NCBI RefSeq assembly: GCF_000764535.1
Contig: NZ_CP009571.1
Location: 3,472,001 to 3,536,000, forward strand
Reading direction: 5' to 3'
Length of the DNA stretch: 64,000 nt
Source: Sphingomonas taxi
Lineage (GTDB): Bacteria; Pseudomonadota; Alphaproteobacteria; Sphingomonadales; Sphingomonadaceae
Part shown: one piece after another, positions 1 through 64,000 of the stretch
Numbering within the stretch: position 1 is the first letter of the stretch
Layout of the letters: every line of letters starts with the position of its first letter
Made by a program: the position numbers and the translations under genes
Notes under the pieces: model-generated
Database searches by the model: none
What the model was told of the DNA's origin: nothing
The model's input: only the letters and a program-made list of their open reading frames with translations

Positions 1-2198
1 CCATAGCTCGGGATGGCCGAATAGCGGCTGAGGCTCGCGCTGGTGTTGGTGCTGCTGCGATAGCTGTAATCCGATCCCAGATAGAGTTCGGTGTCATGGC
101 CTTCGGTCGGTGCGATCGGCACCTTCACCTCGCCGCCCGTCGACGCCGCCCATTTCGAGACGCCGGGCAGGCGGCGGCCGCTGAGATCGCAGATCGTCTG
201 GCCGGTGATCTCGATCGGGCAGGGCGCGTTGGCATAAGAGACATAGCGCGCATCGTCATAGGTGCCCGAAGCATAGGCCGACAGCCAGCGGGCAGGCGCG
301 ATGCGCACGTCGCCCTCGAAACCGCGGGTGCGGACCTTGGCGGCGTTGGTGAAGAAGCTGACGCCGTTGCGCTCGATGTCGACGATGGTCGTCTGATAAT
401 CCTTCACGTCGGTCCAGAAAGCGGCGGCATTGGCGGTGACGCGACCGCCCGCCCAACTCGTCTTCAGCCCGGCCTCGTAGCTGTCGATCGTCTCGGGGCG
501 GATCACCGGATTGGCGGCGAACCGGCCGGTGGTGGTGATGTTCGCCAGATTGAGGCCGCCGAATTTGTTGCCGCGCGCATAGGTGACATAAGCGAGCACC
601 GGGCTGGCGACCTTCCACGACAGCGTCGCCTGACCCGACAGACGCCCTGCCTCGGTCGATGCCGCATAGGCATTGGCGACGCCGTAGCGTGCGCGGATCG
701 TCTGTGCCGCCGCCTGTTGCGCCGGCGTCAGCGCGGCCAGCGAGGCGCCGGTCGCGCGCTGGTCGAAATAACCCGACTTCGTCTCATAGGTGTAGCGCAG
801 TCCGGTGGTCAGATCGACCGCGCCCGTGACGTGCCAGGTCGTCTGCGCGAACGCCGCATAGCTGTCGGTGACCGGTCGCGAGTGGCTGACGACGTCATAG
901 CCGTTGAGCGCGGCGGCGCCGACCGCGGCATTGGTGGTCGGCGCGAGGAACCAGTCCGCCGCGCGGCTGCCGTACAGATTGACCGCCTCCGCTGCGATCG
1001 ACTGATAGAGATAATAGAGACCCGCGACGTAATCGATCCGGCGGTCGCCGTTCGAGGCGATGCGTAATTCCTCGCTGACCTGCTTCTGGTTGTTGCTCTG
1101 ATGGAAATCGGCGCCGGCGTCGAGCGACGTGCTGTCGCCGTCATTGTGCGGATACCAGTTCCAGGCGCGATATGCGGTGACCGAGGTCAGCGTCGCGTCG
1201 CCGAGATCGAAATCGGCGGTGACGTTGATGCCGTGCTGGTTCATCTTGTAACGCGGATCGGCATTGGCGTCGGTGGTGCGCGCCGCAATGTCGGTCGACA
1301 CCGGCGAATAGCCGAGCCGGGCGGCGCGGTCGTAGTAATTGTTCGCAAAGACCGTGCCATTGTCATAGGTGCGGATCGCACCGAGCAGGATGCTGCCGGC
1401 GGTGAACGAGGATTGCCGTCCCCAATCGGCGATCAGGCGCAGCTTGACGCGGTCGGTCGGCTGGAACAGCAATTGACCGCGCAGATTGAGGTCGTGGAAG
1501 TCCTGGCCGTAGCGGCCGTCGAAGCGGTTGAAGGTGAACCCGTCGCGATCGGTCTTCGACAGGAACAGCCGCCCCGCCAGCGTATCGGTCAGAGGCCCTG
1601 CGATATAGGCGTGGACCTGGCGAAAGTCGTAATTGCCCAGCGATGCGTCGCCGCCGGCCTCGAGATCGAAGGTCGGCGCTTTGGTGGCGACGACGATCGC
1701 ACCGGCCGACGTGTTCTTGCCGAACAACGTGCCCTGCGGGCCGCGCAACACCTCGATCCGATCGAGATCGGCAAGATCGAAGACGGTCTGCCCGGGCCGC
1801 GCGAGATAGACGCCGTCCAGATAGACGCCCACCGCCGGTTCGAGCCCGTCGTTATAGACCGCGACATTGTTGCCCAGCCCGCGGATGTTGATGCTGGTGT
1901 TGCGCGGATTGGTGTTGGTGACGACCAGACTGGGGGTGAGCTGCTGGAGGTCGCGCAAGTTGTAGGTGCGGGTCGCCTCGATCTGCGCGGCGCCGAACGC
2001 GTTGATGGCGATCGGCACGTCCTGGCTGCGTTCCGGTCGCCGGCGCGCGGTGACGAGGATGTCGCCGGTCGCACCGCTGTCCGCTTCGTCGTCCTGTCGT
2101 TCGGTGTCCGGTGTGGCGGCTTGCTGCTGCGCGAAGACGGGAGCGGCGGTCAGGACGGCACTGGCGAGAAGGAAGGACCGGACGAAGGGCGTGGACAT
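1..2198 (-). CDS. TonB-dependent receptor, 3' end cut by window edge
   Basis: Outer-membrane TonB-dependent receptor. The frame is open from an ATG at 2198 to the left edge (about 732 codons), so only the C-terminal end is missing. The N-terminus is a signal peptide (start MSTPFVRSFLLASAVL, cleavage near AFA-QQQ). A TonB-box-like segment GDILVTARRR follows, then plug-domain motifs (INIRGLGNN, GVYLDGVYLARP, RIEVLRGPQGTLFGKNT). It diverges from the sulfatase and formylglycine-enzyme genes across about 170 bp, which suggests it imports a substrate the sulfatase acts on, perhaps a sulfate ester; that link is inferred from position only. No strong Shine-Dalgarno sequence is visible before the chosen ATG. 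The class is secure; the ligand is unknown. Confidence 0.9.
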   Translation of the reverse strand, partial: MSTPFVRSFLLASAVLTAAPVFAQQQAATPDTERQDDEADSGATGDILVTARRRPERSQDVPIAINAFGAAQIEATRTYNLRDLQQLTPSLVVTNTNPRNTSINIRGLGNNVAVYNDGLEPAVGVYLDGVYLARPGQTVFDLADLDRIEVLRGPQGTLFGKNTSAGAIVVATKAPTFDLEAGGDASLGNYDFRQVHAYIAGPLTDTLAGRLFLSKTDRDGFTFNRFDGRYGQDFHDLNLRGQLLFQPTDRVKLRLIADWGRQSSFTAGSILLGAIRTYDNGTVFANNYYDRAARLGYSPVSTDIAARTTDANADPRYKMNQHGINVTADFDLGDATLTSVTAYRAWNWYPHNDGDSTSLDAGADFHQSNNQKQVSEELRIASNGDRRIDYVAGLYYLYQSIAAEAVNLYGSRAADWFLAPTTNAAVGAAALNGYDVVSHSRPVTDSYAAFAQTTWHVTGAVDLTTGLRYTYETKSGYFDQRATGASLAALTPAQQAAAQTIRARYGVANAYAASTEAGRLSGQATLSWKVASPVLAYVTYARGNKFGGLNLANITTTGRFAANPVIRPETIDSYEAGLKTSWAGGRVTANAAAFWTDVKDYQTTIVDIERNGVSFFTNAAKVRTRGFEGDVRIAPARWLSAYASGTYDDARYVSYANAPCPIEITGQTICDLSGRRLPGVSKWAASTGGEVKVPIAPTEGHDTELYLGSDYSYRSSTNTSASLSRYSAIPSY

Positions 2199-2369
2199 GG
2201 GGCGGCTGTGCTTTCGTGGCGCTGGCGCGGCGGCTGCCGCATCCCCTTTGGGTAGAAAGATCACCGGCTGTAACGAAAAGCATGAATCCCCATCGGCTTG
2301 GTAGGAAATCTTTATTGAGGCTTCGGGGGCGGTGGCTATGCGTGCGTGGACCATCGCAAGGGAGCAAGC

Positions 2370-4157
2370 ATGACCGTCAGACAGATCCTCGCAGCGACGT
2401 CGGCGTTGGTCGCAGTGGCGGGCGCCGCGCCCGGCGTTGCGGCCGGGCAGGCCACGTCCGCTGCCGTGTCGCCGGCCCCGGCGGCGCAGCGCCAGCCCAA
2501 CTTCCTCGTCATCGTCGCGGATGATCTCGGCTGGTCGGATCTCGGCGCGTTCGGCGGCGAGATCCAGACGCCCAATCTCGATACATTGGCGCTGTCGGGC
2601 GTGCGCTTCACCGGCTTCCATACCGCACCGACCTGTTCGCCGACGCGATCGATGCTGATGAGCGGCGTCGACAATCACGAGGCGGGGCTCGGCACGATGG
2701 CGGAGTTGCTCGGCGATGCGACGCGCGGGCGGCCGGGATATGAAGGCTATCTCAACGACCGCGTCGCCTCGATCGCCGAATTGTTGCACGCCGGCGGCTA
2801 TGCGACGGTGATGGCGGGGAAATGGCATCTCGGGCTGACCCCCGAGCGCGAACCCGCCGCGCGCGGATTCGAACATAGCTTCGCCCTGCTCCAGGGGCTG
2901 TCGAACCATTTCGGCGAGGATCAGAACGCCGCCTGGGCCGCCGCCGGCTATGCGCCGAGTTACCGCGACGACGGCAAGCCGGCGGCGCTGCCGAAGGGCA
3001 GCTATTCGGCGGATTATTTTGCGGATCGGTTGATCGGCTATCTCGACGGTGCGGCGCGGGCCGGCGATGCGCGCCCGTTCTTCGCCTATCTGCCGTTCAC
3101 GACGCCGCACTGGCCGCTGCAGGCGCCGGCGGAGACGATCGCCAAATACAAGGGACGGTACGACGCGGGCTATGAGGCGTTGCGTGATGCGCGGCTCGCA
3201 CGCCAGAAGCAGCTCGGCCTCGTGCCCGCCGATGCCGTCGCGCATGCGACGGAAAAGGTGCCCGCCTGGTCGTCGCTCAGCGCCGAGGGGAAGGCGATCG
3301 AGGCGCGGAAGATGGAAGTCTATGCGGCGATGGTCGACCGGATGGATCAGAACGTCGGCCGGGTGATCGCTGCGCTCAAGCGGCTCGGCCGCTATGACGA
3401 TACGATCATCCTGTTCTTCGCCGACAATGGTCCCGAGGGCAATGTCATCGAGGCGCCGAGCCCGCGGTTCAAACCGGCGACGCCCGGCGCGGCTGCGGCC
3501 GACGCTCCGAAGCAGCCCGCGCCTGCATTGGGCATCGACAACAGTCTCGCCAATATCGGCAGGGGCAGCAGCTACGTCGGCTACGGACCGGGCTGGGCGC
3601 AGGCCAATTCGACGCCGTCGTGGCTGGTCAAGGGCTATCCGACCGAGGGCGGCATCCGGGTCAGCGCGTTCGCGACGGGACGCGGCGTCAAGGGCGGCGG
3701 CCGCATCGCCAACGCCAATCTCGACGTTCGCGACGTCGCGCCGACGCTGCTCGATTATGCGGGGCTACGCCAGCCGCAGCAGTTCGCCGGCCATCCGATT
3801 CTGCCGCACGAGGGGCACAGCCTGCGCCCGGTGCTCGCCGCGGAGGCGGCCGGCGTGCGTACCGCGCAGGAGCCCGTCGGCTACGAATTGTTCTTCCGGC
3901 GCGCGCTGCGCAAGGGCGACTGGAAGGCGGTCTACCTGTCGGCGGGGACCAATCGATATACGCGGCAGGGGGTGAGTACGGGACGCTGGCAGCTCTTCAA
4001 CGTCGCCGCCGATCCCGGCGAGACCAGGGATCTCGCGGTGGCGGAGCCGGGCAGATTGACCGAGCTGGTCGCCGCTTATGATGCCTATGCCAAGGCGAAG
4101 GGGGTGGTGCCGTTGCCCGCGGCGGAAACCGCCGCCGCTCCGGCGGCGCGGCCGTGA
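2370..4157 (+). CDS. Type I sulfatase (arylsulfatase family), exported
   Basis: Hydrolyses sulfate esters using a formylglycine made from cysteine. The 595-residue protein has a signal peptide (about 1-26), the metal-binding DD pair at 51-52 (VADDLGWSD), and the sulfatase signature C89-S-P-T-R93 with the cysteine that must be oxidised. GKWHLG follows at about 150-155, and a second metal site FFADNGPEGN lies mid-protein. ATG at 2370 is preferred over an in-frame GTG at 2346 because AAGGGAG precedes it and the signal peptide then starts normally. The stop overlaps the start of the formylglycine-generating enzyme (GTGA), so the two are translationally coupled. The CxPxR form needs the oxygen-dependent FGE route encoded next door. 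The substrate is not known. Confidence 0.93.
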   Translation: MTVRQILAATSALVAVAGAAPGVAAGQATSAAVSPAPAAQRQPNFLVIVADDLGWSDLGAFGGEIQTPNLDTLALSGVRFTGFHTAPTCSPTRSMLMSGVDNHEAGLGTMAELLGDATRGRPGYEGYLNDRVASIAELLHAGGYATVMAGKWHLGLTPEREPAARGFEHSFALLQGLSNHFGEDQNAAWAAAGYAPSYRDDGKPAALPKGSYSADYFADRLIGYLDGAARAGDARPFFAYLPFTTPHWPLQAPAETIAKYKGRYDAGYEALRDARLARQKQLGLVPADAVAHATEKVPAWSSLSAEGKAIEARKMEVYAAMVDRMDQNVGRVIAALKRLGRYDDTIILFFADNGPEGNVIEAPSPRFKPATPGAAAADAPKQPAPALGIDNSLANIGRGSSYVGYGPGWAQANSTPSWLVKGYPTEGGIRVSAFATGRGVKGGGRIANANLDVRDVAPTLLDYAGLRQPQQFAGHPILPHEGHSLRPVLAAEAAGVRTAQEPVGYELFFRRALRKGDWKAVYLSAGTNRYTRQGVSTGRWQLFNVAADPGETRDLAVAEPGRLTELVAAYDAYAKAKGVVPLPAAETAAAPAARP

Positions 4158-5011
4158 CGCGCGGGGGTGCGCTGCTGCTGGCGCTGGTCGCGCTGGCCGG
4201 GATCGGCGCGCGTGCCCCGGCGGTGACGGCGCGCTGCCTGACCGGGGACGCCCGCGTCTTCATCCCGGCGGGTGCGGTCCTGCTCGGCGAGGATGGCGAC
4301 GGGCGGCCGGGGCAGGCGACCCCGGTCGCCGCCTTCTGGATCGATGCGCATGAGGTGACCAACCGCCAGTTCGCCGCCTTCGTCGCGGCGACCGGCTATC
4401 GCACCCGCGCCGAGCGCGACGGCGCGTCCGCGCTGTTCGTGTCACCGGCGCAGCCGGTGTCGCTCGACGACGCATCGCGCTGGTGGCGGTTCGTCAAGGG
4501 CGCCGACTGGCGGCATCCGCAGGGGCCGGGCAGCGACCTGTCGGGCAAGGCGGACGAGCCGGTCGTCCATGTCGACCGCGACGATGCGGTCGCTTATGCC
4601 GGTTGGGCCGGCGGCGCGCTGCCGACCACCGAGCAATGGGAACGCGCCGCGCGGGGCCGTCAATATGCCGGTCGCGCGCCGATGGACTGGGCGTTCCCCG
4701 GCGGCAAGCCGCGCGCGAACGTGTGGGAAGGCGTCTTTCCGATCCGCGATACCGCGGACGACGGCTATGCCGGCCTCGCCCCGGTCGGATGTTTCGACGC
4801 CAACGACTTCGGCGTGTACGACATGGTCGGCAACGTATGGGAATGGGTCGCCGGGCAGGATGCGGTCGGACTGGTGAAAGGCGGCAGTTTCCTGTGCGCG
4901 GTCAATTACTGCGCGAACTTCCGCCCGGCGGCCTATCAGGCGCAGGAGCATGATCTACCGACATCGCATATCGGCTTTCGCATCGCGTATCGCGGCGAGC
5001 GAAAATTCTGA
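4154..5011 (+). CDS. Formylglycine-generating enzyme (FGE/SUMF1 family) with a signal peptide
   Basis: Oxidises the sulfatase active-site cysteine to formylglycine. It is 285 residues and starts at a GTG that overlaps the sulfatase stop. The FGE-sulfatase fold is clear: HEVTNRQFAAF at about 66-76, ALPTTEQWERAARG at about 155-168, NDFGVYDMVGNVWEW at about 217-231. The catalytic copper-binding pair C248 and C253 sits in GGSFLCAVNYCANFRPAA. Many SUMF1-domain proteins lack these cysteines, so this one is probably a true FGE. Residues about 5-26 form a hydrophobic segment ending APAVTA, resembling a Sec signal peptide, so the enzyme may act in the periplasm alongside its exported partner. Best-known bacterial FGEs are cytosolic; the location here is inference. 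Confidence 0.92.
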   Translation: MTRGGALLLALVALAGIGARAPAVTARCLTGDARVFIPAGAVLLGEDGDGRPGQATPVAAFWIDAHEVTNRQFAAFVAATGYRTRAERDGASALFVSPAQPVSLDDASRWWRFVKGADWRHPQGPGSDLSGKADEPVVHVDRDDAVAYAGWAGGALPTTEQWERAARGRQYAGRAPMDWAFPGGKPRANVWEGVFPIRDTADDGYAGLAPVGCFDANDFGVYDMVGNVWEWVAGQDAVGLVKGGSFLCAVNYCANFRPAAYQAQEHDLPTSHIGFRIAYRGERKF

Positions 5012-5039
5012 ACATCGACTTGGAGTGGCGATATATTCC

Positions 5040-5060
5040 GAGCCGAAAGCCGGCGGCTCG
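5040..5060. terminator. Possible bidirectional hairpin between convergent genes
   Basis: GAGCCG (5040-5045) and CGGCTC (5054-5059) form a 6-7 bp stem with an 8-nt loop in the 54-bp gap between the FGE stop and the stop of the convergent hybrid kinase. There is no U-tract on either strand, so a terminator role is only plausible. Confidence 0.3.
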
Positions 5061-5065
5061 ATCGC

Positions 5066-7582
5066 CTAAGCCGCGTCGCGCAGCGTCTGCAGCACGGTAT
5101 GGATCACCGCCTTCTCACTACCCGCTGCCGCCGCCTCCAACTGCTCCTCGAGTTCTGCCGCACGTACGCCGAGGTCCTTTTGCCCGAACATCGCAGCGGA
5201 GCCCGCCAGCTTGTGGAGCAGTCCGGCAAGCTGCTTGACCCCCTCGTCATCCACCCGATCGTCGTCGTCGAGCCGCTTGGCGAAGGCGAGCAGTTCCGCC
5301 TTGCGCGCGTCGAAGCGCGCTTGCAGCGCCGGACTGATCTTGAACGTCGGCGTGACGAGGACCTTGGCGGGCACGGAGCGCGTCCATTTCTGGACGGCGC
5401 GAGTGAGGATCGCCAGATCGAGCGGCTTGGCGAGATGGTCTTGCATCCCGGCGTCGAGGCATGTGGCGACGTCGTCGGCATAGGCATTTGCGGTCAGCGC
5501 CACGATCGGCAGGCGATCGGCGGTGATCCCCGCGGACCGTATCGCCCTGGCGGCGTCCAGCCCGTCCATGACGGGCATCTGCACATCCATCAGCAGCAGG
5601 TCGAAGCGCGCATCGGTCGCGGTCGCCGCCTGCACGGCGCGCAGACCGTTATCGACGATGACGCAGTCGTGGCCGAGCCGCGACAGCATCGCCTTCATCA
5701 GGACCTGATTGACGTCGTGATCTTCGGCGAGAAGGATGCGGAGCGGGCGCTGCTCGGTCGTCCGGGCGGCGATCGGCACCGCTTCCCGCTCGTCGGATTG
5801 CGCGGGCAGCAGCGGCAGGCGAAGCGTGAACGTCGTGCCGATCCCCTCGTCGCTGGTCAGTTCCAGGCTGCCGCTCATCAACGCTGCGAGCTGCTTGCTG
5901 ATCGCGAGGCCGAGACCGGTCCCGCCGAACCGCTTCGCTGTGGAATGTTCGGCCTGGGTGAACTGGTCGAATACCGCAGCCTGACGATGCGCGGGAATGC
6001 CAATGCCGGTATCCTCCACGGCGACCTCGAACATCGGCCGCCCCTGTCCCTCGACTCCGTATGCGCGCAGGCACACGCTGCCTGCCGGCGTGAATTTCAC
6101 CGCGTTCGCCAGCAGGTTCAGCGTCACCTGGCGCAACCGCAGGCCATCGAGCAGCACGCAGACCGGCAGCGCCTCGTCGATCTCGACATCGAGTTGAAGA
6201 CCCTTCTGGGAGGCGGCGGGCTGCACGAGCTTGATGCAGTTGCGCAGGGCATGGCGCAGATCGATGGGCTCGGGTGAGATCTGCATCTGTCCTGCCTCGA
6301 TCTTGGAGAGATCGAGAATGTCGTTGAGCAGCCGCATCATCGCCTTGGCGGAGTCGACGATCAACTGCGCCTGATGGCGTTGCTCCATCGATATCTCGCT
6401 GTTGAGCAACAGGTCGGCGAAGCCGAGAACACCGTTCATCGGCGTTCGTATCTCGTGACTCATATTGGCGAGGAAGCTCGACTTGGCGCGGACGGCGGCT
6501 TCCGCATGCTCGCGCGCCGCCTCCAGCTCGACTTCGAGGCGCTTGCGTTCGGTGACGTCGCGCAACGACGTGATGATCTCGCGCGGTTCGCCGGTTGCGG
6601 GATCGCGGACGAGGCCGGAATGCGCCTCGATCCATAGCTCGTATGCGGGCGTATCGATCCGCTTCGCACGGTAGGCGCGCACGCCGCGATCGACGGTGCC
6701 GGTGACGAGCGCGCTATGGAACGACTGCATTTCCGCGCGATCGTCGGGATGAACCGAGGCGCCGAGCCGCTGCCCGACCAGCAGGCTGGCCTTGATCCCG
6801 AACAGCTGCTCGACCGATGGCGACGCGTAGATGCAGCGGCCCTTGAGGTCGACGCGCAGCACGGCATCGGTGGCGTTCTGCGCGAGAAGCGACAATTCCG
6901 ACTCGGCCATCTGGCGACGCAGGATGTCTGCCTCGAGCCGCTCGTTCACGATGCGCAAGGCGTTAAGTCGCCTCCAGCGGTCGTGGTAGACGAGCACGGC
7001 GAGCAGCACGATGAGCAAGCCGCTGACGATGAGCCCCGCCTGGATCGGCGCGCGGAAATTCTCGGCATGCTTCAGCCGGATGGCGAGCAGGCGTCGCTCT
7101 TCGGCGCTGATGCGCTTGATCAGGTCGATCAGGGCGGCGGTCGCCACATGGCTCTCGGGGCTCGCCATGATCCTGGCCGCGTCGCTTGCCTTGCCCTGCC
7201 GGGTCAAGGCGATGGTCTCGCCGATGTCCTTCAGCCTGGTGTTGGCGATCTTGGCGAACGCCTCGACCCGCGCATGCTGATCGGGATTGTCGTTCGTCGA
7301 TCGGCGAAGCGTCGCCAATTGCCGCGGTACCTTGCGCGAGATTTCGGCGAGCGTGTCGCCGGCCTGCGCGTCGCCGAGGACGAGGGCACGTCGGTACACC
7401 TCCGCCCGCAGCAGGTCGACGCGGACATCGGACAGATGCTCCTTGACGACATAGGTGTGACGAACCCAGGCGTCGGCCTTCTGCTTCTCGTGGACCAGCC
7501 AGAGCCCGGAACCCGCGCAGCAGATCAGCAGGACGAGCGCGACGACGAGCGCGACCTGCGACCTTACCCTCTCCGTGTACAT
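5066..7582 (-). CDS. Hybrid sensor histidine kinase with PAS, REC and HPt domains
   Basis: Inner-membrane phosphorelay kinase of 838 residues. A TM helix at about 9-30 and another at about 179-200 enclose a mostly helical periplasmic region resembling CHASE3. A PAS domain with PAC tail (about 228-347, ending SLRDVTERKR) follows, then HisKA with phospho-accepting H376 (NMSHEIRTPMNG), HATPase_c (N-box LLANAVKF, DTGIGIP, GGTGLGLAISK) and a receiver domain with D666 (LLLMDVQMPVMDG). The C-terminal HPt-like domain has H790 (GLLHKLAGSAAMFG). All relay residues are present, so it could pass phosphate out to another receiver; the single-domain regulator starting divergently at 7726 is the obvious candidate. 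The signal sensed is unknown. Confidence 0.93.
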   Translation of the reverse strand: MYTERVRSQVALVVALVLLICCAGSGLWLVHEKQKADAWVRHTYVVKEHLSDVRVDLLRAEVYRRALVLGDAQAGDTLAEISRKVPRQLATLRRSTNDNPDQHARVEAFAKIANTRLKDIGETIALTRQGKASDAARIMASPESHVATAALIDLIKRISAEERRLLAIRLKHAENFRAPIQAGLIVSGLLIVLLAVLVYHDRWRRLNALRIVNERLEADILRRQMAESELSLLAQNATDAVLRVDLKGRCIYASPSVEQLFGIKASLLVGQRLGASVHPDDRAEMQSFHSALVTGTVDRGVRAYRAKRIDTPAYELWIEAHSGLVRDPATGEPREIITSLRDVTERKRLEVELEAAREHAEAAVRAKSSFLANMSHEIRTPMNGVLGFADLLLNSEISMEQRHQAQLIVDSAKAMMRLLNDILDLSKIEAGQMQISPEPIDLRHALRNCIKLVQPAASQKGLQLDVEIDEALPVCVLLDGLRLRQVTLNLLANAVKFTPAGSVCLRAYGVEGQGRPMFEVAVEDTGIGIPAHRQAAVFDQFTQAEHSTAKRFGGTGLGLAISKQLAALMSGSLELTSDEGIGTTFTLRLPLLPAQSDEREAVPIAARTTEQRPLRILLAEDHDVNQVLMKAMLSRLGHDCVIVDNGLRAVQAATATDARFDLLLMDVQMPVMDGLDAARAIRSAGITADRLPIVALTANAYADDVATCLDAGMQDHLAKPLDLAILTRAVQKWTRSVPAKVLVTPTFKISPALQARFDARKAELLAFAKRLDDDDRVDDEGVKQLAGLLHKLAGSAAMFGQKDLGVRAAELEEQLEAAAAGSEKAVIHTVLQTLRDAA

Positions 7583-7725
7583 TTCCGCGCCTCCCGTGAG
7601 ACGTCGTCTCTATGGCGGGATTGGTTAAGGCCTTGTTGAACCATTGCTTCTTAATGATGGACGCGCGGGTTCAGGGTGGCGCGTCGCTTTGAACCCCAAA
7701 TGTCGAAACCTGGAGCGAGACACGA

Positions 7726-8094
7726 ATGGCCCGGATCATCATCGCCGACGACGACGAGATCGTCGGTGAAATCGCCCGCGATGCGCTCATCTCGGCCGGC
7801 CACGGCGCCGGGCTCGTCCTCGATGGTGGCGAAGCGCTCAAGATCATCAAAGCAAGAAAGCCCGATCTGGTGATCCTCGATTGCAACATGCCGGGGCTGG
7901 CGGGCGTCTTGCTGGTGCAGGAGTTGCGCAAGAGCGCTGCCTTCGCCGATCTGCCCGTCATGATGCTCACCGGGCGTCAGGGCCAGCGCGACGAGGAGCT
8001 CGCGCGCTTCGCAGGCGCCAACGATTATATGAAGAAGCCGTTTGACCCCGACGAACTGGTGTTCCGGGTCGAGCAGCTTCTTGCCAAGGCGTAG
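7726..8094 (+). CDS. Single-domain response regulator (REC only)
   Basis: A 122-residue stand-alone receiver domain with no output domain. It shows the acidic cluster DDDE (8-11), phospho-acceptor D52 (LVILDCNMPGL), the conserved threonine in MMLTGR, and lysine in YMKKPFDP. It lies between two hybrid kinases: one reads away on the minus strand (start at 7582), the other follows on the plus strand after about 195 bp. Such proteins act by protein-protein contact or as phosphate shuttles, so it is a likely partner of one or both kinases. AGCGAGA about 10 nt upstream gives only a modest ribosome site. Confidence 0.92.
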   Translation: MARIIIADDDEIVGEIARDALISAGHGAGLVLDGGEALKIIKARKPDLVILDCNMPGLAGVLLVQELRKSAAFADLPVMMLTGRQGQRDEELARFAGANDYMKKPFDPDELVFRVEQLLAKA

Positions 8095-8290
8095 GACCCG
8101 GGCTCGGATTCTCCATGTCGGAAATGACGAACGTGTCGCCACGCGGGCACGACGGGTCTCATCGCGGTTCGCCACGTCACGACGTGTCTTTCATGCCCGC
8201 TAAGCTTCGGGACCATATGGCGTTTGCCGTGATGCGAACGGTTTCGTGCCATCCATTGACACAAATCGCGCACATGCGCAGGGCCGGATC

Positions 8291-11200
8291 ATGACTTCGC
8301 GCCTCTCCTGCAACGTATCGCTGACGCCCGAGCTGAAGAGCTTCATTTCGAGCAGTTTGGCCACGGGCGATTATGCCAACGTCAGCGAAGTCGTCAGGGC
8401 GGGGCTTCGCGCCCTGCGCGATGGCCAGGGGCCGATCGCTCGACCTGCGATACAGGGTTGGCCGGTGGCCGGAGGTGAGTGCGGCACGCTGATCCGCAAT
8501 CGCGATTGGAGCCGTACCACGCTTGGCGCGCCCGAAGGTTGGCCACACGAGATGCGCGCGACCATCTCCAACCTCGTCAATTCGCCGATCGCAAAGGTGC
8601 TGATGTGGGGACCAGACCACATCATGTTCTACAACGATGCCTATCGGGAGATCGCCGGTGATCGGCACCCGCTCGCGCTCGGTACGCCGGTGGCGGAGGC
8701 CTTCCCCGAGGTTTGGGACTGGAATGGCCCGGTGCTGGCCGCCGTCCTCAAGGGCGAAACGCAGTCCTATCTCGACCAGCCGATCGTCTTCGAGCGTCCC
8801 GGTGGCCCCCAGACACTGATGCTAGGCCTGTTCTACACCCCCGTGTACGATGCCGATGGCACGCCCGGCGGGGTGCTCTGCACGATCATCGACAACAGTG
8901 CGCGCGTCGCCACCGAGCGCAAGCTGGCGGCGAGCGAGGCCGAACTGCGCCGCATCGCGGACGCGGTGCCGATGCTGGTATCCTACGTCGATCGCGAGCA
9001 CGTCTACCGCTTCGCCAATGCCGACTATGAGGCCTGGTTCGGCATCGCTCCCGAAGCGATGATCGGCAAGCATGTCCGGGAGGTGATCGGCGAGGAGGCG
9101 TATCGCTCGCGCGCGGCAGACCTCGATCGGTCTCTGGCGGGCCATGCGGTGATCGCCGAAACGGTGCTTCATCACCGTGACCTGGGGCCGCGCCAGACCG
9201 AGATCCGCTACGTGCCCCACGTTGGCGACAACGATACGACGGTCGGCGTCTACATCCTCGGTATCGACGTCAGTGACCGCGCCGAGCGCGAGCTGGAGAT
9301 CAAGGCCAGCAACAGCCGGTTCCGCACTGCCATGGAAGCGGTTCACGGCGTGCTCTGGACGAACAGCGCCGACGGTCGCATGATCGGCGAACAGCCCGGC
9401 TGGAGCGCGCTGACCGGGCAGAGTCCGGATCAATACCAGGGCTTCGGCTGGGCATCGGCCGTCCACCCGGATGACTCGGCAGCGACGGTCATCGCCTGGA
9501 ACCAGGCGGTGACGACCCGCAGCATGTTTGTGCACGAGCATCGGGTGTGCCGCTACGATGGCGAATGGCGGACCTTCGCCATTCGGGCATTGCCCATTCT
9601 CGATGGTGCCGGCGAGATCAGGGAGTGGGTGGGAGTCCACACCGACATCTCGCACCAGCGCGCAGCGGAGGCGAGCCTGCGGGAGCATGCGGAGAGTCTG
9701 GCACGCCAGGTCCGGCATCGCGAGCGCGCCGAGGATCAGCTCCGGCAACTCAACGAAACGCTCGAAAGCCGCGTCATCGATGAAATCGCGGAACGCCGCC
9801 AGGCAGAGGTGAAGCTCGCCCAGGCGCAGAAGATGGAGACCGTCGGCAAGCTGACGGGCGGCGTCGCGCACGACTTCAACAATCTGCTCCAGGTCGTCGG
9901 CGGCAATCTCCAGCTGCTCATGCGGGATGTGGCGGGCAACGAGCGTGCCGAAAAGCGCGTCGCAAACGCGATGGCCGGCGTTGCGCGCGGCGCGAAGCTC
10001 GCGGCCCAACTGCTCGCCTTCGGCCGCCGTCAGGCATTGGAGCCCAAGGTCGTCAACGTCACCCGCTTCGTGCAGGGGATGGACGACATGCTGCGTCGCG
10101 CGATCGGTGAGGCGATCGAAGTGGAGACCGTCTTCTCCGGCGGGCTGTGGAATACCTTCATCGATCCCGCGCAGATCGAGAATGCGCTGCTCAATCTGGC
10201 GATCAACGCACGCGATGCGATGGAAGGCCGCGGCAAGCTGACCATCGAATTGGCCAATGCTCATCTCGACGACGCCTATGCGCGCTCCCACGACGAAGTG
10301 ACGCCGGGCCAATATGTCATGCTGGCGGTCAGCGATACGGGTTCGGGCATGTCGCCCGAGATCATCGCCAAGGTGTTCGAGCCGTTTTTCTCGACGAAGG
10401 CCGAGGGCAAGGGGTCGGGCCTCGGCCTTTCCATGGTCTATGGCTTCGTCAAGCAGTCGGGCGGCCACGTGAAGATCTACTCGGAAGTCGGCGAGGGCAC
10501 CACGATCCGGCTCTACCTGCCGCGGGCGACCGAGGTCGAAGACGTCGAGGTCGTCAGCGATGCAGGACCGATCACGGGCGGCACGGAAACGGTGTTGGTG
10601 GTGGAGGACGACGAAGAGGTTCGCGCCACCGTCGTCGAGATGCTGACCGATCTCGGCTACCGGGTCCTCAAGGCACCGGAAGCGACGAGCGCGCTCGCGG
10701 TCATCGAGAGCGGGGTTCCGATCGACATGCTCTTCACCGACGTGGTCATGCCAGGGCCGCTGAAGAGCCCGGAACTCGCCCGCAAGGCGCGCCAGCGCCT
10801 GCCCGACCTCGCCGTGCTGTTCACCAGTGGATATACTGAAAATTCGATCGTGCACGGCGGCAAGCTCGACAAGGGTGTCGAACTGCTGTCCAAGCCATAT
10901 ACCCGCGATGCGTTGGCTCGGAAGTTCCGCCATGTCCTGGCCAATCAGCGCCAGCGGGGGCAGGCATCGATCCCGACGGCTGCCGTTCCCGAGCTCGTCA
11001 CCGCCTGCTCGGCACCGATCGCCTCGACGCCGACGCTACGTCGGACGGCGCTGCTGGTCGAAGACGACGACCTCATCCGCGGGAACACCGGCGAGATGCT
11101 GGAGCAGGCCGGCTTCGTCGTGGTAGAAGCCGCCAGCGCCGAGGAGGCGTTGATGGCGCTGCAGACCGCCCCCGTCGACGTGCTCGTGACCGACCTCAAT

Positions 11201-11422
11201 CTCCCGGGAGCGTCCGGGCGTGAGCTCGCCGAAAAGGCCCGCGCATTGCGCCCCGACGCTACCGTCGTGTTCGCAACCGGCGATCCCGGAGCGGTTGCCA
11301 ACGAGATCGACTGTGTCGTTCTGGCCAAGCCCTACAACGCCGAAGCGTTGATCGCGGCCATCGCCACCCGCCCCGACGCCGAGCCTGCCGCAAGCGCCCT
11401 CACGGACATGGCCGCTCGCTGA
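8291..11422 (+). CDS. Hybrid histidine kinase with N-terminal ParD-like ribbon-helix-helix domain and two receivers
   Basis: A soluble kinase of 1043 residues with no TM helix. Residues about 1-46 (SCNVSLTPELKSFISSSL, then YANVSEVVRAGLRALRD) match the ParD/RHH antitoxin pattern of a beta strand plus two helices. Three PAS-like segments follow (about 65-210, 215-335, 342-460, the last ending EWVGVHTDISHQR) and a coiled coil at about 460-515. HisKA has H527 (GGVAHDFNNLLQ); HATPase_c has NLAINARDAM, DTGSGM and GSGLGLSMVYG. Two receiver domains have D817 (LFTDVVMPG) and D968 (LVTDLNLPG). ATG at 8291 is chosen because it begins the RHH domain; an in-frame ATG at 8246 adds 15 unsupported residues. 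No ParE-like toxin gene is adjacent, so the RHH part may serve DNA binding or dimerisation here. Confidence 0.9.
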   Translation: MTSRLSCNVSLTPELKSFISSSLATGDYANVSEVVRAGLRALRDGQGPIARPAIQGWPVAGGECGTLIRNRDWSRTTLGAPEGWPHEMRATISNLVNSPIAKVLMWGPDHIMFYNDAYREIAGDRHPLALGTPVAEAFPEVWDWNGPVLAAVLKGETQSYLDQPIVFERPGGPQTLMLGLFYTPVYDADGTPGGVLCTIIDNSARVATERKLAASEAELRRIADAVPMLVSYVDREHVYRFANADYEAWFGIAPEAMIGKHVREVIGEEAYRSRAADLDRSLAGHAVIAETVLHHRDLGPRQTEIRYVPHVGDNDTTVGVYILGIDVSDRAERELEIKASNSRFRTAMEAVHGVLWTNSADGRMIGEQPGWSALTGQSPDQYQGFGWASAVHPDDSAATVIAWNQAVTTRSMFVHEHRVCRYDGEWRTFAIRALPILDGAGEIREWVGVHTDISHQRAAEASLREHAESLARQVRHRERAEDQLRQLNETLESRVIDEIAERRQAEVKLAQAQKMETVGKLTGGVAHDFNNLLQVVGGNLQLLMRDVAGNERAEKRVANAMAGVARGAKLAAQLLAFGRRQALEPKVVNVTRFVQGMDDMLRRAIGEAIEVETVFSGGLWNTFIDPAQIENALLNLAINARDAMEGRGKLTIELANAHLDDAYARSHDEVTPGQYVMLAVSDTGSGMSPEIIAKVFEPFFSTKAEGKGSGLGLSMVYGFVKQSGGHVKIYSEVGEGTTIRLYLPRATEVEDVEVVSDAGPITGGTETVLVVEDDEEVRATVVEMLTDLGYRVLKAPEATSALAVIESGVPIDMLFTDVVMPGPLKSPELARKARQRLPDLAVLFTSGYTENSIVHGGKLDKGVELLSKPYTRDALARKFRHVLANQRQRGQASIPTAAVPELVTACSAPIASTPTLRRTALLVEDDDLIRGNTGEMLEQAGFVVVEAASAEEALMALQTAPVDVLVTDLNLPGASGRELAEKARALRPDATVVFATGDPGAVANEIDCVVLAKPYNAEALIAAIATRPDAEPAASALTDMAAR

Positions 11423-11531
11423 TGTGCCTGATGCCCGGGTGTTCCCCGACTTTGAACGCTCGTCCATCTTCGCAAGCGATCGGCTGGTCCCCCATGTCAT
11501 TGGCACCAGCCGCCTTTCCCGAAGGCCTCTT

Positions 11532-11810
11532 CTAAGACGGTTTGAGCCGGTTGGCGCGGCTCACCTGAATCCCTTCTTTCGCCCATCCCGCCCGTGATTT
11601 GCATATGTCCTTCGATGGGCCGGGTTGAGGCATTGCCGCGGGCAGATCAGCGAAGAATTTGATACAATAGACGTCCCGGCGCTGATCATACTGCGCCTTA
11701 TAGTCGTCCGTTATGGTCGTGATCCGGCGTGGCATAGCCGCGGCGCCGGTCGATAGCGATGCGATCAGCGTGACCGCCGCCAAAGCCTTGCTCGTGTTGG
11801 TCGGTATCAT
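11532..11810 (-). CDS. Small exported protein of unknown function
   Basis: Encodes 92 residues. ATG at 11810 is preceded by GGGGAGCC, a good ribosome site, and begins a signal peptide (MIPTNTSKALAAVTLIASL, cleavage near AAA-MPRR). The mature part, about 67 residues, has two cysteines (VYCIKFF and KDICKSRAGW) that could form a disulfide in the periplasm. The frame stays open further upstream, but those residues do not resemble coding sequence. It sits alone between the hybrid kinase and czcA. No family recognised. Confidence 0.6.
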   Translation of the reverse strand: MIPTNTSKALAAVTLIASLSTGAAAMPRRITTITDDYKAQYDQRRDVYCIKFFADLPAAMPQPGPSKDICKSRAGWAKEGIQVSRANRLKPS

Positions 11811-12000
11811 ATCCGGCTCCCCGTAAACGCCCGCCACCAGTCCGCGGCGGCTCTGTCCAGAGGTGCAAAATGTGTGCCATACGAGTAACACACCTCGTCT
11901 CTCGGGGGGATGGGACCGTGCCTCGTCGCTAGCCACTATTATATGACGAAAAACGCCAAGCTTTGGCGTGCATGCCATCTACTGCAAAGGTGGATCGACG

Positions 12001-15000
12001 TCAGGAGCCGCTACAATGACGATGTGCTCCCGAGCTACCATCATGCGTCGCCTTCCCTCCGCCGAGGCGGGCGTAGAGGGTCGGCAGCACGAACAAGGTC
12101 AGCAGCGTCGCCGAAACGAGGCCGCCGATCACGACGGTGGCCAGCGGCTTCTGTACCTCCGCACCCGCACCATGGCCCAGCGCCATCGGCACGAAGCCGA
12201 GGGACGCCACCAGCGCCGTCATCGCGACCGGGCGAAGCCGGGCGAGCGCACCGTCATGCGCGGCCTGAACCCGGTCCATGCCCCGGGCCATCAGGTCGTG
12301 GATCGACGACACCATCACGAGGCCATTGAGGACGGCGATCCCCGACAGCGCGATGAAGCCGACCGCCGCGGATACCGAGAACGGCATGCCCCTCAAGGTT
12401 AGGGCCAGCACGCCGCCGACCAGCGCCAGCGGCACGCCGGTGAAGACGATCGCTGCGTCGCGCACCGAGCCGAGCGCGCCGTAGAGCAGCAGCATGATGG
12501 CGGCGAAACAGACGGGTATGACGAGCAGCAGCCGGTCGCGCGCCGAGGCCAGATTCTCGAAATGCCCGCCCCATGCGACGTAGGTGCCCGGCGGCATCTT
12601 CACCTGCTCGTCGATCGCCGCCCGCGCCTCCGCGACGACGCCGGCGACGTCGCGGTCGCGGACGTTCGCCTGGACGACGACGCGGCGCTTGCCGTTCTCG
12701 CGGCTGATCTGGTTCGGGCCGTCGACGACCGCGATGTCGGCCACCGTCGACAGCGGCACGAAGCCGCCGGCCGACGTCGGCACCGGCACCTGCGCCACCT
12801 CGGTCAGGTCCGACCGGGATGCGTCCGACAGGCGGATCACGACCGGGAAGCGCCGGTCGCCCTCGAAGATCACGCCCGCCTCGCGACCGCCGATCGCGGC
12901 GCTGACGGTATCCTGCACGTCGCCGGCGGTGACGCCGATCCGCGCCATCGCCATGCGGTTGGGGCGGATGTCGAGCATCGGCAGCCCTTCGGTTTGTTCG
13001 ACCCGCACGTCGACGGCGCCGCGCGTCTTGCGCAGGATGTCGGCGATGCGGCCGGCGGCGTCGGTCATGCCGCCGAAGTCGTCGCCGAAGACCTTCACCG
13101 CGATGTCGCCCCGCACGCCTGCGATCAGTTCGTTGAAGCGCATCTGGATCGGCTGGGTGATCTCATAGGCGTTGCCGGGCAGCGTCGAGAGCTGCTGCGC
13201 CATGCGCTCCACCAGCTTTTCCTTGCCGAGACCGGGGTCGGGCCACTCGGCACGCGGCTTCAGGATGACGAAAGTGTCGGTCGCGTTCGGCGGCATCGGG
13301 TCCGAGGCGATCTCCGACGTCCCCGTCCGCGAGAAAGCGAATCGCACCTCGGGCTGGCGGGCGAGCATCTTCTCGATCCGAAACTGCATCGCCTGGCTCT
13401 GGTCGACCGAGGTGCCGGGGATGCGCACCGCCTGAACGAGGATGTTGCCCTCGTCGAGCTGCGGCAGGAATTCCCGTCCCAGCGTGGTGAAGGCGACGCC
13501 GGCGAGCGCGAGCGTACCGATGGCGACGCCGAGCGTGACGCCCGGTCGCCCCATCGCCTTGCCGAGGCCCGGCTCGTAGCGGCGACGCAGCCAGCCGATC
13601 ATCCGGCTCTCCTTCTCGTCGACCGGTCGGCCGAGCAGACAAGCGATCGCCGCCGGCACGAAGGTCATCGACAGGATGAACGCGAAGACGAGCGCGATCA
13701 TGACGGTGAGGGCCATCGGTTCGAACATCTTGCCCTCGACGCCGGTGAAGGTGAGCAGCGGCGCGTAGACGAGGATGATAATCGCCTGACCGTAGACGGA
13801 CGGGCGGATCATCTCGCGCGCCGATGCCGCGACCAGGTCGAGCCGCTGCCGGAGCGGCAACGGTGCGGGGCGGCCGTGCTGGGCATCGCCGAGCCGTCGC
13901 AGCGCATTCTCGACGATGATGACGGCGCCGTCGACGATCAGGCCGAAGTCGAGCGCGCCGAGGCTCATCAAATTGGCCGAAACGCCGGCGCGCAGCATGC
14001 CGACGCTGGTCAGCAGCATGGTGATCGGGATCACCAGCGCCGCGATCAGCGCCGCGCGGACATTGCCGAGCAGCGCGAACAGCACGACGATGACGAGCAG
14101 CGCGCCCTCCGCCAGGTTGCGGGCGACGGTGGCGATGGTCGAATTGACCAGCTCGGTGCGGTCGAGCACCGGCTTGACGACGACATCGACGGGCAGTGCC
14201 CGGCCGATCTGCTTCAGCCGTTCGCCGACCCCGGTGGAGACGGTGCGGCTGTTCTCGCCGATCCGCATCACCGCGGTGCCGACGACGACCTCGTGGCCGT
14301 TTTCGGATGCGGACCCCATGCGCTGCGCCTGGCCGGTACGAACGGTGGCGATCTGGCTGAGCAGGATCGGCACGCTTTCGCGCGTGGCGATCACCGTGCG
14401 CGCCAGTTCGTCGGCGTTGCGGACGCGCCCGTCCACACGCACGGCAAGCCCTTCGCCGTTGCGGTTCACGACGCCAGCACCGGCGCTGCTGTTGTTGCGC
14501 TCCAGCGCGGTGGCGAGATCCTGCAGCGTGATCCGCATCGCCGCCATCCGCTGGATGTCGGGGACGACGAGATATTGTTTGGTGTAGCCGCCGAGGCTGT
14601 CGACCCCGGCGAGGCCGGCGCTGCTCTTCAACTGCGGCGTGACGATCCACTCCTGGACGGTGCGCAGATAGGTCGCCTTGTCGGCGGCCGTGACGAGGTG
14701 GTCGCCCTCGGGCGTGATATAGCTGCCGTCCTTCTGGAGCCCGGGTTCGCCGTTGCGGTGATTGACCTCGTCGAGCTCGCGATACTCGACCGTCCACATG
14801 ACGATGTCGCCGAGTCCGGTGGCGATCGGTCCCATCTCCGGGTTCACCCCGTCGGGCAAGGTCTCCGCGGCGGTGCGCAGCCGCTCGGCGACCTGCGCCC
14901 TCGCGAAATAGATGTCGGTGCCCTCGTCGAAGACGGCGGTGACCTGTGCGAAACCGTTGCGGCTGAGCGACCGGGTGTATGCGAGGCCAGGAATGCCGGC

Positions 15001-15234
15001 GAGCGCGGTTTCGACGGTGAAGGCGACCTGCTTCTCAATCTGATCGGGCGAGAGGGCCGGCGCGACGACGTTGATCTGCACCTGATTGTTGGTGATGTCG
15101 GGGACGGCGTCGATCGGCAGGCGCTGGATCGCGAACACCCCGGCGAGTGCCGCGGCGACGGTCAGCAGCAGGACGAGCCAGCGCTTTTCGACGGCGAAGG
15201 TGACGATGCCGGCGAGGACGGGGCGGGCGACCAT
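12001..15234 (-). CDS. czcA: Heavy-metal RND efflux pump, inner-membrane subunit (CzcA family)
   Basis: Proton-driven RND transporter of 1077 residues that exports divalent metal ions through a trans-envelope complex. TM1 lies at about 17-36, and two RND halves each carry a large periplasmic loop. The TM4 motif DFGLIVDGAVIIVEN is the heavy-metal (HME) signature of the CzcA type, typical of Co/Zn/Cd or Ni pumps rather than Cu/Ag pumps. PDITNNQVQI near the N-terminus is also typical. It starts 3 bp after the czcB stop and is the last gene of a czcCBA operon. The length fits the family. Which metal is pumped cannot be decided from the sequence; the regulator points to Zn, Cd or Pb. Confidence 0.93.
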   Translation of the reverse strand: MVARPVLAGIVTFAVEKRWLVLLLTVAAALAGVFAIQRLPIDAVPDITNNQVQINVVAPALSPDQIEKQVAFTVETALAGIPGLAYTRSLSRNGFAQVTAVFDEGTDIYFARAQVAERLRTAAETLPDGVNPEMGPIATGLGDIVMWTVEYRELDEVNHRNGEPGLQKDGSYITPEGDHLVTAADKATYLRTVQEWIVTPQLKSSAGLAGVDSLGGYTKQYLVVPDIQRMAAMRITLQDLATALERNNSSAGAGVVNRNGEGLAVRVDGRVRNADELARTVIATRESVPILLSQIATVRTGQAQRMGSASENGHEVVVGTAVMRIGENSRTVSTGVGERLKQIGRALPVDVVVKPVLDRTELVNSTIATVARNLAEGALLVIVVLFALLGNVRAALIAALVIPITMLLTSVGMLRAGVSANLMSLGALDFGLIVDGAVIIVENALRRLGDAQHGRPAPLPLRQRLDLVAASAREMIRPSVYGQAIIILVYAPLLTFTGVEGKMFEPMALTVMIALVFAFILSMTFVPAAIACLLGRPVDEKESRMIGWLRRRYEPGLGKAMGRPGVTLGVAIGTLALAGVAFTTLGREFLPQLDEGNILVQAVRIPGTSVDQSQAMQFRIEKMLARQPEVRFAFSRTGTSEIASDPMPPNATDTFVILKPRAEWPDPGLGKEKLVERMAQQLSTLPGNAYEITQPIQMRFNELIAGVRGDIAVKVFGDDFGGMTDAAGRIADILRKTRGAVDVRVEQTEGLPMLDIRPNRMAMARIGVTAGDVQDTVSAAIGGREAGVIFEGDRRFPVVIRLSDASRSDLTEVAQVPVPTSAGGFVPLSTVADIAVVDGPNQISRENGKRRVVVQANVRDRDVAGVVAEARAAIDEQVKMPPGTYVAWGGHFENLASARDRLLLVIPVCFAAIMLLLYGALGSVRDAAIVFTGVPLALVGGVLALTLRGMPFSVSAAVGFIALSGIAVLNGLVMVSSIHDLMARGMDRVQAAHDGALARLRPVAMTALVASLGFVPMALGHGAGAEVQKPLATVVIGGLVSATLLTLFVLPTLYARLGGGKATHDGSSGAHRHCSGS

Positions 15235-15237
15235 GGC

Positions 15238-16386
15238 CTAGTCCTCGTCCTTCGCTTGCGCCTTGCCGAGTTCGGCCTTGAGCGTGAACGAGTTGGTCGA
15301 GGCGATGCGCTCCTCCCCGGTCAGCCCGGCGGTGATGCTGACCGAGCCGCCGTTGGTGCGGCCGAGCGTCACCGGCATCGCCCTGAACCCGGACGGGGTC
15401 CGCACGAAGACGTGCGACCTGTCGCCGATCATCTGCACCGCGGCGGACGGCACGGCGACGCTGCGATCGCTTTTGGCTGGCAGCAGCACGGAGACGCTGA
15501 CGGTCTCGCCGACGCGCCAGATGCCACCGGCGTTGTCGATGGTGGCGATCACCGGCACGAGACGGGTGGTCTCGTCGAGGATCGGCGAGACGAAGGTCAC
15601 GCGGCCGTCCTGACGCCGTCCGGCAGACGTGACCTCGACGCGGGTGCCCGGCGCGACGTGACCGGCATCGGCCGGTACCAGCGACATGGTCACCGACACT
15701 CTGGCCAGGTCCGCAACCCGGAAGATCTCGGCGTCGGCGGCGATCTGCTGGCCGAGCGTCGCGGAGCGGGCGATCACCCGGCCGGCGATCGGCGAGCGCA
15801 CCGTGATGCGGTTGAGAGCGCCGCCGCCCCCGCCCGTGGCCGACAGCTGCTGATTGGCGAGACGCAGCGCGATGTCCGCCTCGGTCGCGGCGGTGCGGGC
15901 GGCGACGAGGTCCTGTTCGGGCGACACGCGTTCGGCGAACAGCCGCTGCTCGCGGCGCAGATTCGATCGTGCGAGGGCGGAGCGAGCCCGCGCGGCTGCC
16001 ACTTCGGCGTTGAGGCTTGCTGCCTCCCGGCTCTCGATGACGGCCAACGTCTCGCCGCGGCGGACCGGCTGGCCAAGGTTGCGGGTCAGCGCGACCAGGC
16101 GGCCGCCGATCGCGGCCGACACGACCTGCACGCCTTGCGGGTCGCCCTCGATGGTCGCGGGAAGCTCGATCGCCCCGGCGACGCCGCCGACGGTCGGCCG
16201 GGTGACCTCGATGCCGGCGTCGGCGATCTGCTGCGCCGAGAGCGTGGCGGTCGTCGGATCGCCGCTGGCCGCTCCCTTCGTCTCGCCTGCCTCACTGGCG
16301 TTCTCGACGGGCTCGGCCGAGCGGCCGCAGCCGGTGACGGCGAGGGTCAGGACCGCCGGCATCGCGGTCTTCAGGATGCGGTTCAT
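15238..16386 (-). CDS. czcB: RND efflux periplasmic adaptor (CzcB family, lipoprotein)
   Basis: Membrane-fusion protein of 382 residues linking CzcA to the outer-membrane channel. The N-terminus has a lipobox (LAVTG-C20), so it is probably lipid-anchored in the inner membrane. It shows the HlyD-like order: a biotinyl-lipoyl-like segment (GGRLVALTRNLGQPVRRGE), a helical hairpin rich in Ala/Arg, the second lipoyl half (ITVRSPIAGRVIARSATLGQ), then beta-barrel and membrane-proximal domains. Its ATG overlaps the czcC stop by 4 bp. It lacks the His-rich N-terminal extension of some CzcB proteins; that role may be taken by the His-rich protein at 17703. Confidence 0.9.
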   Translation of the reverse strand: MNRILKTAMPAVLTLAVTGCGRSAEPVENASEAGETKGAASGDPTTATLSAQQIADAGIEVTRPTVGGVAGAIELPATIEGDPQGVQVVSAAIGGRLVALTRNLGQPVRRGETLAVIESREAASLNAEVAAARARSALARSNLRREQRLFAERVSPEQDLVAARTAATEADIALRLANQQLSATGGGGGALNRITVRSPIAGRVIARSATLGQQIAADAEIFRVADLARVSVTMSLVPADAGHVAPGTRVEVTSAGRRQDGRVTFVSPILDETTRLVPVIATIDNAGGIWRVGETVSVSVLLPAKSDRSVAVPSAAVQMIGDRSHVFVRTPSGFRAMPVTLGRTNGGSVSITAGLTGEERIASTNSFTLKAELGKAQAKDED

Positions 16387-17645
16387 CGGTGATCGTCCTT
16401 GGAAAGCGGCGCGGCGGCGGTCAGCCGTTCCAGCCGTGCCTGCGCATCGTGATGGGCGGCGAGCGCGTCGATCGCGGCCGTGCGGGTTTCGAGCAGCGTG
16501 CGCTCGGCATCGAGCAGGTCGAGCTGTCCGAACTTGCCCTCGCGGTAGCCGATGCGGGCGATCCGGGCGGCCTCGGTCGCGGCGGCGAGCGCGGGTCCGG
16601 CGGCGTTGCGTGCCGTCGTCGCGGCGTTCTCCGCCTCGGCCTGCGCCGTGGCCACGTCCTGCTCGGCGTCGAGCAGCGCGACGCGCCGCCGTGCGTCCGA
16701 CTGCTCGCGCTGCGCCTCGGCGAGGGCGATGCTCGCTCGCCCGTTGTTGAAGACGTTCAGCGGGATGGAGATGCCGAACACGGCCGCGACGTCGTTGGTC
16801 TGTTCCAGCCGGCGGGCACTGGCACTGACCGTCAGATCGGGCACGCGCTGGCTGCGCGCGAGACGGACCTGCGCCGTGGCCGTGTCGAGGTCGGCACGCG
16901 CCGCGGCGACGGTCAGCGATGTCGACGTCATCATGGGCCGCGACGGGCCGGCCGAATGGACCGCGTCGAACCAGTCGCTGTTGAGCCGGCCCACCGGCAT
17001 GCCGAGCAGCCGGGCGAGATTGTCGGAGGCCACCGCCGCCGACCGGCGTGCCCGTTCGAGCGTCCCCGCGGCGGCGATGCGCGCCACGTTGGCGCGCTGC
17101 TCCTCGAGCGGTGATGCGCGACCGGCCTGCACCCGGACGCGGGCGGCACGCAGGACCTCGGCGGCGATGCCGACCTGATCCTCCGCAATGGAAACCCGAC
17201 GCTGGGCGGCGGCGGCGGCGGTGTAGGTCTGCGTCACCCGCAACCGCAGGTCGGCGCGCGCGATCTCCGCCTGCAGGCCGGCACGTCCGATCTGCGCGTC
17301 GGCGACGGCGATGCGGGCGCCACGCTTGCCGCCGCGCTCCACCGGCAGCGCGAGGCCGAGCGTCGTCTCCGACGAGCGCAGTCCCCGATAGAGGCCGGTG
17401 CCCGCGACGTTCTCCGCCTCACCGACGATCGACGGATTGGGTCGGAGGCCGGCGAGGCGGCGCTGCGCTTCGGCGGCACGGATACCCGCCGCGGCCACGT
17501 CCCGGAACGGCGACGACGCGCCCGACCGGTCGATCGCTTCGGCCAGCGTGAGGACGGGCATTGCGGCGGCGGTCTGTCCGGTCTGGGCCTGCGACGACGA
17601 TGCGCAGGCGCCGGCGGCCAGAACGGCCGCGATGATGCGATGCAT
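16383..17645 (-). CDS. czcC: Outer-membrane efflux channel (CzcC/TolC family)
   Basis: Outer-membrane factor of 420 residues. A signal peptide (cleavage near SSQA-QTG) precedes the duplicated helix-rich OEP domains. Typical segments are LTLAEAIDRSGASSPF near the start and ARIGYREGKFGQLDLLDAER in the second repeat. It is the first structural gene of czcCBA, with 57 bp between it and the His-rich small protein. Translation is coupled to czcB by a 4-bp overlap. The product forms the exit duct of the tripartite pump. Confidence 0.9.
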   Translation of the reverse strand: MHRIIAAVLAAGACASSSQAQTGQTAAAMPVLTLAEAIDRSGASSPFRDVAAAGIRAAEAQRRLAGLRPNPSIVGEAENVAGTGLYRGLRSSETTLGLALPVERGGKRGARIAVADAQIGRAGLQAEIARADLRLRVTQTYTAAAAAQRRVSIAEDQVGIAAEVLRAARVRVQAGRASPLEEQRANVARIAAAGTLERARRSAAVASDNLARLLGMPVGRLNSDWFDAVHSAGPSRPMMTSTSLTVAAARADLDTATAQVRLARSQRVPDLTVSASARRLEQTNDVAAVFGISIPLNVFNNGRASIALAEAQREQSDARRRVALLDAEQDVATAQAEAENAATTARNAAGPALAAATEAARIARIGYREGKFGQLDLLDAERTLLETRTAAIDALAAHHDAQARLERLTAAAPLSKDDHR

Positions 17646-17702
17646 GAATTGCTCCCGACGGTAGCGACCCGGACGCGCATGCGCGCGCGCCCGATCGACG
17701 CG

Positions 17703-18032
17703 TCAGGCCTGCGGCGGTCGGAGGCTGGCTTCCGTGTCGTGTCCGCTCAGCGCACGGCTGCGCACTGCGGGCGGCATCGTCGATGCGACGAGCGTCCGGC
17801 CGATCATCGTCCCGACGACCGGCGTGTCCACGTGGTGCTCGTGGCAGCTGGCGTGATGGTGGGGGTAGGCCTTGTTCGCGTCGGCAGGCACCTCGTCGCC
17901 ATCGCCCGGTGCATGGGCGGCCGTTTCGGTCCTGCTCATCTCGACGCCGCCTGCTTCCGCGGCATGCGCCATCCCGGCCCAGGCCGTCAGGACCAGCATC
18001 AGGCACGCCAGGAGGGGCACGAGCTTGCGCAT
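17703..18032 (-). CDS. Small His-rich periplasmic protein at the head of the czc operon
   Basis: Encodes 109 residues from ATG at 18032 (weak AGG about 9 nt upstream); a second ATG at 18047 adds five residues. A signal peptide covers about 1-24 (VPLLACLMLVLTAWAGMAHA). A metal-ligand cluster follows: HHH at 58-60 and C63, H64, H66, H67 (HASCHEHH). It lies between the MerR-type promoter and czcC, so it is probably the first gene of the induced operon. Position and composition recall CzcI-like or other periplasmic metal-binding accessory proteins, but no clear family motif is seen. Likely role: buffering metal ions or delivering them to the pump (inference). Confidence 0.65.
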   Translation of the reverse strand: MRKLVPLLACLMLVLTAWAGMAHAAEAGGVEMSRTETAAHAPGDGDEVPADANKAYPHHHASCHEHHVDTPVVGTMIGRTLVASTMPPAVRSRALSGHDTEASLRPPQA

Positions 18033-18155
18033 GGCTGTGCCTAGCATTCTGCCGGCACCGTGTAACCCCGTCCGGCAGCCACCCTCTCGTCCGAGGTTCT
18101 GCCGCAACCGCCGCAAGCCATGGCCGTCGTCCCTCGCGAAGTGCGTCCGACAGGT

Positions 18156-18186
18156 TATATGCACCCTATAGCTACTACAGGGTCAA
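18156..18186 (-). promoter_or_regulatory. MerR-type heavy-metal operator and promoter driving the czc operon
   Basis: On the minus strand a -35 TTGACC (18181-18186) and a -10 CATATA (18156-18161) are separated by 19 bp. That stretched spacer is characteristic of promoters activated by MerR-family regulators. The spacer holds the dyad ACCCT-N11-AGGGT (18163-18183), very like known ZntR/CadR/PbrR operators. Transcription would run toward the His-rich gene and czcCBA; the merR gene lies just to the right on the other strand. The right half-site AGGG also sits about 8 nt before the ATG of the plus-strand gene at 18191. Confidence 0.85.
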
Positions 18187-18190
18187 GCGA

Positions 18191-18541
18191 ATGATGTGGT
18201 TCGTCGTGAAGTCGCTGCTCTCGGGTGTGATCGTTGCCGTCGTCTCCGAGGTGGCGCGTCGCAGCCCGGGGTTCGGCGCTCTCGTCGCTTCGTTGCCGCT
18301 CGTCTCGATCCTCGGCATGATGTGGCTGTGGCACGACACGGGTGATCCCGATCGCCTGGCAGCCCATGCGAGCGCGACCTTCTGGTATGTGCTGCCGTCG
18401 CTGCCGATGTTCCTCGTCATCCCGCTCCTGATCCGCAGCGGCGTGCCTGTCTGGTGGGCTCTGGCCGCCGGGTGCGCGGTGACGGTGCTGCTCTACACGG
18501 CGATGACGGTGTCCGCCTCGAGGCTGGGGATCGCGCTGTGA
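18191..18541 (+). CDS. DUF3147-family inner-membrane protein
   Basis: Encodes 116 residues with about four TM helices (VVKSLLSGVIVAVVSEVA, LVASLPLVSILGMMWLW, FWYVLPSLPMFLVIPLLI, WALAAGCAVTVLLYTAMTV), matching the small DUF3147 family. The function is unknown; members are often found beside metal-efflux genes. ATG at 18191 (ATGATG) begins only 7 bp after the MerR dyad, and the AGGG half-site is its only ribosome-site candidate. The stop overlaps the GTG start of merR, so the two form a coupled pair diverging from czc. Confidence 0.75.
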   Translation: MMWFVVKSLLSGVIVAVVSEVARRSPGFGALVASLPLVSILGMMWLWHDTGDPDRLAAHASATFWYVLPSLPMFLVIPLLIRSGVPVWWALAAGCAVTVLLYTAMTVSASRLGIAL

Positions 18542-18969
18542 CCCATTTGACGATCGGCAAGCTCGCCAGGGAGACCGGTACGACGGTCGAGACGATCCGT
18601 TATTACGAGCAGGTCGGGCTGATCGCCGCCCCGGCGCGGACCAACGGAAACTATCGGGCCTTCCGTCCCGCTGATCTGGAGCGGCTCCGCTTCATCCGGC
18701 GGACACGGGACCTCGGCTTCTCGCTCGATGAAGTCCGCGCATTGCTGGACATGGCGATAGAGCGGGATCGGGATTGTGGCGAAGTCGACGAACTGGCCAA
18801 ACGGCATCTGAACGCGATCGACCAAAAGATCGCGGACCTCGTCGCGTTGCGACGCGACCTCGCCAGCGTCATCGCGCGCTGCGCCGGGGGCACGGTGGCG
18901 GATTGCCAGATCCTCCAGACCTTCTTGCCACGGCTTCCCGGCAAGAGCGGGCCGGGCACGGCGAGTTGA
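18538..18969 (+). CDS. MerR-family heavy-metal regulator (ZntR/CadR/PbrR type)
   Basis: Encodes 143 residues from GTG 18538, overlapping the upstream stop as GTGA. The N-terminal winged-helix domain is typical (LTIGKLARETGTTVETIRYY, then the arginine-rich YRAFRPADLERLRFIRR). A long dimerisation helix follows. C80 (RDCGEVDEL), C115 (ARCAGG) and C123 (VADCQIL) match the three-cysteine metal site of the Zn/Cd/Pb-sensing clade; copper sensors of the CueR type have a different C-terminal two-cysteine loop. It should bind the dyad at 18163-18183 and switch on czc transcription when metal is bound. The exact metal is undecided. Confidence 0.92.
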   Translation: MTHLTIGKLARETGTTVETIRYYEQVGLIAAPARTNGNYRAFRPADLERLRFIRRTRDLGFSLDEVRALLDMAIERDRDCGEVDELAKRHLNAIDQKIADLVALRRDLASVIARCAGGTVADCQILQTFLPRLPGKSGPGTAS

Positions 18970-19019
18970 CCGTCGACTGTCCTGACATCTGTCGGAATAT
19001 CGCCCGATCTCGAAACACC

Positions 19020-20042
19020 CTAACGCTTCGCCACGCCGGTCGATTGCCGGATGATGAGCTCGTGGCGATGGCTCCGGCATAGGATCGGGGGCGTGTCCTT
19101 GAGCTGGGCGACGACCATATCGGCGGCGGCGACCGCCATGTCGAACACCGGCTGGCGGACGGTCGTGATCGCCGGCCAGGCGATGCGCGCGACTTCCGAG
19201 TCATCGAAGCCGGTGATCGACACGTCGCCCGGCACCGTCAGCCCGGCCTCCAGCGCCGCGATCAACGCGCCGACTGCCATGTCGTCGTTCTGCGCCAGGA
19301 TCGCGGTCGGCCGATCGGCGCGGGCGAGCAGCGTCGTCGCGGCGGCATGGCCGCTTTCATAGGTGTAGAAGCCCGTCGCGATCCGCTCCGGGGCGATGGT
19401 GATGCCGGCCGCGGCGAATGCCTCGGCGAAGCCCTGCATGCGCGCGTCGGCGGAGGCATGGGTGGGGTCACCGGTGATGATCGCGATGTCGCGATGGCCG
19501 AGGCCGATGACATGGGCGGCGATCTCGCGCGCGGCGGTGACGTCGTCGATCAGGTTGCTCGGTCCCGCCTCGATCAGGCGGGTGGGCGCGATCCGCGCGA
19601 AGCGGATGCTCGCCGCGGTCAGATCGGCCATGATCCGTTCGCTGTCGGAGGCCGGCGGCGCCAGCACGACGCCATCGAGCGCCGCCGAGCGGAGCAGCCC
19701 GACCACGTCCGCTTCGTGCGCCGAGATCGATGCGATCGGAATGACGACGAGCCGGTAATGTTCGTCACGCAACCGCTCGAGGACGCCCTTCTGCAGATCG
19801 ACGACGTAACTGGGCGAGGGGTTTTCGTAGACCAGGCCTATCAGGTGCGAGCGGCGCTGGACCAGCGCGCGCGCGAGCATGTTGGGATGGTAATTGACCG
19901 CCGCCGCGGCTTCCTTGACCCGGCGGATGATGTCTTCGGTCACGTGCGGCTGGCCGTTGAGCACGCGCGATACCGTCTTGATCGACACGCCGGCGTGGCG
20001 GGCGACGTCGACGATCGTCGTGCGGTGATGTCCCTTGACCAT
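19020..20042 (-). CDS. LacI-family transcriptional regulator of locus A
   Basis: Encodes 340 residues from ATG 20042. An N-terminal LacI helix-turn-helix (TTIVDVARHAGVSIKTVSRV, LNGQPHVTEDIIRRVKEAA) is followed by the hinge (NYHPNMLARAL) and a periplasmic-binding-like sugar domain with late motifs AILAQNDDMAVGAL and VSITGFDDSE. An upstream in-frame extension to 20180 is rejected because it would run through the regulatory region and the family starts near MVKGHHRTT. It is divergent from the DUF6445 gene and the TonB receptor, so it probably represses that cluster in the absence of a carbohydrate-type inducer. The motif TTGACAACGTNGGACA, found before both, is a candidate site. Confidence 0.9.
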   Translation of the reverse strand: MVKGHHRTTIVDVARHAGVSIKTVSRVLNGQPHVTEDIIRRVKEAAAAVNYHPNMLARALVQRRSHLIGLVYENPSPSYVVDLQKGVLERLRDEHYRLVVIPIASISAHEADVVGLLRSAALDGVVLAPPASDSERIMADLTAASIRFARIAPTRLIEAGPSNLIDDVTAAREIAAHVIGLGHRDIAIITGDPTHASADARMQGFAEAFAAAGITIAPERIATGFYTYESGHAAATTLLARADRPTAILAQNDDMAVGALIAALEAGLTVPGDVSITGFDDSEVARIAWPAITTVRQPVFDMAVAAADMVVAQLKDTPPILCRSHRHELIIRQSTGVAKR

Positions 20043-20110
20043 GAGGCGGTGTACGTAGCGTCGTCGCTTTGGTCCACTCTGGATGGCGCCGCTTGGAGAG
20101 CGGCATGCTG

Positions 20111-20126
20111 TTGACAACGTCGGACA
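20111..20126 (+). promoter_or_regulatory. Shared 16-nt motif TTGACAACGTCGGACA (copy 1)
   Basis: A near-identical motif occurs at 21060-21075 before the TonB receptor; the two differ only at position 11 (C versus A). It begins with a consensus -35 hexamer TTGACA and contains ACGT at its centre, fitting a promoter with an overlapping repressor site. This copy lies between lacI and the DUF6445 gene. Assignment to the adjacent LacI is inference. Confidence 0.5.
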
Positions 20127-20178
20127 AATTGTATCGAATTGTCTCTGCCGCCAACGAGCGGGACAAGGGAGAGAGACC

Positions 20179-20265
20179 ATCCACTACGTCGACTTGCAGA
20201 CGTTGCAGCGGACGCCCGGCGCGACCTGGTATGACGAAGTCGTCCGCCGCAACCCGATCGTATGA
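20179..20265 (+). CDS. Possible 28-residue leader ORF with a non-standard start
   Basis: A strong Shine-Dalgarno-like AAGGGAGAG (20166-20174) is followed by ATC at 20179 and an open frame (HYVDLQTLQRTPGATWYDE, then VVRRNPIV) to TGA at 20263-20265, which overlaps the ATG of the DUF6445 gene. No ATG or GTG exists in this frame after the ribosome site; a TTG at 20194 would give 23 residues but is about 20 nt away. It could be a leader peptide coupling translation, or the ribosome site may have no such role. Low confidence. Confidence 0.25.
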   Translation: MHYVDLQTLQRTPGATWYDEVVRRNPIV

Positions 20266-20969
20266 GGCGTGGCATGGCATTCGCCATCGCGGACGATGCG
20301 CGGCTGACCGCCTCGACGATCGGCGCAGAGCGCGAACCGCTGCTTGATGCCGCAGGGCTGCTCGCCGATCCCGCCGCGCTGGTCGATGTCGCGGCGGCGA
20401 GCCGCTTCACGCCGGCTTATGGCCCGACCGGCGGCTATCCCGGCCTGCGGGCGGCATTGCCGGACGCCTATATCCGGTCGGTCGTCGACGTGCTGGTCGG
20501 CCCGATCGCCGAGGCGTTCGGGCTGGGCGCGGTCCGTCCGAGCCGCGCACAGGGGGCGTTCTCGCTGGTGACGCTGGCGCCGACGGCCCTGGCACCACCG
20601 CAGCGGTCGCCGCACGTCGACTCGGTCGACCCGGCGCAATTCGCGATCCTCCACTATCTGTGTGACGCCGGTGCCGGTGGCACCGCCTTTTATCGCCATA
20701 AGGCGACGGGGTTCGAGCGGCTCGATGACTGCCGGCTTGCCTCCTATCGGGCGGCACGCGCGACCGAGGCCGCCCCGGACGGCTATGTCAACGACGGCGC
20801 GCCCTGGTTCGAACGCACGATGCAGGTCGGCACCGCGTTCAACCGGGTGATCGTCTATCGCAGCTGCATCCTGCATTCGGGAACGGTGCCGACGCCGGAT
20901 CGGTTGACCGCCGATCCACGCACCGGGAGGCTCACCGCCAACATCTTTTTGACTCTGGCTTCGGGCTGA
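20262..20969 (+). CDS. DUF6445-family protein, putative 2-oxoglutarate/Fe(II)-type oxygenase
   Basis: Encodes 235 residues. ATG 20262 overlaps an upstream stop; an alternative ATG at 20274 removes four residues. The order H118-x-D120 (SPHVDSVD), H205 (CILHSG) and R223 (GRLTANIFL) matches the iron-binding triad plus the basic residue of double-stranded beta-helix dioxygenases, and the overall sequence fits DUF6445. No signal peptide, so cytoplasmic. It lies between lacI and the TonB receptor and is absent from locus B. Its substrate is unknown; the oxygenase reading is from motifs only. Confidence 0.72.
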   Translation: MRRGMAFAIADDARLTASTIGAEREPLLDAAGLLADPAALVDVAAASRFTPAYGPTGGYPGLRAALPDAYIRSVVDVLVGPIAEAFGLGAVRPSRAQGAFSLVTLAPTALAPPQRSPHVDSVDPAQFAILHYLCDAGAGGTAFYRHKATGFERLDDCRLASYRAARATEAAPDGYVNDGAPWFERTMQVGTAFNRVIVYRSCILHSGTVPTPDRLTADPRTGRLTANIFLTLASG

Positions 20970-21059
20970 TCCGTCCGCGGCCGATGACGCCCAATGTTGT
21001 TTTGTCGCACATAACAAAAGCGCAACAAAACGTCGCGATTTGGTATACTTTTATTGCTA

Positions 21060-21075
21060 TTGACAACGTAGGACA
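21060..21075 (+). promoter_or_regulatory. Shared 16-nt motif TTGACAACGTAGGACA (copy 2), TonB receptor promoter region
   Basis: Second copy of the motif at 20111-20126, placed 76 bp before the receptor ATG. The 5' TTGACA could be the -35 element. The surrounding stretch (about 20998-21062) is AT-rich for this genome (ACATAACAAAAGCGCAACAA, GGTATACTTTTATTG), as expected for a promoter. It probably marks the control site for the receptor and the downstream sapC cassette. Confidence 0.5.
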
Positions 21076-21151
21076 CGACAGTAGGTCTTGGCCCCGAGGC
21101 AAGCCAGGGTCGCCGACGACAGGCGGCTGCTTGACCATAAGGGGAGGAAGC

Positions 21152-24100
21152 ATGAGGGGATTTTCGCCATTGAGGGCGCTCGTCTGCACGACATCGGTCG
21201 GCGCGATCGCATTGTGTCTCACCACGCCCGCATCGGCCCAGGTCGTCGGCGGCGGTGACGACAGCAATGCGCCCGCCACCAATGCGCAGCCGGGGTCAGA
21301 AGACGCGCCACGCGCCGCGCAGGACGGTGCCACTACCGCCACCGCGGAAGGGTCGGGCGAGGACATCGTCGTCACCGGTATCCGCGCGTCGCTCAATCGC
21401 GCGATCGACATCAAGCGCAACTCGAACGGCATCGTCGACGCGATCTCGGCCGAAGATATCGGCAAGTTCCCGGACACCAATCTCGCCGAATCCCTGCAGC
21501 GGGTCAGCGGCGTGTCGATCAACCGGGTCAACGGCGAGGGCGCCGAGGTGACCGCCCGCGGCTTCGGCGGTGGCTTCAACCTCGTGACGCTCAACGGCCG
21601 GCAGTTGCCCGCGACCAACCTGCAGGGGGTCGGCGGCGACCAGAGCGTCGACTTCGCCACCGCGACCGGCCGATCGTTCGACTTCGGCAATCTCGCGTCG
21701 GAAGGCGTCAGCACGCTCGAAGTCTACAAGACCGGGCGCGCCGCCATCCCGACCGGCGGCATCGGCGCGACGATCAACGTCATCACCCGCAAGCCGCTCG
21801 ATTCGCGGCAGTCGGGCCTGTCGGGATCGATCGGCGCCAAGGCGTCGTACGATACCAGCATCTCCAAGGACGAAGACGGCCTGGCGAAAGTCACGCCGGA
21901 AGTGTCCGGTCTTTTGAACTGGAAAAATGATAGCGATACCTTCGGTGTCGCGTTGTTCGGCAGCTACCAGAAGCGCAACTCCGCCGCCGCCAGCTCGACG
22001 TCGAACGCCTGGAACATTCGGACGATCGACAATCCCGGCGACATCTTCGGCGCCAATACGGTGATCAACAACCGCCCGCCCGCAGGCAGCCTGATCGCCT
22101 TCCCGAACGATGCGCGCTACCATTTCTCCGAATCGACCCGCGAGCGCATCAACGCTTCGGGCGTCATGCAATTCCGCCCGGTGGAAAGCCTGTTGCTGAC
22201 CGCGGACGTGCTGTGGGCGCAGAACCGCCAGAACGAGGCGCGGCAGGATCAGACGAACTGGCTCAACCGGCCGTTCGGCACCGTCACCTTCGACAACAGC
22301 CCGGTGCCGACCGCGACGGTCATCTCGCAGGCGGTGCCCGATCCCAAGGACACCGGCTACGAGCAGCAGTTCCGCGCCACCAAGGACAAGCTGGAGGAAT
22401 ATGGCCTCAACGCGGCGTGGGACGTCAGCGACAAGTTCAAGCTGGTCGCCGACATCCAGCATTCCAAGTCGCAGGCGCTGCCCGACGCGTCGAACGGCGC
22501 GAGCTCGACCCTGTTCTCGATGGGTGCGAACGTCGTCAATGGGCAGACGATCGACTGGTCGCGCGGCTTCCCGCAGGTCAGCGAGACGATAAACGACTGT
22601 AACGCACTGTCCTCCAACGCCGGACCGGGCCGCGTGATCGGCAATTGCAACGGCCAGCTCGACGCCGGCGATCTCGGCACCCAGGTCGCCCGCACCAACT
22701 CCGCGCGGCAGATCCAGACGATCAATCAGGCGCAGCTCGGCCTCGGCTGGGATCTCGGCGGCGGCAGCAAGGCCGAATTCGGTGGCAGCTACATCGATTC
22801 GAAGCTTCGTTCGACGCGGACCCAGACCACGCAGACGCTGGGCGACTGGAGCATCAGCAATCCCGGCGAGGTCGAGGCGCAGGCCGCAGGACTGATCAAG
22901 ACCTTCTGCCTCGTCTGCAAGTTCGATCACTTCAAGCCCGGCGTCACCGGCCCCGGCCTCAATGCCTTCCGCGGCAATGCGGTGGCGCTGAATAACATCT
23001 TCTCGCCGCTCTACGCCGCGCGCGGCAATCCCGTCACCGCCGGCTCGGCGAATGACGACAGGATCGAGGAGAAGATCGCCTCGGCCTACGGCCAGCTGAC
23101 CTGGAAGGGCCAGATCGCCGGTGCGGATGCGACCATGGTCGTCGGCGCACGCTACGAAGTCACCAAGGTGAGGGCGTTCTCGCTGGTCAACGGACCGTCG
23201 GCGATCATCTGGACGTCGGACAACGACTTCAACGTGCCGGGCTCGTCGGCGGCGACGCCGCTGTCCGGCCGCGGCAGCTACGACAATCTGCTGCCCGCGA
23301 TCGATTTCCAGATCTCGCCGTTCGAGAACGTCATCACCCGCGTCTCGTTCAGCAAGACGATCGCACGCCCGTCCTACGGCGACCAGTTCGTCAGCTCGAC
23401 CGCCGCTGCCGGCAGCCGCGCGACGCTGTTCGGCGGCCAGCCGAATGGCACGACGGGCAACCCGAACCTGCGCCCGCTCGTGTCGGACAATTTCGACATA
23501 TCCGCGGAATGGTACTTCAAGTCGTCGAGCTACCTGTCGGCGGGCTTCTTCGACAAACGGGTGCGCAACTTCGTCGGAACGGGCTTGTCGAACGGCAATC
23601 TGTTCGGCCTGCGCGACGCCACCACCGGAGCGGCAGGCTCGCGATCCGGCACGGCGGCCGAGGCGCTCGGCCGGCTCGGTCTCGACCGGACCGACATCAA
23701 CCTGTTCAGCTATACGGCCCGGCTGGTCCAGAACGGCGGCAACGTCGCGCAAACCGACGCCGATATCCGCGCCAACAGTTCGGGCACCTCGGTCAACGGC
23801 GGCTATTTCGACCAGCTGTCGCGCTCGGTCGACATCACGCCCGACGCCAACGATCCGCTGGCGATCTTCTCGATCGCCTCGCCGATCAACAACCGCGACG
23901 CGGAAATCTACGGTGCCGAGTTCGCCGGCCAGTATTTCTTCGGCCGGACCGGTATCGGCGTCGCGGCGTCCTACACGTTGGTGCGCGGCAATGTCGGCAT
24001 CGACGTGCTGGCGGCGCCGACCGCGGATCAATTCGCCTTGCTCGGCCTGTCCGACACGGCGAACGCCTCGCTGATCTACGACAAGAACGGTCTGTCGGCG

Positions 24101-24364
24101 CGCCTGACGTACAATTGGCGTGCCAAATACCTGTCGGAAATCGGCCGTGGCGGCACCACCGACCGCAATCCCGTCTTCTTCGCGCCGTATAGCAGCGTCG
24201 ATGTCAACGTCAGCTGGGACATCAATCAACAGATCGCCGTCTCGCTCGAAGGTATCAACCTGACCAGCGAATCGGTGCGCAGCTACGGACGCTCGGAAAA
24301 CCAGACCTTCTTCGCGCAGGAAAACAAGCCGAGACTATTGCTCGGCGCGCGCTATCGATTCTGA
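21152..24364 (+). CDS. TonB-dependent receptor of locus A (TonB-Xanth-Caul type)
   Basis: Large outer-membrane receptor of 1070 residues. ATG 21152 is preceded by GGGGAGGAAG and begins a signal peptide (cleavage near ASA-QVV). The TonB box and plug are of the Caulobacter/Xanthomonas subfamily: DIVVTGIRASLNRAID, DAISAEDIGKFPDTNLAESL, RVSGVSI, and YKTGRAAIPTGGIGATINV. The C-terminus ends in an aromatic beta strand (LLGARYRF). This subfamily is usually linked to carbohydrate uptake. It is followed by a terminator and then sapC, so the cassette has its own promoter or depends on read-through. The ligand is unknown. Confidence 0.95.
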   Translation: MRGFSPLRALVCTTSVGAIALCLTTPASAQVVGGGDDSNAPATNAQPGSEDAPRAAQDGATTATAEGSGEDIVVTGIRASLNRAIDIKRNSNGIVDAISAEDIGKFPDTNLAESLQRVSGVSINRVNGEGAEVTARGFGGGFNLVTLNGRQLPATNLQGVGGDQSVDFATATGRSFDFGNLASEGVSTLEVYKTGRAAIPTGGIGATINVITRKPLDSRQSGLSGSIGAKASYDTSISKDEDGLAKVTPEVSGLLNWKNDSDTFGVALFGSYQKRNSAAASSTSNAWNIRTIDNPGDIFGANTVINNRPPAGSLIAFPNDARYHFSESTRERINASGVMQFRPVESLLLTADVLWAQNRQNEARQDQTNWLNRPFGTVTFDNSPVPTATVISQAVPDPKDTGYEQQFRATKDKLEEYGLNAAWDVSDKFKLVADIQHSKSQALPDASNGASSTLFSMGANVVNGQTIDWSRGFPQVSETINDCNALSSNAGPGRVIGNCNGQLDAGDLGTQVARTNSARQIQTINQAQLGLGWDLGGGSKAEFGGSYIDSKLRSTRTQTTQTLGDWSISNPGEVEAQAAGLIKTFCLVCKFDHFKPGVTGPGLNAFRGNAVALNNIFSPLYAARGNPVTAGSANDDRIEEKIASAYGQLTWKGQIAGADATMVVGARYEVTKVRAFSLVNGPSAIIWTSDNDFNVPGSSAATPLSGRGSYDNLLPAIDFQISPFENVITRVSFSKTIARPSYGDQFVSSTAAAGSRATLFGGQPNGTTGNPNLRPLVSDNFDISAEWYFKSSSYLSAGFFDKRVRNFVGTGLSNGNLFGLRDATTGAAGSRSGTAAEALGRLGLDRTDINLFSYTARLVQNGGNVAQTDADIRANSSGTSVNGGYFDQLSRSVDITPDANDPLAIFSIASPINNRDAEIYGAEFAGQYFFGRTGIGVAASYTLVRGNVGIDVLAAPTADQFALLGLSDTANASLIYDKNGLSARLTYNWRAKYLSEIGRGGTTDRNPVFFAPYSSVDVNVSWDINQQIAVSLEGINLTSESVRSYGRSENQTFFAQENKPRLLLGARYRF

Positions 24365-24391
24365 ACTTATCATCGATTACGTCTCCCCTTG

Positions 24392-24421
24392 GGGTCGCTC
24401 TTCGGAGCGGCCCATTTTTTT
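24392..24421 (+). terminator. Rho-independent terminator after the TonB receptor
   Basis: GGG-T-CGCTC, a TTCG tetraloop, GAGCG-G-CCC, then A and seven T. Stem about 9 bp with one central mismatch. It starts 27 bp after the receptor stop and separates it from sapC about 75 bp further on. Confidence 0.9.
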
Positions 24422-24495
24422 GGAAGACGCTTGCTGACCCGGACGATGCACGGTACGCCATCGGCAGGGACAGGATCACGATTTTACCAAGAGAG

Positions 24496-25224
24496 ATGCT
24501 GACGGCGATGAACCGCGTGCTGCTCAACAATATCGATCATGCCGATCTGCGCGTCGCGATCCGCGCTGGCGCGGCGTTCGGCGATGGCGTCAACCAACTG
24601 CCGATCTTCCCGTCCGAATTCGAGGAGGCGCAGCGCGTCTTCCCGATCATCTTCCGCGAGGAGAACGGGGCTCTCCAGCCCTATGCGCTGCTGGGTCTCG
24701 ACCGTGACGAGAATCTGTTCCTCGCCGGCGATCGCTGGACGAGCGACTATGTCCCCGTCTTCCAACGCCGCGGGCCTTTCTCGATCGCCGTCGGCAAGAC
24801 GGCCACAAGCGGCGACGACGAACCGATGGTGCATGTCGATCTGGACGATCCGCGGGTCGGCGCGCCCGACGGCCTGCCCCTGTTCAAGGAGCATGGCGGC
24901 AACGCGCCGCTGCTCGACCATATGACCGACGTGCTGCGGACGATCTTCCAGGGTATGGAAACGACTGCGGCGATCTGCGCGGCGTGGCGCGACGCGGGAC
25001 TGTTGCGCGCGATCACGCTGCAAATCTCGCTCGACGACGATCGGACCTATGAGGTGCCCGATATCCTCACCGTCGACCGTCAGGCGCTCGCCGGTCTGTC
25101 CGGTGAAGCGCTGGAGCGTCTGCACGGTCACGGCCTGCTCGAAGGCGCGATATTCGCCGCCGCATCGCTCGGCAATGTCCAGCGGCTGATCGCGCTGAAG
25201 GCCGCGCGGCAGGCGGGCCGGTGA
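24496..25224 (+). CDS. SapC-family protein (locus A cassette, gene 1)
   Basis: Encodes 242 residues of the SapC family, biochemical role unknown. Recognisable features are the N-terminal INHADLR-like start (NIDHADLRVAI), FPIIFREENG, an ENLFLAGDRW stretch, and a C-terminal GLSGEALERLHGHGLLEGA followed by SLGNVQRLIALK. There is no signal peptide, so it is cytoplasmic. ATG 24496 has GAGAG immediately before it; ATG 24508 is an alternative with that motif 12 nt away. It overlaps the cupin-like gene (GTGA). The paralogue at 39892 shares the order and the ENLYLADGRW and GLSGSALDDLHRDG features. Confidence 0.85.
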   Translation: MLTAMNRVLLNNIDHADLRVAIRAGAAFGDGVNQLPIFPSEFEEAQRVFPIIFREENGALQPYALLGLDRDENLFLAGDRWTSDYVPVFQRRGPFSIAVGKTATSGDDEPMVHVDLDDPRVGAPDGLPLFKEHGGNAPLLDHMTDVLRTIFQGMETTAAICAAWRDAGLLRAITLQISLDDDRTYEVPDILTVDRQALAGLSGEALERLHGHGLLEGAIFAAASLGNVQRLIALKAARQAGR

Positions 25225-26249
25225 GCGCCGGCGCCATCACCGACCGGCGCGTGGCGGAGGTGGCGGCCACCGACGCCGCCCTCGATCCGGACGCCCTCGT
25301 CCGGCGCGGCGAGCCGGTGATCGTTCGCGGCCTGGTGCGCGACTGGCCGCTCGTCGCCGCCGGCCGCCAAGGCAATGCGGCGGCGGCGGACTATCTGCTG
25401 TCCTTCTACAGCGGTCGACCGGGTGTCGGCTACACCGCGCCGGCGGAAGCGGGCGGCCGCTATTTCTACGACGAGAGCCTGACGCGCCTCGATTTCGCCG
25501 CGGAGCGCGTCGACCTCGCCGCCTATCTCCGCCGCATGCTTGCCGGCACGGAGGCGGGCGCCGCATTCTACGTCGGCTCGACCGACCTCGGCCAGTTCTT
25601 TCCCGGCCTCGCAGCGGCCGGCAACGACCTGGCGCTGGACGAGGCGGCGTTCGGGCAGGCGTTGCGCAGCATCTGGATCGGCACGCGCACGATCGCCTCG
25701 GCGCATTACGACATGTCGAACAACATCGCCTGCGTCGCCGTCGGCAGGCGGCGGTTCACGCTCTTCCCTCCCGACCAGATCGCGAACCTCTATCCCGGTC
25801 CGCTCGAGCCCACGCCGGGCGGGCAGGTTGTCTCGCTGGTCGACTTTCGCGCGCCCGATCTCGATCGCTTTCCGGCCTTTGCCGAAGCGCGGCGGCATGC
25901 CCGCGTCGCCGAGCTGGAGCCGGGTGACGCGGTCGTCTACCCCGCTTTGTGGTGGCATCACGTCGAGGCGCTGTCCGACTTCAACGTCATGATCAATTAT
26001 TGGTGGAATACGGCGCCGGCTTTCATGGACTCGCCGATGACGACGATCCTGCACGCCCTGCTCAGCCTGCGCGACCGCCCTGCGCCCGAAAAGGCGGCCT
26101 GGGCGGCGATGTTCGACTATTACGTCTTTGGCGAATCCGGTCGTGCCGCCGCACATCTGCCCGCGCCGGCGCAGGGCGCGCTCGCCCCGCTCGACGCGCG
26201 TGCGGCGCGCCTGCTGCGCGCCCAATTGCTGCAACGGATCAACCGATGA
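25221..26249 (+). CDS. Cupin-like (JmjC/FIH-type) oxygenase (locus A cassette, gene 2)
   Basis: Encodes 342 residues from a GTG overlapping the sapC stop. It fits the cupin_8/JmjC-like fold: GEPVIVRGLVRDWPLV near the N-terminus, SIWIGTRTIASAHYDMSNN with the Fe ligands H162 and D164, RRFTLFPPDQIANLYPGP, and the distal histidine in PALWWHHVEALS (H246). This H-x-D...H set is that of Fe(II)/2-oxoglutarate hydroxylases such as FIH, which hydroxylate protein side chains. The target here is unknown; a protein or small molecule handled by SapC or the halogenase is a fair guess. Its stop overlaps the halogenase start (ATGA). Confidence 0.87.
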   Translation: MSAGAITDRRVAEVAATDAALDPDALVRRGEPVIVRGLVRDWPLVAAGRQGNAAAADYLLSFYSGRPGVGYTAPAEAGGRYFYDESLTRLDFAAERVDLAAYLRRMLAGTEAGAAFYVGSTDLGQFFPGLAAAGNDLALDEAAFGQALRSIWIGTRTIASAHYDMSNNIACVAVGRRRFTLFPPDQIANLYPGPLEPTPGGQVVSLVDFRAPDLDRFPAFAEARRHARVAELEPGDAVVYPALWWHHVEALSDFNVMINYWWNTAPAFMDSPMTTILHALLSLRDRPAPEKAAWAAMFDYYVFGESGRAAAHLPAPAQGALAPLDARAARLLRAQLLQRINR

Positions 26250-27736
26250 ACGGGCCGGCGACGCCCCGCCGCATCGTCATCGCGGGCGGCGGCACCGCGG
26301 GCTGGCTGGCGGCCGCCATCCTGACCCGCCAGCTCGGTCCGTTCGCCGACGTCACGCTGGTCGAATCGGACGAGATCGGCACCGTCGGGGTCGGTGAATC
26401 GACCATCCCGACCGTCCGCGCCTTCCACGCGCTGATCGGCGTCGACGAACGCGAATTTATGCAGGCGACCGGCGCCAGCTTCAAACTGGGGATCTCGTTC
26501 GAGAATTGGGCGCGCGAGGGGGACCGCTACATCCATTCGTTCGGCGATGTCGGCCAATCGACATGGATGAGCGATTTCCACCATTTCTGGCTGGAGGCGC
26601 AGGCGCGCGGTGTCGCCGAACCGTTCGGGTCCTATTGCTACGAGCATGAGGCCGCCGCGGCCGACCGCTTCGCCATCGGCGGGACGCCGGCGCTCAACTA
26701 TGCCTATCATTTCGATGCCGGCCGCTATGCGCGGTTCCTCCGCGGCAAGGCGGAGGCAAACGGCCTGCGCCGGCTGGAAGGCAAGATCGACCGGGTCGTC
26801 CGCGATACCGAAAGCGGCGATATCACCACGCTGATCCTCGACGACGGCACGGCCGTCGCCGGCGATCTGTTCTTCGATTGCACCGGCTTTCGCGCGCTGC
26901 TGATCGGCGAGGCGCTCGGCGTCGGGTTCGAGGATTGGGGCGACTGGCTGCCGACGAACCGCGCGCTGGCGATGCAGACCGAGGCGACCGGCCCGGCGCG
27001 CCCCTATACGCGGGCGATCGCGCACGATGCCGGCTGGCGGTGGAAAATCCCGCTGCACCATCGCGTCGGCAACGGGCTGGTCTATTGCGCCGACTATCTC
27101 AGCGACGATGCTGCGCACGCACGCCTGTTGGCGACGGTCGAGGGCGCGGCGCTGATCGAGCCGCGGCTGATCCGCTTCCGCACCGGGCGGCGCAAGGCGG
27201 CGTGGCAGCACAATTGCGTCGCGCTCAGCCTGGCGAGCGGGTTCGTCGAACCGCTCGAATCGACGAGCATCCACCTCATCATGATCGCGCTGACCCGCTT
27301 CCTGCAATTGCTGCCGAGCGAGCGGCCAAGCGCCGCGGCCATCGCCCGCTTCAACGTTCAGGCCGCGCAGGAGATCGAGGGCGTGCGCGACTTCATCATC
27401 CTCCACTATCATCTCACCGGCCGCGACGAGCCTTTCTGGCGCGACCGGCGAGCGATGACGATCCCTGACAGTCTGTCCGACCGCATCGCGCTCTTCCGCG
27501 ACAGCGCCAACGCCTATCAGGCTGATCACGACCTCTTCCGCGTCGCGTCGTGGCTGCAGGTCATGCTCGGCCAGCGCCTTGCCGCCGCGAGCCATCACCC
27601 GCTGGTTCGATTGATGCCGTCCGATCAACTGCGATCCGCCTTGCGGGATATGCGCACGACGATCGCGCGGTCCGTCGACGGTTTGCCATCGCATCAGGTT
27701 TTTCTGGATGGCTACGTTCGAACAGCAGCCAATTGA
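26246..27736 (+). CDS. Tryptophan-halogenase-family flavoenzyme (locus A cassette, gene 3)
   Basis: Encodes 496 residues. FAD-binding GGGTAG (14-19), ESTIPTVRAFH, the catalytic lysine K80 in SFKLGISFENW, the halogenase signature WRWKIP (264-269), and the active-site glutamate-serine E338-S339 in EPLESTSIHL are all present, so it should be catalytically competent. Characterised relatives such as BrvH brominate free indole, but their natural substrates are unknown. Such enzymes need reduced FAD; no flavin reductase gene is in this window. It overlaps the cupin-like gene by 4 bp and ends the cassette. No signal peptide is seen. The paralogue is at 37405. Confidence 0.92.
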   Translation: MNGPATPRRIVIAGGGTAGWLAAAILTRQLGPFADVTLVESDEIGTVGVGESTIPTVRAFHALIGVDEREFMQATGASFKLGISFENWAREGDRYIHSFGDVGQSTWMSDFHHFWLEAQARGVAEPFGSYCYEHEAAAADRFAIGGTPALNYAYHFDAGRYARFLRGKAEANGLRRLEGKIDRVVRDTESGDITTLILDDGTAVAGDLFFDCTGFRALLIGEALGVGFEDWGDWLPTNRALAMQTEATGPARPYTRAIAHDAGWRWKIPLHHRVGNGLVYCADYLSDDAAHARLLATVEGAALIEPRLIRFRTGRRKAAWQHNCVALSLASGFVEPLESTSIHLIMIALTRFLQLLPSERPSAAAIARFNVQAAQEIEGVRDFIILHYHLTGRDEPFWRDRRAMTIPDSLSDRIALFRDSANAYQADHDLFRVASWLQVMLGQRLAAASHHPLVRLMPSDQLRSALRDMRTTIARSVDGLPSHQVFLDGYVRTAAN

Positions 27737-27748
27737 TGTGAGAAACAC

Positions 27749-27780
27749 CTAATCGGCTCGATGCAACTCGAGCCAATTAG
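27749..27780. terminator. 12-bp stem-loop after the locus A cassette
   Basis: CTAATCGGCTCG (27749-27760) pairs with CGAGCCAATTAG (27769-27780) with one mismatch and an 8-nt loop, 12 bp after the halogenase stop and about 90 bp before the stop of the convergent dehydrogenase. No U-tract follows. A bidirectional terminator or mRNA 3'-end stabiliser is likely. Confidence 0.5.
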
Positions 27781-27871
27781 ATGCGCTGGGTGGTGAGTGT
27801 CCGATCGGGATCGTCTTAGCATCCGACACCTCCGTGGGGTCGGATGCCTATCAACACTCGGGGCGCAGCGA

Positions 27872-29047
27872 TTAACCGTGCGGGCGCATCACCACTTTGA
27901 TGACGCCATCTTCCTTGTCGCGGAACTTGGCGTACATTTCGGGTGCGTCCTCCAGACTGGCCGGATGGGTCACGACGAAGCTCGGGTCGATCTCGCCGGC
28001 CACGATCTTCTCCAGCAGCGGCTTGGTGTAGCGCTGCACGTGGGTCTGGCCGAGCTTGATGGTCAGGCCCTTGTTCATCGCCGCACCGATCGGCAGCTTG
28101 TCGCCCATGCCGACATAGACGCCGGGCACCGAGACGGTGCCACCCTTGCGGCAGCTCATGATCGCCTGGCGCAGGACGTGAACGCGATCGGTGGCGAGCA
28201 TCATGCTGGCCTTGACCTTGTCCATGACGGCATCGGCTGCGCCATGTCCCGCCGCCTCGCAGCCGACCGCATCGATGCAGCTGTCGGGGCCGCGTCCCTT
28301 GGTCCGTGCCTGCAGTTCGTCGTAAACGTCGGTCTCGGCGAAGTTGATCGTCTCGGCGCCGCCAGCTTCCGCCATGGCGAGCCGTTCGGGCAGCTCGTCG
28401 ATCGCGATCACGCGGCCCGCACCCATCATCAGGGCAGAGCGAATGGCGAACTGACCGACCGGGCCGCAGCCCCAGATGGCGACGGTGTCGCCCGGTTCGA
28501 TCTGCGCATTCTCGGCGGCCATGTAGCCGGTCGGGAAGATGTCCGAGAGGAACAGCGCCTGATCGTCGGTGACGGTGTCGGGGATCTTGATCGGGCCGAT
28601 GTCCGCCATGGGTACCCGGAGGTATTCGGCCTGACCACCGCAATAACCGCCCAGCATGTGGCTGAAGCCGAACAGGCCGGCGGGCGAATGGCCCATCGCC
28701 TTGGCGGCCATCTCGGCATTGGGGTTGGTCCGGTCGCAGGCGGCGAACAGACCCTTGCGACAGAACCAGCAGTCACCGCAGCTGATCGTGAACGGCACCA
28801 CGACGCGGTCGCCGATCCTGAGATTGGTGACTTCCGAGCCCAATGCGACGACCTCGCCCATATTCTCGTGGCCGAGGATGTCGCCGGCTTCCATCGTGGG
28901 TTGATAGCCGTCGAGCAGATGGAGGTCCGACCCGCAGATCGCACAGGCCGTGACCTTGATGATCGCATCGCGCGGATGTTTGATCTCGGGGTCCGCGACG
29001 GTGTCGACGCGGACATCGCCCTTACCGTGCCAGCATAATGCGCGCAT
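27872..29047 (-). CDS. Zinc-dependent alcohol dehydrogenase (MDR family, formaldehyde-dehydrogenase-like)
   Basis: Encodes 391 residues from ATG 29047 with GGAGA about 7 nt upstream. Catalytic zinc ligands are in [12 protein letters not shown] and GHENMGEV; the structural zinc loop is [15 protein letters not shown]. The Rossmann motif is [10 protein letters not shown]. The longer C-terminal region and the [18 protein letters not shown] block fit the threonine-dehydrogenase-like or glutathione-independent formaldehyde dehydrogenase branch. It probably oxidises an alcohol or aldehyde with NAD(P). An upstream in-frame extension to 29209 is not supported. It is monocistronic and convergent with the halogenase. 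Confidence 0.88.
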
Positions 29048-29288
29048 GATTCTTCTCCGTATGACCAGGAGCTCCGCCCGGATCGGAAAAGCGACTGTGC
29101 AACCCCAACGCGTTGGTTCGCGGAATGGACCCGGCGGTAATGTCCGTAAGAAGAAACGTCCGCTGTTCCGGTCGAGGCCGACGTCGCCGCGCGCGCTGAA
29201 CGCCGTCAAAGAGCATCCGGGCCGGACTTAAAACGCCGTCTCTCTGATCCGAAAGGTCAAAGCCAGTTCGCCGCGTGCTGTCAGGATT

Positions 29289-29453
29289 TTAAACAGCCTT
29301 GCCGGCAGCACAAGGTGGCCGTTCTGCCGCCGCAACCGGGGCAAGCCGCGCATGCGCTGCCGTCCAGAACCCGACTGGGGTCAGCATGGCGGACCGCAGC
29401 AAGGCCCGGCGCGTGTTGAGAAAGTGCAGGTCAGCCCCCTGTCGCGGATTCAT
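29289..29453 (-). CDS. Possible 54-residue protein with a twin-arginine-like N-terminus
   Basis: ATG 29453 follows AAGGACGAT, a good ribosome site. The product (MNPRQGADLHFLNTRRALLR, then SAMLTPVGFW) has TRRALLRSAML, like the start of a Tat signal, then an Ala-rich stretch and the ending PPCAAGKAV. It is too short for a normal exported enzyme, so it may be a small peptide or the remnant of a longer gene. It lies in the 587-bp stretch between the dehydrogenase start and the antiporter start, where nothing else convincing was found. Confidence 0.4.
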   Translation of the reverse strand: MNPRQGADLHFLNTRRALLRSAMLTPVGFWTAAHARLAPVAAAERPPCAAGKAV

Positions 29454-29466
29454 ATCGTCCTTAAAA

Positions 29467-29501
29467 GGCGGGGCATTCCATGTCGATTGATCCGCCCCGC
29501 C
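29467..29501 (-). terminator. Terminator-like hairpin just before the 54-residue ORF
   Basis: GGCGGGGC (29494-29501 read on the minus strand) and GCCCCGCC (29467-29474) form an 8-bp GC stem with a 19-nt loop, followed on the minus strand by TTTT and then the AAGGA ribosome site of the ORF starting at 29453. It could end a minus-strand transcript or attenuate that ORF. Confidence 0.4.
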
Positions 29502-29634
29502 CATTCCACGCTTGTCGCTACACGTCGGGAAACAGTGAGATGGGGGTGCGGCCCCGAAATGCGCTGGGGGTCACGTTGACCGCGTTGGGGGCAGATTGCA
29601 CAGCATGACCTGACGAATAGGAAAGGGCGGCCCC

Positions 29635-31218
29635 ATGCATCCAGCGGCGAACTTCGAGCTGATCATCGGCATGTTCCTGGTGGTAGTCGGGCTTCACTAT
29701 CTGGCTCGTCGCGTGTCGCTGCCGCCGGCAGCCGCACTGATCGTCGGCGGATGCGCGGTGGCCTTCGTTCCGGGCGTGCAGGGGATCGCGATCGACCCGG
29801 AACTGGTCCTCGTCCTGTTTCTTCCACCCCTGCTGATGGACGGTGCGTGGTTCACCGCCATCGCGCCGTTCCGAAGGCACATGGCCGGCATCCTGTCGCT
29901 CGCGGTCGGTGCGGTCTTCTTCACGACCGCGGTCGTGGCCATCGTGACCAAGGTGCTGATGCCTCAATTGCCATGGGCCGCCTGCGTCGCTTTGGGTGCG
30001 ATCCTGTCGCCTCCCGACGCGGTATCGGCACGCGCCGTGTTGCAGCGGGTCAGGCTGCCGCGGCGGCTGACCACGCTGCTCGAAGGCGAAAGCCTGTTGA
30101 ACGATGCCGCCGGGCTGGTCCTGTTCCGGTTCGCAGTGGCGGCGGTGCTGACCGGCGGCTTCCATCTCGGGGCGGCGACCGGGACCTTCTTCCTGCTGGT
30201 GGCGGGTGGCATCGCGGTGGGGGCGGCGATCGGCGGGTTGTGGGTGGCCCTGCTTCGCCGGCTCGGCGACGATACGCTGATGATCGCGGCGACCGTGCTG
30301 GTCTGCTGGAGCGCCTATATCGCGGCCGAACGGCTGCACGTCTCCGGTGTCATCGCGGTCGTCACCGCGGGCCTGACCTGCGGCTGGTTCCAGCACGTCG
30401 TCTTCGACGCGCGCGTGCGCATCCGGGCGCTGGCGTTCTGGCAGGTGCTCGTGTTTCTTCTCGAAGCTGCCGTCTTTCTGCTTATCGGCCTGTCGTTCCG
30501 GGGCTTGCTCGACCGCGTGGGCGGGCTCGGCATGGTGGTGGATACGATGGCACGGCCCGTGCTGCTCATCGTCGCGGCGGTGATCGTCGCGCGCTTCCTG
30601 TGGATCTTCGGTGTCGACGCCGGCCTCACGATCCTTCGTCGCATCGGGTGGACGCGCCGGCAACCGCTCGGGCCACGCGCGGCGGTGGTGATGAGCTGGG
30701 CGGGAATGCGCGGCGTGGTGACGCTGGCGGTCGCGCTGTCGCTGCCGGAGGCGATGCCGGCGCGGGACCTGATGCTCGTCACCGCCTTTGCCGTGATCCT
30801 GGTCACCGTGCTGGTGCAGGGCACCTCGCTCGGCTGGATCATCCGGAGGATGAAGCCGGCGGAAGACGGCAGCACGCGACCGCCGCTCGATCTTCACGCC
30901 GCCGAGACGATGCTGTTCCGGGCGCAGCTGGCCGTCGTGGAACGCGAGGCGGTGGCAGCCGATGGCACGGTCATCCACCCGCAGCTGTTGCGGCGCTACC
31001 GGACCCGCGCGACGGTAGCGGATGCGTTCGACGGCACGGCCGAGGAGCGCGACGTGGCGATCGCGAGCCATTTCGACGTCATCATCGCCGCCGTCACCGC
31101 CGGCCGCGCCGAACTGGTCCGGCTGCACCGCGCCGGACGTATCGACGACGAAACGCTCCACGACCTCGAACATGACCTCGATCTCGAGGAACTCGCCGCC
31201 GCCGCCGCGAAAGGCTGA
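29635..31218 (+). CDS. CPA1-family Na+/H+ antiporter
   Basis: Inner-membrane cation/proton exchanger of 527 residues with about 12 TM helices in the first 400 residues. Typical CPA1 signatures are FLPPLLMDGAWF, GAILSPPDAVSARAVL and LLEGESLLNDAAGLVLFRFA (the acidic LLND motif of the transport site), plus SWAGMRGVVTLAVALSLP. A charged cytoplasmic tail of about 110 residues, with a coiled-coil-like end (LHDLEHDLDLEELAAAAA), probably regulates activity. It is monocistronic and would serve pH and sodium homeostasis. Confidence 0.92.
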   Translation: MHPAANFELIIGMFLVVVGLHYLARRVSLPPAAALIVGGCAVAFVPGVQGIAIDPELVLVLFLPPLLMDGAWFTAIAPFRRHMAGILSLAVGAVFFTTAVVAIVTKVLMPQLPWAACVALGAILSPPDAVSARAVLQRVRLPRRLTTLLEGESLLNDAAGLVLFRFAVAAVLTGGFHLGAATGTFFLLVAGGIAVGAAIGGLWVALLRRLGDDTLMIAATVLVCWSAYIAAERLHVSGVIAVVTAGLTCGWFQHVVFDARVRIRALAFWQVLVFLLEAAVFLLIGLSFRGLLDRVGGLGMVVDTMARPVLLIVAAVIVARFLWIFGVDAGLTILRRIGWTRRQPLGPRAAVVMSWAGMRGVVTLAVALSLPEAMPARDLMLVTAFAVILVTVLVQGTSLGWIIRRMKPAEDGSTRPPLDLHAAETMLFRAQLAVVEREAVAADGTVIHPQLLRRYRTRATVADAFDGTAEERDVAIASHFDVIIAAVTAGRAELVRLHRAGRIDDETLHDLEHDLDLEELAAAAAKG

Positions 31219-31267
31219 TCGAACGACGGACGCTGCGCGGCGATCCTCGCGGCAGACGGGGTCCCGT

Positions 31268-31393
31268 TTACTTGCGGATCGTGACCATGGCGACCGGGTT
31301 ATCCTTGGTGGACGCGTTGGCGGCGATCGTCTTGACCTTCACGGCCTTGGGCTTGCGGGCTTCCTTGTTCGACTTGTGCTGGCTTTTGGCCAT
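31268..31393 (-). CDS. Very small basic protein (41 residues)
   Basis: ATG 31393 with AAGGA 8 nt upstream. The product starts MAKSQHKSNKEARKPKAVKV and contains eight lysines and few acidic residues; it has no TM helix or signal. A short lysine-rich protein with this kind of start resembles small hypothetical proteins of sphingomonads. Basic composition suggests RNA or DNA contact, but function is unknown. It is convergent with the antiporter. Confidence 0.6.
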   Translation of the reverse strand: MAKSQHKSNKEARKPKAVKVKTIAANASTKDNPVAMVTIRK

Positions 31394-31531
31394 TGTCATC
31401 ATCCTTCGGGCGAGGCGCCCGGTCCTGCGGTACACCCTTCCACCTGGATCGTTGCACGCCATTTCGGTCCGCCCTCGGGATCGCTGCCGAATCCATGCCT
31501 TGGACGTTGGAGAGCGGAACAGGAGAGCCTT

Positions 31532-31753
31532 ATGCCCGACGACAAGCAGACGATTGGAAGCGCGAAGGCGGACGACCGCGGCGAGGCTATCGACAAGGCC
31601 GCACCTCGTTCGGAACACCGCACGAGCGCCGGCAAGGCGGATGATGGCAGGGGGCAGAGTGATACCGGCCGCGCCGACCAGACGGACGACAAGGCCGAAG
31701 CAAGCGACGAGGCGGCTCGGAAGGCCTTCGATCCGGACGCGGAACAGGCGTAG
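31532..31753 (+). CDS. Small hydrophilic protein (73 residues), unknown function
   Basis: ATG 31532 has AGGAGAG about 5 nt upstream. The protein (start MPDDKQTIGSAKADDRG) is very rich in Asp, Lys, Ala and Glu with almost no hydrophobic residues, so it is probably disordered; such composition is common in stress-related small proteins. No family recognised. It is divergent from the 41-residue basic protein across about 138 bp. Confidence 0.55.
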   Translation: MPDDKQTIGSAKADDRGEAIDKAAPRSEHRTSAGKADDGRGQSDTGRADQTDDKAEASDEAARKAFDPDAEQA

Positions 31754-31800
31754 GCACGTCATCATCTTGCAGGGGCCGGCAGAATGGGTAGGTTCCGCCG

Positions 31801-32049
31801 ATGGCTGATTTCGACGACACGTTCGATCCGGAACTGGGTGCGGCATGCAACCGCCTGGCCGCCTTCGTCGAACCTCTGCCCGAGGGTGCGGTGATCGATC
31901 CCGTATCGCACCTCACCGAGCGCGACCTCGCTCTGATCCTCCGCCGTCTGTACGCCACGCGTCATGGCGAGGCGGTCGACGCCGGTGCGACGCATGCCAG
32001 GCCGCGGCGGGAAGGCCGCGTATCCGTGCCCATCACCGCCAAGACTTGA
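31801..32049 (+). CDS. Small protein (82 residues), unknown function
   Basis: ATG 31801 follows GGTAGG about 9 nt upstream and lies 47 bp after the previous small gene, so the two may be co-transcribed. The sequence (start MADFDDTFDPELGAACNRLA) is acidic at the N-terminus with a predicted helical middle (LTERDLALILRRLYATRHGE) and a basic tail. No signal peptide, TM helix or known motif. Coding-like composition supports a real gene. Confidence 0.5.
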   Translation: MADFDDTFDPELGAACNRLAAFVEPLPEGAVIDPVSHLTERDLALILRRLYATRHGEAVDAGATHARPRREGRVSVPITAKT

Positions 32050-33253
32050 CCCGATACGGATGCGTGGGCTGCCCGGTTTTATGGGTCGGTAGAGAAGCAT
32101 CGCATCGATGCGATCTTGGGTCTATTTGACGGATTCGGGCGGTATCGATCATCAAAGTGGCTATTTAACCACTGGATAATCTCGATCATCAACGATGCAT
32201 GCGTCACCGGGAGAGACGTGTGCCAAGCGAAGAATCGAGAGCCCTTCGGATCTATCACGAAACGCGGTGCGCACAGGAGAAGGCGCATATGCGTCGCGCG
32301 CGTTGCGCCAGGTCCGCGATCGCCCACGCGCATCTTTTCAGCCTGCACCGGATGCGAAGCATCGATCTGACGTATCGTGATCCAGACCGTCGCGACGATG
32401 GATGACAACGGGCATGCCGCCCATAGCGGACGCAAGTTGTTTCTCGTGACTCCGCCGCGCGTGATCCGGTGATCGTTGCAATCGCCGCGTTCAATGTGGC
32501 TGGCGATAGAGATTACGGCGGTCCGGCATCCTCTTCTGGACTTCTTGAGGCTGCGGCGGCGGGCGAACTAGGTATATCCGCTGACACCTATAGTGCTTCT
32601 GGATCATTGATGGCGGTCGTGGCAGCGATCATCATCGCGTCGGCTGCGCGATTCCCCCTAATGAGCCGTAGCCCGCGTCCTGTTGCTCTTTTGACCCAGC
32701 GTGGCAGGACGCGTCCTATCGATTGCCATCACCCGAACGGCCCGCGCTCGAGGCGAAGCTGAACCGCGTCCGTCCGGCGCGTTCACGACCGATGCAATCG
32801 TCAGCGGTCATGAAGTGGCATGGCTCGCCGACCAACCAGCAACCGCGCGCGGCGCAACACCGAACAGAAGCCTATACCCAAGCACGAACGCCCCAAGTGG
32901 AGGCAACGGCTCAGACGCTGGTGGCGGATCATCAGCGGTGGCTTCTGACGGGCTAAGATTGGTCGCATTGAACATTGCTTCTTCGCGTAATCTTAATCCG
33001 ACGATGCGATGAGAGCGATCCGGAGCGCAGACTCCCTGTTGCGTACTGGAGAGTGTGCCGGCGCTTCGTCCGTTTCCCCACCTGACAGGCGGACGGAGCG
33101 CCACGCGCCGGCTTGGATGCCTCCTGCCCGGGCAAGCCGCCACCACCGACGGTCAGGACAGATTGCGAGATCCTTGTCGCCGGCCGGCCATAAGATGTTG
33201 CGGGGCCTCGATCGTAGCTGGCGCATGCAGCGCAAGGCGGATAGGCGCGAGCA
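32050..33253. other. 1.2-kb stretch with no convincing gene
   Basis: Several short open frames exist on both strands, but none has a good ribosome site, recognisable motif or coding-like composition. The part at about 32100-32200 is clearly AT-richer than its neighbours. No tRNA, terminator with U-tract, repeat or mobile-element end was found. It could be a decayed region or hold an unrecognised RNA. Confidence 0.5.
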
Positions 33254-33577
33254 ATGGGTGAGATCGAGAGGCTGGTCCCGTCAGGGGTCATCGAGCAATG
33301 GGTGTTTCACCTGCGGCGGCAACGTTCGCGGGCGCAGGATGCCTTATGGTTGCTCGACCAGGGCTTCACGATCCACGACGGCCGCGACGGTGTCCCGACG
33401 GCGGACGTGAGCGAGCGCTGGCGACGTGAGCAGGCGACGGTGATCGACGAGGTCAATCACCTGCTTGAACTGTACGACCGCATCAACCTGCGATCGTCGG
33501 AGTTCGTCGCGGCCGAGCGCAAAGCGGGCCGCAGGTCGACCGATGCGCCAAGCTTGCAGACCGAGCCAACCATTTGA
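33254..33577 (+). CDS. Small protein (107 residues), unknown function
   Basis: The product (start MGEIERLVPSGVIEQWVFHL) is charged and probably all-helical, with an amphipathic central region (ERWRREQATVIDEVNHLLEL) and a disordered C-terminus. No signal peptide or TM helix. The upstream ribosome site is weak (GGCGCGAGC). It is followed after 31 bp by another small plus-strand gene. Composition looks coding; function unknown. Confidence 0.5.
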   Translation: MGEIERLVPSGVIEQWVFHLRRQRSRAQDALWLLDQGFTIHDGRDGVPTADVSERWRREQATVIDEVNHLLELYDRINLRSSEFVAAERKAGRRSTDAPSLQTEPTI

Positions 33578-33608
33578 CCGACCTATCAGGGATAAGCGAC
33601 CAGAGCCT

Positions 33609-33821
33609 ATGAACAGGGACAATGAGATCGGCACCATCGAGCGCGCCTTCCAGCTAGCCCGGTCCGGGGCCTGCCATTCGGTCGCCGACATCCGCGCGCA
33701 GTTGAGCGCAGAAGGACGGGATGGCGTCCACGGCCACCTCAACGGGGCAAGTATCCAGCGACAGCTGCGAGAGGCGCTGGCTGCGCGCGGCATCGACGCC
33801 AAATCGGACGATGAAGACTAA
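33609..33821 (+). CDS. Small conserved-looking protein (70 residues)
   Basis: The product (start MNRDNEIGTIERAFQLARSG) is compact, with a helix, a C-H-S turn, a second helix (VADIRAQLSAEG) and a third (GASIQRQLREALAARG). It resembles short hypothetical proteins of sphingomonads with the pattern IERAFQLA...IRxQL...SIxRQLR. The length and fold suggest a DNA-binding or adaptor module, but no family can be named. Probably in a small operon with the preceding gene. Confidence 0.58.
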   Translation: MNRDNEIGTIERAFQLARSGACHSVADIRAQLSAEGRDGVHGHLNGASIQRQLREALAARGIDAKSDDED

Positions 33822-34070
33822 ACGACTGCGGTACGAGCTGAGAGGCTCTGAGCGTCTGGTCGTGGGGCAGCGTATCCCGCCCGAGTCATAATGCAGGTAA
33901 GCGGCGATACCGGCGCCGAAATCGTCGATCTGGCTAGATGAACGACGGCTCGACATTGGCAGGATTGTCGGTAGCCTCTCCGGCTGGGTGCATGCGCGAC
34001 GCGATCGCCGTGCTCGTAAGGGAGCCGGTCTCGGACATTCGTCCCACTGGTCCCGCATGCGGAGAGAGCC

Positions 34071-36302
34071 ATGGTTTCCCGCCGATCTGTTCTATTGGGC
34101 ATGTCGATGTTGCCGGCCTGGCCTGCGCTCGCCCGGGAGGCGCAGGATCGGATCGACGACCTCATCGGGCGCATGACGATCGAGGAGAAGGCGGGGCAGT
34201 TGTCCTGCTTCTCCGATACGATCCGGCCACTCGGACGCCCGACGAATCCGGGTGAGGCTGCGCGCGACGCCGCTGCGATGTTGATGGCGATCCGCGCGGG
34301 GCAGATCGGCATGCTGTTCAACGGCCATGGCGTCGCGGGCGCCCGCAAGGCGCAACGGGCGGCGTTGCAGAGCCGGCTCGGCATTCCGCTGGTCTTCGCA
34401 GCCGACGTCATCCACGGCTATGAGACGATCTTCCCGATCCCGCTGGGGGAGGCGGCGGCGTTTGATGCTGCCTTGTCGGAACGGATCGCACGGGCGGTGG
34501 CATCCGAAGCGACCGCGGGCGGCCTCCACTGGACGTTCGCACCGATGGTCGACGTTGCCCGCGATCAGCGCTGGGGCCGGGTCGCCGAAGGCGCCGGCGA
34601 AGACGTCCATCTCGGCTGCGTGCTGGCCGCGGCGCGCGTACGAGGGTTCCAGGGCAACGATCTGTCGGCGGACGATGCGCTTTGCGCCACCCCCAAGCAT
34701 TTCGCGGGTTATGGCGCCGTCGGTGGAGGCATGGAATATGGCGCGGTGGACGTGTCGCCCGCGACGCTGCGAGCCGTCCATGTCCCGCCGTTCGCCGCGG
34801 CGTTTGCAGCCGGTGCCGGCGCGGTGATGGCGAGCTTTACCGACGTGAACGGCATACCCGCTACCGCCAACCGCCCGCTGCTGACCGGTTTGCTGCGCGA
34901 CGAGCTGGCGTTCCGCGGGCCGTGCGTCTCGGACTATCAAGCGGATCTCGAGCTGATCGCGCATGGCGCCGCTAGCGACGAAGCCGACGCGGCGCGGCGG
35001 GCCATTCTGGCGGGTACGGACGTCAGCATGCAAAGCGGCCTCTACAATGCGCATCTGCCGGCATTGGTGGCGGCGGGGCGGGTGCCGATGGCGCGGGTCG
35101 ATGAGGCGGTGCGACGCGTGCTGGGGCTGAAGATGCGGTTGGGGCTGTTCGATCGACCATTTCGCTCGCTCGACCGTGCCGCGGAACGGACGCGGATCGG
35201 CACGTTGGCAACGCGCGCGCTGGCACGGGAAGCCGCCACGCGCGCGGTCGTTCTGCTCCGCAACGACGGCGACCTGCTGCCGCTGTCGTCCGCAACCAAG
35301 CGTATCGCATTGATCGGACCGTTCGGTGACGACCCGGCGCAACTCGACGGCCCGTGGAGCTTCGCCGGCTACCGGCGCACGGGCATCGATCTGGCCACCA
35401 CGCTGCGCGGCAGGATCACCGCCCCGACACGTTTGATCGTCGAGCCGGGCAGCGGGATCGAGGCGCCGATCCCCGGCGGGATCGAGCGCGCCGTCGCGGC
35501 TGCGCGGGGCGCCGATATCGTGTTGCTCGCGATCGGCGAAGGCGGTGACATGTCGGGAGAGGCGAACAGCCGCACATCCATCACCATACCGGTCGCCCAA
35601 CAGGCGCTGGCCGATGCCGTCGCCGCGACGGACAGACCCATCGTCGTGCTGCTGCGCCACGGCCGGGCGCTCGCGCTGCAGGGGGCGGTGGCGGCAGCGC
35701 CTGCGATTCTGGCGACCTGGTTTCTCGGCTGCGAGACGGGGCCGGCGCTGGCCGACATCCTGTTCGGCGACGTCGAGCCTACCGGCCGGCTGCCGGTGAG
35801 TTTCCCGTTCGCAACCGGTCAGGAGCCCTGGTCCTACGATCGGCTCCCCACGGGGCGGCCGCCACCAGCCGAACCGCAGCCACAGGGTGGTACGGGCAGG
35901 TGGCGCGATGCACCGGATGCCGCGTGTTATGCGTTCGGCCATGGCCTCGGTTACACGCGCTTCGCCCTCGAGACCGTCACCGCCCCGCCCGTGCTGGCGG
36001 ATGCGAGCGACGTGGTCGTCACCGTCCGCAACATCGGCGCACGGCGAGGGACGCATCTCGTGCAGCTGTACGTGCGTCAGCGCGTCGCCAGCCTCGCCCG
36101 GCCGGTGCGGCAGTTGAAGCGCTTCGCCCATGTGACTCTCGACGCAGGCGAAAGCCGGGCCGTCGCCTTGCCCCTCGGCCCGGCGGATCTGGCGATAGTG
36201 GATGGCAGGGGCACGCGACGGATCGAGCCCGGTGATGTCGACATCTGGATCGCGTCCAGCTCCGCCGATCCGGGCTTGCACGCGGTGACACGGCTGGTGT
36301 GA
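34071..36302 (+). CDS. Glycoside hydrolase family 3 (beta-glucosidase-like), Tat-type signal
   Basis: Exported glycosidase of 743 residues. ATG 34071 follows GGAGAGAGCC. The N-terminus MVSRRSVLLG is a twin-arginine motif followed by a hydrophobic stretch ending PALA, so export is probably by Tat in folded form. GH3 domains in order: the N-terminal barrel (LIGRMTIEEKAGQLSCF, DVIHGYETIFPIPLGE, ATPKHFAGYG), the nucleophile Asp in CVSDYQADLEL, the alpha/beta sandwich (RNDGDLLPLS, ALIGPFGDD), and a C-terminal fibronectin-III-like domain (FGHGLGYTRFA onward). The arrangement resembles BglX-type enzymes that release terminal glucose. It converges on the lacI of locus B with a 44-bp gap and may belong to that regulon. 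Confidence 0.93.
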   Translation: MVSRRSVLLGMSMLPAWPALAREAQDRIDDLIGRMTIEEKAGQLSCFSDTIRPLGRPTNPGEAARDAAAMLMAIRAGQIGMLFNGHGVAGARKAQRAALQSRLGIPLVFAADVIHGYETIFPIPLGEAAAFDAALSERIARAVASEATAGGLHWTFAPMVDVARDQRWGRVAEGAGEDVHLGCVLAAARVRGFQGNDLSADDALCATPKHFAGYGAVGGGMEYGAVDVSPATLRAVHVPPFAAAFAAGAGAVMASFTDVNGIPATANRPLLTGLLRDELAFRGPCVSDYQADLELIAHGAASDEADAARRAILAGTDVSMQSGLYNAHLPALVAAGRVPMARVDEAVRRVLGLKMRLGLFDRPFRSLDRAAERTRIGTLATRALAREAATRAVVLLRNDGDLLPLSSATKRIALIGPFGDDPAQLDGPWSFAGYRRTGIDLATTLRGRITAPTRLIVEPGSGIEAPIPGGIERAVAAARGADIVLLAIGEGGDMSGEANSRTSITIPVAQQALADAVAATDRPIVVLLRHGRALALQGAVAAAPAILATWFLGCETGPALADILFGDVEPTGRLPVSFPFATGQEPWSYDRLPTGRPPPAEPQPQGGTGRWRDAPDAACYAFGHGLGYTRFALETVTAPPVLADASDVVVTVRNIGARRGTHLVQLYVRQRVASLARPVRQLKRFAHVTLDAGESRAVALPLGPADLAIVDGRGTRRIEPGDVDIWIASSSADPGLHAVTRLV

Positions 36303-36346
36303 CAGACGACCGTGCCATATCGCGCGTGGGTCATCGTACGGCGTCG

Positions 36347-37405
36347 TCAGCCGGCCGCCTTCGGTGGTGCCGTCGAGCCGCGGACGGCCAGCCCGACCGG
36401 GACGATGGTCGGGCCGTCCGGCAGCGTGCGGCCGGCCTGTTCGGCGATGATCAGTTCCACCGCGCGCGCCGTCACGTCGGCGATCGGCTGGACGACCGCG
36501 GTCAGCGCCGGATGCGTGAAGCGGACGATCGGCGTGTCGTCGAAGCTGACGATCGACACGTCGGAGGGCACGTCGAGGCGACGCTCGCGCAGCAGCTCCA
36601 GCGTCGCGAGCGACATCTGATCGTTGCTCGCGATGATCGCGGTGGGAGGCAGCGGCGCGTCCAGCAAGGCAGCGGCCGCGCGGCGGCCCGAGGCGAAGCT
36701 GAAATCGCCCTCGGCGAGCAGGTCGCCGATCGGCAGACCGGCGGCGGCCATCGCGCTGCGCCAACCGGTGACCCGCCAGCCGCTGAGTTCGTATTCGGCC
36801 GGGCCGGCGATGAAGCCGATCCGCGCGTGGCCGAGCGCGACCAGATGTTCGGTGGCGAGGCGCGCCGCGCCCTCGTCATCCATGGTCAAGGCGAAGCCGC
36901 CGCCCGGCCTGAGCGAGCCGATGCGGGCGAAGCTGATGCCATGGTCCTCGAGCAGGCGGGTGATCAGCAGGTTTTCCGAATGCGGCGGCGTCAGGATGAC
37001 GCCATCGGGTTGCAGCGCGGCGATCGCCGCGAGCAATTCGCGCTCGATATGGTCGCTGTGGGTGTCGACCAGTTCGACGATCATGCGATAGCCGTGTTTG
37101 GCGCAGGTCAGCATGCCGCCCAATAGCATCTGATCGACCCAATCCGCGCCCTCGCGGCTGCGCCAGTCGGCGATCGTCCGTTCGCGGTCGTTGAGCGCCA
37201 AAATCAGATGCGAGCGCGATCCCGCCATGCGCTGCGCGGCGATCGAGGGGACGTAGCCGAGCTTGGCGATCGACGCCTGCACGCGCTGCGTCATCTCGGG
37301 CCGGACGTTCGGCTCCTTGTTGATGACGCGGCTGACGGTCTGCAACGAGACGCCAGCGTCGGCCGCGACGTGGCGGATCGTGACGGCCTGGCGACGGCGG
37401 ACCAT
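36347..37405 (-). CDS. LacI-family regulator, last gene of the locus B cassette
   Basis: Encodes 352 residues. The ATG overlaps the halogenase stop by one base (TGATG), so it is translated from the cassette mRNA. LacI helix-turn-helix (VTIRHVAADAGVSLQTVSRV, INKEPNVRPEMTQRV), hinge region (YVPSIAAQRMAGSRSH) and sugar-binding domain motifs (AIIASNDQMSLATLELL, VSIVSFDDTP) are all present. Cotranscription with the genes it presumably controls would give feedback. The paired GAACGTTC-centred sites at 43793 and 43860 are the best operator candidates. The inducer is unknown. Confidence 0.92.
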   Translation of the reverse strand: MVRRRQAVTIRHVAADAGVSLQTVSRVINKEPNVRPEMTQRVQASIAKLGYVPSIAAQRMAGSRSHLILALNDRERTIADWRSREGADWVDQMLLGGMLTCAKHGYRMIVELVDTHSDHIERELLAAIAALQPDGVILTPPHSENLLITRLLEDHGISFARIGSLRPGGGFALTMDDEGAARLATEHLVALGHARIGFIAGPAEYELSGWRVTGWRSAMAAAGLPIGDLLAEGDFSFASGRRAAAALLDAPLPPTAIIASNDQMSLATLELLRERRLDVPSDVSIVSFDDTPIVRFTHPALTAVVQPIADVTARAVELIIAEQAGRTLPDGPTIVPVGLAVRGSTAPPKAAG

Positions 37406-38892
37406 CAGGCGGCGTCGGGCGCCACGCCGCAATATTGCGCGACGTAGGCGGCATGGGGCGGCAGACCGCGGACCGTGGTCGCGACGTTCCGGCGCAATGT
37501 CGATAGCAAGCGCGCCATATCGTCGTCGCCGAGCTTGGCGGCGATCGGGTGGTGGCTGCGCGGCACGATGCCCTGGCCCAGCATCACCTGCACCCAGCTG
37601 TTCTCGGCGAACAATTCCTCGTTCTTGCGGAAGACGCGGCCGGTCTCGCGGAACAGCTCGATCTTCTGCGCGAGACTGTCCGGAATCTCCATCGTCGCGC
37701 ACTGCCGCCAGAACGGGCTGTCCCGACGCTCGGTCACCTTATAGTGGAGGATCAGGAAGTCGCGGATCTGCAGCATGTCGGTATGCTGCTGGTCGTTGAA
37801 TTCGGCGACGTCGCGGGGGCTGACGTCGCCTGCCGGCATCATCCGGATCAGCCGCAGGATCGCCCGCTGGATCAGGTGGATGCTGGTCGATTCCAGCGGC
37901 TCCATGAACCCGCCTGACAGGCCCAGCGCGATACAATTGCGATGCCATTGCTTGCGTCGCGCGCCGGTGACGAAGCGGATGCGGTTGGGCTGGGTCAGCA
38001 CGCGCCCCTCGACATTGCCGAGCAGGCGGTCGAGCGCGGCGTCGTGATCGAGATAGCGGCTGCAATAGACGATGCCGTTGCCGACGCGATGCTGGAGCGG
38101 GATGCGCCATTGCCAGCCGGCGTCATGCGCCATCGCGCGGGTGAACGGCACCGCCGGGGCGACGCTTTCGGTCTGCACCGCGATCGCGGCGTCGCAGGGC
38201 AGGTAATGCGTCCAGTCGTCGAAGCCGGTGTGCAAAGCCTGTTCGATCAGCAGCGCGCGAAAGCCGGTGCAGTCGAGGAACAGGTCGCCCTCGATCCGCG
38301 TGCCCGACTCGAGCCGCAACGCCGCGATGTCGCCGCTGGCCCCGTCGAGCTCGACCTGCGCGATCTTGCCCTCGATGCGGTGGGCGCCGTCGGCTTCGGC
38401 CATCCGGCGCAGGAAGCGGCCGTACAGCGCCGAATCGAGCTGATAGGCGTAGTTCATGCGGTCGTCGGGCAGATGCGCGAACTTGCCCTCGCGTGCGGCG
38501 ATCAGTTCGAGGCAGTAATCGTCATAGGGCTGGCCGTGGCCGCGGGTCTGGCCGTCGAGCCAATAATGCTGGAAGCCCGCGGCCCAATGGTCGGTGCCGG
38601 TCAGACCGAAGGAATGGAAATAGCTGTCGCCGGCCTGCTTCCATCCGTCGAAGGCGATGCCGAGTTTGAACGTCGCCTGCGTCGCGCGCATGAACTCGGC
38701 TTCGTTGATGCCGAGCAGGCGGTTGAAGGTGATGAGCGGCGGGATCGTCGATTCGCCGACGCCGACGGTGCCGATCGTGTCGGATTCGACCAGAGTGACC
38801 TCGGCGGCGCGGCCCATGACGCGGGCGATCGCGGCGGCGGCCATCCAGCCCGCGGTGCCGCCGCCGGCGATGACGATGCGGCGCGCCTTCAT
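37405..38892 (-). CDS. Tryptophan-halogenase-family flavoenzyme (locus B cassette)
   Basis: Encodes 495 residues, paralogous to 26246-27736. FAD site GGGTAG (10-15), catalytic K76 (TFKLGIAFDGW), WQWRIP (260-265) and E334-S335 in EPLESTSIHL are intact, so it should be active. The middle substrate-facing part differs clearly from the locus A enzyme, which suggests a different or broader substrate. It overlaps the cupin-like gene upstream by 4 bp and lacI downstream by one base. No flavin reductase is encoded nearby. No export signal. Confidence 0.92.
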   Translation of the reverse strand: MKARRIVIAGGGTAGWMAAAAIARVMGRAAEVTLVESDTIGTVGVGESTIPPLITFNRLLGINEAEFMRATQATFKLGIAFDGWKQAGDSYFHSFGLTGTDHWAAGFQHYWLDGQTRGHGQPYDDYCLELIAAREGKFAHLPDDRMNYAYQLDSALYGRFLRRMAEADGAHRIEGKIAQVELDGASGDIAALRLESGTRIEGDLFLDCTGFRALLIEQALHTGFDDWTHYLPCDAAIAVQTESVAPAVPFTRAMAHDAGWQWRIPLQHRVGNGIVYCSRYLDHDAALDRLLGNVEGRVLTQPNRIRFVTGARRKQWHRNCIALGLSGGFMEPLESTSIHLIQRAILRLIRMMPAGDVSPRDVAEFNDQQHTDMLQIRDFLILHYKVTERRDSPFWRQCATMEIPDSLAQKIELFRETGRVFRKNEELFAENSWVQVMLGQGIVPRSHHPIAAKLGDDDMARLLSTLRRNVATTVRGLPPHAAYVAQYCGVAPDAA

Positions 38893-39899
38893 CGGCCCAG
38901 CGCCCGCAGCAGGAAGGCGCGCAGCCGTCCGGCGGTGTCGGGGGTCAACGGCGCGAGGATGCTGCGCGCGCCTTCCGGGATATGCGCCGAGACGGCCGCG
39001 TCATCCTCGAAAACATAATGGTCGAACATGTCGCGCCAATGCCTCTTCTGGTCTTCGGGAAGGTCGCGGATGGCGAGGATCGCATGGTTGAGCGCATCCT
39101 GCGGCTGGCCGAGCCAGCGCGGGCTCGACCGCCACCAGTAATTGACCAGCACGTTGAACGACGCCAGCCCCTCGACGTGGTGCCACCACATCGCCGGCAC
39201 GTAGAGCGCGTCGCCGGCGTCGAGGTCGGCGACCATCGCATGGTCGAGCGCGTCGCGGAACCGCGGATGCGCAGCGAAATCGGGCGCATGGAAATCGACC
39301 ATGCTGACCGCGCGGCCCGCGGGCGTATTGTCGATCGGACCGAGATACAGATTGCGGAACTGCTCGCGCGGGAAGAGCGTGAAGCGGCGCCGGCCGACCG
39401 CGACGCAGGCGAGATTGTCGGGCACGTCGTTGTGCGCCGCGATGCGCGTCCGCGTTCCCATCCAGATGCTGACGAGCGGGTCGCGGGTGCCGAGGTCGAC
39501 GTGGTTCGCCTCGTGCAGGCCGTGAAAGAAGTTGAGCAGGTCGATCGACGCGAGATAGATGGTGCGGGCGTCGTCGTTGGCGTCGATATGCGCGAAGATC
39601 TCGTCGAGCTTCGACTGGAAGGTCGCGAAGTTCATCCCCATCGCATCGTCGTAGAACAGCCGGCCGTCGCTGCCCGGTGCGCCGACCGACACGGTGAACG
39701 GCACGTCGCGGCGGTGCGCGAGGATATAGCGGCGCGCATCCTGCGCGGAGCGGCGACCAGCCTGGACCAACGGCCAGTCGCCAACCAGATTGCGGACCAC
39801 GAACGGCCGGTCGGCGGCGCGCAGCCTCGCGTCGAGGTCGGCGGCATCGACCACCGCCACCTCGGGGACGCGGGGCAGCGCCGCGAAGATGTCAGCCAT
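38889..39899 (-). CDS. Cupin-like (JmjC/FIH-type) oxygenase (locus B cassette)
   Basis: Encodes 336 residues, paralogous to 25221-26249. RPFVVRNLVGDWPLVQAG near the N-terminus, SIWMGTRTRIAAHNDVPDN with Fe ligands H156 and D158, RRFTLFPREQFRNLYLGP, and the distal histidine H240 in PAMWWHHVEGL are conserved. It overlaps the sapC stop region by 8 bp and the halogenase start by 4 bp. Probably a cytoplasmic Fe(II)/2-oxoglutarate oxygenase; whether it hydroxylates a protein or a small molecule is not known. Confidence 0.87.
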   Translation of the reverse strand: MADIFAALPRVPEVAVVDAADLDARLRAADRPFVVRNLVGDWPLVQAGRRSAQDARRYILAHRRDVPFTVSVGAPGSDGRLFYDDAMGMNFATFQSKLDEIFAHIDANDDARTIYLASIDLLNFFHGLHEANHVDLGTRDPLVSIWMGTRTRIAAHNDVPDNLACVAVGRRRFTLFPREQFRNLYLGPIDNTPAGRAVSMVDFHAPDFAAHPRFRDALDHAMVADLDAGDALYVPAMWWHHVEGLASFNVLVNYWWRSSPRWLGQPQDALNHAILAIRDLPEDQKRHWRDMFDHYVFEDDAAVSAHIPEGARSILAPLTPDTAGRLRAFLLRALGR

Positions 39900-40593
39900 G
39901 CGCCAGCGTCGCGTTCTTGCGGGCGATCAGCGCCGGCAGATTGCCCTGCGACGCCAACGCCATGAAGATCGGCAGCAGATGCCCGTCGCGATGCAGATCG
40001 TCGAGCGCCGACCCCGACAGGCCGCGCAGCCGATCCTCGTCGATGACGTGGAAGCCGACCAGCCGATTGATCGATCCGTCGTCGAGCGGGACTTCGAGGG
40101 TCAGCGGCTCGAGCAGTTCGTGGCGATCGAGCGCGGCGAAGAAGCCGGCGCTCTCGCGATAGCCGGCGTCGAGCGCGCCCAGCTGCTCGATCATCGCGGC
40201 GAGGCGGGGGGAGGGCTGGCCATCGGCGTCGAACAGCAGGTCGCCATCGCCGATCCGCGGGCTGGCCATGTCGATATGGACCTGCGGCCCCTGCGCGCTC
40301 GCGCCGATCAGCAGCGGCTGGATCGCCATCGCCAGGGGCACGTAGCGCGCATCCCAGCGGCCATCGGCGAGGTAGAGGTTCTCGTCATTCTCGAACCCGA
40401 ACATGGCGAGCGCGAGCGTGCTGCCGTCGGCGAGGTTGCGGCGGAAGAGGATGAGATAGTCGTGCTGCACGCGACGGAATTCGTCGGGGACGATCAGGCA
40501 GCTCATCTGCGCATCGCCCAGCGCGGCGCTGCGTTCGCGGCGGATGCGGGTGCCGGCATGCGTGGCGGCGGTAAGGATGGCATGGTCGGGCAT
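39892..40593 (-). CDS. SapC-family protein (locus B cassette)
   Basis: Encodes 233 residues from ATG 40593. It has the family stretch FENDENLYLADGRWDARYVPLAM, then HIDMASPRIGDGDLLFDA, and the C-terminal FHVIDEDRLRGLSGSALDDL with LASQGNLPALIARKNATLAHG. It is the first gene of the cassette; about 136 bp and a terminator separate it from the TonB receptor stop. The N-terminal part differs from the locus A SapC more than the C-terminal part does. The function of the family is unknown; it may be a scaffold or substrate carrier for the two enzymes that follow (inference). Confidence 0.83.
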   Translation of the reverse strand: MPDHAILTAATHAGTRIRRERSAALGDAQMSCLIVPDEFRRVQHDYLILFRRNLADGSTLALAMFGFENDENLYLADGRWDARYVPLAMAIQPLLIGASAQGPQVHIDMASPRIGDGDLLFDADGQPSPRLAAMIEQLGALDAGYRESAGFFAALDRHELLEPLTLEVPLDDGSINRLVGFHVIDEDRLRGLSGSALDDLHRDGHLLPIFMALASQGNLPALIARKNATLAHG

Positions 40594-40676
40594 AATCGAT
40601 CCAATCCCGTGAAACAGGTGCCTTGGCGGCGCGGGCGCGCACGCTTCGTCCTATCTGTCGACGCGGCGCCGACAAG

Positions 40677-40715
40677 ACGAAAAGAGCCACCTCTTCACAG
40701 AGATGGCTCTTTCCT
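40677..40715 (-). terminator. Rho-independent terminator after the locus B TonB receptor
   Basis: On the minus strand AAAGAGCCA pairs with TGGCTCTTT across a 14-nt loop, followed by TTTTCG. It lies 15-50 bp after the receptor stop and before the sapC start, so the cassette needs either read-through or its own promoter, as in locus A. Confidence 0.85.
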
Positions 40716-40729
40716 TCAGCACCGGTCGA

Positions 40730-43700
40730 TCAGAAGTTGAACCGGACGCCGCCCGAGTAGCGCGCGTCCTGCTTCGCCACGAAGGTGACGTTGCGGTCCG
40801 AGCGGCGATGCCCGCGGCGATCGGCGCCGGTCAGGTTGATCGCCTCGGCGAACACGGTCAGGCCGGGCACGAACTGCCAGCTGATTGTTCCGTCGAGCTG
40901 GCCGTAGCCTTCCGTATAATAAGGGTTGATGCCGCCGCCCGACAGGAATTCCGCCCGCCAGTTGTACGACGCGCGCGCCTGGAAGCCGTTCTTGTCGTAA
41001 TAGAGCGTCGCATTGGCGCTGTCGGACAGGCCGTTGATCGCGAATTGCGACGTGCTCGCCGGCAGCAGGTTGTTGTAGTCGCGATTGCCGTTGACGATCG
41101 TATAGTTGAGCTGCGTGCCGAAGCCGGTCTGCCAGAAGCTGTGCTGGATCGCGAATTCGAAGCCGTTGATCGTCGCGGTCTCGTCGCTGTTGAACGGCGT
41201 CGAGATGACGAAATTGACCGGTGCATCCGCGGCGGTGCCGAGGATCGTGCCGTTGACCACGCTGCCCGGGTAGTTGGTGCCGATATAGTTGCGGATGTCG
41301 GCGAAGGTCGCATTGGCGCCGAGCGCGGCGATCGCGGCCTGATAGCGCGGGCCGTTGGCCGGGTTGGTCAGGTTGAACGCCGGGCCGTTGAGCTGGGTGA
41401 CGCCGATATAGTTCGAAACCTGTTTGCGGAAATAGCCGACCGACATGTAGCTTTCGGGCGTGTAATACCATTCCGCCGACAGATCGATGTTCTTCGACTT
41501 GTAGGGCACGAGGTTGGGATTGCCCTGCGCACCGGTGCCGCCGCCGACGCGGAACAACTGGTCGAGCGTCAGGCCGCCCTGCAGCGAGCCGTAGTCGGCA
41601 CGCGTGATCGTGTGGCTGTAAGAGGCGCGCAGCTTGACGTTGCGGATCGGCTGGACGTCGAAGTCGACCGACGGCAACCATTCGTCATAGCCGCCCGAGA
41701 AGGTGGTGAAGGCGCTGTCGCCCGAATAGACGATGTTGAATTCGTTCTGCGAATTCTGCCGCGTCCCGGTCGGGATCGGCACCAGCGCCGAGGATTTCAC
41801 CGTCGTGTTCTCGTAGCGCAGGCCGGCGATCAGATGCGCCGGGTTCGAGAACAGATCGAACTTGTTGTTGATCTGCAAATAGGGCGCGACGGTCTTTTCA
41901 CGGATGCGGCGATCGGTGGTGTAGGGGGTGAGGCAATTGCCGTCGCCGCCGCAGATGCCATAGGTCGAATCGAGCAGGCCGACGACCTGTTCGAAATTGT
42001 AGCCGTAGAATTGCTTGGCGATGTCCGAGCTGCCGACGCCGCCGATGCCCTTGAACTTGCTGGGGATGTCGATCAGCTTGAAGATGTCGTCGGGCAGCAG
42101 CGCCGCCGCCGCCGCGCGCTGCGCCGCGCTGTCGCCGCCGGTGCCGCCCCAGGTGTCGTTCTGCAACACGCCATAGGCCGAGCGCACCTTGTTGTCGGTG
42201 AAGGTGAAGCCGAAATCGATCGAATCGAGGAAGCTGCCCTCGTGGTCGTAATGCCCCTTCAGCTGCGCCTGGTTGATCCGGTCGCGGAAGTAGGAATTGC
42301 GGAAGGCGTTGCCGGTCGGCACGATCAGCGACGCGTTCAGCGGGTTGATGCCGGGCTGCATCTGGTAGGAGATCACCGGCAGATCGTTGTCGAAGTTGAT
42401 CGTCTGGTTGGCGACGCCGAAGATCGCGGTGCCCAGCGAATTGCTGTTGCCGTATTTGTTGGTCGGCTTCGATTCGGCGGTCGAATGATGCGCGTCGAGG
42501 CCGACGGTGACGCCGCCGGGGGCTTCCCAGGTGAGGTTGGCGCCGAGCGACTTGTTCTCGGTCCGGTACGCGGTCAGCGCGCTGGAATAGGACAGGTCCT
42601 TGGCTTCCGCCGCGGTGAAGCGCTCGGTGTAGAAGCGCGGGCCGGCGACCGGGCCGTCGGTCCATGCCGACGAGGTGTCGTTGTGGTTGAACCAGATGCC
42701 GACGTTGGCGTTGCGCGTCTTCACCTCGTTGCGCGAATAGGTGTAGTCGATCGTCGCGACCAACGTATCGGTCGGCTTCGCCTGCAGCACCAACTGGCCG
42801 TTGATGCGCTCGCGGCTGATGTCGTTGACGTCGTAGGAGGCGTTCTGCGGCACTTCGTAGACGCTGGTGGCGCTCGGGCGGTTGGTGATGTTCGCCGCAC
42901 GCGGATCGCCGGGCTGCGCGAGCGAGCCCCAATTGTTCTCCGAGCCGAGATAGCCGTCGCGCCAGCCGACGTTGGCCTGGTTCACCGACGCGCGGCGCTT
43001 CTGGTAGACGCCGTTCGCCAGGATGCCGATCCGGTCGTCGGCGAAGGTGGTCGAGAAGATGCCCGACACTTCGGGCGTGATGTCATTCTTGCCGTTCTGC
43101 GAGGTGTCGATGACGCCGCGTGCGGCGACCGAGCCGCGCGTGCCGACCTTGTCGAACGGACGCGGCGTGCGGATGTTGATCGTCGCACCGATGCCGCCCG
43201 ACGGCACGCTGGCGCGGCCCGACTTGTAGACCTCAAGCGCGGCGATGCCTTCGGAGGCGAGGTTGGCGAAGTCGAACGCGCGCGAGCCCGGCGCGCTGTT
43301 GCCGTCGCCGATCACCGCGGTCGGCAGCTGACGGCCGTTGAGGACGACGAGATTGTATTCGGGGCCGAGGCCGCGGACGGTGACGAACGAGCCTTCGCCG
43401 TTCGACCGGTCGATCGACACGCCGGTGATGCGCTGGAGCGATTCGGCGAGGTTGGTATCGGGGAATTTGCCGATATCCTCCGCCGAGATCGCGTCGACGA
43501 TACCCTGGCCGTCGCGCTTGATGTCCGCGGAGGCGCGCAGCGAGGCGCGGATGCCGGTCACGACGATATCGCCGGTGGTATCCGGTGCGTCCGACGGCGT
43601 CGCGGCCTGCGGTTCGATCTGCGCGGGGCCGGTGTTGCCGAGCGTGGCGGCGGCGTCCTGCGCGGCGGCGGCACCCGGCAGGGCGACGAGAGCGGCGGTC

Positions 43701-43750
43701 GAAACCCCGATGGCGAATTGCGAAAGCAGGCGAGCCCTGACGCGGCGCAT
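40730..43750 (-). CDS. TonB-dependent receptor of locus B (TonB-Xanth-Caul type)
   Basis: Outer-membrane receptor of 1006 residues. ATG 43750 has GGGGAGGATTACC upstream and starts a signal peptide (cleavage near AAA-QDA). TonB box DIVVTGIRASLRASAD and plug motifs DAISAEDIGKFPDTNLAESL, RITGVSIDRS and YKSGRASVPSGGIGATINI place it in the same subfamily as the locus A receptor. The C-terminus ends in an aromatic strand (YSGGVRFNF). A promoter with LacI-type operators lies upstream and is shared with the divergent GH3. Likely imports an oligosaccharide or glycoside processed by the GH3 enzymes (inference). Confidence 0.95.
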   Translation of the reverse strand: MRRVRARLLSQFAIGVSTAALVALPGAAAAQDAAATLGNTGPAQIEPQAATPSDAPDTTGDIVVTGIRASLRASADIKRDGQGIVDAISAEDIGKFPDTNLAESLQRITGVSIDRSNGEGSFVTVRGLGPEYNLVVLNGRQLPTAVIGDGNSAPGSRAFDFANLASEGIAALEVYKSGRASVPSGGIGATINIRTPRPFDKVGTRGSVAARGVIDTSQNGKNDITPEVSGIFSTTFADDRIGILANGVYQKRRASVNQANVGWRDGYLGSENNWGSLAQPGDPRAANITNRPSATSVYEVPQNASYDVNDISRERINGQLVLQAKPTDTLVATIDYTYSRNEVKTRNANVGIWFNHNDTSSAWTDGPVAGPRFYTERFTAAEAKDLSYSSALTAYRTENKSLGANLTWEAPGGVTVGLDAHHSTAESKPTNKYGNSNSLGTAIFGVANQTINFDNDLPVISYQMQPGINPLNASLIVPTGNAFRNSYFRDRINQAQLKGHYDHEGSFLDSIDFGFTFTDNKVRSAYGVLQNDTWGGTGGDSAAQRAAAAALLPDDIFKLIDIPSKFKGIGGVGSSDIAKQFYGYNFEQVVGLLDSTYGICGGDGNCLTPYTTDRRIREKTVAPYLQINNKFDLFSNPAHLIAGLRYENTTVKSSALVPIPTGTRQNSQNEFNIVYSGDSAFTTFSGGYDEWLPSVDFDVQPIRNVKLRASYSHTITRADYGSLQGGLTLDQLFRVGGGTGAQGNPNLVPYKSKNIDLSAEWYYTPESYMSVGYFRKQVSNYIGVTQLNGPAFNLTNPANGPRYQAAIAALGANATFADIRNYIGTNYPGSVVNGTILGTAADAPVNFVISTPFNSDETATINGFEFAIQHSFWQTGFGTQLNYTIVNGNRDYNNLLPASTSQFAINGLSDSANATLYYDKNGFQARASYNWRAEFLSGGGINPYYTEGYGQLDGTISWQFVPGLTVFAEAINLTGADRRGHRRSDRNVTFVAKQDARYSGGVRFNF

Positions 43751-43792
43751 GGTAATCCTCCCCGATGACAGGCGCGGCGATCCCGCGCTCTT

Positions 43793-43804
43793 GAGAACGT
43801 TCAC
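43793..43804 (-). promoter_or_regulatory. LacI-type operator GAGAACGTTCAC (site 1), receptor side
   Basis: A 12-mer with the palindromic core GAACGTTC, 43 bp before the receptor ATG. A -35 TTGACA for leftward transcription lies at 43825-43830, so the site falls just downstream of the expected -10, a normal repressor position. The identical 12-mer occurs inverted at 43860-43871. Confidence 0.7.
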
Positions 43805-43824
43805 TTCACGGATAAGCCGTTGTC

Positions 43825-43830
43825 TGTCAA
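43825..43830 (-). promoter_or_regulatory. Probable -35 element TTGACA of the locus B receptor promoter
   Basis: Perfect -35 hexamer on the minus strand, 75 bp upstream of the receptor ATG. The -10 about 17 bp downstream is poor (GAAGTG), as often found in alphaproteobacteria. The operator at 43793-43804 lies immediately after. Confidence 0.5.
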
Positions 43831-43859
43831 GCGCATCCTGTCGAACGACCGTCACCGTT

Positions 43860-43871
43860 GTGAACGTTCTC
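43860..43871 (+). promoter_or_regulatory. LacI-type operator GTGAACGTTCTC (site 2), GH3 side
   Basis: Exact reverse complement of site 1, 56 bp away centre-to-centre 67 bp, in the same divergent intergenic region. It lies 80 bp before the GH3 ATG. Two oppositely oriented copies suggest joint or looped repression of the receptor and GH3/MFS transcripts by one LacI protein, most likely that at 36347. Confidence 0.7.
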
Positions 43872-43950
43872 TTAATATGCTTTGAAGAGCGTCATGCCTG
43901 CAAAGGGCGACAGGCCGGCGCGGCGAATGCGTCGGCGACGGGAGGATTGC

Positions 43951-46257
43951 ATGAAGCGGTTTTGGAAGACGTGTGCCTCGGCGATGGTGTTGGCGACGGT
44001 CGCGCTGACGGCCGGCGCACCCGCCGCGGGCGGTCGCATGGATGGGGCGGCACCGGCACCGGCACCGGCACCGGCATCGGCGCAGGCGACGGCGGCGCGC
44101 GCGCGTGCCGATGCGATCGTCGCGCGGATGACGATCGACGAGAAGATCGCGCTGCTCCACGGGCTGTTCCCGCCGATGGCGGCGGGCAAGTCGGCCAACG
44201 AGCTGATCCCGTCGGCCGGCCATATCGACGGCATCGCGCGGCTCGGCGTACCGCTGGTGCGCGAGAGCGACGCCTCGCTCGGCGTCGCCAACCAGGTCGA
44301 GCAGCGCAAGGGCGACGTCGCCACCGCGCTGCCGTCCGGCCTCGCCACCGCGGCGAGCTTCGATCCCGCCATCGCCCGGGCCGGCGGCACGATGATCGGT
44401 GCCGAGGCGCGCGCGAAGCGGTTCAACGTGCTGCTCGCCGGTGGCGTCAACCTGACGCGCGACCCGTGGAACGGGCGCAATTTCGAATATCTCGGCGAGG
44501 ACCCGCTGCTCGCGGGGACGCTGGCCGGCGAGCATATCGCGGGGGTGCAGAGCAACCGCATCGTCTCCACCGTCAAGCATTTCGCGCTCAACGCGCAGGA
44601 GACCGGGCGCACCGTCGTCGATGCGCGGATCGGCGAGGCGGCGTTCCGGATGAGCGACCTGCTCGCCTTCGAGATCGCGATCGAGAAGGGGCAGCCGGGA
44701 TCGGTGATGTGCGCCTACAACAAGGTCGGCGGCGACTGGGCGTGCGAGAACGGCCATCTGCTCAACGACGTGCTGAAGCGCGACTGGGGCTATCACGGCT
44801 GGGTGATGAGCGACTGGGGGGCGGTGCATTCGACGGTGAAGGCGGCGAACGGCGGGCTCGACCAGCAATCCGGGCAGGAGCTGGACAAGGCGATCTATTT
44901 CGGCGCGCCGCTCAAGGCGGCGGTGGCGGCGGGGCAGGTGTCGGGCAAGCGGCTCGACGACATGGTCGCACGCTATCTGACCGGGCTGATCGCGACCGGC
45001 GCCTATGACACGCCGGTCCCCGCCACCGCGCAGACCCCGCCCTATGCCGCACACGCCGAGGTCGCGCAGCGTGCCGCCGAGGCGGGCATCGTACTGCTCA
45101 AGAACGAGGGCGACGTGCTGCCGATCGCGCGCAGTGCGAAGCGGATCGTGGTGATCGGCGGCAATGCCGACGTCGGCGTGCTGTCGGGCGGCGGCTCGTC
45201 GCAGGTGCGCTCGGTCGGCGGCGCGCCGGTCGAGATCCCGCTCGCCACCGGCGGATCGGCGTCGTTCGCGCGGATCACCTATCACGCCTCTTCGCCGCTC
45301 GCCGCCTTGCGCAAGGCGCTGCCGGGGGCGCAGGTGACGTGGGTGGACGGCCGCAACTTCAACGCGACGATCGACGCGGCGAAGGGCGCCGATCTGGCGA
45401 TCGTCTTCGCCACGCAATGGACGACCGAGGCGGAGGACGTGCCCGACCTGCGCCTGCCCAACCAGCAGGACGCGCTGATCGCCGCGATCGCCGCCGCGCA
45501 GCCGCATACCGTCGCGGTGATGGAGACCGGCGGCCCCGTACTGATGCCGTGGATCAAGGCGGTACCCGCGGTGGTACAGGCCTGGTATCCCGGCCAACGC
45601 GGCGGCGAGGCGCTGGCGGCGATCCTGACCGGCGCGGTCAACCCGTCGGGGCGGTTGCCGATCACCTTCCCCGCCGACGCCTCGCAGCCGCCGCGCCCGC
45701 GGCCCGTCGGGCTCGACCGCCTGACCGGGCTGGAGGCGGAGGCCGCGGCCAATCCGGCGGTGGCATCGCAGAAGACGCTGGAAAGCTTTCCGGCGGACTA
45801 TGTCGAGGGCGCCGACGTCGGCTATCGCTGGTATGAGAAGAAGGGGCTGACGCCGCTGTTCCGCTTCGGCCATGGGCTGAGCTACACCAGCTTCGCCTAT
45901 CGCAACCCGGTGGTCACCGGCGGTGCGCGACTGAGCGTGACGTTCGACGTCGTCAATACCGGCCAGCGGGCGGGTGCCGACGTGCCGCAGATGTACGTGG
46001 CGCGCGAGGGCGGAGGGGCGCGCGAGGACGGGGGCACGCCGATGCGGCTCGCGGCGTTCACCCGCGTGACGCTGAAGCCGGGCGAGACGCGCCGCGTGAC
46101 GCTGACCGCCGAGCCGCGCATCGTCGCCGACTATGACACGAAGTTGCCGGGCTGGCGGATCGCGGCGGGGCGCTATCGCGTGGCGCTGGCCCGCGACGCG
46201 GGCGACCGCACGATCGTGTCGAGCGCGACGCTGCAGGCGACGACGATGAAGCCGTAG
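43951..46257 (+). CDS. Glycoside hydrolase family 3 (beta-glucosidase-like)
   Basis: Exported enzyme of 768 residues. ATG 43951 is preceded by GGAGGATTGC; upstream in-frame residues from 43882 are rejected because they cross the operator region. A signal peptide (about 1-27) is followed by an alternating Ala-Pro linker. GH3 motifs: ARMTIDEKIALLHGLF, GVPLVRESDASLGV, NLTRDPWNGRNFEYLGEDP, VKHFALNAQE, and the nucleophile Asp in VMSDWGAVHS. Second domain KNEGDVLPIA and the C-terminal fibronectin-III-like FGHGLSYTSFAY complete the family. The fold is the long three-domain type. It is followed after 66 bp by an MFS transporter and shares a regulated region with the locus B receptor. Confidence 0.93.
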   Translation: MKRFWKTCASAMVLATVALTAGAPAAGGRMDGAAPAPAPAPASAQATAARARADAIVARMTIDEKIALLHGLFPPMAAGKSANELIPSAGHIDGIARLGVPLVRESDASLGVANQVEQRKGDVATALPSGLATAASFDPAIARAGGTMIGAEARAKRFNVLLAGGVNLTRDPWNGRNFEYLGEDPLLAGTLAGEHIAGVQSNRIVSTVKHFALNAQETGRTVVDARIGEAAFRMSDLLAFEIAIEKGQPGSVMCAYNKVGGDWACENGHLLNDVLKRDWGYHGWVMSDWGAVHSTVKAANGGLDQQSGQELDKAIYFGAPLKAAVAAGQVSGKRLDDMVARYLTGLIATGAYDTPVPATAQTPPYAAHAEVAQRAAEAGIVLLKNEGDVLPIARSAKRIVVIGGNADVGVLSGGGSSQVRSVGGAPVEIPLATGGSASFARITYHASSPLAALRKALPGAQVTWVDGRNFNATIDAAKGADLAIVFATQWTTEAEDVPDLRLPNQQDALIAAIAAAQPHTVAVMETGGPVLMPWIKAVPAVVQAWYPGQRGGEALAAILTGAVNPSGRLPITFPADASQPPRPRPVGLDRLTGLEAEAAANPAVASQKTLESFPADYVEGADVGYRWYEKKGLTPLFRFGHGLSYTSFAYRNPVVTGGARLSVTFDVVNTGQRAGADVPQMYVAREGGGAREDGGTPMRLAAFTRVTLKPGETRRVTLTAEPRIVADYDTKLPGWRIAAGRYRVALARDAGDRTIVSSATLQATTMKP
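44049..44078 (+). repeat. Hexamer repeat GGCACC x4 plus one variant
   Basis: Four exact GGCACC units and one GGCATC, in frame inside the GH3 gene, coding for an Ala-Pro linker just after the signal peptide. As the unit is 6 nt, copy-number changes would alter linker length without breaking the frame. Confidence 0.8.
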
Positions 46258-46323
46258 GGAAACAACGAGGCAAAGCATAAGGTTGTCGCCGGGAGGCATC
46301 GCGGGCAGGATCGCCGCGCCACG

Positions 46324-47517
46324 ATGCCCGACGCCACCGCCACCTTGCCCCGCCGCCTGTTCCTGATCGTCTTCGCGCTGGCGAACGTCGGCGGGGTGAT
46401 CGCCTATCTGCCGCTGCTGACGCTGCTGCTGCCGCTCAAGGTGGAAGCGCTGAGCGGTGCGGAACGGATCGGGGTGTTCACCGCCTGCATCACCGCGGGC
46501 GCATTGTCGGCGAGCGGCGCCAACGTGCTGTTCGGCTGGCTGAGCGATCGCTCGCTGCGCCGCGGCGGCGGCCGGCGGCGGTGGATGGTCGGCGGCATCG
46601 TCGCCACCGCGGCGAGCTATGCCGCGGTGGCGTTCGCCCAGACGCCGGTCGCGCTCGTCGCCGCGATCGTCGTCTTCCAGTTCGCCGTCAACGCACTGCT
46701 CGCCCCGATGATGGCGATCATGGCGGAGGAGGTGCCCGACGCGCAGAAGGGCATCGCCGGCGGGATGCTGTCGCTCGGCAGCCCGGTGGCGTCGGCCTTC
46801 TCGGCGATGCTGGTCGGCAGCGCGGTCCTGCCGGAGGCGGCGCGGCTTGCGCTGGTGCCGGCGGTCGTCGCCGCCTGCGTGCTGCCGCTGCTGCTCGTGC
46901 GCGGCGCGCCCTCGGCGGCGGTCGTGGTGCGGACGCCGGTGCCGTCGTCGCGGCGCGACCTGGTGATCGCCGGCCTGTCGCGCTTGCTGGTGCAGGTCGC
47001 CGCAGTCGTGACGCAGGCCTATCTGCTCTATTATTTCGAGAGCATCGTCGACGGTGCGGCGCGCGGCGATCTGCCGGCGCGGATCGGCGGCCTGCTGGTC
47101 CTCGTCTTCGTGATCCCGTTGCCGATCGCCGTGCTGCTCGGCCGCCTCTCGGACCTGACGGCGCGGCGCAAGCCGTTCCTGCTGATCGCCGCCGCCGTCG
47201 CGGTCGCGGGGCTGCTCGGCATGGCAGCGGCGCGGGACTGGACCGGCGGTGCGATCGCCTTCGGCGTCTACGTCACCGGTTCGTCGGTGTTCGTCGCGCT
47301 CCACGCCGCCTTCGCGATGCAGCTGCTGCCCAACCCGGCGCACCGCGGACGCGACCTCGGCCTCTTCAACCTCGCCAATACGCTGCCGTCGCTGCTCGGC
47401 CCGCCGCTGACCTGGATGCTCGCGGCACCGCACGATTTCACCGCCGTCCTGCTGCTGCTCGCCTTCCTCGCCGGCTGCGGCGGGCTCGGGATGCTGCGCG
47501 TGCGGGCGTGGCAGTGA
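46324..47517 (+). CDS. MFS transporter, probable sugar uptake
   Basis: Inner-membrane transporter of 397 residues with about 12 TM helices. Loop 2-3 has the MFS motif GWLSDRSLRRGGGRRRWMVGG, and the second half repeats it as GRLSDLTARRKPFLLIA. It is on the same strand as the GH3 gene 66 bp upstream, so the pair probably forms an operon for release and import of a sugar, with the receptor bringing the oligomer across the outer membrane. The substrate is inferred from context only; sequence alone does not distinguish a sugar from other small molecules. Confidence 0.87.
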   Translation: MPDATATLPRRLFLIVFALANVGGVIAYLPLLTLLLPLKVEALSGAERIGVFTACITAGALSASGANVLFGWLSDRSLRRGGGRRRWMVGGIVATAASYAAVAFAQTPVALVAAIVVFQFAVNALLAPMMAIMAEEVPDAQKGIAGGMLSLGSPVASAFSAMLVGSAVLPEAARLALVPAVVAACVLPLLLVRGAPSAAVVVRTPVPSSRRDLVIAGLSRLLVQVAAVVTQAYLLYYFESIVDGAARGDLPARIGGLLVLVFVIPLPIAVLLGRLSDLTARRKPFLLIAAAVAVAGLLGMAAARDWTGGAIAFGVYVTGSSVFVALHAAFAMQLLPNPAHRGRDLGLFNLANTLPSLLGPPLTWMLAAPHDFTAVLLLLAFLAGCGGLGMLRVRAWQ

Positions 47518-47579
47518 CCGTCGTCGCACGTCATCCGCGCGTGCCGAAGCCCGGTTGGCGATGCGCTGGACGGCGTGAT

Positions 47580-47972
47580 ATGTCGCCGATACGCAGCGAT
47601 CGCATGTCCCGCTTCTCCTTCCTCGTCGTGGTGGCGACGCTCGCCGGTTGCTCGCCGACCGCAGCGGTCGAGGGGCCGGTCGCGCTCGGCCAGACCGCGC
47701 TGGTCGGCGGGCCGCGGGTGCGGCCCGATCATGTCGTCGAGGACAGCCGCTGCCCGGTCGGCACCCGCTGCGTCTGGGCGGGCCGGGTGGTGGTGCGCGC
47801 CACCGTGTCGGGCGGCGCCTGGTCGAGGAGCGTCGACCTGATCTTGGGCGTGCCGGTCGATGTCGCCGATGGCAAGCTGACGCTCACCGCGGTGACGCCG
47901 GCGCGCAGGGCGGGCCAATCGGCGAAGACGACGCCGTCGCGCTTCACCTTCGCCTTCCAGGGCGGGCTGTAG
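47580..47972 (+). CDS. Small predicted lipoprotein
   Basis: Encodes 130 residues from ATG 47580; ATG 47604 gives 122 residues and an equally good lipoprotein signal (SFLVVVATLAG-C). The mature part has a second cysteine pair in EDSRCPVGTRCVWAGRVVV, a motif seen in other hypothetical bacterial lipoproteins, followed by beta-strand-like segments. Function unknown; location probably the outer-membrane inner leaflet. It starts 62 bp after the MFS gene on the same strand and may be co-transcribed. Confidence 0.68.
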   Translation: MSPIRSDRMSRFSFLVVVATLAGCSPTAAVEGPVALGQTALVGGPRVRPDHVVEDSRCPVGTRCVWAGRVVVRATVSGGAWSRSVDLILGVPVDVADGKLTLTAVTPARRAGQSAKTTPSRFTFAFQGGL

Positions 47973-48065
47973 CGGGTATCGCCCGTTAACTAGGTCATTT
48001 TACCGGATAATCAGTTCCCTACGCCTATCCTTCGCGCGACGGACATGCCGTCGAGGGGGATCTTC

Positions 48066-48794
48066 ATGCGGTGCTTGCACATCTTGGCGCTCGGCTGCGC
48101 CTTGCCGACGATCGCGGCGGCGCAGACTGCGCCCGCCGACGTGGTGATGGTGCCGGCGCATACCCAGATCGCCTTCCGCCTCGACGAGGAGATCAGCTCG
48201 CAGCGCGCCCGCGTCGGGCAGCTCGTGCCGGTGTCGGTCGCGCGCGACGTGATCGTCGACGGTGCGGTGCTGATCCCGCACGGCGCGGCGGGCACCGGCC
48301 TGGTCACCGCACGCACCGGCAAGGGCGCGTTCGGCAAGTCGGGCAAGGTCGATATCGCGCTGCGCTCGGTGGAGATCGCCGGGCGGCAGGTCGCGGTCAC
48401 CGGCCGCTTCCACGCCGCGGGCGAGGGCCGCGCCGGCGAGACGGTCGGCTCGATCCTCATCGGCGGCGTCGTCGCGGGCGCGTTCGTCACCGGACGGCAC
48501 GCGGTGTTCGAAGCGGGTCGCGAGTTCGTCGCCTACACCACCGATGCCGCCAGCATCCCCAAAGCCGCGGTCCGGCCGGTGCGGCCGGCGCCCGTCCTCG
48601 TCTATGCGAGCGCCCTGCCCGCGCGCGCGGGGGCGTATCGGACGCCGATGCCGGTGCAACTGGTCGACATGCCCGGCGACGCCGCCACCGGTTCGTCGCG
48701 CTTCGACACGATGCAGCAGCTCGATCGCCGTATCGCCCAGGCGCAGCCGATCCGCGGCCGCGACGCGCGGCAGGGCTGGACGATCAGCGACTGA
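48066..48794 (+). CDS. Exported protein of unknown function (242 residues)
   Basis: ATG 48066 is preceded by GAGGGGG; an upstream ATG at 48045 would place this site inside the gene. A signal peptide (about 1-19) is followed by a beta-rich domain (VPAHTQIAFRLDEEISSQRA, GQLVPVSVARDVIVDGAVLI, TGLVTARTGKGAFGKSGKVD) that loosely recalls VirB10/TrbI-like periplasmic folds, then a glycine-rich helix (SILIGGVVAGAFVTG) and a low-complexity tail. No assembly-system genes are nearby, so a secretion role is not claimed. Confidence 0.62.
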   Translation: MRCLHILALGCALPTIAAAQTAPADVVMVPAHTQIAFRLDEEISSQRARVGQLVPVSVARDVIVDGAVLIPHGAAGTGLVTARTGKGAFGKSGKVDIALRSVEIAGRQVAVTGRFHAAGEGRAGETVGSILIGGVVAGAFVTGRHAVFEAGREFVAYTTDAASIPKAAVRPVRPAPVLVYASALPARAGAYRTPMPVQLVDMPGDAATGSSRFDTMQQLDRRIAQAQPIRGRDARQGWTISD

Positions 48795-48806
48795 GCCGGC
48801 GCGGCG

Positions 48807-49205
48807 TCACAGCCCGAGGCGCAGACCCAATGCGAAATAATGCGGCCCCGCGTTGCCCTTCAGGCTGATCGCCGGCAGCAGCGGCAGCGCCACCGTACCA
48901 TAAGGGCGCAGGTCGTCGCCGGCGCGAATGCCGGCGCCGACCGTCGCGACGAGGGGAATCGCATAGGTCGCCTCGATCCGGCCATAAGGTTTGACCGCAT
49001 CGTCGTCGCCGCGATCGACGAGCGCGCCGACCATCGGCGTCAGGCGGAAGCCCGCCGCCCCGAAGCCGTAGCCGGCGCCCAATTCGCCGCCCCAGCGGCC
49101 ATCCGCGCGCGCACCATTGGCTTCCAGCACGATCTGCGCCGACGCCGGCGCGGCGCTGGCGAGGGCGGCGGCGATGGCGGCGCCGATCAATGGGATTCGG
49201 GTCAT
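48807..49205 (-). CDS. Small exported beta-rich protein (132 residues)
   Basis: ATG 49205 with GGAGAGCGT upstream. A signal peptide ends near ASA-QIV. The mature part alternates hydrophobic and polar residues (GELGAGYGFGAAGFRLTPM, YGRIEATYAIPLVATVGAG) and ends YFALGLRLGL, resembling a small outer-membrane beta-barrel. No family recognised. It is convergent with the gene ending at 48794 and precedes nothing co-oriented. Confidence 0.62.
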   Translation of the reverse strand: MTRIPLIGAAIAAALASAAPASAQIVLEANGARADGRWGGELGAGYGFGAAGFRLTPMVGALVDRGDDDAVKPYGRIEATYAIPLVATVGAGIRAGDDLRPYGTVALPLLPAISLKGNAGPHYFALGLRLGL

Positions 49206-49249
49206 ACGCTCTCCGTACGGATCGCCGGACCGGCGACGTGGCGGGCGCT

Positions 49250-51019
49250 CTACGAACCGGCGGCGGCCGGCACAAGCCGCGACCATGGCCGCGCCCGCCG
49301 CATGTCGAGCCGGCAGAGGCCGTGCAGGCGATGGCGCCGCGCGTAAGCGGCGACGCGCGCGTCATAGTCCGCCGCCAAGGGGCTGGCGAAATCCCAGTCG
49401 GGCGGGTTGAACGTGGAGATGCCGTTGATCGTCGGCACCCGCCACAGTTCGGCGAGCAGCATCGCATCGGCGTTGTGCGGATAGAGGCCTTGCTTGAAGG
49501 CGCTGAGGTACAGCGGCTCGTCGCGCCGGGTGACCACGGCGTAGAAGCTGGCACAGGCGTTGGGCGGCGGCGGGATGGCCGACACGGCGGCCTGCTGTTC
49601 GTCGTGGTGCAGCTGGGCCGGCGTTTCGGCGCTCAGATTCTCGGCGACGAGCAGCACGGCGAAGATCGCGGCGAGCCACGGCCGCGACCGGGCCAGCCGC
49701 ATCGCCCGCTGCCGCCAGGCGGCGACGACGAGCAGCAGGAAGGGCAGCACCAGCCAGAGCTGGTAGCGCGACACCACGCGCAGCCCCTTGCCGCCGGGTA
49801 CCAGCGCGTACACCAGGCCCCAGGGCGAAACTGACCAGAATTGCAGCGTGAGCAGCCAGCCGATGATCGTCGCGAGCGCGAAGGCGCGCAAGTCGCGCGA
49901 TACCGGCAGGCCGTCGATCCGGCGGCGGACGATGATCTGCCATGCGGCGGTGACGACCAGCACGAACAGGATCGGCGGGATGCCCGTTTCATGCTCGCCG
50001 CCGAGGACGCGCCGGGGCAGCATCGGGTCGGCGGGCATTTCGGCGTGGATCAGCGCGAACAACGGCCGGAACAGCCAGCCCCACAGGTAATTGTCCGGCC
50101 CGACGTTGATCATGTCGATCAGCGGCGTGACGAGATAGCCCAGCATCTCCTCATAGGGGTGACCGCCGGTTTCGCCTGCCTTGGGAAGGTAGATGGCGAG
50201 GAACGGCAGGACGAGGATCGCGAACGCGCCCACGCCGCAGAGCAACGTCGCGGCATGGCGGCGGGCCAAAGCGAGGGCGGCGGCGGGACGCCAACGGTCG
50301 CTCAGCACGCACCAGCAGGCGACGAACAGGGCGGCGGAAAAAATTGTGAACCAGGCCATGTAATAGGCCGTCAGCAGCCACGCCGCGATCAGCGCCGCCA
50401 GCGCGACGGCGAGCGTCCGCGCGCGACCGCGGCGCCCGTCCTGTTCGGCGCGCACGGCGGCGATCGCGAGCATCATCGCCACCGGCAGCAGGGCGACGCT
50501 TTGCAACTGCACGTGCACGGCCTGCAGCGAGATGCCGCTCGCCACCGTCCACAGCAGCGCGACCAGCGTCGCCGCAACGCGCCCCCAGCCGAGCGTCCGT
50601 GCGACCAGCAGATAGGCCGCGACGAAGCCGATCGTCTTGAAGGTCAGGACGTTGAGCGTGTCGGCATGGAAGGGATCGGCGAACAGCCGCCAGAAGGAGT
50701 AACTGAGCCCATACAGCAGATAGCCGTCGTTATAGCCGAGCGTGCCGCGATACGGATGGAAATAGCCGGTGGTGTCCCAGGCGGCGGCGCCGTCCAGCAC
50801 GTTGCGCCAGTGTTCGAGGATGCTGATCTCGATCACCGCATCGCCGCGATCGCCGAAGCCGAGATCGAAGCCGCTGAGGATCGGGACGCGGAAGAACAGC
50901 AGCATCGCGACGACGAACGCGCCGGCGACCATCGCCCCATGCGCCAGCCGATCGCGGCCGGACGACCGGTCGCGCGCATCCGTCACGGCATTGGTGTCGG
51001 CGACGTCGGCACGGTCCAT
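49250..51019 (-). CDS. Polytopic membrane protein (GT-C glycosyltransferase-like)
   Basis: Encodes 589 residues from ATG 51019 (GGAGGCG upstream). It has about 11 TM helices and a C-terminal soluble region. An early periplasmic loop with paired acidic residues (DLGFGDRGDAVIEISILEHW) is in the position where GT-C glycosyltransferases carry catalytic acids. The C-terminal domain (CASFYAVVTRRDEPLYLSAF onward) is consistent with that fold. Function is not proven; lipid-linked sugar transfer is the best guess. It is downstream of the pilus chaperone by about 60 bp on the same strand. Confidence 0.6.
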   Translation of the reverse strand: MDRADVADTNAVTDARDRSSGRDRLAHGAMVAGAFVVAMLLFFRVPILSGFDLGFGDRGDAVIEISILEHWRNVLDGAAAWDTTGYFHPYRGTLGYNDGYLLYGLSYSFWRLFADPFHADTLNVLTFKTIGFVAAYLLVARTLGWGRVAATLVALLWTVASGISLQAVHVQLQSVALLPVAMMLAIAAVRAEQDGRRGRARTLAVALAALIAAWLLTAYYMAWFTIFSAALFVACWCVLSDRWRPAAALALARRHAATLLCGVGAFAILVLPFLAIYLPKAGETGGHPYEEMLGYLVTPLIDMINVGPDNYLWGWLFRPLFALIHAEMPADPMLPRRVLGGEHETGIPPILFVLVVTAAWQIIVRRRIDGLPVSRDLRAFALATIIGWLLTLQFWSVSPWGLVYALVPGGKGLRVVSRYQLWLVLPFLLLVVAAWRQRAMRLARSRPWLAAIFAVLLVAENLSAETPAQLHHDEQQAAVSAIPPPPNACASFYAVVTRRDEPLYLSAFKQGLYPHNADAMLLAELWRVPTINGISTFNPPDWDFASPLAADYDARVAAYARRHRLHGLCRLDMRRARPWSRLVPAAAGS

Positions 51020-51082
51020 CGCCTCCGCCTAATTGTGGCGGTGGGTGCTGTCCAGACGCGCGCGCGCCGGCGCGCCCGGCGA

Positions 51083-51787
51083 TCAGTAGGTGACGGCCTT
51101 CACCATCAACCCGGTCTTGACCTTGTAGGCGACGGGGCGGGCGGGATCGATCGGCTGCGACCAGGTCGCGCCGGCATAGAGCCGCTTGGCGGGGAGCGGG
51201 CGGCAGTCGCCGCCGGCGGCGGTGCATTGCCGGCCCTCGTACAGCTCGACGCTGGTGCTGCCGGTGTTGGTTAGGACGAGCGTCGTGCCGTCGCGGCGGC
51301 CGGCGACTTCGCCGGCCATCACCGCGGGGCGGACGATGACCAGCATGTCGTAGCCGACCAGCACCTTGAGCGCCGACCCCGCGGCCGAGACATCGCCCGC
51401 CACCGGCTTGACCGTGACGCGGTAGACGCGATCGCGTGCCGCGCGCGGCGCCACCGCGGCGATGCGGATCAGCTTGCGCTCGCCCGGTTCGAGGATCATC
51501 TTCTGCGGCGTCACCAGCAGGCCGCTTTCGGCCGGATCGGCGCTGGCGACACGCCGCTCCGCCGGGGTGCCGGGATCGACGATGCTCGCGGGTTCGGCGA
51601 CGACGTACATGCGCTCGGCCCCGGTGTTCCACGCCTCGACATCGGCGCGCGGCGGCCCGGCGGGTGTGAGGTCGACGACGACCTGGCTGAGCACGAGATT
51701 GGCGGCGGCGGGCTGGGCGCCCAGGCCGGCGACGGCGACGGCGGTGACGACGGTCGCGAGGCTCCGGCGCATCCGGGTCATGGTCAT
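51083..51787 (-). CDS. Periplasmic pilus chaperone (PapD-like)
   Basis: Encodes 234 residues from ATG 51787, with AGGAGAGG upstream. A signal peptide (cleavage near AAA-NLV) precedes an immunoglobulin-like domain (LSQVVVDLTPAGPPRADVEA) with the chaperone-family block ILEPGERKLIRIAAV, then a second domain ending VKTGLMVKAVTY. It would hold fimbrial subunits until delivery to the usher. It follows the usher gene by 14 bp in the pilus operon. Confidence 0.8.
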   Translation of the reverse strand: MTMTRMRRSLATVVTAVAVAGLGAQPAAANLVLSQVVVDLTPAGPPRADVEAWNTGAERMYVVAEPASIVDPGTPAERRVASADPAESGLLVTPQKMILEPGERKLIRIAAVAPRAARDRVYRVTVKPVAGDVSAAGSALKVLVGYDMLVIVRPAVMAGEVAGRRDGTTLVLTNTGSTSVELYEGRQCTAAGGDCRPLPAKRLYAGATWSQPIDPARPVAYKVKTGLMVKAVTY

Positions 51788-51801
51788 GATCCTCTCCTTC
51801 T

Positions 51802-54360
51802 TCACGGCCGCAGGTCGGCGATCTGGTTGACGAACGACGCGCCGACGCAGGCGAGCGTTCCGAGCGCGGCATAACCGTTGGGCGTCGCCGCGGCGTGGAC
51901 CGGCAATTGGCAGGACCGGCCGTCGGGCGCCTGGATCTTCAGCACGGCGTTGCGGATCGTCTCGATCTGGAAATAGCCCGCGGCATCGGTGTCGCCGATC
52001 GCGCCGGCGGCGTGGATCGCCGCATTGGCGACCGGCGTGCCGTCGTGCCACAGCAGCCGCCCGAACATCGCGACGACGTGGCGCGTCTTCCATTCGAGCC
52101 GCGCGACGGTGCCGGGATAGACGCTCACCTTGCGCGTGCCGCCATCCAGATGCATCAGTTCTTCACCGGTCGAGCGCAGGCGTACGGCATATTGGCGATA
52201 GGCCGGCACCGACACCGCCAGCGTCTCGCCGAGCCGGACGGTGCCGCGCGCGCCATTGTCGACCAGCACCTCGAACGGCGCGCCGGCGGCGCCCTTGCGG
52301 CGGGGCTCGCCATCCTCCTGCACCGAGACGACGATGATCGCGTCGTTGCGCTCGCGGCCTTGCAGGACGAGCGCGCGATGCGTCGCCGCAGCGGTCGTCT
52401 GGAAGCCGAAACTATATTGGGTGGCGCCGTTGCTGCCCGCGAGCGGCTGCGCGACATCGGCATAGAGCGCGGCGGCGCGGGTGCGCAGATCGGCATGGCC
52501 GCGCGCCAGCGTGCCGCCGACCTCGCGCTCCACGCCGCCCGACAGCGCCAGCTCGCCGCCGAGCACGCGATCGCGCTGCCACGCCCCGGCGATGCCACCG
52601 ACCGCCGCGACGCCACGCTGCGTGCCGCCGACATCGCTGGCGCGCAGGCCGGTGCTGGCGCTCCAGGCGGCGGTGCCGCGCAGCCGCTGGAGGCTGATGC
52701 CGAGGAACGCCGCGCGCCCCTGATTGGTGATCGTCGCGTCGCCGCGCACCGTCACCTGCAGGCCGCCGCGCTGGATCAAGGGGATGGTGAGGCTCGGCCC
52801 GAGGCCGTAGGAGGCGCGCGCACGCTGATCCCGGCGGTAGAAACCCGACAGGGCGAACTGGCCGCGGGGCAGCGCATAGTTGATCGTGCCGTTGACCTGG
52901 GTGAAGCCGCCGGCCGAGACGCGCGCCGCCGGATCGGCGCGGAGGATCATCGCGGTCGCGACGCTGTCGCCGAGCGGGATCAGCGGCCGTCCCCCCGGGC
53001 TCCACACCCGCCGCAGATCGACCGCATAATTGAGCCGCGCGGTGCCCGACGAGGTGGCCTGGGCCAGCACGCCGAACTGGCCGTGGAGGGAGGCGAGCCC
53101 GGCGGCGCGCCATTGCGCGGCGTGGCCGAGCCAATAGCCACCCAGTTCGATCAGCGCGTTGCGGTCGGTGCCGAGCACGGTAGCGTCGAGCGCGAGCTGC
53201 GGCGTCAGCCGGCGCGCGACGCCCGCTTCGTAGAAGGGCGTGCGCGACGTCGCGATGAAGGTGCCGACGCGGTCGTTGGCGAGCAGCCCGGCATAAGCGA
53301 AGACGATGGGGTCGCCGATCGCCGCGATCGCGGCGTTCTTGGTGAAGAAGCGCCGCTCGTCGCGCACCGCGCCGCCGGCCTCGGTGACGTGCAGTACCAG
53401 TTCGTAGGCGCCGTCCGGCAGGCTGGAAGTGTCGAGCGCCTGATTGCCCGCGTCATAGGTCCGCGAGGTCAGCAGCCGGCCGTCGCGCAGCACGTCGACG
53501 CGCGCCCGCGCCGCCAGCGAGACGACGAGCGGACTGCCGGCGATCAGCGTACGGTCGAGCCGGGTATCGATCTGGCTCTGCACGCCGACGCCGAGGATCC
53601 GCCGCCGGCCGGTGAGATCGATCCCCGGCGTCCACTGCACGCCCGCCGCATAGCGATAGCCGGGCGTGTCGAGCTCGGCCGCGAGCGTATCGGCGAGCAG
53701 GCCGTAGCGCGACGAATAGGACATCTCGCTGCGCACGCGGGCATGGCCGTAGCCGAGGATGGCGCGGTTGAGCACCGTATAGTCGACATAGCCGCCGCTG
53801 CCCGCGACGGTGCCGCCGATCTGGTCGACCAGCGACAGGCGCGCCTCGGGCGGCGGCAGATAGCGGCGCTCGCTCGCCGGATGCACCGCCAGCAGCTTCG
53901 GATTGAAGAAGAGATCGATACGGAAGCGTGCCGCATCAAGGATCACGCCGGCATCGGCGGGCGTCAGCGTCCGGCAGCCTGCCGGATCGGCATCGGCCGG
54001 GCAGACCAGCCCGGGATGCGCATCGAGATCCGGCGCGGCGAGCGCGGCGCGCGCGGTGGCGACGTCGACCAGATCGGGGACGAGGGCGAGCAGCGCGTCG
54101 ACCTCAAGAAGGGTGACCCGGCCCGAACCGTAGCGCAGCCGCGTCTGGCCGATCGCGCGGCCGCCGACGAAGACGTCGACCATCGCCTCCTGCGGCTTGA
54201 GCAACTGGTCGAAGCCCGCCGGCGCACCGACGTGGAGCTGCGGCGCATCCGCCGGTCGATCCGCACGCGCGCCCGCGGAGCAGCACAGCGCCGCCGCCGC
54301 GGCCAGCGCCAGCCGCCAGCCCCTTCTGGGACGGCACTGGGGAACGGAAGCGCCGGACAT
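51802..54360 (-). CDS. Outer-membrane usher of a chaperone-usher pilus (TcfC-like)
   Basis: Encodes 852 residues. A signal peptide (ending AGARA) is followed by an N-terminal beta domain, a long beta-barrel region with repeated gly/tyr-rich strands (GYWLGHAAQWRAAGLASLHG, GTINYALPRGQFALSGFY), an internal plug-like insertion, and C-terminal beta domains (DGTPVANAAIHAAGAIGDTD, a carboxypeptidase-regulatory-like turn). It matches alternate (CS1/TcfC-type) ushers better than classical FimD. It secretes and assembles the subunits encoded upstream. Confidence 0.8.
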   Translation of the reverse strand: MSGASVPQCRPRRGWRLALAAAAALCCSAGARADRPADAPQLHVGAPAGFDQLLKPQEAMVDVFVGGRAIGQTRLRYGSGRVTLLEVDALLALVPDLVDVATARAALAAPDLDAHPGLVCPADADPAGCRTLTPADAGVILDAARFRIDLFFNPKLLAVHPASERRYLPPPEARLSLVDQIGGTVAGSGGYVDYTVLNRAILGYGHARVRSEMSYSSRYGLLADTLAAELDTPGYRYAAGVQWTPGIDLTGRRRILGVGVQSQIDTRLDRTLIAGSPLVVSLAARARVDVLRDGRLLTSRTYDAGNQALDTSSLPDGAYELVLHVTEAGGAVRDERRFFTKNAAIAAIGDPIVFAYAGLLANDRVGTFIATSRTPFYEAGVARRLTPQLALDATVLGTDRNALIELGGYWLGHAAQWRAAGLASLHGQFGVLAQATSSGTARLNYAVDLRRVWSPGGRPLIPLGDSVATAMILRADPAARVSAGGFTQVNGTINYALPRGQFALSGFYRRDQRARASYGLGPSLTIPLIQRGGLQVTVRGDATITNQGRAAFLGISLQRLRGTAAWSASTGLRASDVGGTQRGVAAVGGIAGAWQRDRVLGGELALSGGVEREVGGTLARGHADLRTRAAALYADVAQPLAGSNGATQYSFGFQTTAAATHRALVLQGRERNDAIIVVSVQEDGEPRRKGAAGAPFEVLVDNGARGTVRLGETLAVSVPAYRQYAVRLRSTGEELMHLDGGTRKVSVYPGTVARLEWKTRHVVAMFGRLLWHDGTPVANAAIHAAGAIGDTDAAGYFQIETIRNAVLKIQAPDGRSCQLPVHAAATPNGYAALGTLACVGASFVNQIADLRP

Positions 54361-54372
54361 GGCGTCGCGCCG

Positions 54373-54864
54373 CTATTCGGCCGCGATCAGCAGCGTCAGC
54401 GTACCCGTATAGGGACCCGCCGTCGCCTTGCTCAACTCGCTCGACCGCAGCAGGACGATCAGGCTGGCGCTGTCGTTGCCGAGCACGCAGCCGAGATTGA
54501 GGCCGAGGCCGGTCGTCGTAAGCCCGGTGGTGGCGACCCCGGCGACCAGCGCGGTGCCGGTCGCCCGGCCCGGCGTGCCGCTCCACTGCACCTCATAGGC
54601 CAAAGGCGCACCGGCGCCGGCGAGCGTGAAGGCGCGGTTGGTGCCACTGCCGCTCGCGACCACATTGTAGCGGCCGAGCAAGCCGGACGAGGAGATACAC
54701 ACGTCCTTGCTGCTGCTGATGTCCGCATCGACCCCGACCGTGCCGAAGGCAAAGTCGGCGAGCCGGGTGATCTGGACCTGCTGCGCGGCAGCGGGCGCGG
54801 CGCCGGCGAGCGCCACGGCCAGCATCATGCCGCCGGACAGGGCGCGCGGACATCCGATGGCCAC
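54373..54864 (-). CDS. Fimbrial-subunit-like protein 1
   Basis: Encodes 163 residues from GTG 54864, with GGGAG immediately upstream. A signal peptide (about 1-28, ending AAA-QQV) is followed by an all-beta domain with three cysteines (KDVCISSS, LGCVLGN) and the C-terminal TAGPYTGTLTLLIAAE. That end pattern (Y-T-G-T-L-T-L-x-I) is shared with subunit 2 and suits donor-strand-exchange pilins. It lies 12 bp before the usher gene. Could be the tip or minor subunit. Confidence 0.62.
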   Translation of the reverse strand: MAIGCPRALSGGMMLAVALAGAAPAAAQQVQITRLADFAFGTVGVDADISSSKDVCISSSGLLGRYNVVASGSGTNRAFTLAGAGAPLAYEVQWSGTPGRATGTALVAGVATTGLTTTGLGLNLGCVLGNDSASLIVLLRSSELSKATAGPYTGTLTLLIAAE

Positions 54865-54878
54865 GCTCCCGCCGTCCG

Positions 54879-55451
54879 TCAGAGCGGGTTGACGAGCAGC
54901 GTCAGCGTGCCTGTGTAGCTGGTCAGCGACGGCATCGCCTGCAACTGCGACTGCGCGATGGTGACGATCAGGCTCGACGTCGAGCTGGGCGTCGTCGCGC
55001 AGGTCGGCACCGCGGCGGTCGAGACGAAGCCGCTCGACGCGGTCGATGCGACCAGCGCGGTGCCGGACGTCTGGCCCGAGCTCTGGTTCCACTGCACGGC
55101 ATAGGTCACCGGCGTCAGCGCGCCCGAGGCGAGTGTAAACGCGCCGCCGGTGCCGCTGCCCGTCGCGGTGATCGTATAGCCCTTGGTCGCGGTGTTGCTC
55201 CACACGCAATTGTTCTGCGCGCTCAGCGCCTGGGCGTTGGGCTCGGCATTGGCGAAGCTGATGTCGCTGAGGCCGGTGATCTGCACGCGGCTCGGCACCG
55301 AGACGGTGATCTGGACGCTGCCCGTCGAGGTTGCGCCGAGTGCGCCGTTGGTCGCGGCCGCAGCCGGCGTCGCGGCGAGTGCGGTGAGGCCGAGCAACGC
55401 CGCCGCGCGACCCGGCAGGAACTTTCCGAAAGCAATGATGTTGAGCTTCAT
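54879..55451 (-). CDS. Fimbrial-subunit-like protein 2 (probable major subunit)
   Basis: Encodes 190 residues from ATG 55451 (GGGTGG upstream). Signal peptide about 1-32 (cleavage near AAA-TNG). The mature domain is rich in Ser, Thr, Ala and Gly, has a cysteine pair (NNCVWSNT, VPTCATTPS), and ends TSYTGTLTLLVNPL like subunit 1. First gene of the operon, as is usual for the major pilin. A long AT-rich promoter region precedes it. The exact fimbrial family is not certain. Confidence 0.68.
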   Translation of the reverse strand: MKLNIIAFGKFLPGRAAALLGLTALAATPAAAATNGALGATSTGSVQITVSVPSRVQITGLSDISFANAEPNAQALSAQNNCVWSNTATKGYTITATGSGTGGAFTLASGALTPVTYAVQWNQSSGQTSGTALVASTASSGFVSTAAVPTCATTPSSTSSLIVTIAQSQLQAMPSLTSYTGTLTLLVNPL

Positions 55452-55796
55452 GTTGCGCCACCCAAGTTGACCGACGTTCGAAGTGCCGGTGAATGTGCCG
55501 CTGGACCGCTCGTTAACCCGAACCGTCCGAATAGTTCGGCGTTGATCCGCTGATCTCATGGCGCCGTTAACATTACGTGTAACATTTTAACCACTTTGAT
55601 GTGGGTTATAGGCGATTAGAACCACAACTGTTCTATGGGAACGGCGGTTTTATCTATCGTATATGATATCGCGGTGCGGTTGCGGGTGGGTCGCGCGGTT
55701 CGGGCGATCCGATCATGCCGGGAACCTCATCGGCGCTGCGGAATTGTGGGGGGCAGCGCGTGGGCGAACGCCCCGTGTCATCGATCTGAGGACATT
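55452..55796. other. AT-rich intergenic region upstream of the pilus operon
   Basis: A 345-bp gap between divergent genes. From about 55560 to 55680 it is far AT-richer than the rest of the window, with GTTAACATTACGTG followed by TAACATTTTAACC (55566-55591; a near-repeat of TAACATT). This is probably the control region of the pilus operon; no RNA gene was recognised. Confidence 0.5.
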
Positions 55797-55982
55797 ATGA
55801 ATCGTATCAAGCTGGGCCTGTTCGGGGCCGCCCGTCCGTCGAGCGTATCGGCCGACCTGCAAGCGCCGAGCGACGCGCGCACGATCGAAGCGCAGGACCG
55901 GCTCGCCGGCCTCACCCCGGTCGAGATCGCCACCGCGGAAGCCCTGTCGCGCAGCGACGGCGTCGCGCTCGCCGCGCGCTGA
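55797..55982 (+). CDS. Small protein (61 residues), unknown function
   Basis: ATG 55797 with GAGGACATT upstream. The product (start MNRIKLGLFGAARPSSVSAD) has a basic hydrophobic start and a helical middle (IEAQDRLAGLTPVEIATAEA), then ends GVALAAR. No signal-peptide cleavage site. It is divergent from the pilus operon and followed by a long palindromic repeat. Function unknown. Confidence 0.5.
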   Translation: MNRIKLGLFGAARPSSVSADLQAPSDARTIEAQDRLAGLTPVEIATAEALSRSDGVALAAR

Positions 55983-56016
55983 CGCGAGGGTGGTTTAGGA
56001 CGAGGCGACCTTCCAA

Positions 56017-56149
56017 AGTCCTCCCCCCGGCAGGGAGGTGGCATGCCGAAGGCATGACGGAGGGGGAGGTAAGCGACGACTTCGGTTCCGTGTCCTCCCC
56101 CTCCGTCACGGCTTCGCCGCGCCACCTCCCCCTGGCGGGGGAGGACTTC
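56017..56149. repeat. Long imperfect palindrome (REP-like element)
   Basis: Arms of about 54 bp face each other across a ~24-bp centre: the left arm begins AAAGTCCTCCCCCC and contains GGAGGTGGC and GACGGAGGGGGAGG; the right arm ends GCCACCTCCCCCTGGCGGGG then GAGGACTT. Such CCTCCCC/GGGGAGG palindromes are typical dispersed intergenic repeats of sphingomonad genomes. It could fold into a strong RNA hairpin and stop transcription from both sides. Confidence 0.85.
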
Positions 56150-56198
56150 TTCTAAGCTCCGCGTGTCGCTCCTCCGGCCGCACGTCGACCGCCTCCGG

Positions 56199-56609
56199 TC
56201 ATTCGACCAGGAAACCTTCGGGCGGCGTGCGGGTGATGAAATGGCCCTTCACGCCCGTGGGCCATTGCTTGAACGCGACCTGCCCGGTGTCGCTGGCAGC
56301 GTAGAGCGCGGCATAATCGAGGATCGCGCGCGCCGCTGCCTCGTCCGGAGTGAAACGGCCGAGGACGTAGCCGACCTTGCCGGGCGCGCGCAGGTGGACG
56401 GTGCAGAAATCGGCGCAGGCGAACAGGCACGGCATCTCCTGTACCGCAACGCCGGCATAAGCGGGATCGGCAGCGCGTGCCGCATGGAGCGCCGCGACGA
56501 GCAGCGCGCCGCCGCGACGGCCGTCGCCATCCTCGCGCGCGTCCGCGGTCAGGCGGCAGGTGCTGCATGCGACCACGGCAGGCCCGGCGGCAACGGGGGT
56601 GAGCTTCAT
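56199..56609 (-). CDS. DUF1636 protein, cobalt/cobalamin-associated
   Basis: Encodes 136 residues; its ATG overlaps the cbtA stop (ATGA). It has an N-terminal C-x2-C (ACSTCRLTAD) and a second cysteine cluster (EMPCLFACADFCTVHL), typical of a thioredoxin-like or 2Fe-2S-like metal-binding fold as in the DUF1636 family, members of which occur beside cobalamin genes. No signal peptide. Last gene of the cobalamin-riboswitch operon. Possible role in cobalt handling (inference). Confidence 0.75.
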   Translation of the reverse strand: MKLTPVAAGPAVVACSTCRLTADAREDGDGRRGGALLVAALHAARAADPAYAGVAVQEMPCLFACADFCTVHLRAPGKVGYVLGRFTPDEAAARAILDYAALYAASDTGQVAFKQWPTGVKGHFITRTPPEGFLVE

Positions 56610-57328
56610 CGCGCGACCCGGCGGTGCCTGTCCCGCACCGTCCGCTCCGCGGCGCGGCCGAACAGATCGGCGGCGACCAGCCAGAACAGCGCCTGCGTGC
56701 CGATCGCGGCGACGCGGAACTGCCAGAGCAGCGTCGCCGGGAAGCGTGCCGGCACCTCGTCGATCACCGGCAGCAGCCGCTGCACCAGCGCCACCGTGCC
56801 GGCATAGATGCCGATTGCGATCAGCAGCCGGTCGAGTCCGGCGATACGGCCGGCGAGGCGGCGATAGCTCCACAGTGCCAGGGTCGCCGCCGCCACCGAC
56901 AGCGCGAGCATCGCGAAATAGGCGGCGGTGCGCAGCCGCACCGTCTCGTGCAGCCCGACCGCGGGCGGAGTCGGCGGATATTTGATCGCCGGCACCAGCA
57001 CGATCGCGACGAAGGCGGCGAGCGCGAGCAGCAGCGCGAGGCTGCGCGGCCCGACCCGCGCGACCCGGCCGTACAGCCCGGCGAAGACGATCGCGAGCAG
57101 CCCGCCGAGGGCGGTGCCGTACAGGCCCATCGCCGTGTAGAGCCCCCAGGTCTTCTGCGTCGCGCGGCTGACCAGTTCCTCGTCCGCCATCGCATGCACG
57201 GCGTTATGCGCCTCCAGCGCCACCGCGGCGTCGATCTGCGGCTCGGCGAACAGCAGCGCGAAGGTGGCGGCGACCAGCGCGCCGATCAGTCCGGCGAGCA
57301 TCCCCCGCCAGAGCAAAGTCCTCATCAT
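56606..57328 (-). CDS. cbtA: CbtA-family cobalt transporter subunit
   Basis: Inner-membrane protein of 240 residues with five TM helices, as in CbtA. Characteristic parts are GMLAGLIGALVAATFALLFA at the start and a helix-rich region with conserved histidine (AHNAVHAMADEELVSRATQK). It is predicted from comparative genomics to move cobalt with CbtB for cobalamin synthesis. It is 19 bp downstream of cbtB and under the same riboswitch. ATG 57328 (MMRT) is chosen; ATG 57325 is equally possible. Confidence 0.85.
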   Translation of the reverse strand: MMRTLLWRGMLAGLIGALVAATFALLFAEPQIDAAVALEAHNAVHAMADEELVSRATQKTWGLYTAMGLYGTALGGLLAIVFAGLYGRVARVGPRSLALLLALAAFVAIVLVPAIKYPPTPPAVGLHETVRLRTAAYFAMLALSVAAATLALWSYRRLAGRIAGLDRLLIAIGIYAGTVALVQRLLPVIDEVPARFPATLLWQFRVAAIGTQALFWLVAADLFGRAAERTVRDRHRRVAR

Positions 57329-57347
57329 GACCGTCCGTCCGTCGGGA

Positions 57348-57572
57348 TCAGTGACAGGGGAAGCCGAGCAGGTGGCGGCCGTCGTGGACATATTCGTGGA
57401 CGTACATGCCGTCGAACAGCGCGAAGGCGCCCTGTTCGGTGCTGACGAAATACAGCAGGATCAGCGCGACGATCGCGGCGAACACCGCCCAGGGGGCGAT
57501 GTCGGCGAGCGGGATGTGCGTGGTGCCGACGGGAAGAAACGCGTCGTCGAAGGCGGCGGTGGTGCCGGACAT
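57348..57572 (-). CDS. cbtB: CbtB-family cobalt transporter small subunit
   Basis: Encodes 74 residues with a single TM helix (APWAVFAAIVALILLYFV) and a C-terminal histidine-rich motif (MYVHEYVHDGRHLLGFPCH) that would bind cobalt; this is the known CbtB pattern. ATG 57572 has AGGAG about 9 nt upstream. It is the first gene after the cobalamin riboswitch. Confidence 0.9.
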   Translation of the reverse strand: MSGTTAAFDDAFLPVGTTHIPLADIAPWAVFAAIVALILLYFVSTEQGAFALFDGMYVHEYVHDGRHLLGFPCH

Positions 57573-57626
57573 CAGTCAGTCTCCTGCCGGGAAAGCGCGC
57601 CCGGATGGGGTGGAGGCGCCGGGCGG

Positions 57627-57719
57627 GGTCTGACTCTCGACAGGCTGGCGCCCGGCGATCACAGTGGCGCGACCGCGCCGGATTTCCACCGGCTTCCCGC
57701 CCGGCTCCGATCCACCATG
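57627..57719 (-). promoter_or_regulatory. Cobalamin (B12) riboswitch upstream of cbtB
   Basis: On the minus strand the conserved core GGGAAGCCGGTGGAAATCCG is followed by GGCGCGG, the B12 box GCCACTGTGA (complement at 57659-57668), and the closing AGACC (57627-57631). This is the standard cobalamin-riboswitch order. The 3' end is about 55 nt before the cbtB ATG, and the AGGAG ribosome site lies between, so control is probably by ribosome-site masking: B12 would shut off cbtBA-DUF1636. Confidence 0.93.
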
Positions 57720-57768
57720 CTGTGGACGCGGGGCGGGGATGCGTCAACCGATCAGGAGATCCCGCCCG

Positions 57769-58317
57769 ATGCCGACCCGCCTCGTCCTGCTCTGCGCCGG
57801 TGCCACCGCGGCGACGCGCGCGGCGCGTTTCGCCGATCCGGCCGAGCCGCTCGACGCCGGCGGCCGCGCCAAGGTGCTGGCGCTCGACCTTGCCGGGGCG
57901 GCGGCCGCGCATTGCTGGGTCAGCCCGGCGGCGGCGGCGCGCGAGACCGCCGCACTGATCGGTGTCGCCGCCGAGGAGGCACCGGCGCTCCGCGACATCG
58001 ATGCCGGCGCGTGGACGGGCCGCAGCCTCGAGTCGCTCGCGCCCGCCGCGGTCGCGGCGTGGCTGGCGGCACCCGAGGCGGGCGCGCCGGGCGGCGAGAG
58101 CATGGCGGCGGTGCGCGCGCGGGTCGGGCCGTGGCTTGACGGGCTGGGGGAGGGGCGGGTGCTGGCGATCAGCCATGCCGCGGTGCTGCGCGCGGCAATC
58201 GCGCACGCGCTTGACGTGCCGGTGGCGGCGACGCTGGCGATCGACGTCGCGCCACTGTCGATGGTGGTGCTGTCGCGGCACGGCCGCTGGCGGGTGCAGG
58301 AGCTGCGCCGCGGCTGA
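57769..58317 (+). CDS. CobC-like histidine phosphatase with a degenerate catalytic motif
   Basis: Encodes 182 residues from ATG 57769 (AGGAGATC upstream). It fits the histidine-phosphatase fold: the mid-motif DIDAGAWTGRSLESL and the second histidine ISHAAVLRAAIAHALD. However, the N-terminal RHG/CHG motif that holds the phospho-accepting histidine reads LLCAGATAATR, so the histidine is replaced by alanine. It is placed beside cob genes, suggesting alpha-ribazole-phosphate chemistry in the ancestor; activity is doubtful here. It ends 4 bp before the convergent bluB stop. Confidence 0.78.
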   Translation: MPTRLVLLCAGATAATRAARFADPAEPLDAGGRAKVLALDLAGAAAAHCWVSPAAAARETAALIGVAAEEAPALRDIDAGAWTGRSLESLAPAAVAAWLAAPEAGAPGGESMAAVRARVGPWLDGLGEGRVLAISHAAVLRAAIAHALDVPVAATLAIDVAPLSMVVLSRHGRWRVQELRRG

Positions 58318-58321
58318 AACG

Positions 58322-58963
58322 TCAGCGCTCGACGATGCGGTCGGCGAGCGGTTCGCGCGCCTGCCAGCCGCGGCGCGCCAGTTCGGGGGTGGCGGCGGGT
58401 GCCTCGGGATAGCCGATGCAGAGCAGAGCGATCAGCGTCCACTCCGCCGGTACGTCGAGCAGGGCGGTGACATAGGTCGGATCGAGGATCGAAACCCAGC
58501 CGAGGCCGATGCCGTGCGCGCGAGCGGCGAGCCACAGCGTGTGGATCGCCATGACGGTGGAATAGCGCAGCATTTCCGGCATCGTCGCGCGGCCGAGGCC
58601 GTGGCCGGCGGCGGGCGCCTCGTCGCTGAACACCGCGAGCAATTCGGGCGCCTCGCGTAGCCCGTGCAGCTTGAGCCGGGCATATCGCGCGCGGCGCTCG
58701 GCGTCGGGCAGCCGGTCGGCCGCCGCGGCGCTGGCGGTATCGACATGCGCGGCGAGCGTCTCGCGCAGGCCGGGCGAGCGCAGCCGCACGAAGCGCCACG
58801 GCTGGGCGTTGCCGACCGAGGGCGCCAGCGCCGCGGCGGCGAACAGCGCCTGCATCGCCCCCTCCGCTACCGGATCGCGGCGGAAATGGCGCACGTCGCG
58901 GCGCCAATGGAGCAACAGGTCGAGCCGGTCGCGGAACGCCGCGTCGAAAGCGGGGGCGGTCAC
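58322..58963 (-). CDS. bluB: 5,6-dimethylbenzimidazole synthase (BluB)
   Basis: Uses oxygen to break down reduced FMN to DMB, the lower ligand of cobalamin. It is 213 residues from GTG 58963, overlapping the cobF stop. Nitroreductase-like fold with LLLHWRRDVRHFRRDPV at the N-terminus, APSVGNAQPWRFVRLRSP, and the C-terminal HGIGLGWVSILDP typical of BluB. Last gene of the cobalamin run. Confidence 0.92.
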   Translation of the reverse strand: MTAPAFDAAFRDRLDLLLHWRRDVRHFRRDPVAEGAMQALFAAAALAPSVGNAQPWRFVRLRSPGLRETLAAHVDTASAAAADRLPDAERRARYARLKLHGLREAPELLAVFSDEAPAAGHGLGRATMPEMLRYSTVMAIHTLWLAARAHGIGLGWVSILDPTYVTALLDVPAEWTLIALLCIGYPEAPAATPELARRGWQAREPLADRIVER

Positions 58964-59727
58964 GCGGCCGTCCGGCGCAGGAGATAGGTGTCCATGATCC
59001 AGCCGTGGACCGCACGCAGCGCCGCGCGCCGCGCGACGATCGCCGCACCGGTGTCGGCGAGCGGACCGGCGGCGAGCGCTTGCTGCGGCATGCCGAGATA
59101 GGCGCCCCACCAGATCGTCACGCCGGCGGGGTCGAGCGTCGTGAACGCGCAATCGCCGTCGAGCATCACCGCCAGCGTGTCGATATCCGCCGGCCAGCCC
59201 GCGGTGCGCAGCCGGCGGCCGGTGGTGACGAGCACCGGCGCGGCGAGCGTGTTGAGCGGGATGGCATGCGCGGCGGTCAGCGCCTGCAGGCTGGTGATGC
59301 CGGGCACCACCGTGACCGTCAGCGCCATGCCGCCGCGGCGCAGGCGGGCGGCGATCCGCAGGCTGCTGTCGTAGAGCGAGGGGTCGCCCCAGACGAGCAA
59401 GGCGACCCGCCCGCCGGCGGGCAGATTGGTGGCGATCGCCCCGGCCCAGGCGGCGGCGATGGCGTCGTGCCAGTCGCGCACCGCCCCAAGATATGGGCCG
59501 AGATAGGGGCCGTCCGCGGCGCGTTCGGGCAAATCGAAGACCACGACGCGCGTCGTGTCGGTCAGCACCTCGGCGCAGAGCGCGCGGCGCAGATCGAGGA
59601 GATCGGCGGCGTCGGCGCGCTTGCGCGGCAGCAGGATCAGGTCGGCGGCGCGCATCGCGCGTTCGGCGGCGCGGGTGAGATGATCGGGATTGCCGGTGCC
59701 GATGCCGATGAGGTCGAGGTGGATCAC
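58960..59727 (-). CDS. cobF: Precorrin-6A synthase (deacetylating), CobF
   Basis: S-adenosylmethionine-dependent methyltransferase of the aerobic cobalamin pathway, adding the C1 methyl while the acetyl group is lost. It is 255 residues with the start LDLIGIGTGNPDHLT, LLVWGDPSLYDSSLRIA and VVPGITSLQALTAAHAIPLN. Overlaps of 4 bp with cobA upstream and bluB downstream. CobF exists only in the oxygen-dependent route, so this marks the pathway. Confidence 0.92.
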   Translation of the reverse strand: MIHLDLIGIGTGNPDHLTRAAERAMRAADLILLPRKRADAADLLDLRRALCAEVLTDTTRVVVFDLPERAADGPYLGPYLGAVRDWHDAIAAAWAGAIATNLPAGGRVALLVWGDPSLYDSSLRIAARLRRGGMALTVTVVPGITSLQALTAAHAIPLNTLAAPVLVTTGRRLRTAGWPADIDTLAVMLDGDCAFTTLDPAGVTIWWGAYLGMPQQALAAGPLADTGAAIVARRAALRAVHGWIMDTYLLRRTAA

Positions 59728-60446
59728 GCCTCCTCCATCAACGGGCCGTAGAGGATCAATGCCGGTGCCTCCGACACGGTCGCGCGCAGGCGGTCGGCGA
59801 GCGCGGCGACGGTGGTGCGGGTCAGCCGCTGGTCGGGGTGGCCGACATTCTCGGCGAACAGCGCCGGCGTATGGGGTGGCAGACCGTGCGCGACGAGATC
59901 GTCGGCGAGCGCCGGAAAGGTGCGTTTGGGCATGAAGACGACGGTGGTCGCGTCGGGATCGGCGAGCGCCGCCATGTTGCGCGCCTGCGGCAGCGTGCCG
60001 GTGACGTCGTGGCCGGTGACGAACTGGACGCGCCGTGCCGACAGCCGCCGGGTCAGCGGGATCGCCGCCGCCGCCGCCGCGGCGCTCGCCGAGCTGATGC
60101 CGGGGACGATCTCGAAGCCGATCCCCGCGTCGCGCAGCGCGACGATCTCTTCCTCGAGCCGGCCGAAGATGGCGGGATCGCCCGATTTGAGGCGGACGAC
60201 GCGCGCGCCGGTCGCCGCATGCGCGACGAGCAAGGCCGAGACGTGGCTTTGGCTCGGCGAGGGGCGGCCGGCGCGCTTGCCAACCGCGACCAGATCGGCG
60301 TCGGCGCGGACGTGACGCAGCACCGGCCCGGCTGACAGATCGTCGAACAGCACGATGTCCGCGGCGCGCAGCCGGTCGACCGCTTTCAGCGTCAGCAACT
60401 CGGGGTCGCCCGGTCCCGAGCCGACGAAGGAGACGAAGCCGCTCAT
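59724..60446 (-). CDS. cobA: Uroporphyrinogen-III C-methyltransferase (CobA)
   Basis: Makes precorrin-2 from uroporphyrinogen III with two SAM. It is 240 residues: VSFVGSGPGDPELLTLKAVD, DIVLFDDLSAGPVL, VVRLKSGDPAIFGRLEEE, EIVPGISSASAAAAAAAIPL and PHTPALFAENVGHPDQ. A stand-alone enzyme without the siroheme synthase domains. Overlaps cobB and cobF by 4 bp. Confidence 0.93.
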   Translation of the reverse strand: MSGFVSFVGSGPGDPELLTLKAVDRLRAADIVLFDDLSAGPVLRHVRADADLVAVGKRAGRPSPSQSHVSALLVAHAATGARVVRLKSGDPAIFGRLEEEIVALRDAGIGFEIVPGISSASAAAAAAAIPLTRRLSARRVQFVTGHDVTGTLPQARNMAALADPDATTVVFMPKRTFPALADDLVAHGLPPHTPALFAENVGHPDQRLTRTTVAALADRLRATVSEAPALILYGPLMEEA

Positions 60447-61762
60447 CCCACCGCCGCGATCAGGTGGAAGAAGGTGCCCGACACGCGGCGCCGGTACGAA
60501 CCGGTGTCGGCGAGCTCGGTCCCCTCTGCATCGATGACCCGCGCCAGCGCGGCGTCGGGCTGGTCGAGGATCGTCGAATAATGGAATTCGTGCCCGGCAA
60601 GCGTCGTCCCCGCCGGCAGCGCGGCGAGCGGCGCGTGCAGCGCGGCGCGACGATAGCCGAGGTGCATCCGCCGCCGTTCGTAGCTGGTGACGAGGCCGAG
60701 CAGCCCGGCCATGCGGTGGCGCACGCCGGCGGCATCGATCAGCCCCTCGCCGAGCGCCATATAGCCGCCGCACTCGCCGTGGACCGGCCGCGTTTCGGCA
60801 TGGAGGTGGAGCGCGGCCCGGAACCGCTCCGCCGCGGCGAGGCGGCCGGCGTGGAGTTCGGGATAGCCGCCGGGCAGCCAGACCAGATCGGCGGCGGCGT
60901 CCGGCGCCTCGTCGGCGAGCGGCGAGAAGGGCAGGATTTCGGCACCGGCGGCGCGCCAGCCGTCGAGCAGATGCGGATAGGTGAAGGAGAAGGCCGCGTC
61001 GCGGGCCAGCGCGATGCGTTGCGCGGGCGGCACCAGCGGCGTCGATGGGACCGGCAGGCGCGTGTCGGCGCCGGCGGCGGCATGGAGCGCGTCGAGATCG
61101 ACGTGCTCCGCCAGGAAGGCGGCATAGGCAGCGATGCGCGCGTCGAGATCGAGATGTTCGGCGGCCTGTACCAGGCCGAGGTGGCGTTCGGGCAATTGCA
61201 GGTCGGCGCGACGCGGCAGGCTGCCGAAGACGCGGAGGCCGATCGCCGCCATCCCGACCCGCGCGAGCCGTTCGTGGCGCGGGCTGGCGACGCGGTTGAG
61301 GATGACCCCGGCGATCCGCACCGCGGGATCGAAGCGCGCGAAGCCCAAGGCGGTGGCGGCGGCGGATTGCGCCTGACCCGATATGTCGAGCACCAGCACC
61401 ACCGGCCAGCCCATCCGTGCGGCGATGTCGGCGCTCGCGCCATTGCCGGTCGCGCCGGCGCGCGCGACGCCGTCGAACAGCCCCATCGATCCCTCGGCGA
61501 GCACCAGATCGGCATCACCGGCGCGGTCGGCCAGCCCGTCGAGCATCGCCGCCGGCATCGCCCAGCTGTCGAGGTTGAACGACGGGCGCCCGCTCGCGGC
61601 GCGGTGGAAGGCGGGATCGATATAATCGGGGCCGCTCTTGAACGGCTGCACGGTCAGCCCGGCGTCGGTGAAGGCGCGGAGGAGGCCGAGCATCACCGTC
61701 GTCTTGCCGGCGCCCGAGGCGGGCGCGGCGATCATCAGGCCCGGAATGGAGCGGGGCGTCAT
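60443..61762 (-). CDS. cobB: Cobyrinate a,c-diamide synthase (CobB)
   Basis: ATP- and glutamine-dependent amidotransferase of 439 residues. Walker-type P-loop in [19 protein letters not shown], substrate motif [12 protein letters not shown] and [13 protein letters not shown], then a C-terminal class I glutaminase-like domain with the cysteine in [14 protein letters not shown] and histidine in [11 protein letters not shown] 61762 overlaps cobM by 4 bp. Confidence 0.93.
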
Positions 61763-62547
61763 GCCGCATCGCCTCGGGCGAAGCGCGAGCCCGCCGATTG
61801 CGGGCGGAAGCGGCGATCGTAACCGGGCGCGTAGAGGCTGCTGTCGCCGAACCCCTCGGCGGCGAGGACGCGGCCGACGAGGATCAGCGCGGTGCGCTCG
61901 GGGCCGCCCTCCGCCGCCGCGACGATCGTGGCGAGCGTGGCGCGGACGATGCGCTCGTCGGGCCAGCTCGCCCGCCAGACGATCGCCGCCGGACAGTCCG
62001 CGCCATAATGGTCCGCGAGTTCGGCGGCGATCTCGGCGAGGCGGTGGATCGACAGATGGATGGCGAGCGTCGCGCCGGTCGCGCCGAAGGCCGCGAGCGT
62101 CTCCGCCGCCGGCATCGCGCTGGCGCGACCGGAGGTGCGGGTCAGCACCACCGATTGGGCGAGGCCGGGCAGCGTCAGTTCGGCCTCCAGCGCCGCCGCG
62201 GCGGCGGCGAAGGCGGGCACGCCGGGGGTGATCGTGACCGGGATGTCCAATGCGCGCAGCCGGCGGAGCTGTTCGCCCATCGCCGACCAGATCGACAGAT
62301 CGCCCGAATGGAGGCGGGCGACGTCCTGACCCGCCTCGTGCGCCGCGACGATCGCGGCAACGATCTCGTCGAGCGACAGCGACGCGGTGTTCACGATCTG
62401 CGCGCCGGGCGGGCAATGGTCGAGCAGCGCGGCGGGCACCAGCGATCCGGCGTAGAGGCAGACCGGCGAGGCGGCGATGCGGTCGCGGCCGCGCAGCGTC
62501 AGCAGATCGGGTGCGCCGGGGCCGGCGCCGATGAAATGGACGGTCAT
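61759..62547 (-). CDS. cobM: Precorrin-4 C11-methyltransferase (CobM)
   Basis: SAM-dependent methyltransferase of 262 residues. [57 protein letters not shown] and [20 protein letters not shown] are CobM signatures. The last 25 residues ([19 protein letters not shown]) are a basic tail. Overlaps cobE and cobB by 4 bp. Confidence 0.92.
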
Positions 62548-62912
62548 GCGGGAATATCCTGTGAGATGGCGAGCGCGCAGGTCGCCATTCGATCCGGCGA
62601 GATGCGGCGGGATGTGAGCAGCCGCGCACCGCGACCGGCGGCGGCGAGCGCGGCGGCCTCGGCGACGCTGCCGGTGCCGCGCGCGGCGAGGCTGGCGCGC
62701 GAGCGGGTCGGCGTAACGATGGCGGCGAGCGCATTGGTGGCGATGCCGACCAGCGGCAGATCGAGCGCGTCGGCCAGCGGCCGGGCGATCGCGAGCCGGT
62801 CGGCAGGGATGGCGAGCATCGTCGCGACATGGTCTTCGCTCGCGACGACGAGCGCGGCGTGCAGCGATGCGGCGGTGGCGCCGGCGCGGCACCCGAAACC
62901 CGCGACGATCAT
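62544..62912 (-). CDS. cobE: Cobalamin biosynthesis protein CobE (CbiG C-terminal-like)
   Basis: Encodes 122 residues with [17 protein letters not shown] at the start and [17 protein letters not shown] in the centre, matching the short CobE/CbiG-C family. Its precise role in the aerobic pathway is unclear. Between cobL and cobM with 4-bp overlaps on each side. Confidence 0.85.
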
Positions 62913-64000
62913 AGCGTCACGCTCCACTGGACCAGCGGATAGCTCGACCGCCAGCCGCGGCGGCTGCCGAGCGGCACCGCTTCGGCGAGTTCGATGCGCA
63001 GCAATTGCCCGCCGCGCCGCGCCTGCCAGCCGGCGAGCAGGGCTTCGGATTCGAGCGTCACCGCATTGGCGACCAGCCGTGTGCCGGCGGGCAGGTCGGC
63101 GCACAGCCGGGCGAGCAGCGCCTCGCCGAGTCCGCCGCCGACGAACACCGCATCCGGCGGCGACCGGCCAGCGAGCACCGCGGGGGCGTCGCCCTCGACG
63201 ACGTCGAGCCGGTCGACGCCAAGCGCGGCGGCGTTGGCGCGCGCGCGGGCGGCGCGGACGGGATCGCGCTCGAAGCCGATCGCCCGGGTCGAGGGGCAGG
63301 CAAGCAGCCATTCGATCGCGATCGATCCCGATCCGCTGCCGATGTCCCACAGCGTCTCGCCGGGACGCGGCGCGAGCGCCGAGAGCGTCAGCGCGCGCGC
63401 CGGGCGCTTGGTGATCTGGCCGTCATGCGCGAACCAGTCGTCGGCGAGGCCGGCGGTGCAAGGCAGGACTGCGCCGTCGCCGGCGAAGGCGATGCCCACC
63501 GCGACGGGATGCGCGATGTCGTCCAGCGCGAGATCCACCGCGGCGGCGTGGCGGATGCGTTCGCGTGGACCGCCGAGCGCTTCGAGGACGGCGATCCGCG
63601 ATGCGCCGAAGCCGTGGTGGGTCACATAGCGCGCGGCGGCCAGCGCCGCCTCGCCGTCGCGGACCAGCACGATCGCGCGGGCACCCGGCGCCAGATGCGG
63701 GCGCAGCCGCGTCGGCGGCGCGGCGTGGAGGCCGAGGCAGGCAGTCTCCTCCAGCCGCCAGCCGAGCCGCGCCGCGGCGAGCGCGAAGGTCGAGGGGGCG
63801 GGATGGGCAACCCATTCGCCGGGCGCAAGATGGCGGGCGAGCGTGCCGCCCGCGCCGAACCAGAACGGATCGCCCGACGCCAGCATCACCACGCGCTGCC
63901 CGCGCCGCGCGAGCAATGGCGCGATCCCCGCCTCGAACGGCACCGGCCATGGTTCGACCGGGCAGGCGAGCGGCGGCAGCAGCGCGAGATGACGGCGCGC
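62909..64000 (-). CDS. cobL: Precorrin-6Y methyltransferase/decarboxylase CobL, 5' end cut by window edge
   Basis: Bifunctional enzyme that methylates C5 and C15 and decarboxylates precorrin-6Y. The frame is open to the right edge (residues [16 protein letters not shown] upstream of [11 protein letters not shown]), so the first ~50 residues lie outside; an internal GTG at 63943 is not the real start. The N-terminal methyltransferase part has [15 protein letters not shown] and [16 protein letters not shown]; the C-terminal CbiT-like part has [19 protein letters not shown] and [16 protein letters not shown]. First visible gene of the cob run. Confidence 0.93.

Follow-up and report, generated by a model that had tools for sequence, protein, structure and literature searches.

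A conserved SapC, Cupin_8 oxygenase and flavin-dependent halogenase cassette beside TonB-dependent receptors in Sphingomonas taxi: a possible protein-modification module

Results

Genes for SapC, a Cupin_8 oxygenase and a flavin-dependent halogenase lie together twice in the window analyzed here, a stretch of 64,000 nucleotides of Sphingomonas taxi (GCF_000764535.1, contig NZ_CP009571.1, 3,472,001–3,536,000; positions below are those of the window). The view that they form one conserved unit, with a TonB-dependent receptor as its usual fourth member and a DUF6445 protein as an occasional further one, is well supported by sequence comparison, because the genes are adjacent in other genomes, diverge together and occur as natural halogenase-SapC fusions. 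We propose, with a probability of about 0.4, that this is a receptor-plus-modification operon, in which SapC would present an envelope protein, most likely the receptor before its export, to a hydroxylase resembling FIH and to a flavin enzyme of the brominating type.

Organization of the two loci

A preliminary description of this DNA had placed the trio twice, in the same order and with overlapping ends, behind a TonB receptor and its terminator. Pfam matches to SapC, Cupin_8 and Trp_halogenase were indeed found in both copies, each preceded by a receptor above the TIGR01782 curated cut-off of 310 and by a terminator-like hairpin (Table 1). Both oxygenase/halogenase junctions are 4-nt ATGA overlaps, and the start of halogenase 1 was set at 26246 for this reason; the SapC/oxygenase junctions overlap by 4 nt (GTGA) in the first copy and by 8 nt in the second. 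By eye, the likely true receptor starts are M57 at 21152, followed in the translation by a signal-peptide-like stretch, and M36 at 43750, while a signal peptide is absent at the start of all trio proteins. The DUF6445 gene upstream of receptor 1 had been overlooked in the preliminary description.

Table 1. Features of the two loci (window positions).
Feature	Position	Strand	Evidence and remarks
LacI-family regulator	19020..20180	-	Pfam PF00356/PF13377; divergent from cassette 1
DUF6445 protein (PF20043), putative Fe(II)/2OG oxygenase	20262..20969	+	PF20043 241 bits at G000:C1:3492298-3492951; directly upstream of receptor 1
TonB-dependent receptor 1 (TIGR01782)	20984..24364	+	TIGR01782 613 bits; Pfam plug and barrel
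Terminator-like hairpin, receptor 1/SapC1 gap	24392..24413	+	9-bp stem and T run
SapC1 (PF07277)	24496..25224	+	209 bits
Cupin_8 / FIH-like Fe(II)/2OG oxygenase 1 (PF13621)	25221..26249	+	235 bits; H-x-D...H and Arg
Flavin-dependent halogenase 1 (PF04820), 496 aa	26246..27736	+	601 bits; K, E, WxWxIP
Family 3 glycoside hydrolase (GH3), close to cassette 2	34071..36302	+	PF00933/PF01915
Flavin-dependent halogenase 2 (PF04820), 495 aa	37405..38892	-	635 bits; closest solved relative 6y1w (Xcc4156)
Cupin_8 / FIH-like oxygenase 2 (PF13621)	38889..39899	-	225 bits; closest solved relatives FIH chains
SapC2 (PF07277)	39892..40593	-	196 bits
Terminator-like hairpin, receptor 2/SapC2 gap	40682..40711	-	13-bp stem and T-rich tail
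TonB-dependent receptor 2 (TIGR01782)	40730..43855	-	TIGR01782 590 bits
Family 3 glycoside hydrolase (GH3), transcribed divergently from receptor 2	43882..46257	+	PF01915/PF00933
MFS transporter adjoining second GH3	46324..47517	+	PF07690

The first hairpin was found both by a terminator scan, which gave two such sites in the scanned region against 1.9 in shuffles, and by our own script; the second was found by our script only and is missing from the scan. Across cassettes, a terminator-like hairpin occurs in 61 of 93 receptor-SapC gaps (from 93 of the 105 cassettes described below) against 0.95 expected from shuffles that preserve base composition only, not dinucleotides.

The word "duplicated", if taken to mean a recent event, did not hold: identity between the two cassettes is 35% for SapC, 45% for the oxygenase, 52% for the halogenase and 36% for the receptor, and their nearest relatives differ (loci L141 and L108), which contradicts a recent local duplication. 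Judged from these comparisons, both trios belong to a widespread cassette and have been separate for a long time. The genome as a whole holds 15 halogenases of the Trp_halogenase family, four SapC, five Cupin_8 proteins and 91 receptor plugs, and three of its four SapC genes have oxygenase, halogenase and receptor within 6 kb.

The cassette in other genomes

The preliminary description had named rare adjacency elsewhere as an argument against a unit; instead, 75 of the 82 SapC genes counted in 80 loci have oxygenase, halogenase and receptor within 6 kb. These loci are the top 80 among 295 confirmed stretches and so represent the nearest relatives by construction. The cassette is conserved in the class to which Sphingomonas belongs, and genomes from other classes of the phylum carry it as well. 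The control genome of Caulobacter vibrioides also encodes members of the SapC, Cupin_8 and halogenase families. In 105 cassettes, chosen to contain all four genes and a receptor stretch of more than 2400 bases, a selection that favors intact cassettes, SapC, oxygenase, halogenase and receptor diverge together (r 0.84–0.91, permutation maximum 0.23); such co-divergence is expected for any operon. An overlapping start codon is available to the oxygenase gene in 72 of these and to the halogenase gene in 46. The claim that three proteins act as one unit thus gained from adjacency, co-divergence and fusions, while the trio proved too small a unit, the receptor being a fourth member and DUF6445 an occasional one. 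No Pfam family is seen more than five times in the 91 proteins that flank the cassettes (GH43 five, LacI three, GH3 and GH2 two each), so that the receptor, rather than a pathway, appears as the common partner.

The enzymes are absent near many SapC genes, namely 61 of 107 in the order sample (107 rows, two being the fusions L137 and L138; 25 loci with 1.5-kb flanks) and 28 of 41 in the phylum sample; wide loci of the order sample were picked to favor second copies, and the solitary share is no population rate. Duplicates (L001–L017, L030–L032, L052, L054) had been removed. Near SapC without enzymes, a secretion-type gene lies within 5 kb in 10 of 29 phylum loci (ShlB in four, GAF-HlyD/M50-HlyD in five, OEP/HlyD in one), the family queries for export genes being derived from four of those 29 loci; export genes were not found near the other 19, nor near 34 of 36 wide order loci.

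Catalytic motifs of the halogenases and oxygenases

The halogenases of copies 1 and 2 far exceed the PF04820 cut-off of 21 bits. The halogenase lysine and glutamate, as well as WxWxIP, are present in both window copies and in 105 of 105 aligned cassettes, the proline of the latter motif in 104; the oxygenase likewise keeps H-x-D...H, and an arginine at the place of the FIH lysine, in all 105. These results bear out what the preliminary description had seen of both active sites in the two copies. The best three solved relatives of halogenase 2 are 6y1w (E 1e-208), 9luq (E 1.5e-163) and 6frl (E 2e-132), MibH (5uao) being a distant match (E 6e-52). Oxygenase 2 is closest, over residues 154–261, to FIH chains (E 1.5e-17). 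FIH is a protein (asparaginyl) hydroxylase whose basic residue sits at the 2OG position. Halogenation by the flavin enzyme is a predicted activity, as is hydroxylation of a protein by the oxygenase, for which FIH is the model. Weak matches to NCBIfam models were also seen, to QhpG in both halogenases (E 1e-6 and 9e-8, far below the curated cut-off) and to GoxB in halogenase 2; the model of a chloramphenicol-pathway halogenase matches equally weakly.

SapC and DUF6445

Both SapC proteins are full-length family matches with H15, E41 and N73, each also kept in 93 of 93 SapC genes outside the halogenase-linked groups. W81 is found in 118 of 121 SapC linked to oxygenase and halogenase, in 16 of 17 linked to a halogenase, and in 52 of the 93 others, which include two rows with oxygenase and receptor and without halogenase (L176, L188). 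R120 and P39 are characteristic of oxygenase-linked SapC, which makes them candidate residues for a contact with the oxygenase. The AlphaFold2 model of SapC1 (pLDDT 94) had no match among solved folds. Fusions of PF04820 and PF07277 were found in 32 of 120 relatives of protein P0121 among the matches listed, and all 37 relatives of at least 600 aa match SapC with our own profile, two of them over its full length. Both fusions with fetched context adjoin a receptor, and Cupin_8 was not found near these two. In a structure model of a fusion the linker (513–550) is disordered and the placement of SapC relative to the halogenase is unreadable, no PAE being available. The role of scaffold that had been suggested for SapC fits such fusions.

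DUF6445 is encoded five times in the genome, always in receptor/halogenase loci. Its HxD(118,120)...H205...RxT(223–225) pattern is invariant in 20 aligned homologs, which points to a putative Fe(II)/2OG oxygenase; a sequence search of the PDB gave no match, and a profile search gave 11 chance-level hits (E at least 0.09), no oxygenase among them.

Discussion

The operon that we tentatively favor would work as follows. The TonB receptor would be made in large amounts, and co-transcription with read-through of the terminator would yield less of a module that stays in the cytoplasm. As an adaptor, SapC may bind a client polypeptide and directly contact the halogenase, so that client side chains would be hydroxylated by the FIH-like Cupin_8 enzyme, probably also by DUF6445 in cassette 1, and brominated (or oxygenated) by the BrvH/Xcc4156-type flavin enzyme, with bromide as the presumed halide. 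The most likely client would be the receptor of the same cassette, prior to its passage across the inner membrane. A Y-N-W motif, a candidate target, is fully conserved in linked receptors (113 of 113), and in 10 same-genome receptors without an adjoining halogenase, several badly aligned, N is present in three and W in four; since it is also found there, the motif singles out no modification site. Several observations count against this operon: outer-membrane proteins are exported unfolded, which leaves little time to modify a receptor; many SapC genes stand without enzymes and mostly without export genes, and two fusions without Cupin_8; and carbohydrate-type neighbors (GH43, LacI, GH3) recur, as a small-molecule explanation expects.

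According to that explanation, which we regard as somewhat unlikely, aromatic glycosides or phenolics enter through the receptor and the aglycone is released by glycoside hydrolases; oxygenase and halogenase then hydroxylate and halogenate it for use, signaling or detoxification, and SapC assists. Carbohydrates are often the ligands of TIGR01782 receptors. The two GH3 enzymes, the MFS transporter and the LacI regulator of the window agree with this explanation, as do the recurrent GH43, LacI, GH3 and GH2 among the 91 flanking proteins and the action of BrvH and Xcc4156 on free indole in vitro (PMC5945002, PMC7336383). Yet flanking genes vary between cassettes, which suggests no common small molecule, FIH acts on proteins, and SapC elsewhere can adjoin protein exporters. 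Improbable, in our judgment, is an oxygenation of protein-bound Trp in the manner of QhpG, with SapC still bringing the client and no halogenation in the cell: the QhpG and GoxB matches would be explained, but they lie far under curated cut-offs, the chloramphenicol-pathway model is as weak, and the residues needed by halogenases are kept throughout the 105 cassettes (the proline in 104). SapC might also be the substrate or carrier itself, its own conserved side chains being hydroxylated or halogenated before it acts on the envelope. The enrichment of W81 in halogenase-linked SapC speaks for this, whereas H15, E41 and N73 are equally kept without a halogenase, so that the core job of SapC needs no enzymes, and we hold it to be slightly less probable still. 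That the genes have no joint function, as recent duplicates or chance neighbors, might be suspected because 9.7 kb separate the two copies in the window, but is hardly credible given 35–52% identity, separate nearest relatives, conservation across classes and fusions.

Comparison with known systems is instructive. BrvH (6frl) and Xcc4156 (6y1w) share lysine, glutamate and WxWxIP with both window halogenases, but were studied as lone enzymes, not within a receptor-linked cassette. According to PMC7336383, Xcc4156 exclusively brominates model substrates, its open site might take peptides, and the native substrates of BrvH-type halogenases are stated to be unknown; the terms TonB, SapC, oxygenase and receptor were not found in its text. 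The first three were likewise not found in the text of PMC5945002, figures aside, one of which draws the brvH gene cluster. MibH and SrpI are flavin halogenases too, and their substrate is a ribosomal peptide; SrpI requires the leader and only brominates (PMC12615548). No precursor peptide was noticed beside the enzymes of the window, short of a systematic search for small reading frames.

FIH has the iron site H-x-D...H and the basic 2OG residue in common with the oxygenase, which differs in being bacterial, encoded with SapC and a halogenase, and in its putative protein client. QhpG is a flavin monooxygenase acting inside a polypeptide, on protein-bound Trp, and the window halogenases match its profile only weakly, far below the curated cut-off. 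Carbohydrate loci of the PUL/CUT type with TonB receptors, among which Xanthomonas CUT loci presumably have receptor and halogenase as neighbors, share receptor, LacI, GH3 and MFS with the window, but here an enzyme module is common to loci with different flanking enzymes. In the open literature searched, with subscription papers and most of bioRxiv outside, neither SapC and halogenase in one paper nor tryptophan halogenase, TonB-dependent and Xanthomonas together were found; such loci were not found in titles and abstract beginnings of the listed papers on halogenases and TonB receptors, whose full texts may mention them.

Together with the fusions of halogenase and SapC and with the link to DUF6445, the cassette gives BrvH-type halogenases named partners and a concrete candidate client. 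It also provides a first lead to the function of SapC and of DUF6445. A bolder and rather doubtful extension is that Proteobacteria modify their own TonB-dependent receptors after translation, by hydroxylation and bromination: SapC, whose fold is unmatched, would hand the receptor chain to an FIH-like hydroxylase, sometimes to DUF6445, and to one to several flavin brominases from a shared operon, which may tune ligand binding or recognition by phages and toxins. If true, halogenated or hydroxylated outer-membrane receptors would, to our knowledge, have no precedent among the modifications of surface proteins.

Two diverged cassettes in the window

The sites given for both SapC-Cup-Hal trios in the preliminary description were correct, and Pfam placed the SapC (PF07277), Cupin_8 (PF13621; Cup) and Trp_halogenase (PF04820; Hal) families in each. 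The reported gene overlaps are real (SapC1/Cup1 4 nt, SapC2/Cup2 8 nt, Cup/Hal 4 nt in both trios), as is the order in which a TIGR01782 TonB receptor is followed by a terminator-like hairpin and then by the trio; a separate terminator scan listed the hairpin between receptor 1 and SapC1, not that between receptor 2 and SapC2. The iron site and the halogenase residues were indeed intact in both trios, and are invariant or nearly so across 105 aligned cassettes. Duplication as a recent event did not hold: cassettes 1 and 2 share 35% identity in SapC, 45% in Cup, 52% in Hal and 36% in the receptor, and their nearest relatives differ, namely L141 (Sphingomonas sp. RIT328) for all four genes of cassette 1 and L108, of the genus Sphingomonas, for cassette 2. 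Judged by these sequences, the cassettes are not recent duplicates.

The own genome holds 15 halogenases, 4 SapC, 5 Cupin_8 and 91 receptor plugs; of these halogenases, 10 belong to receptor-adjoining clusters (coordinates read by eye). Elsewhere in it, L020 (C1:1576001-1596000) carries four consecutive halogenases, accompanied by a pair of Cupin_8 genes and by a receptor gene in divergent orientation.

A DUF6445 gene linked to receptor/halogenase loci

Further genes located in the window
Feature	Position	Strand	Remark
Sulfatase, then formylglycine-generating-enzyme-like gene	2346-5011	+	
DUF6445 (PF20043)	20262-20969	+	Directly upstream of receptor 1; missed in the preliminary description
CS1-pilus type usher, TcfC and CooC_C domains	51802-54360	-	

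All five DUF6445 copies of the own genome lie in receptor/halogenase loci; no copy was found for cassette 2 within the window. Across the phylum sample, 51 matches were listed, spread over 34 of the 397 genomes. Among the strong matches outside the own genome (22 of 32 examined), 17 of 22 had a halogenase, SapC, Cup or receptor in their 1.5-kb flanks, from which all four were absent at L268, L272, L277, L282 and L287; the weak matches L288-L294 (7 of 14 examined) had no partner in their flanks except one marginal halogenase match. Sequence and profile searches returned no solved relative. An HxD...H...RxT motif is kept in 20 aligned proteins, and by this motif DUF6445, a family linked to receptor/halogenase loci, reads as a putative, unannotated Fe(II)/2OG oxygenase.

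Distribution and layout of the unit

SapC was found in 93/118 order-sample and 139/397 phylum-sample genomes, with at least one copy in each same-family genome among those listed in the order sample. Partners were sought within 6 kb, with one row per SapC. Among the 80 closest loci, Cup, Hal and receptor accompanied SapC in 75 of 82 rows, so that the proposed adjacency of the families recurs across genomes; the others had Cup and Hal without receptor (4), Cup and receptor without Hal (2) or none (1). The own genome had all partners in three of four rows and none in one. In the order sample (107 rows), 32 had all partners, 13 Hal and receptor without Cup (two being halogenase-SapC fusions), 1 Hal only and 61 none; the corresponding phylum-sample figures (41 rows) were 7 all, 3 Hal and receptor, 2 Hal only, 1 receptor only and 28 none. 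The "core" SapC genes of L018 and L125-L134 have no halogenase within 6 kb.

Layouts include receptor-SapC-Cup-Hal, receptor-Hal-SapC-Cup-Hal, receptor-SapC-Hal-Hal and divergent Cup-SapC / receptor-Hal, and named hosts include Sphingomonas, Caulobacter, Phenylobacterium, Sphingosinicella, Amphiplicatus and Hephaestia. The four genes co-diverge (r 0.84-0.91, n=105 cassettes). In L146 (Sphingomonas faeni ALB2), cassettes of two different subtypes are arranged tail to tail with about 1.1 kb between them; the locus ends within the second receptor.

SapC alone and fused

An AlphaFold2 model of SapC from 56 sequences reached pLDDT 94 and pTM 0.88; neither fold comparison nor sequence search found a solved structure resembling it. 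H15, E41 and N73 are conserved in every class, including SapC genes without halogenase. The Cup-linked class is marked by R120 (115/121, versus 3/17 without Cup and 5/93 without halogenase) and P39 (115/121, versus 2/17 and 2/93).

Among 29 halogenase-free phylum-sample loci, from four of which the exporter queries were themselves drawn, five had GAF-HlyD and M50-HlyD, four a ShlB-type transporter, one OEP/HlyD only and 19 none of the searched exporter families. Frames of >1300 aa, some possibly spurious, lay nearby in 9 of the 29; of 36 wide order-sample SapC loci, likewise halogenase-free, 2 had ShlB and 6 giant frames, with the same proviso. The fusion proteins GAF-HlyD and M50-HlyD adjoin halogenase-free SapC at L227, L229, L242, L256 and L257; three of these loci (L229, L256 and L257) also encode a SecA-like protein and contain a giant frame. 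Such SapC/GAF-HlyD/M50-HlyD loci look like a dedicated export system.

L137 and L138 each contain a fused reading frame (674 and 687 aa) in which the halogenase is followed by a SapC-like domain at the C-terminus; both frames adjoin a receptor, and no Cupin_8 was found near them. With one of these two fusions as query (P0121, Paremcibacter congregatus), both Pfam domains occurred in 32 of the best 120 of 7999 matches, among which our SapC profile matched all 37 proteins of ≥600 aa, some weakly; it found full-length SapC within P0184 and P0202 (about 770 aa). In the P0202 model (pTM 0.76), the halogenase and SapC parts, each taken by itself, are mostly confident and linker 513-550 is disordered.

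A proposed role for the cassette

No paper treating SapC together with a halogenase was found in the literature searched. Receptor and halogenase genes occur as neighbours in Xanthomonas CUT loci. The main rival explanation holds that an imported aromatic is hydroxylated and halogenated by the cassette enzymes, and is favoured by carbohydrate-type neighbour genes in the window. Several observations fit an envelope protein presented by SapC: the usual partner of the trio is the receptor, flanking genes varying among cassettes; Cup is FIH-like by comparison with solved proteins; SapC is fused to halogenases and sometimes accompanies exporters; and Hal, by its nearest solved relatives, is of the open-site brominating type (PMC7336383). 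Comparison of cassette-linked receptors with own-genome receptors lacking an adjacent halogenase singled out no modification site.

A terminator-like hairpin occurs in 61 of 93 receptor-SapC gaps (same-strand cassettes, gap stretch 50-420 bases), versus 0.95 expected from base shuffles. If all genes shared a transcript, the hairpin would keep receptor levels high and enzyme levels low, which suits enzymes that serve a co-encoded receptor; a separate promoter downstream of the hairpin is a possible alternative. The simplest account is that SapC would present an envelope protein for modification by Cup and Hal, the client most likely being the co-encoded receptor.
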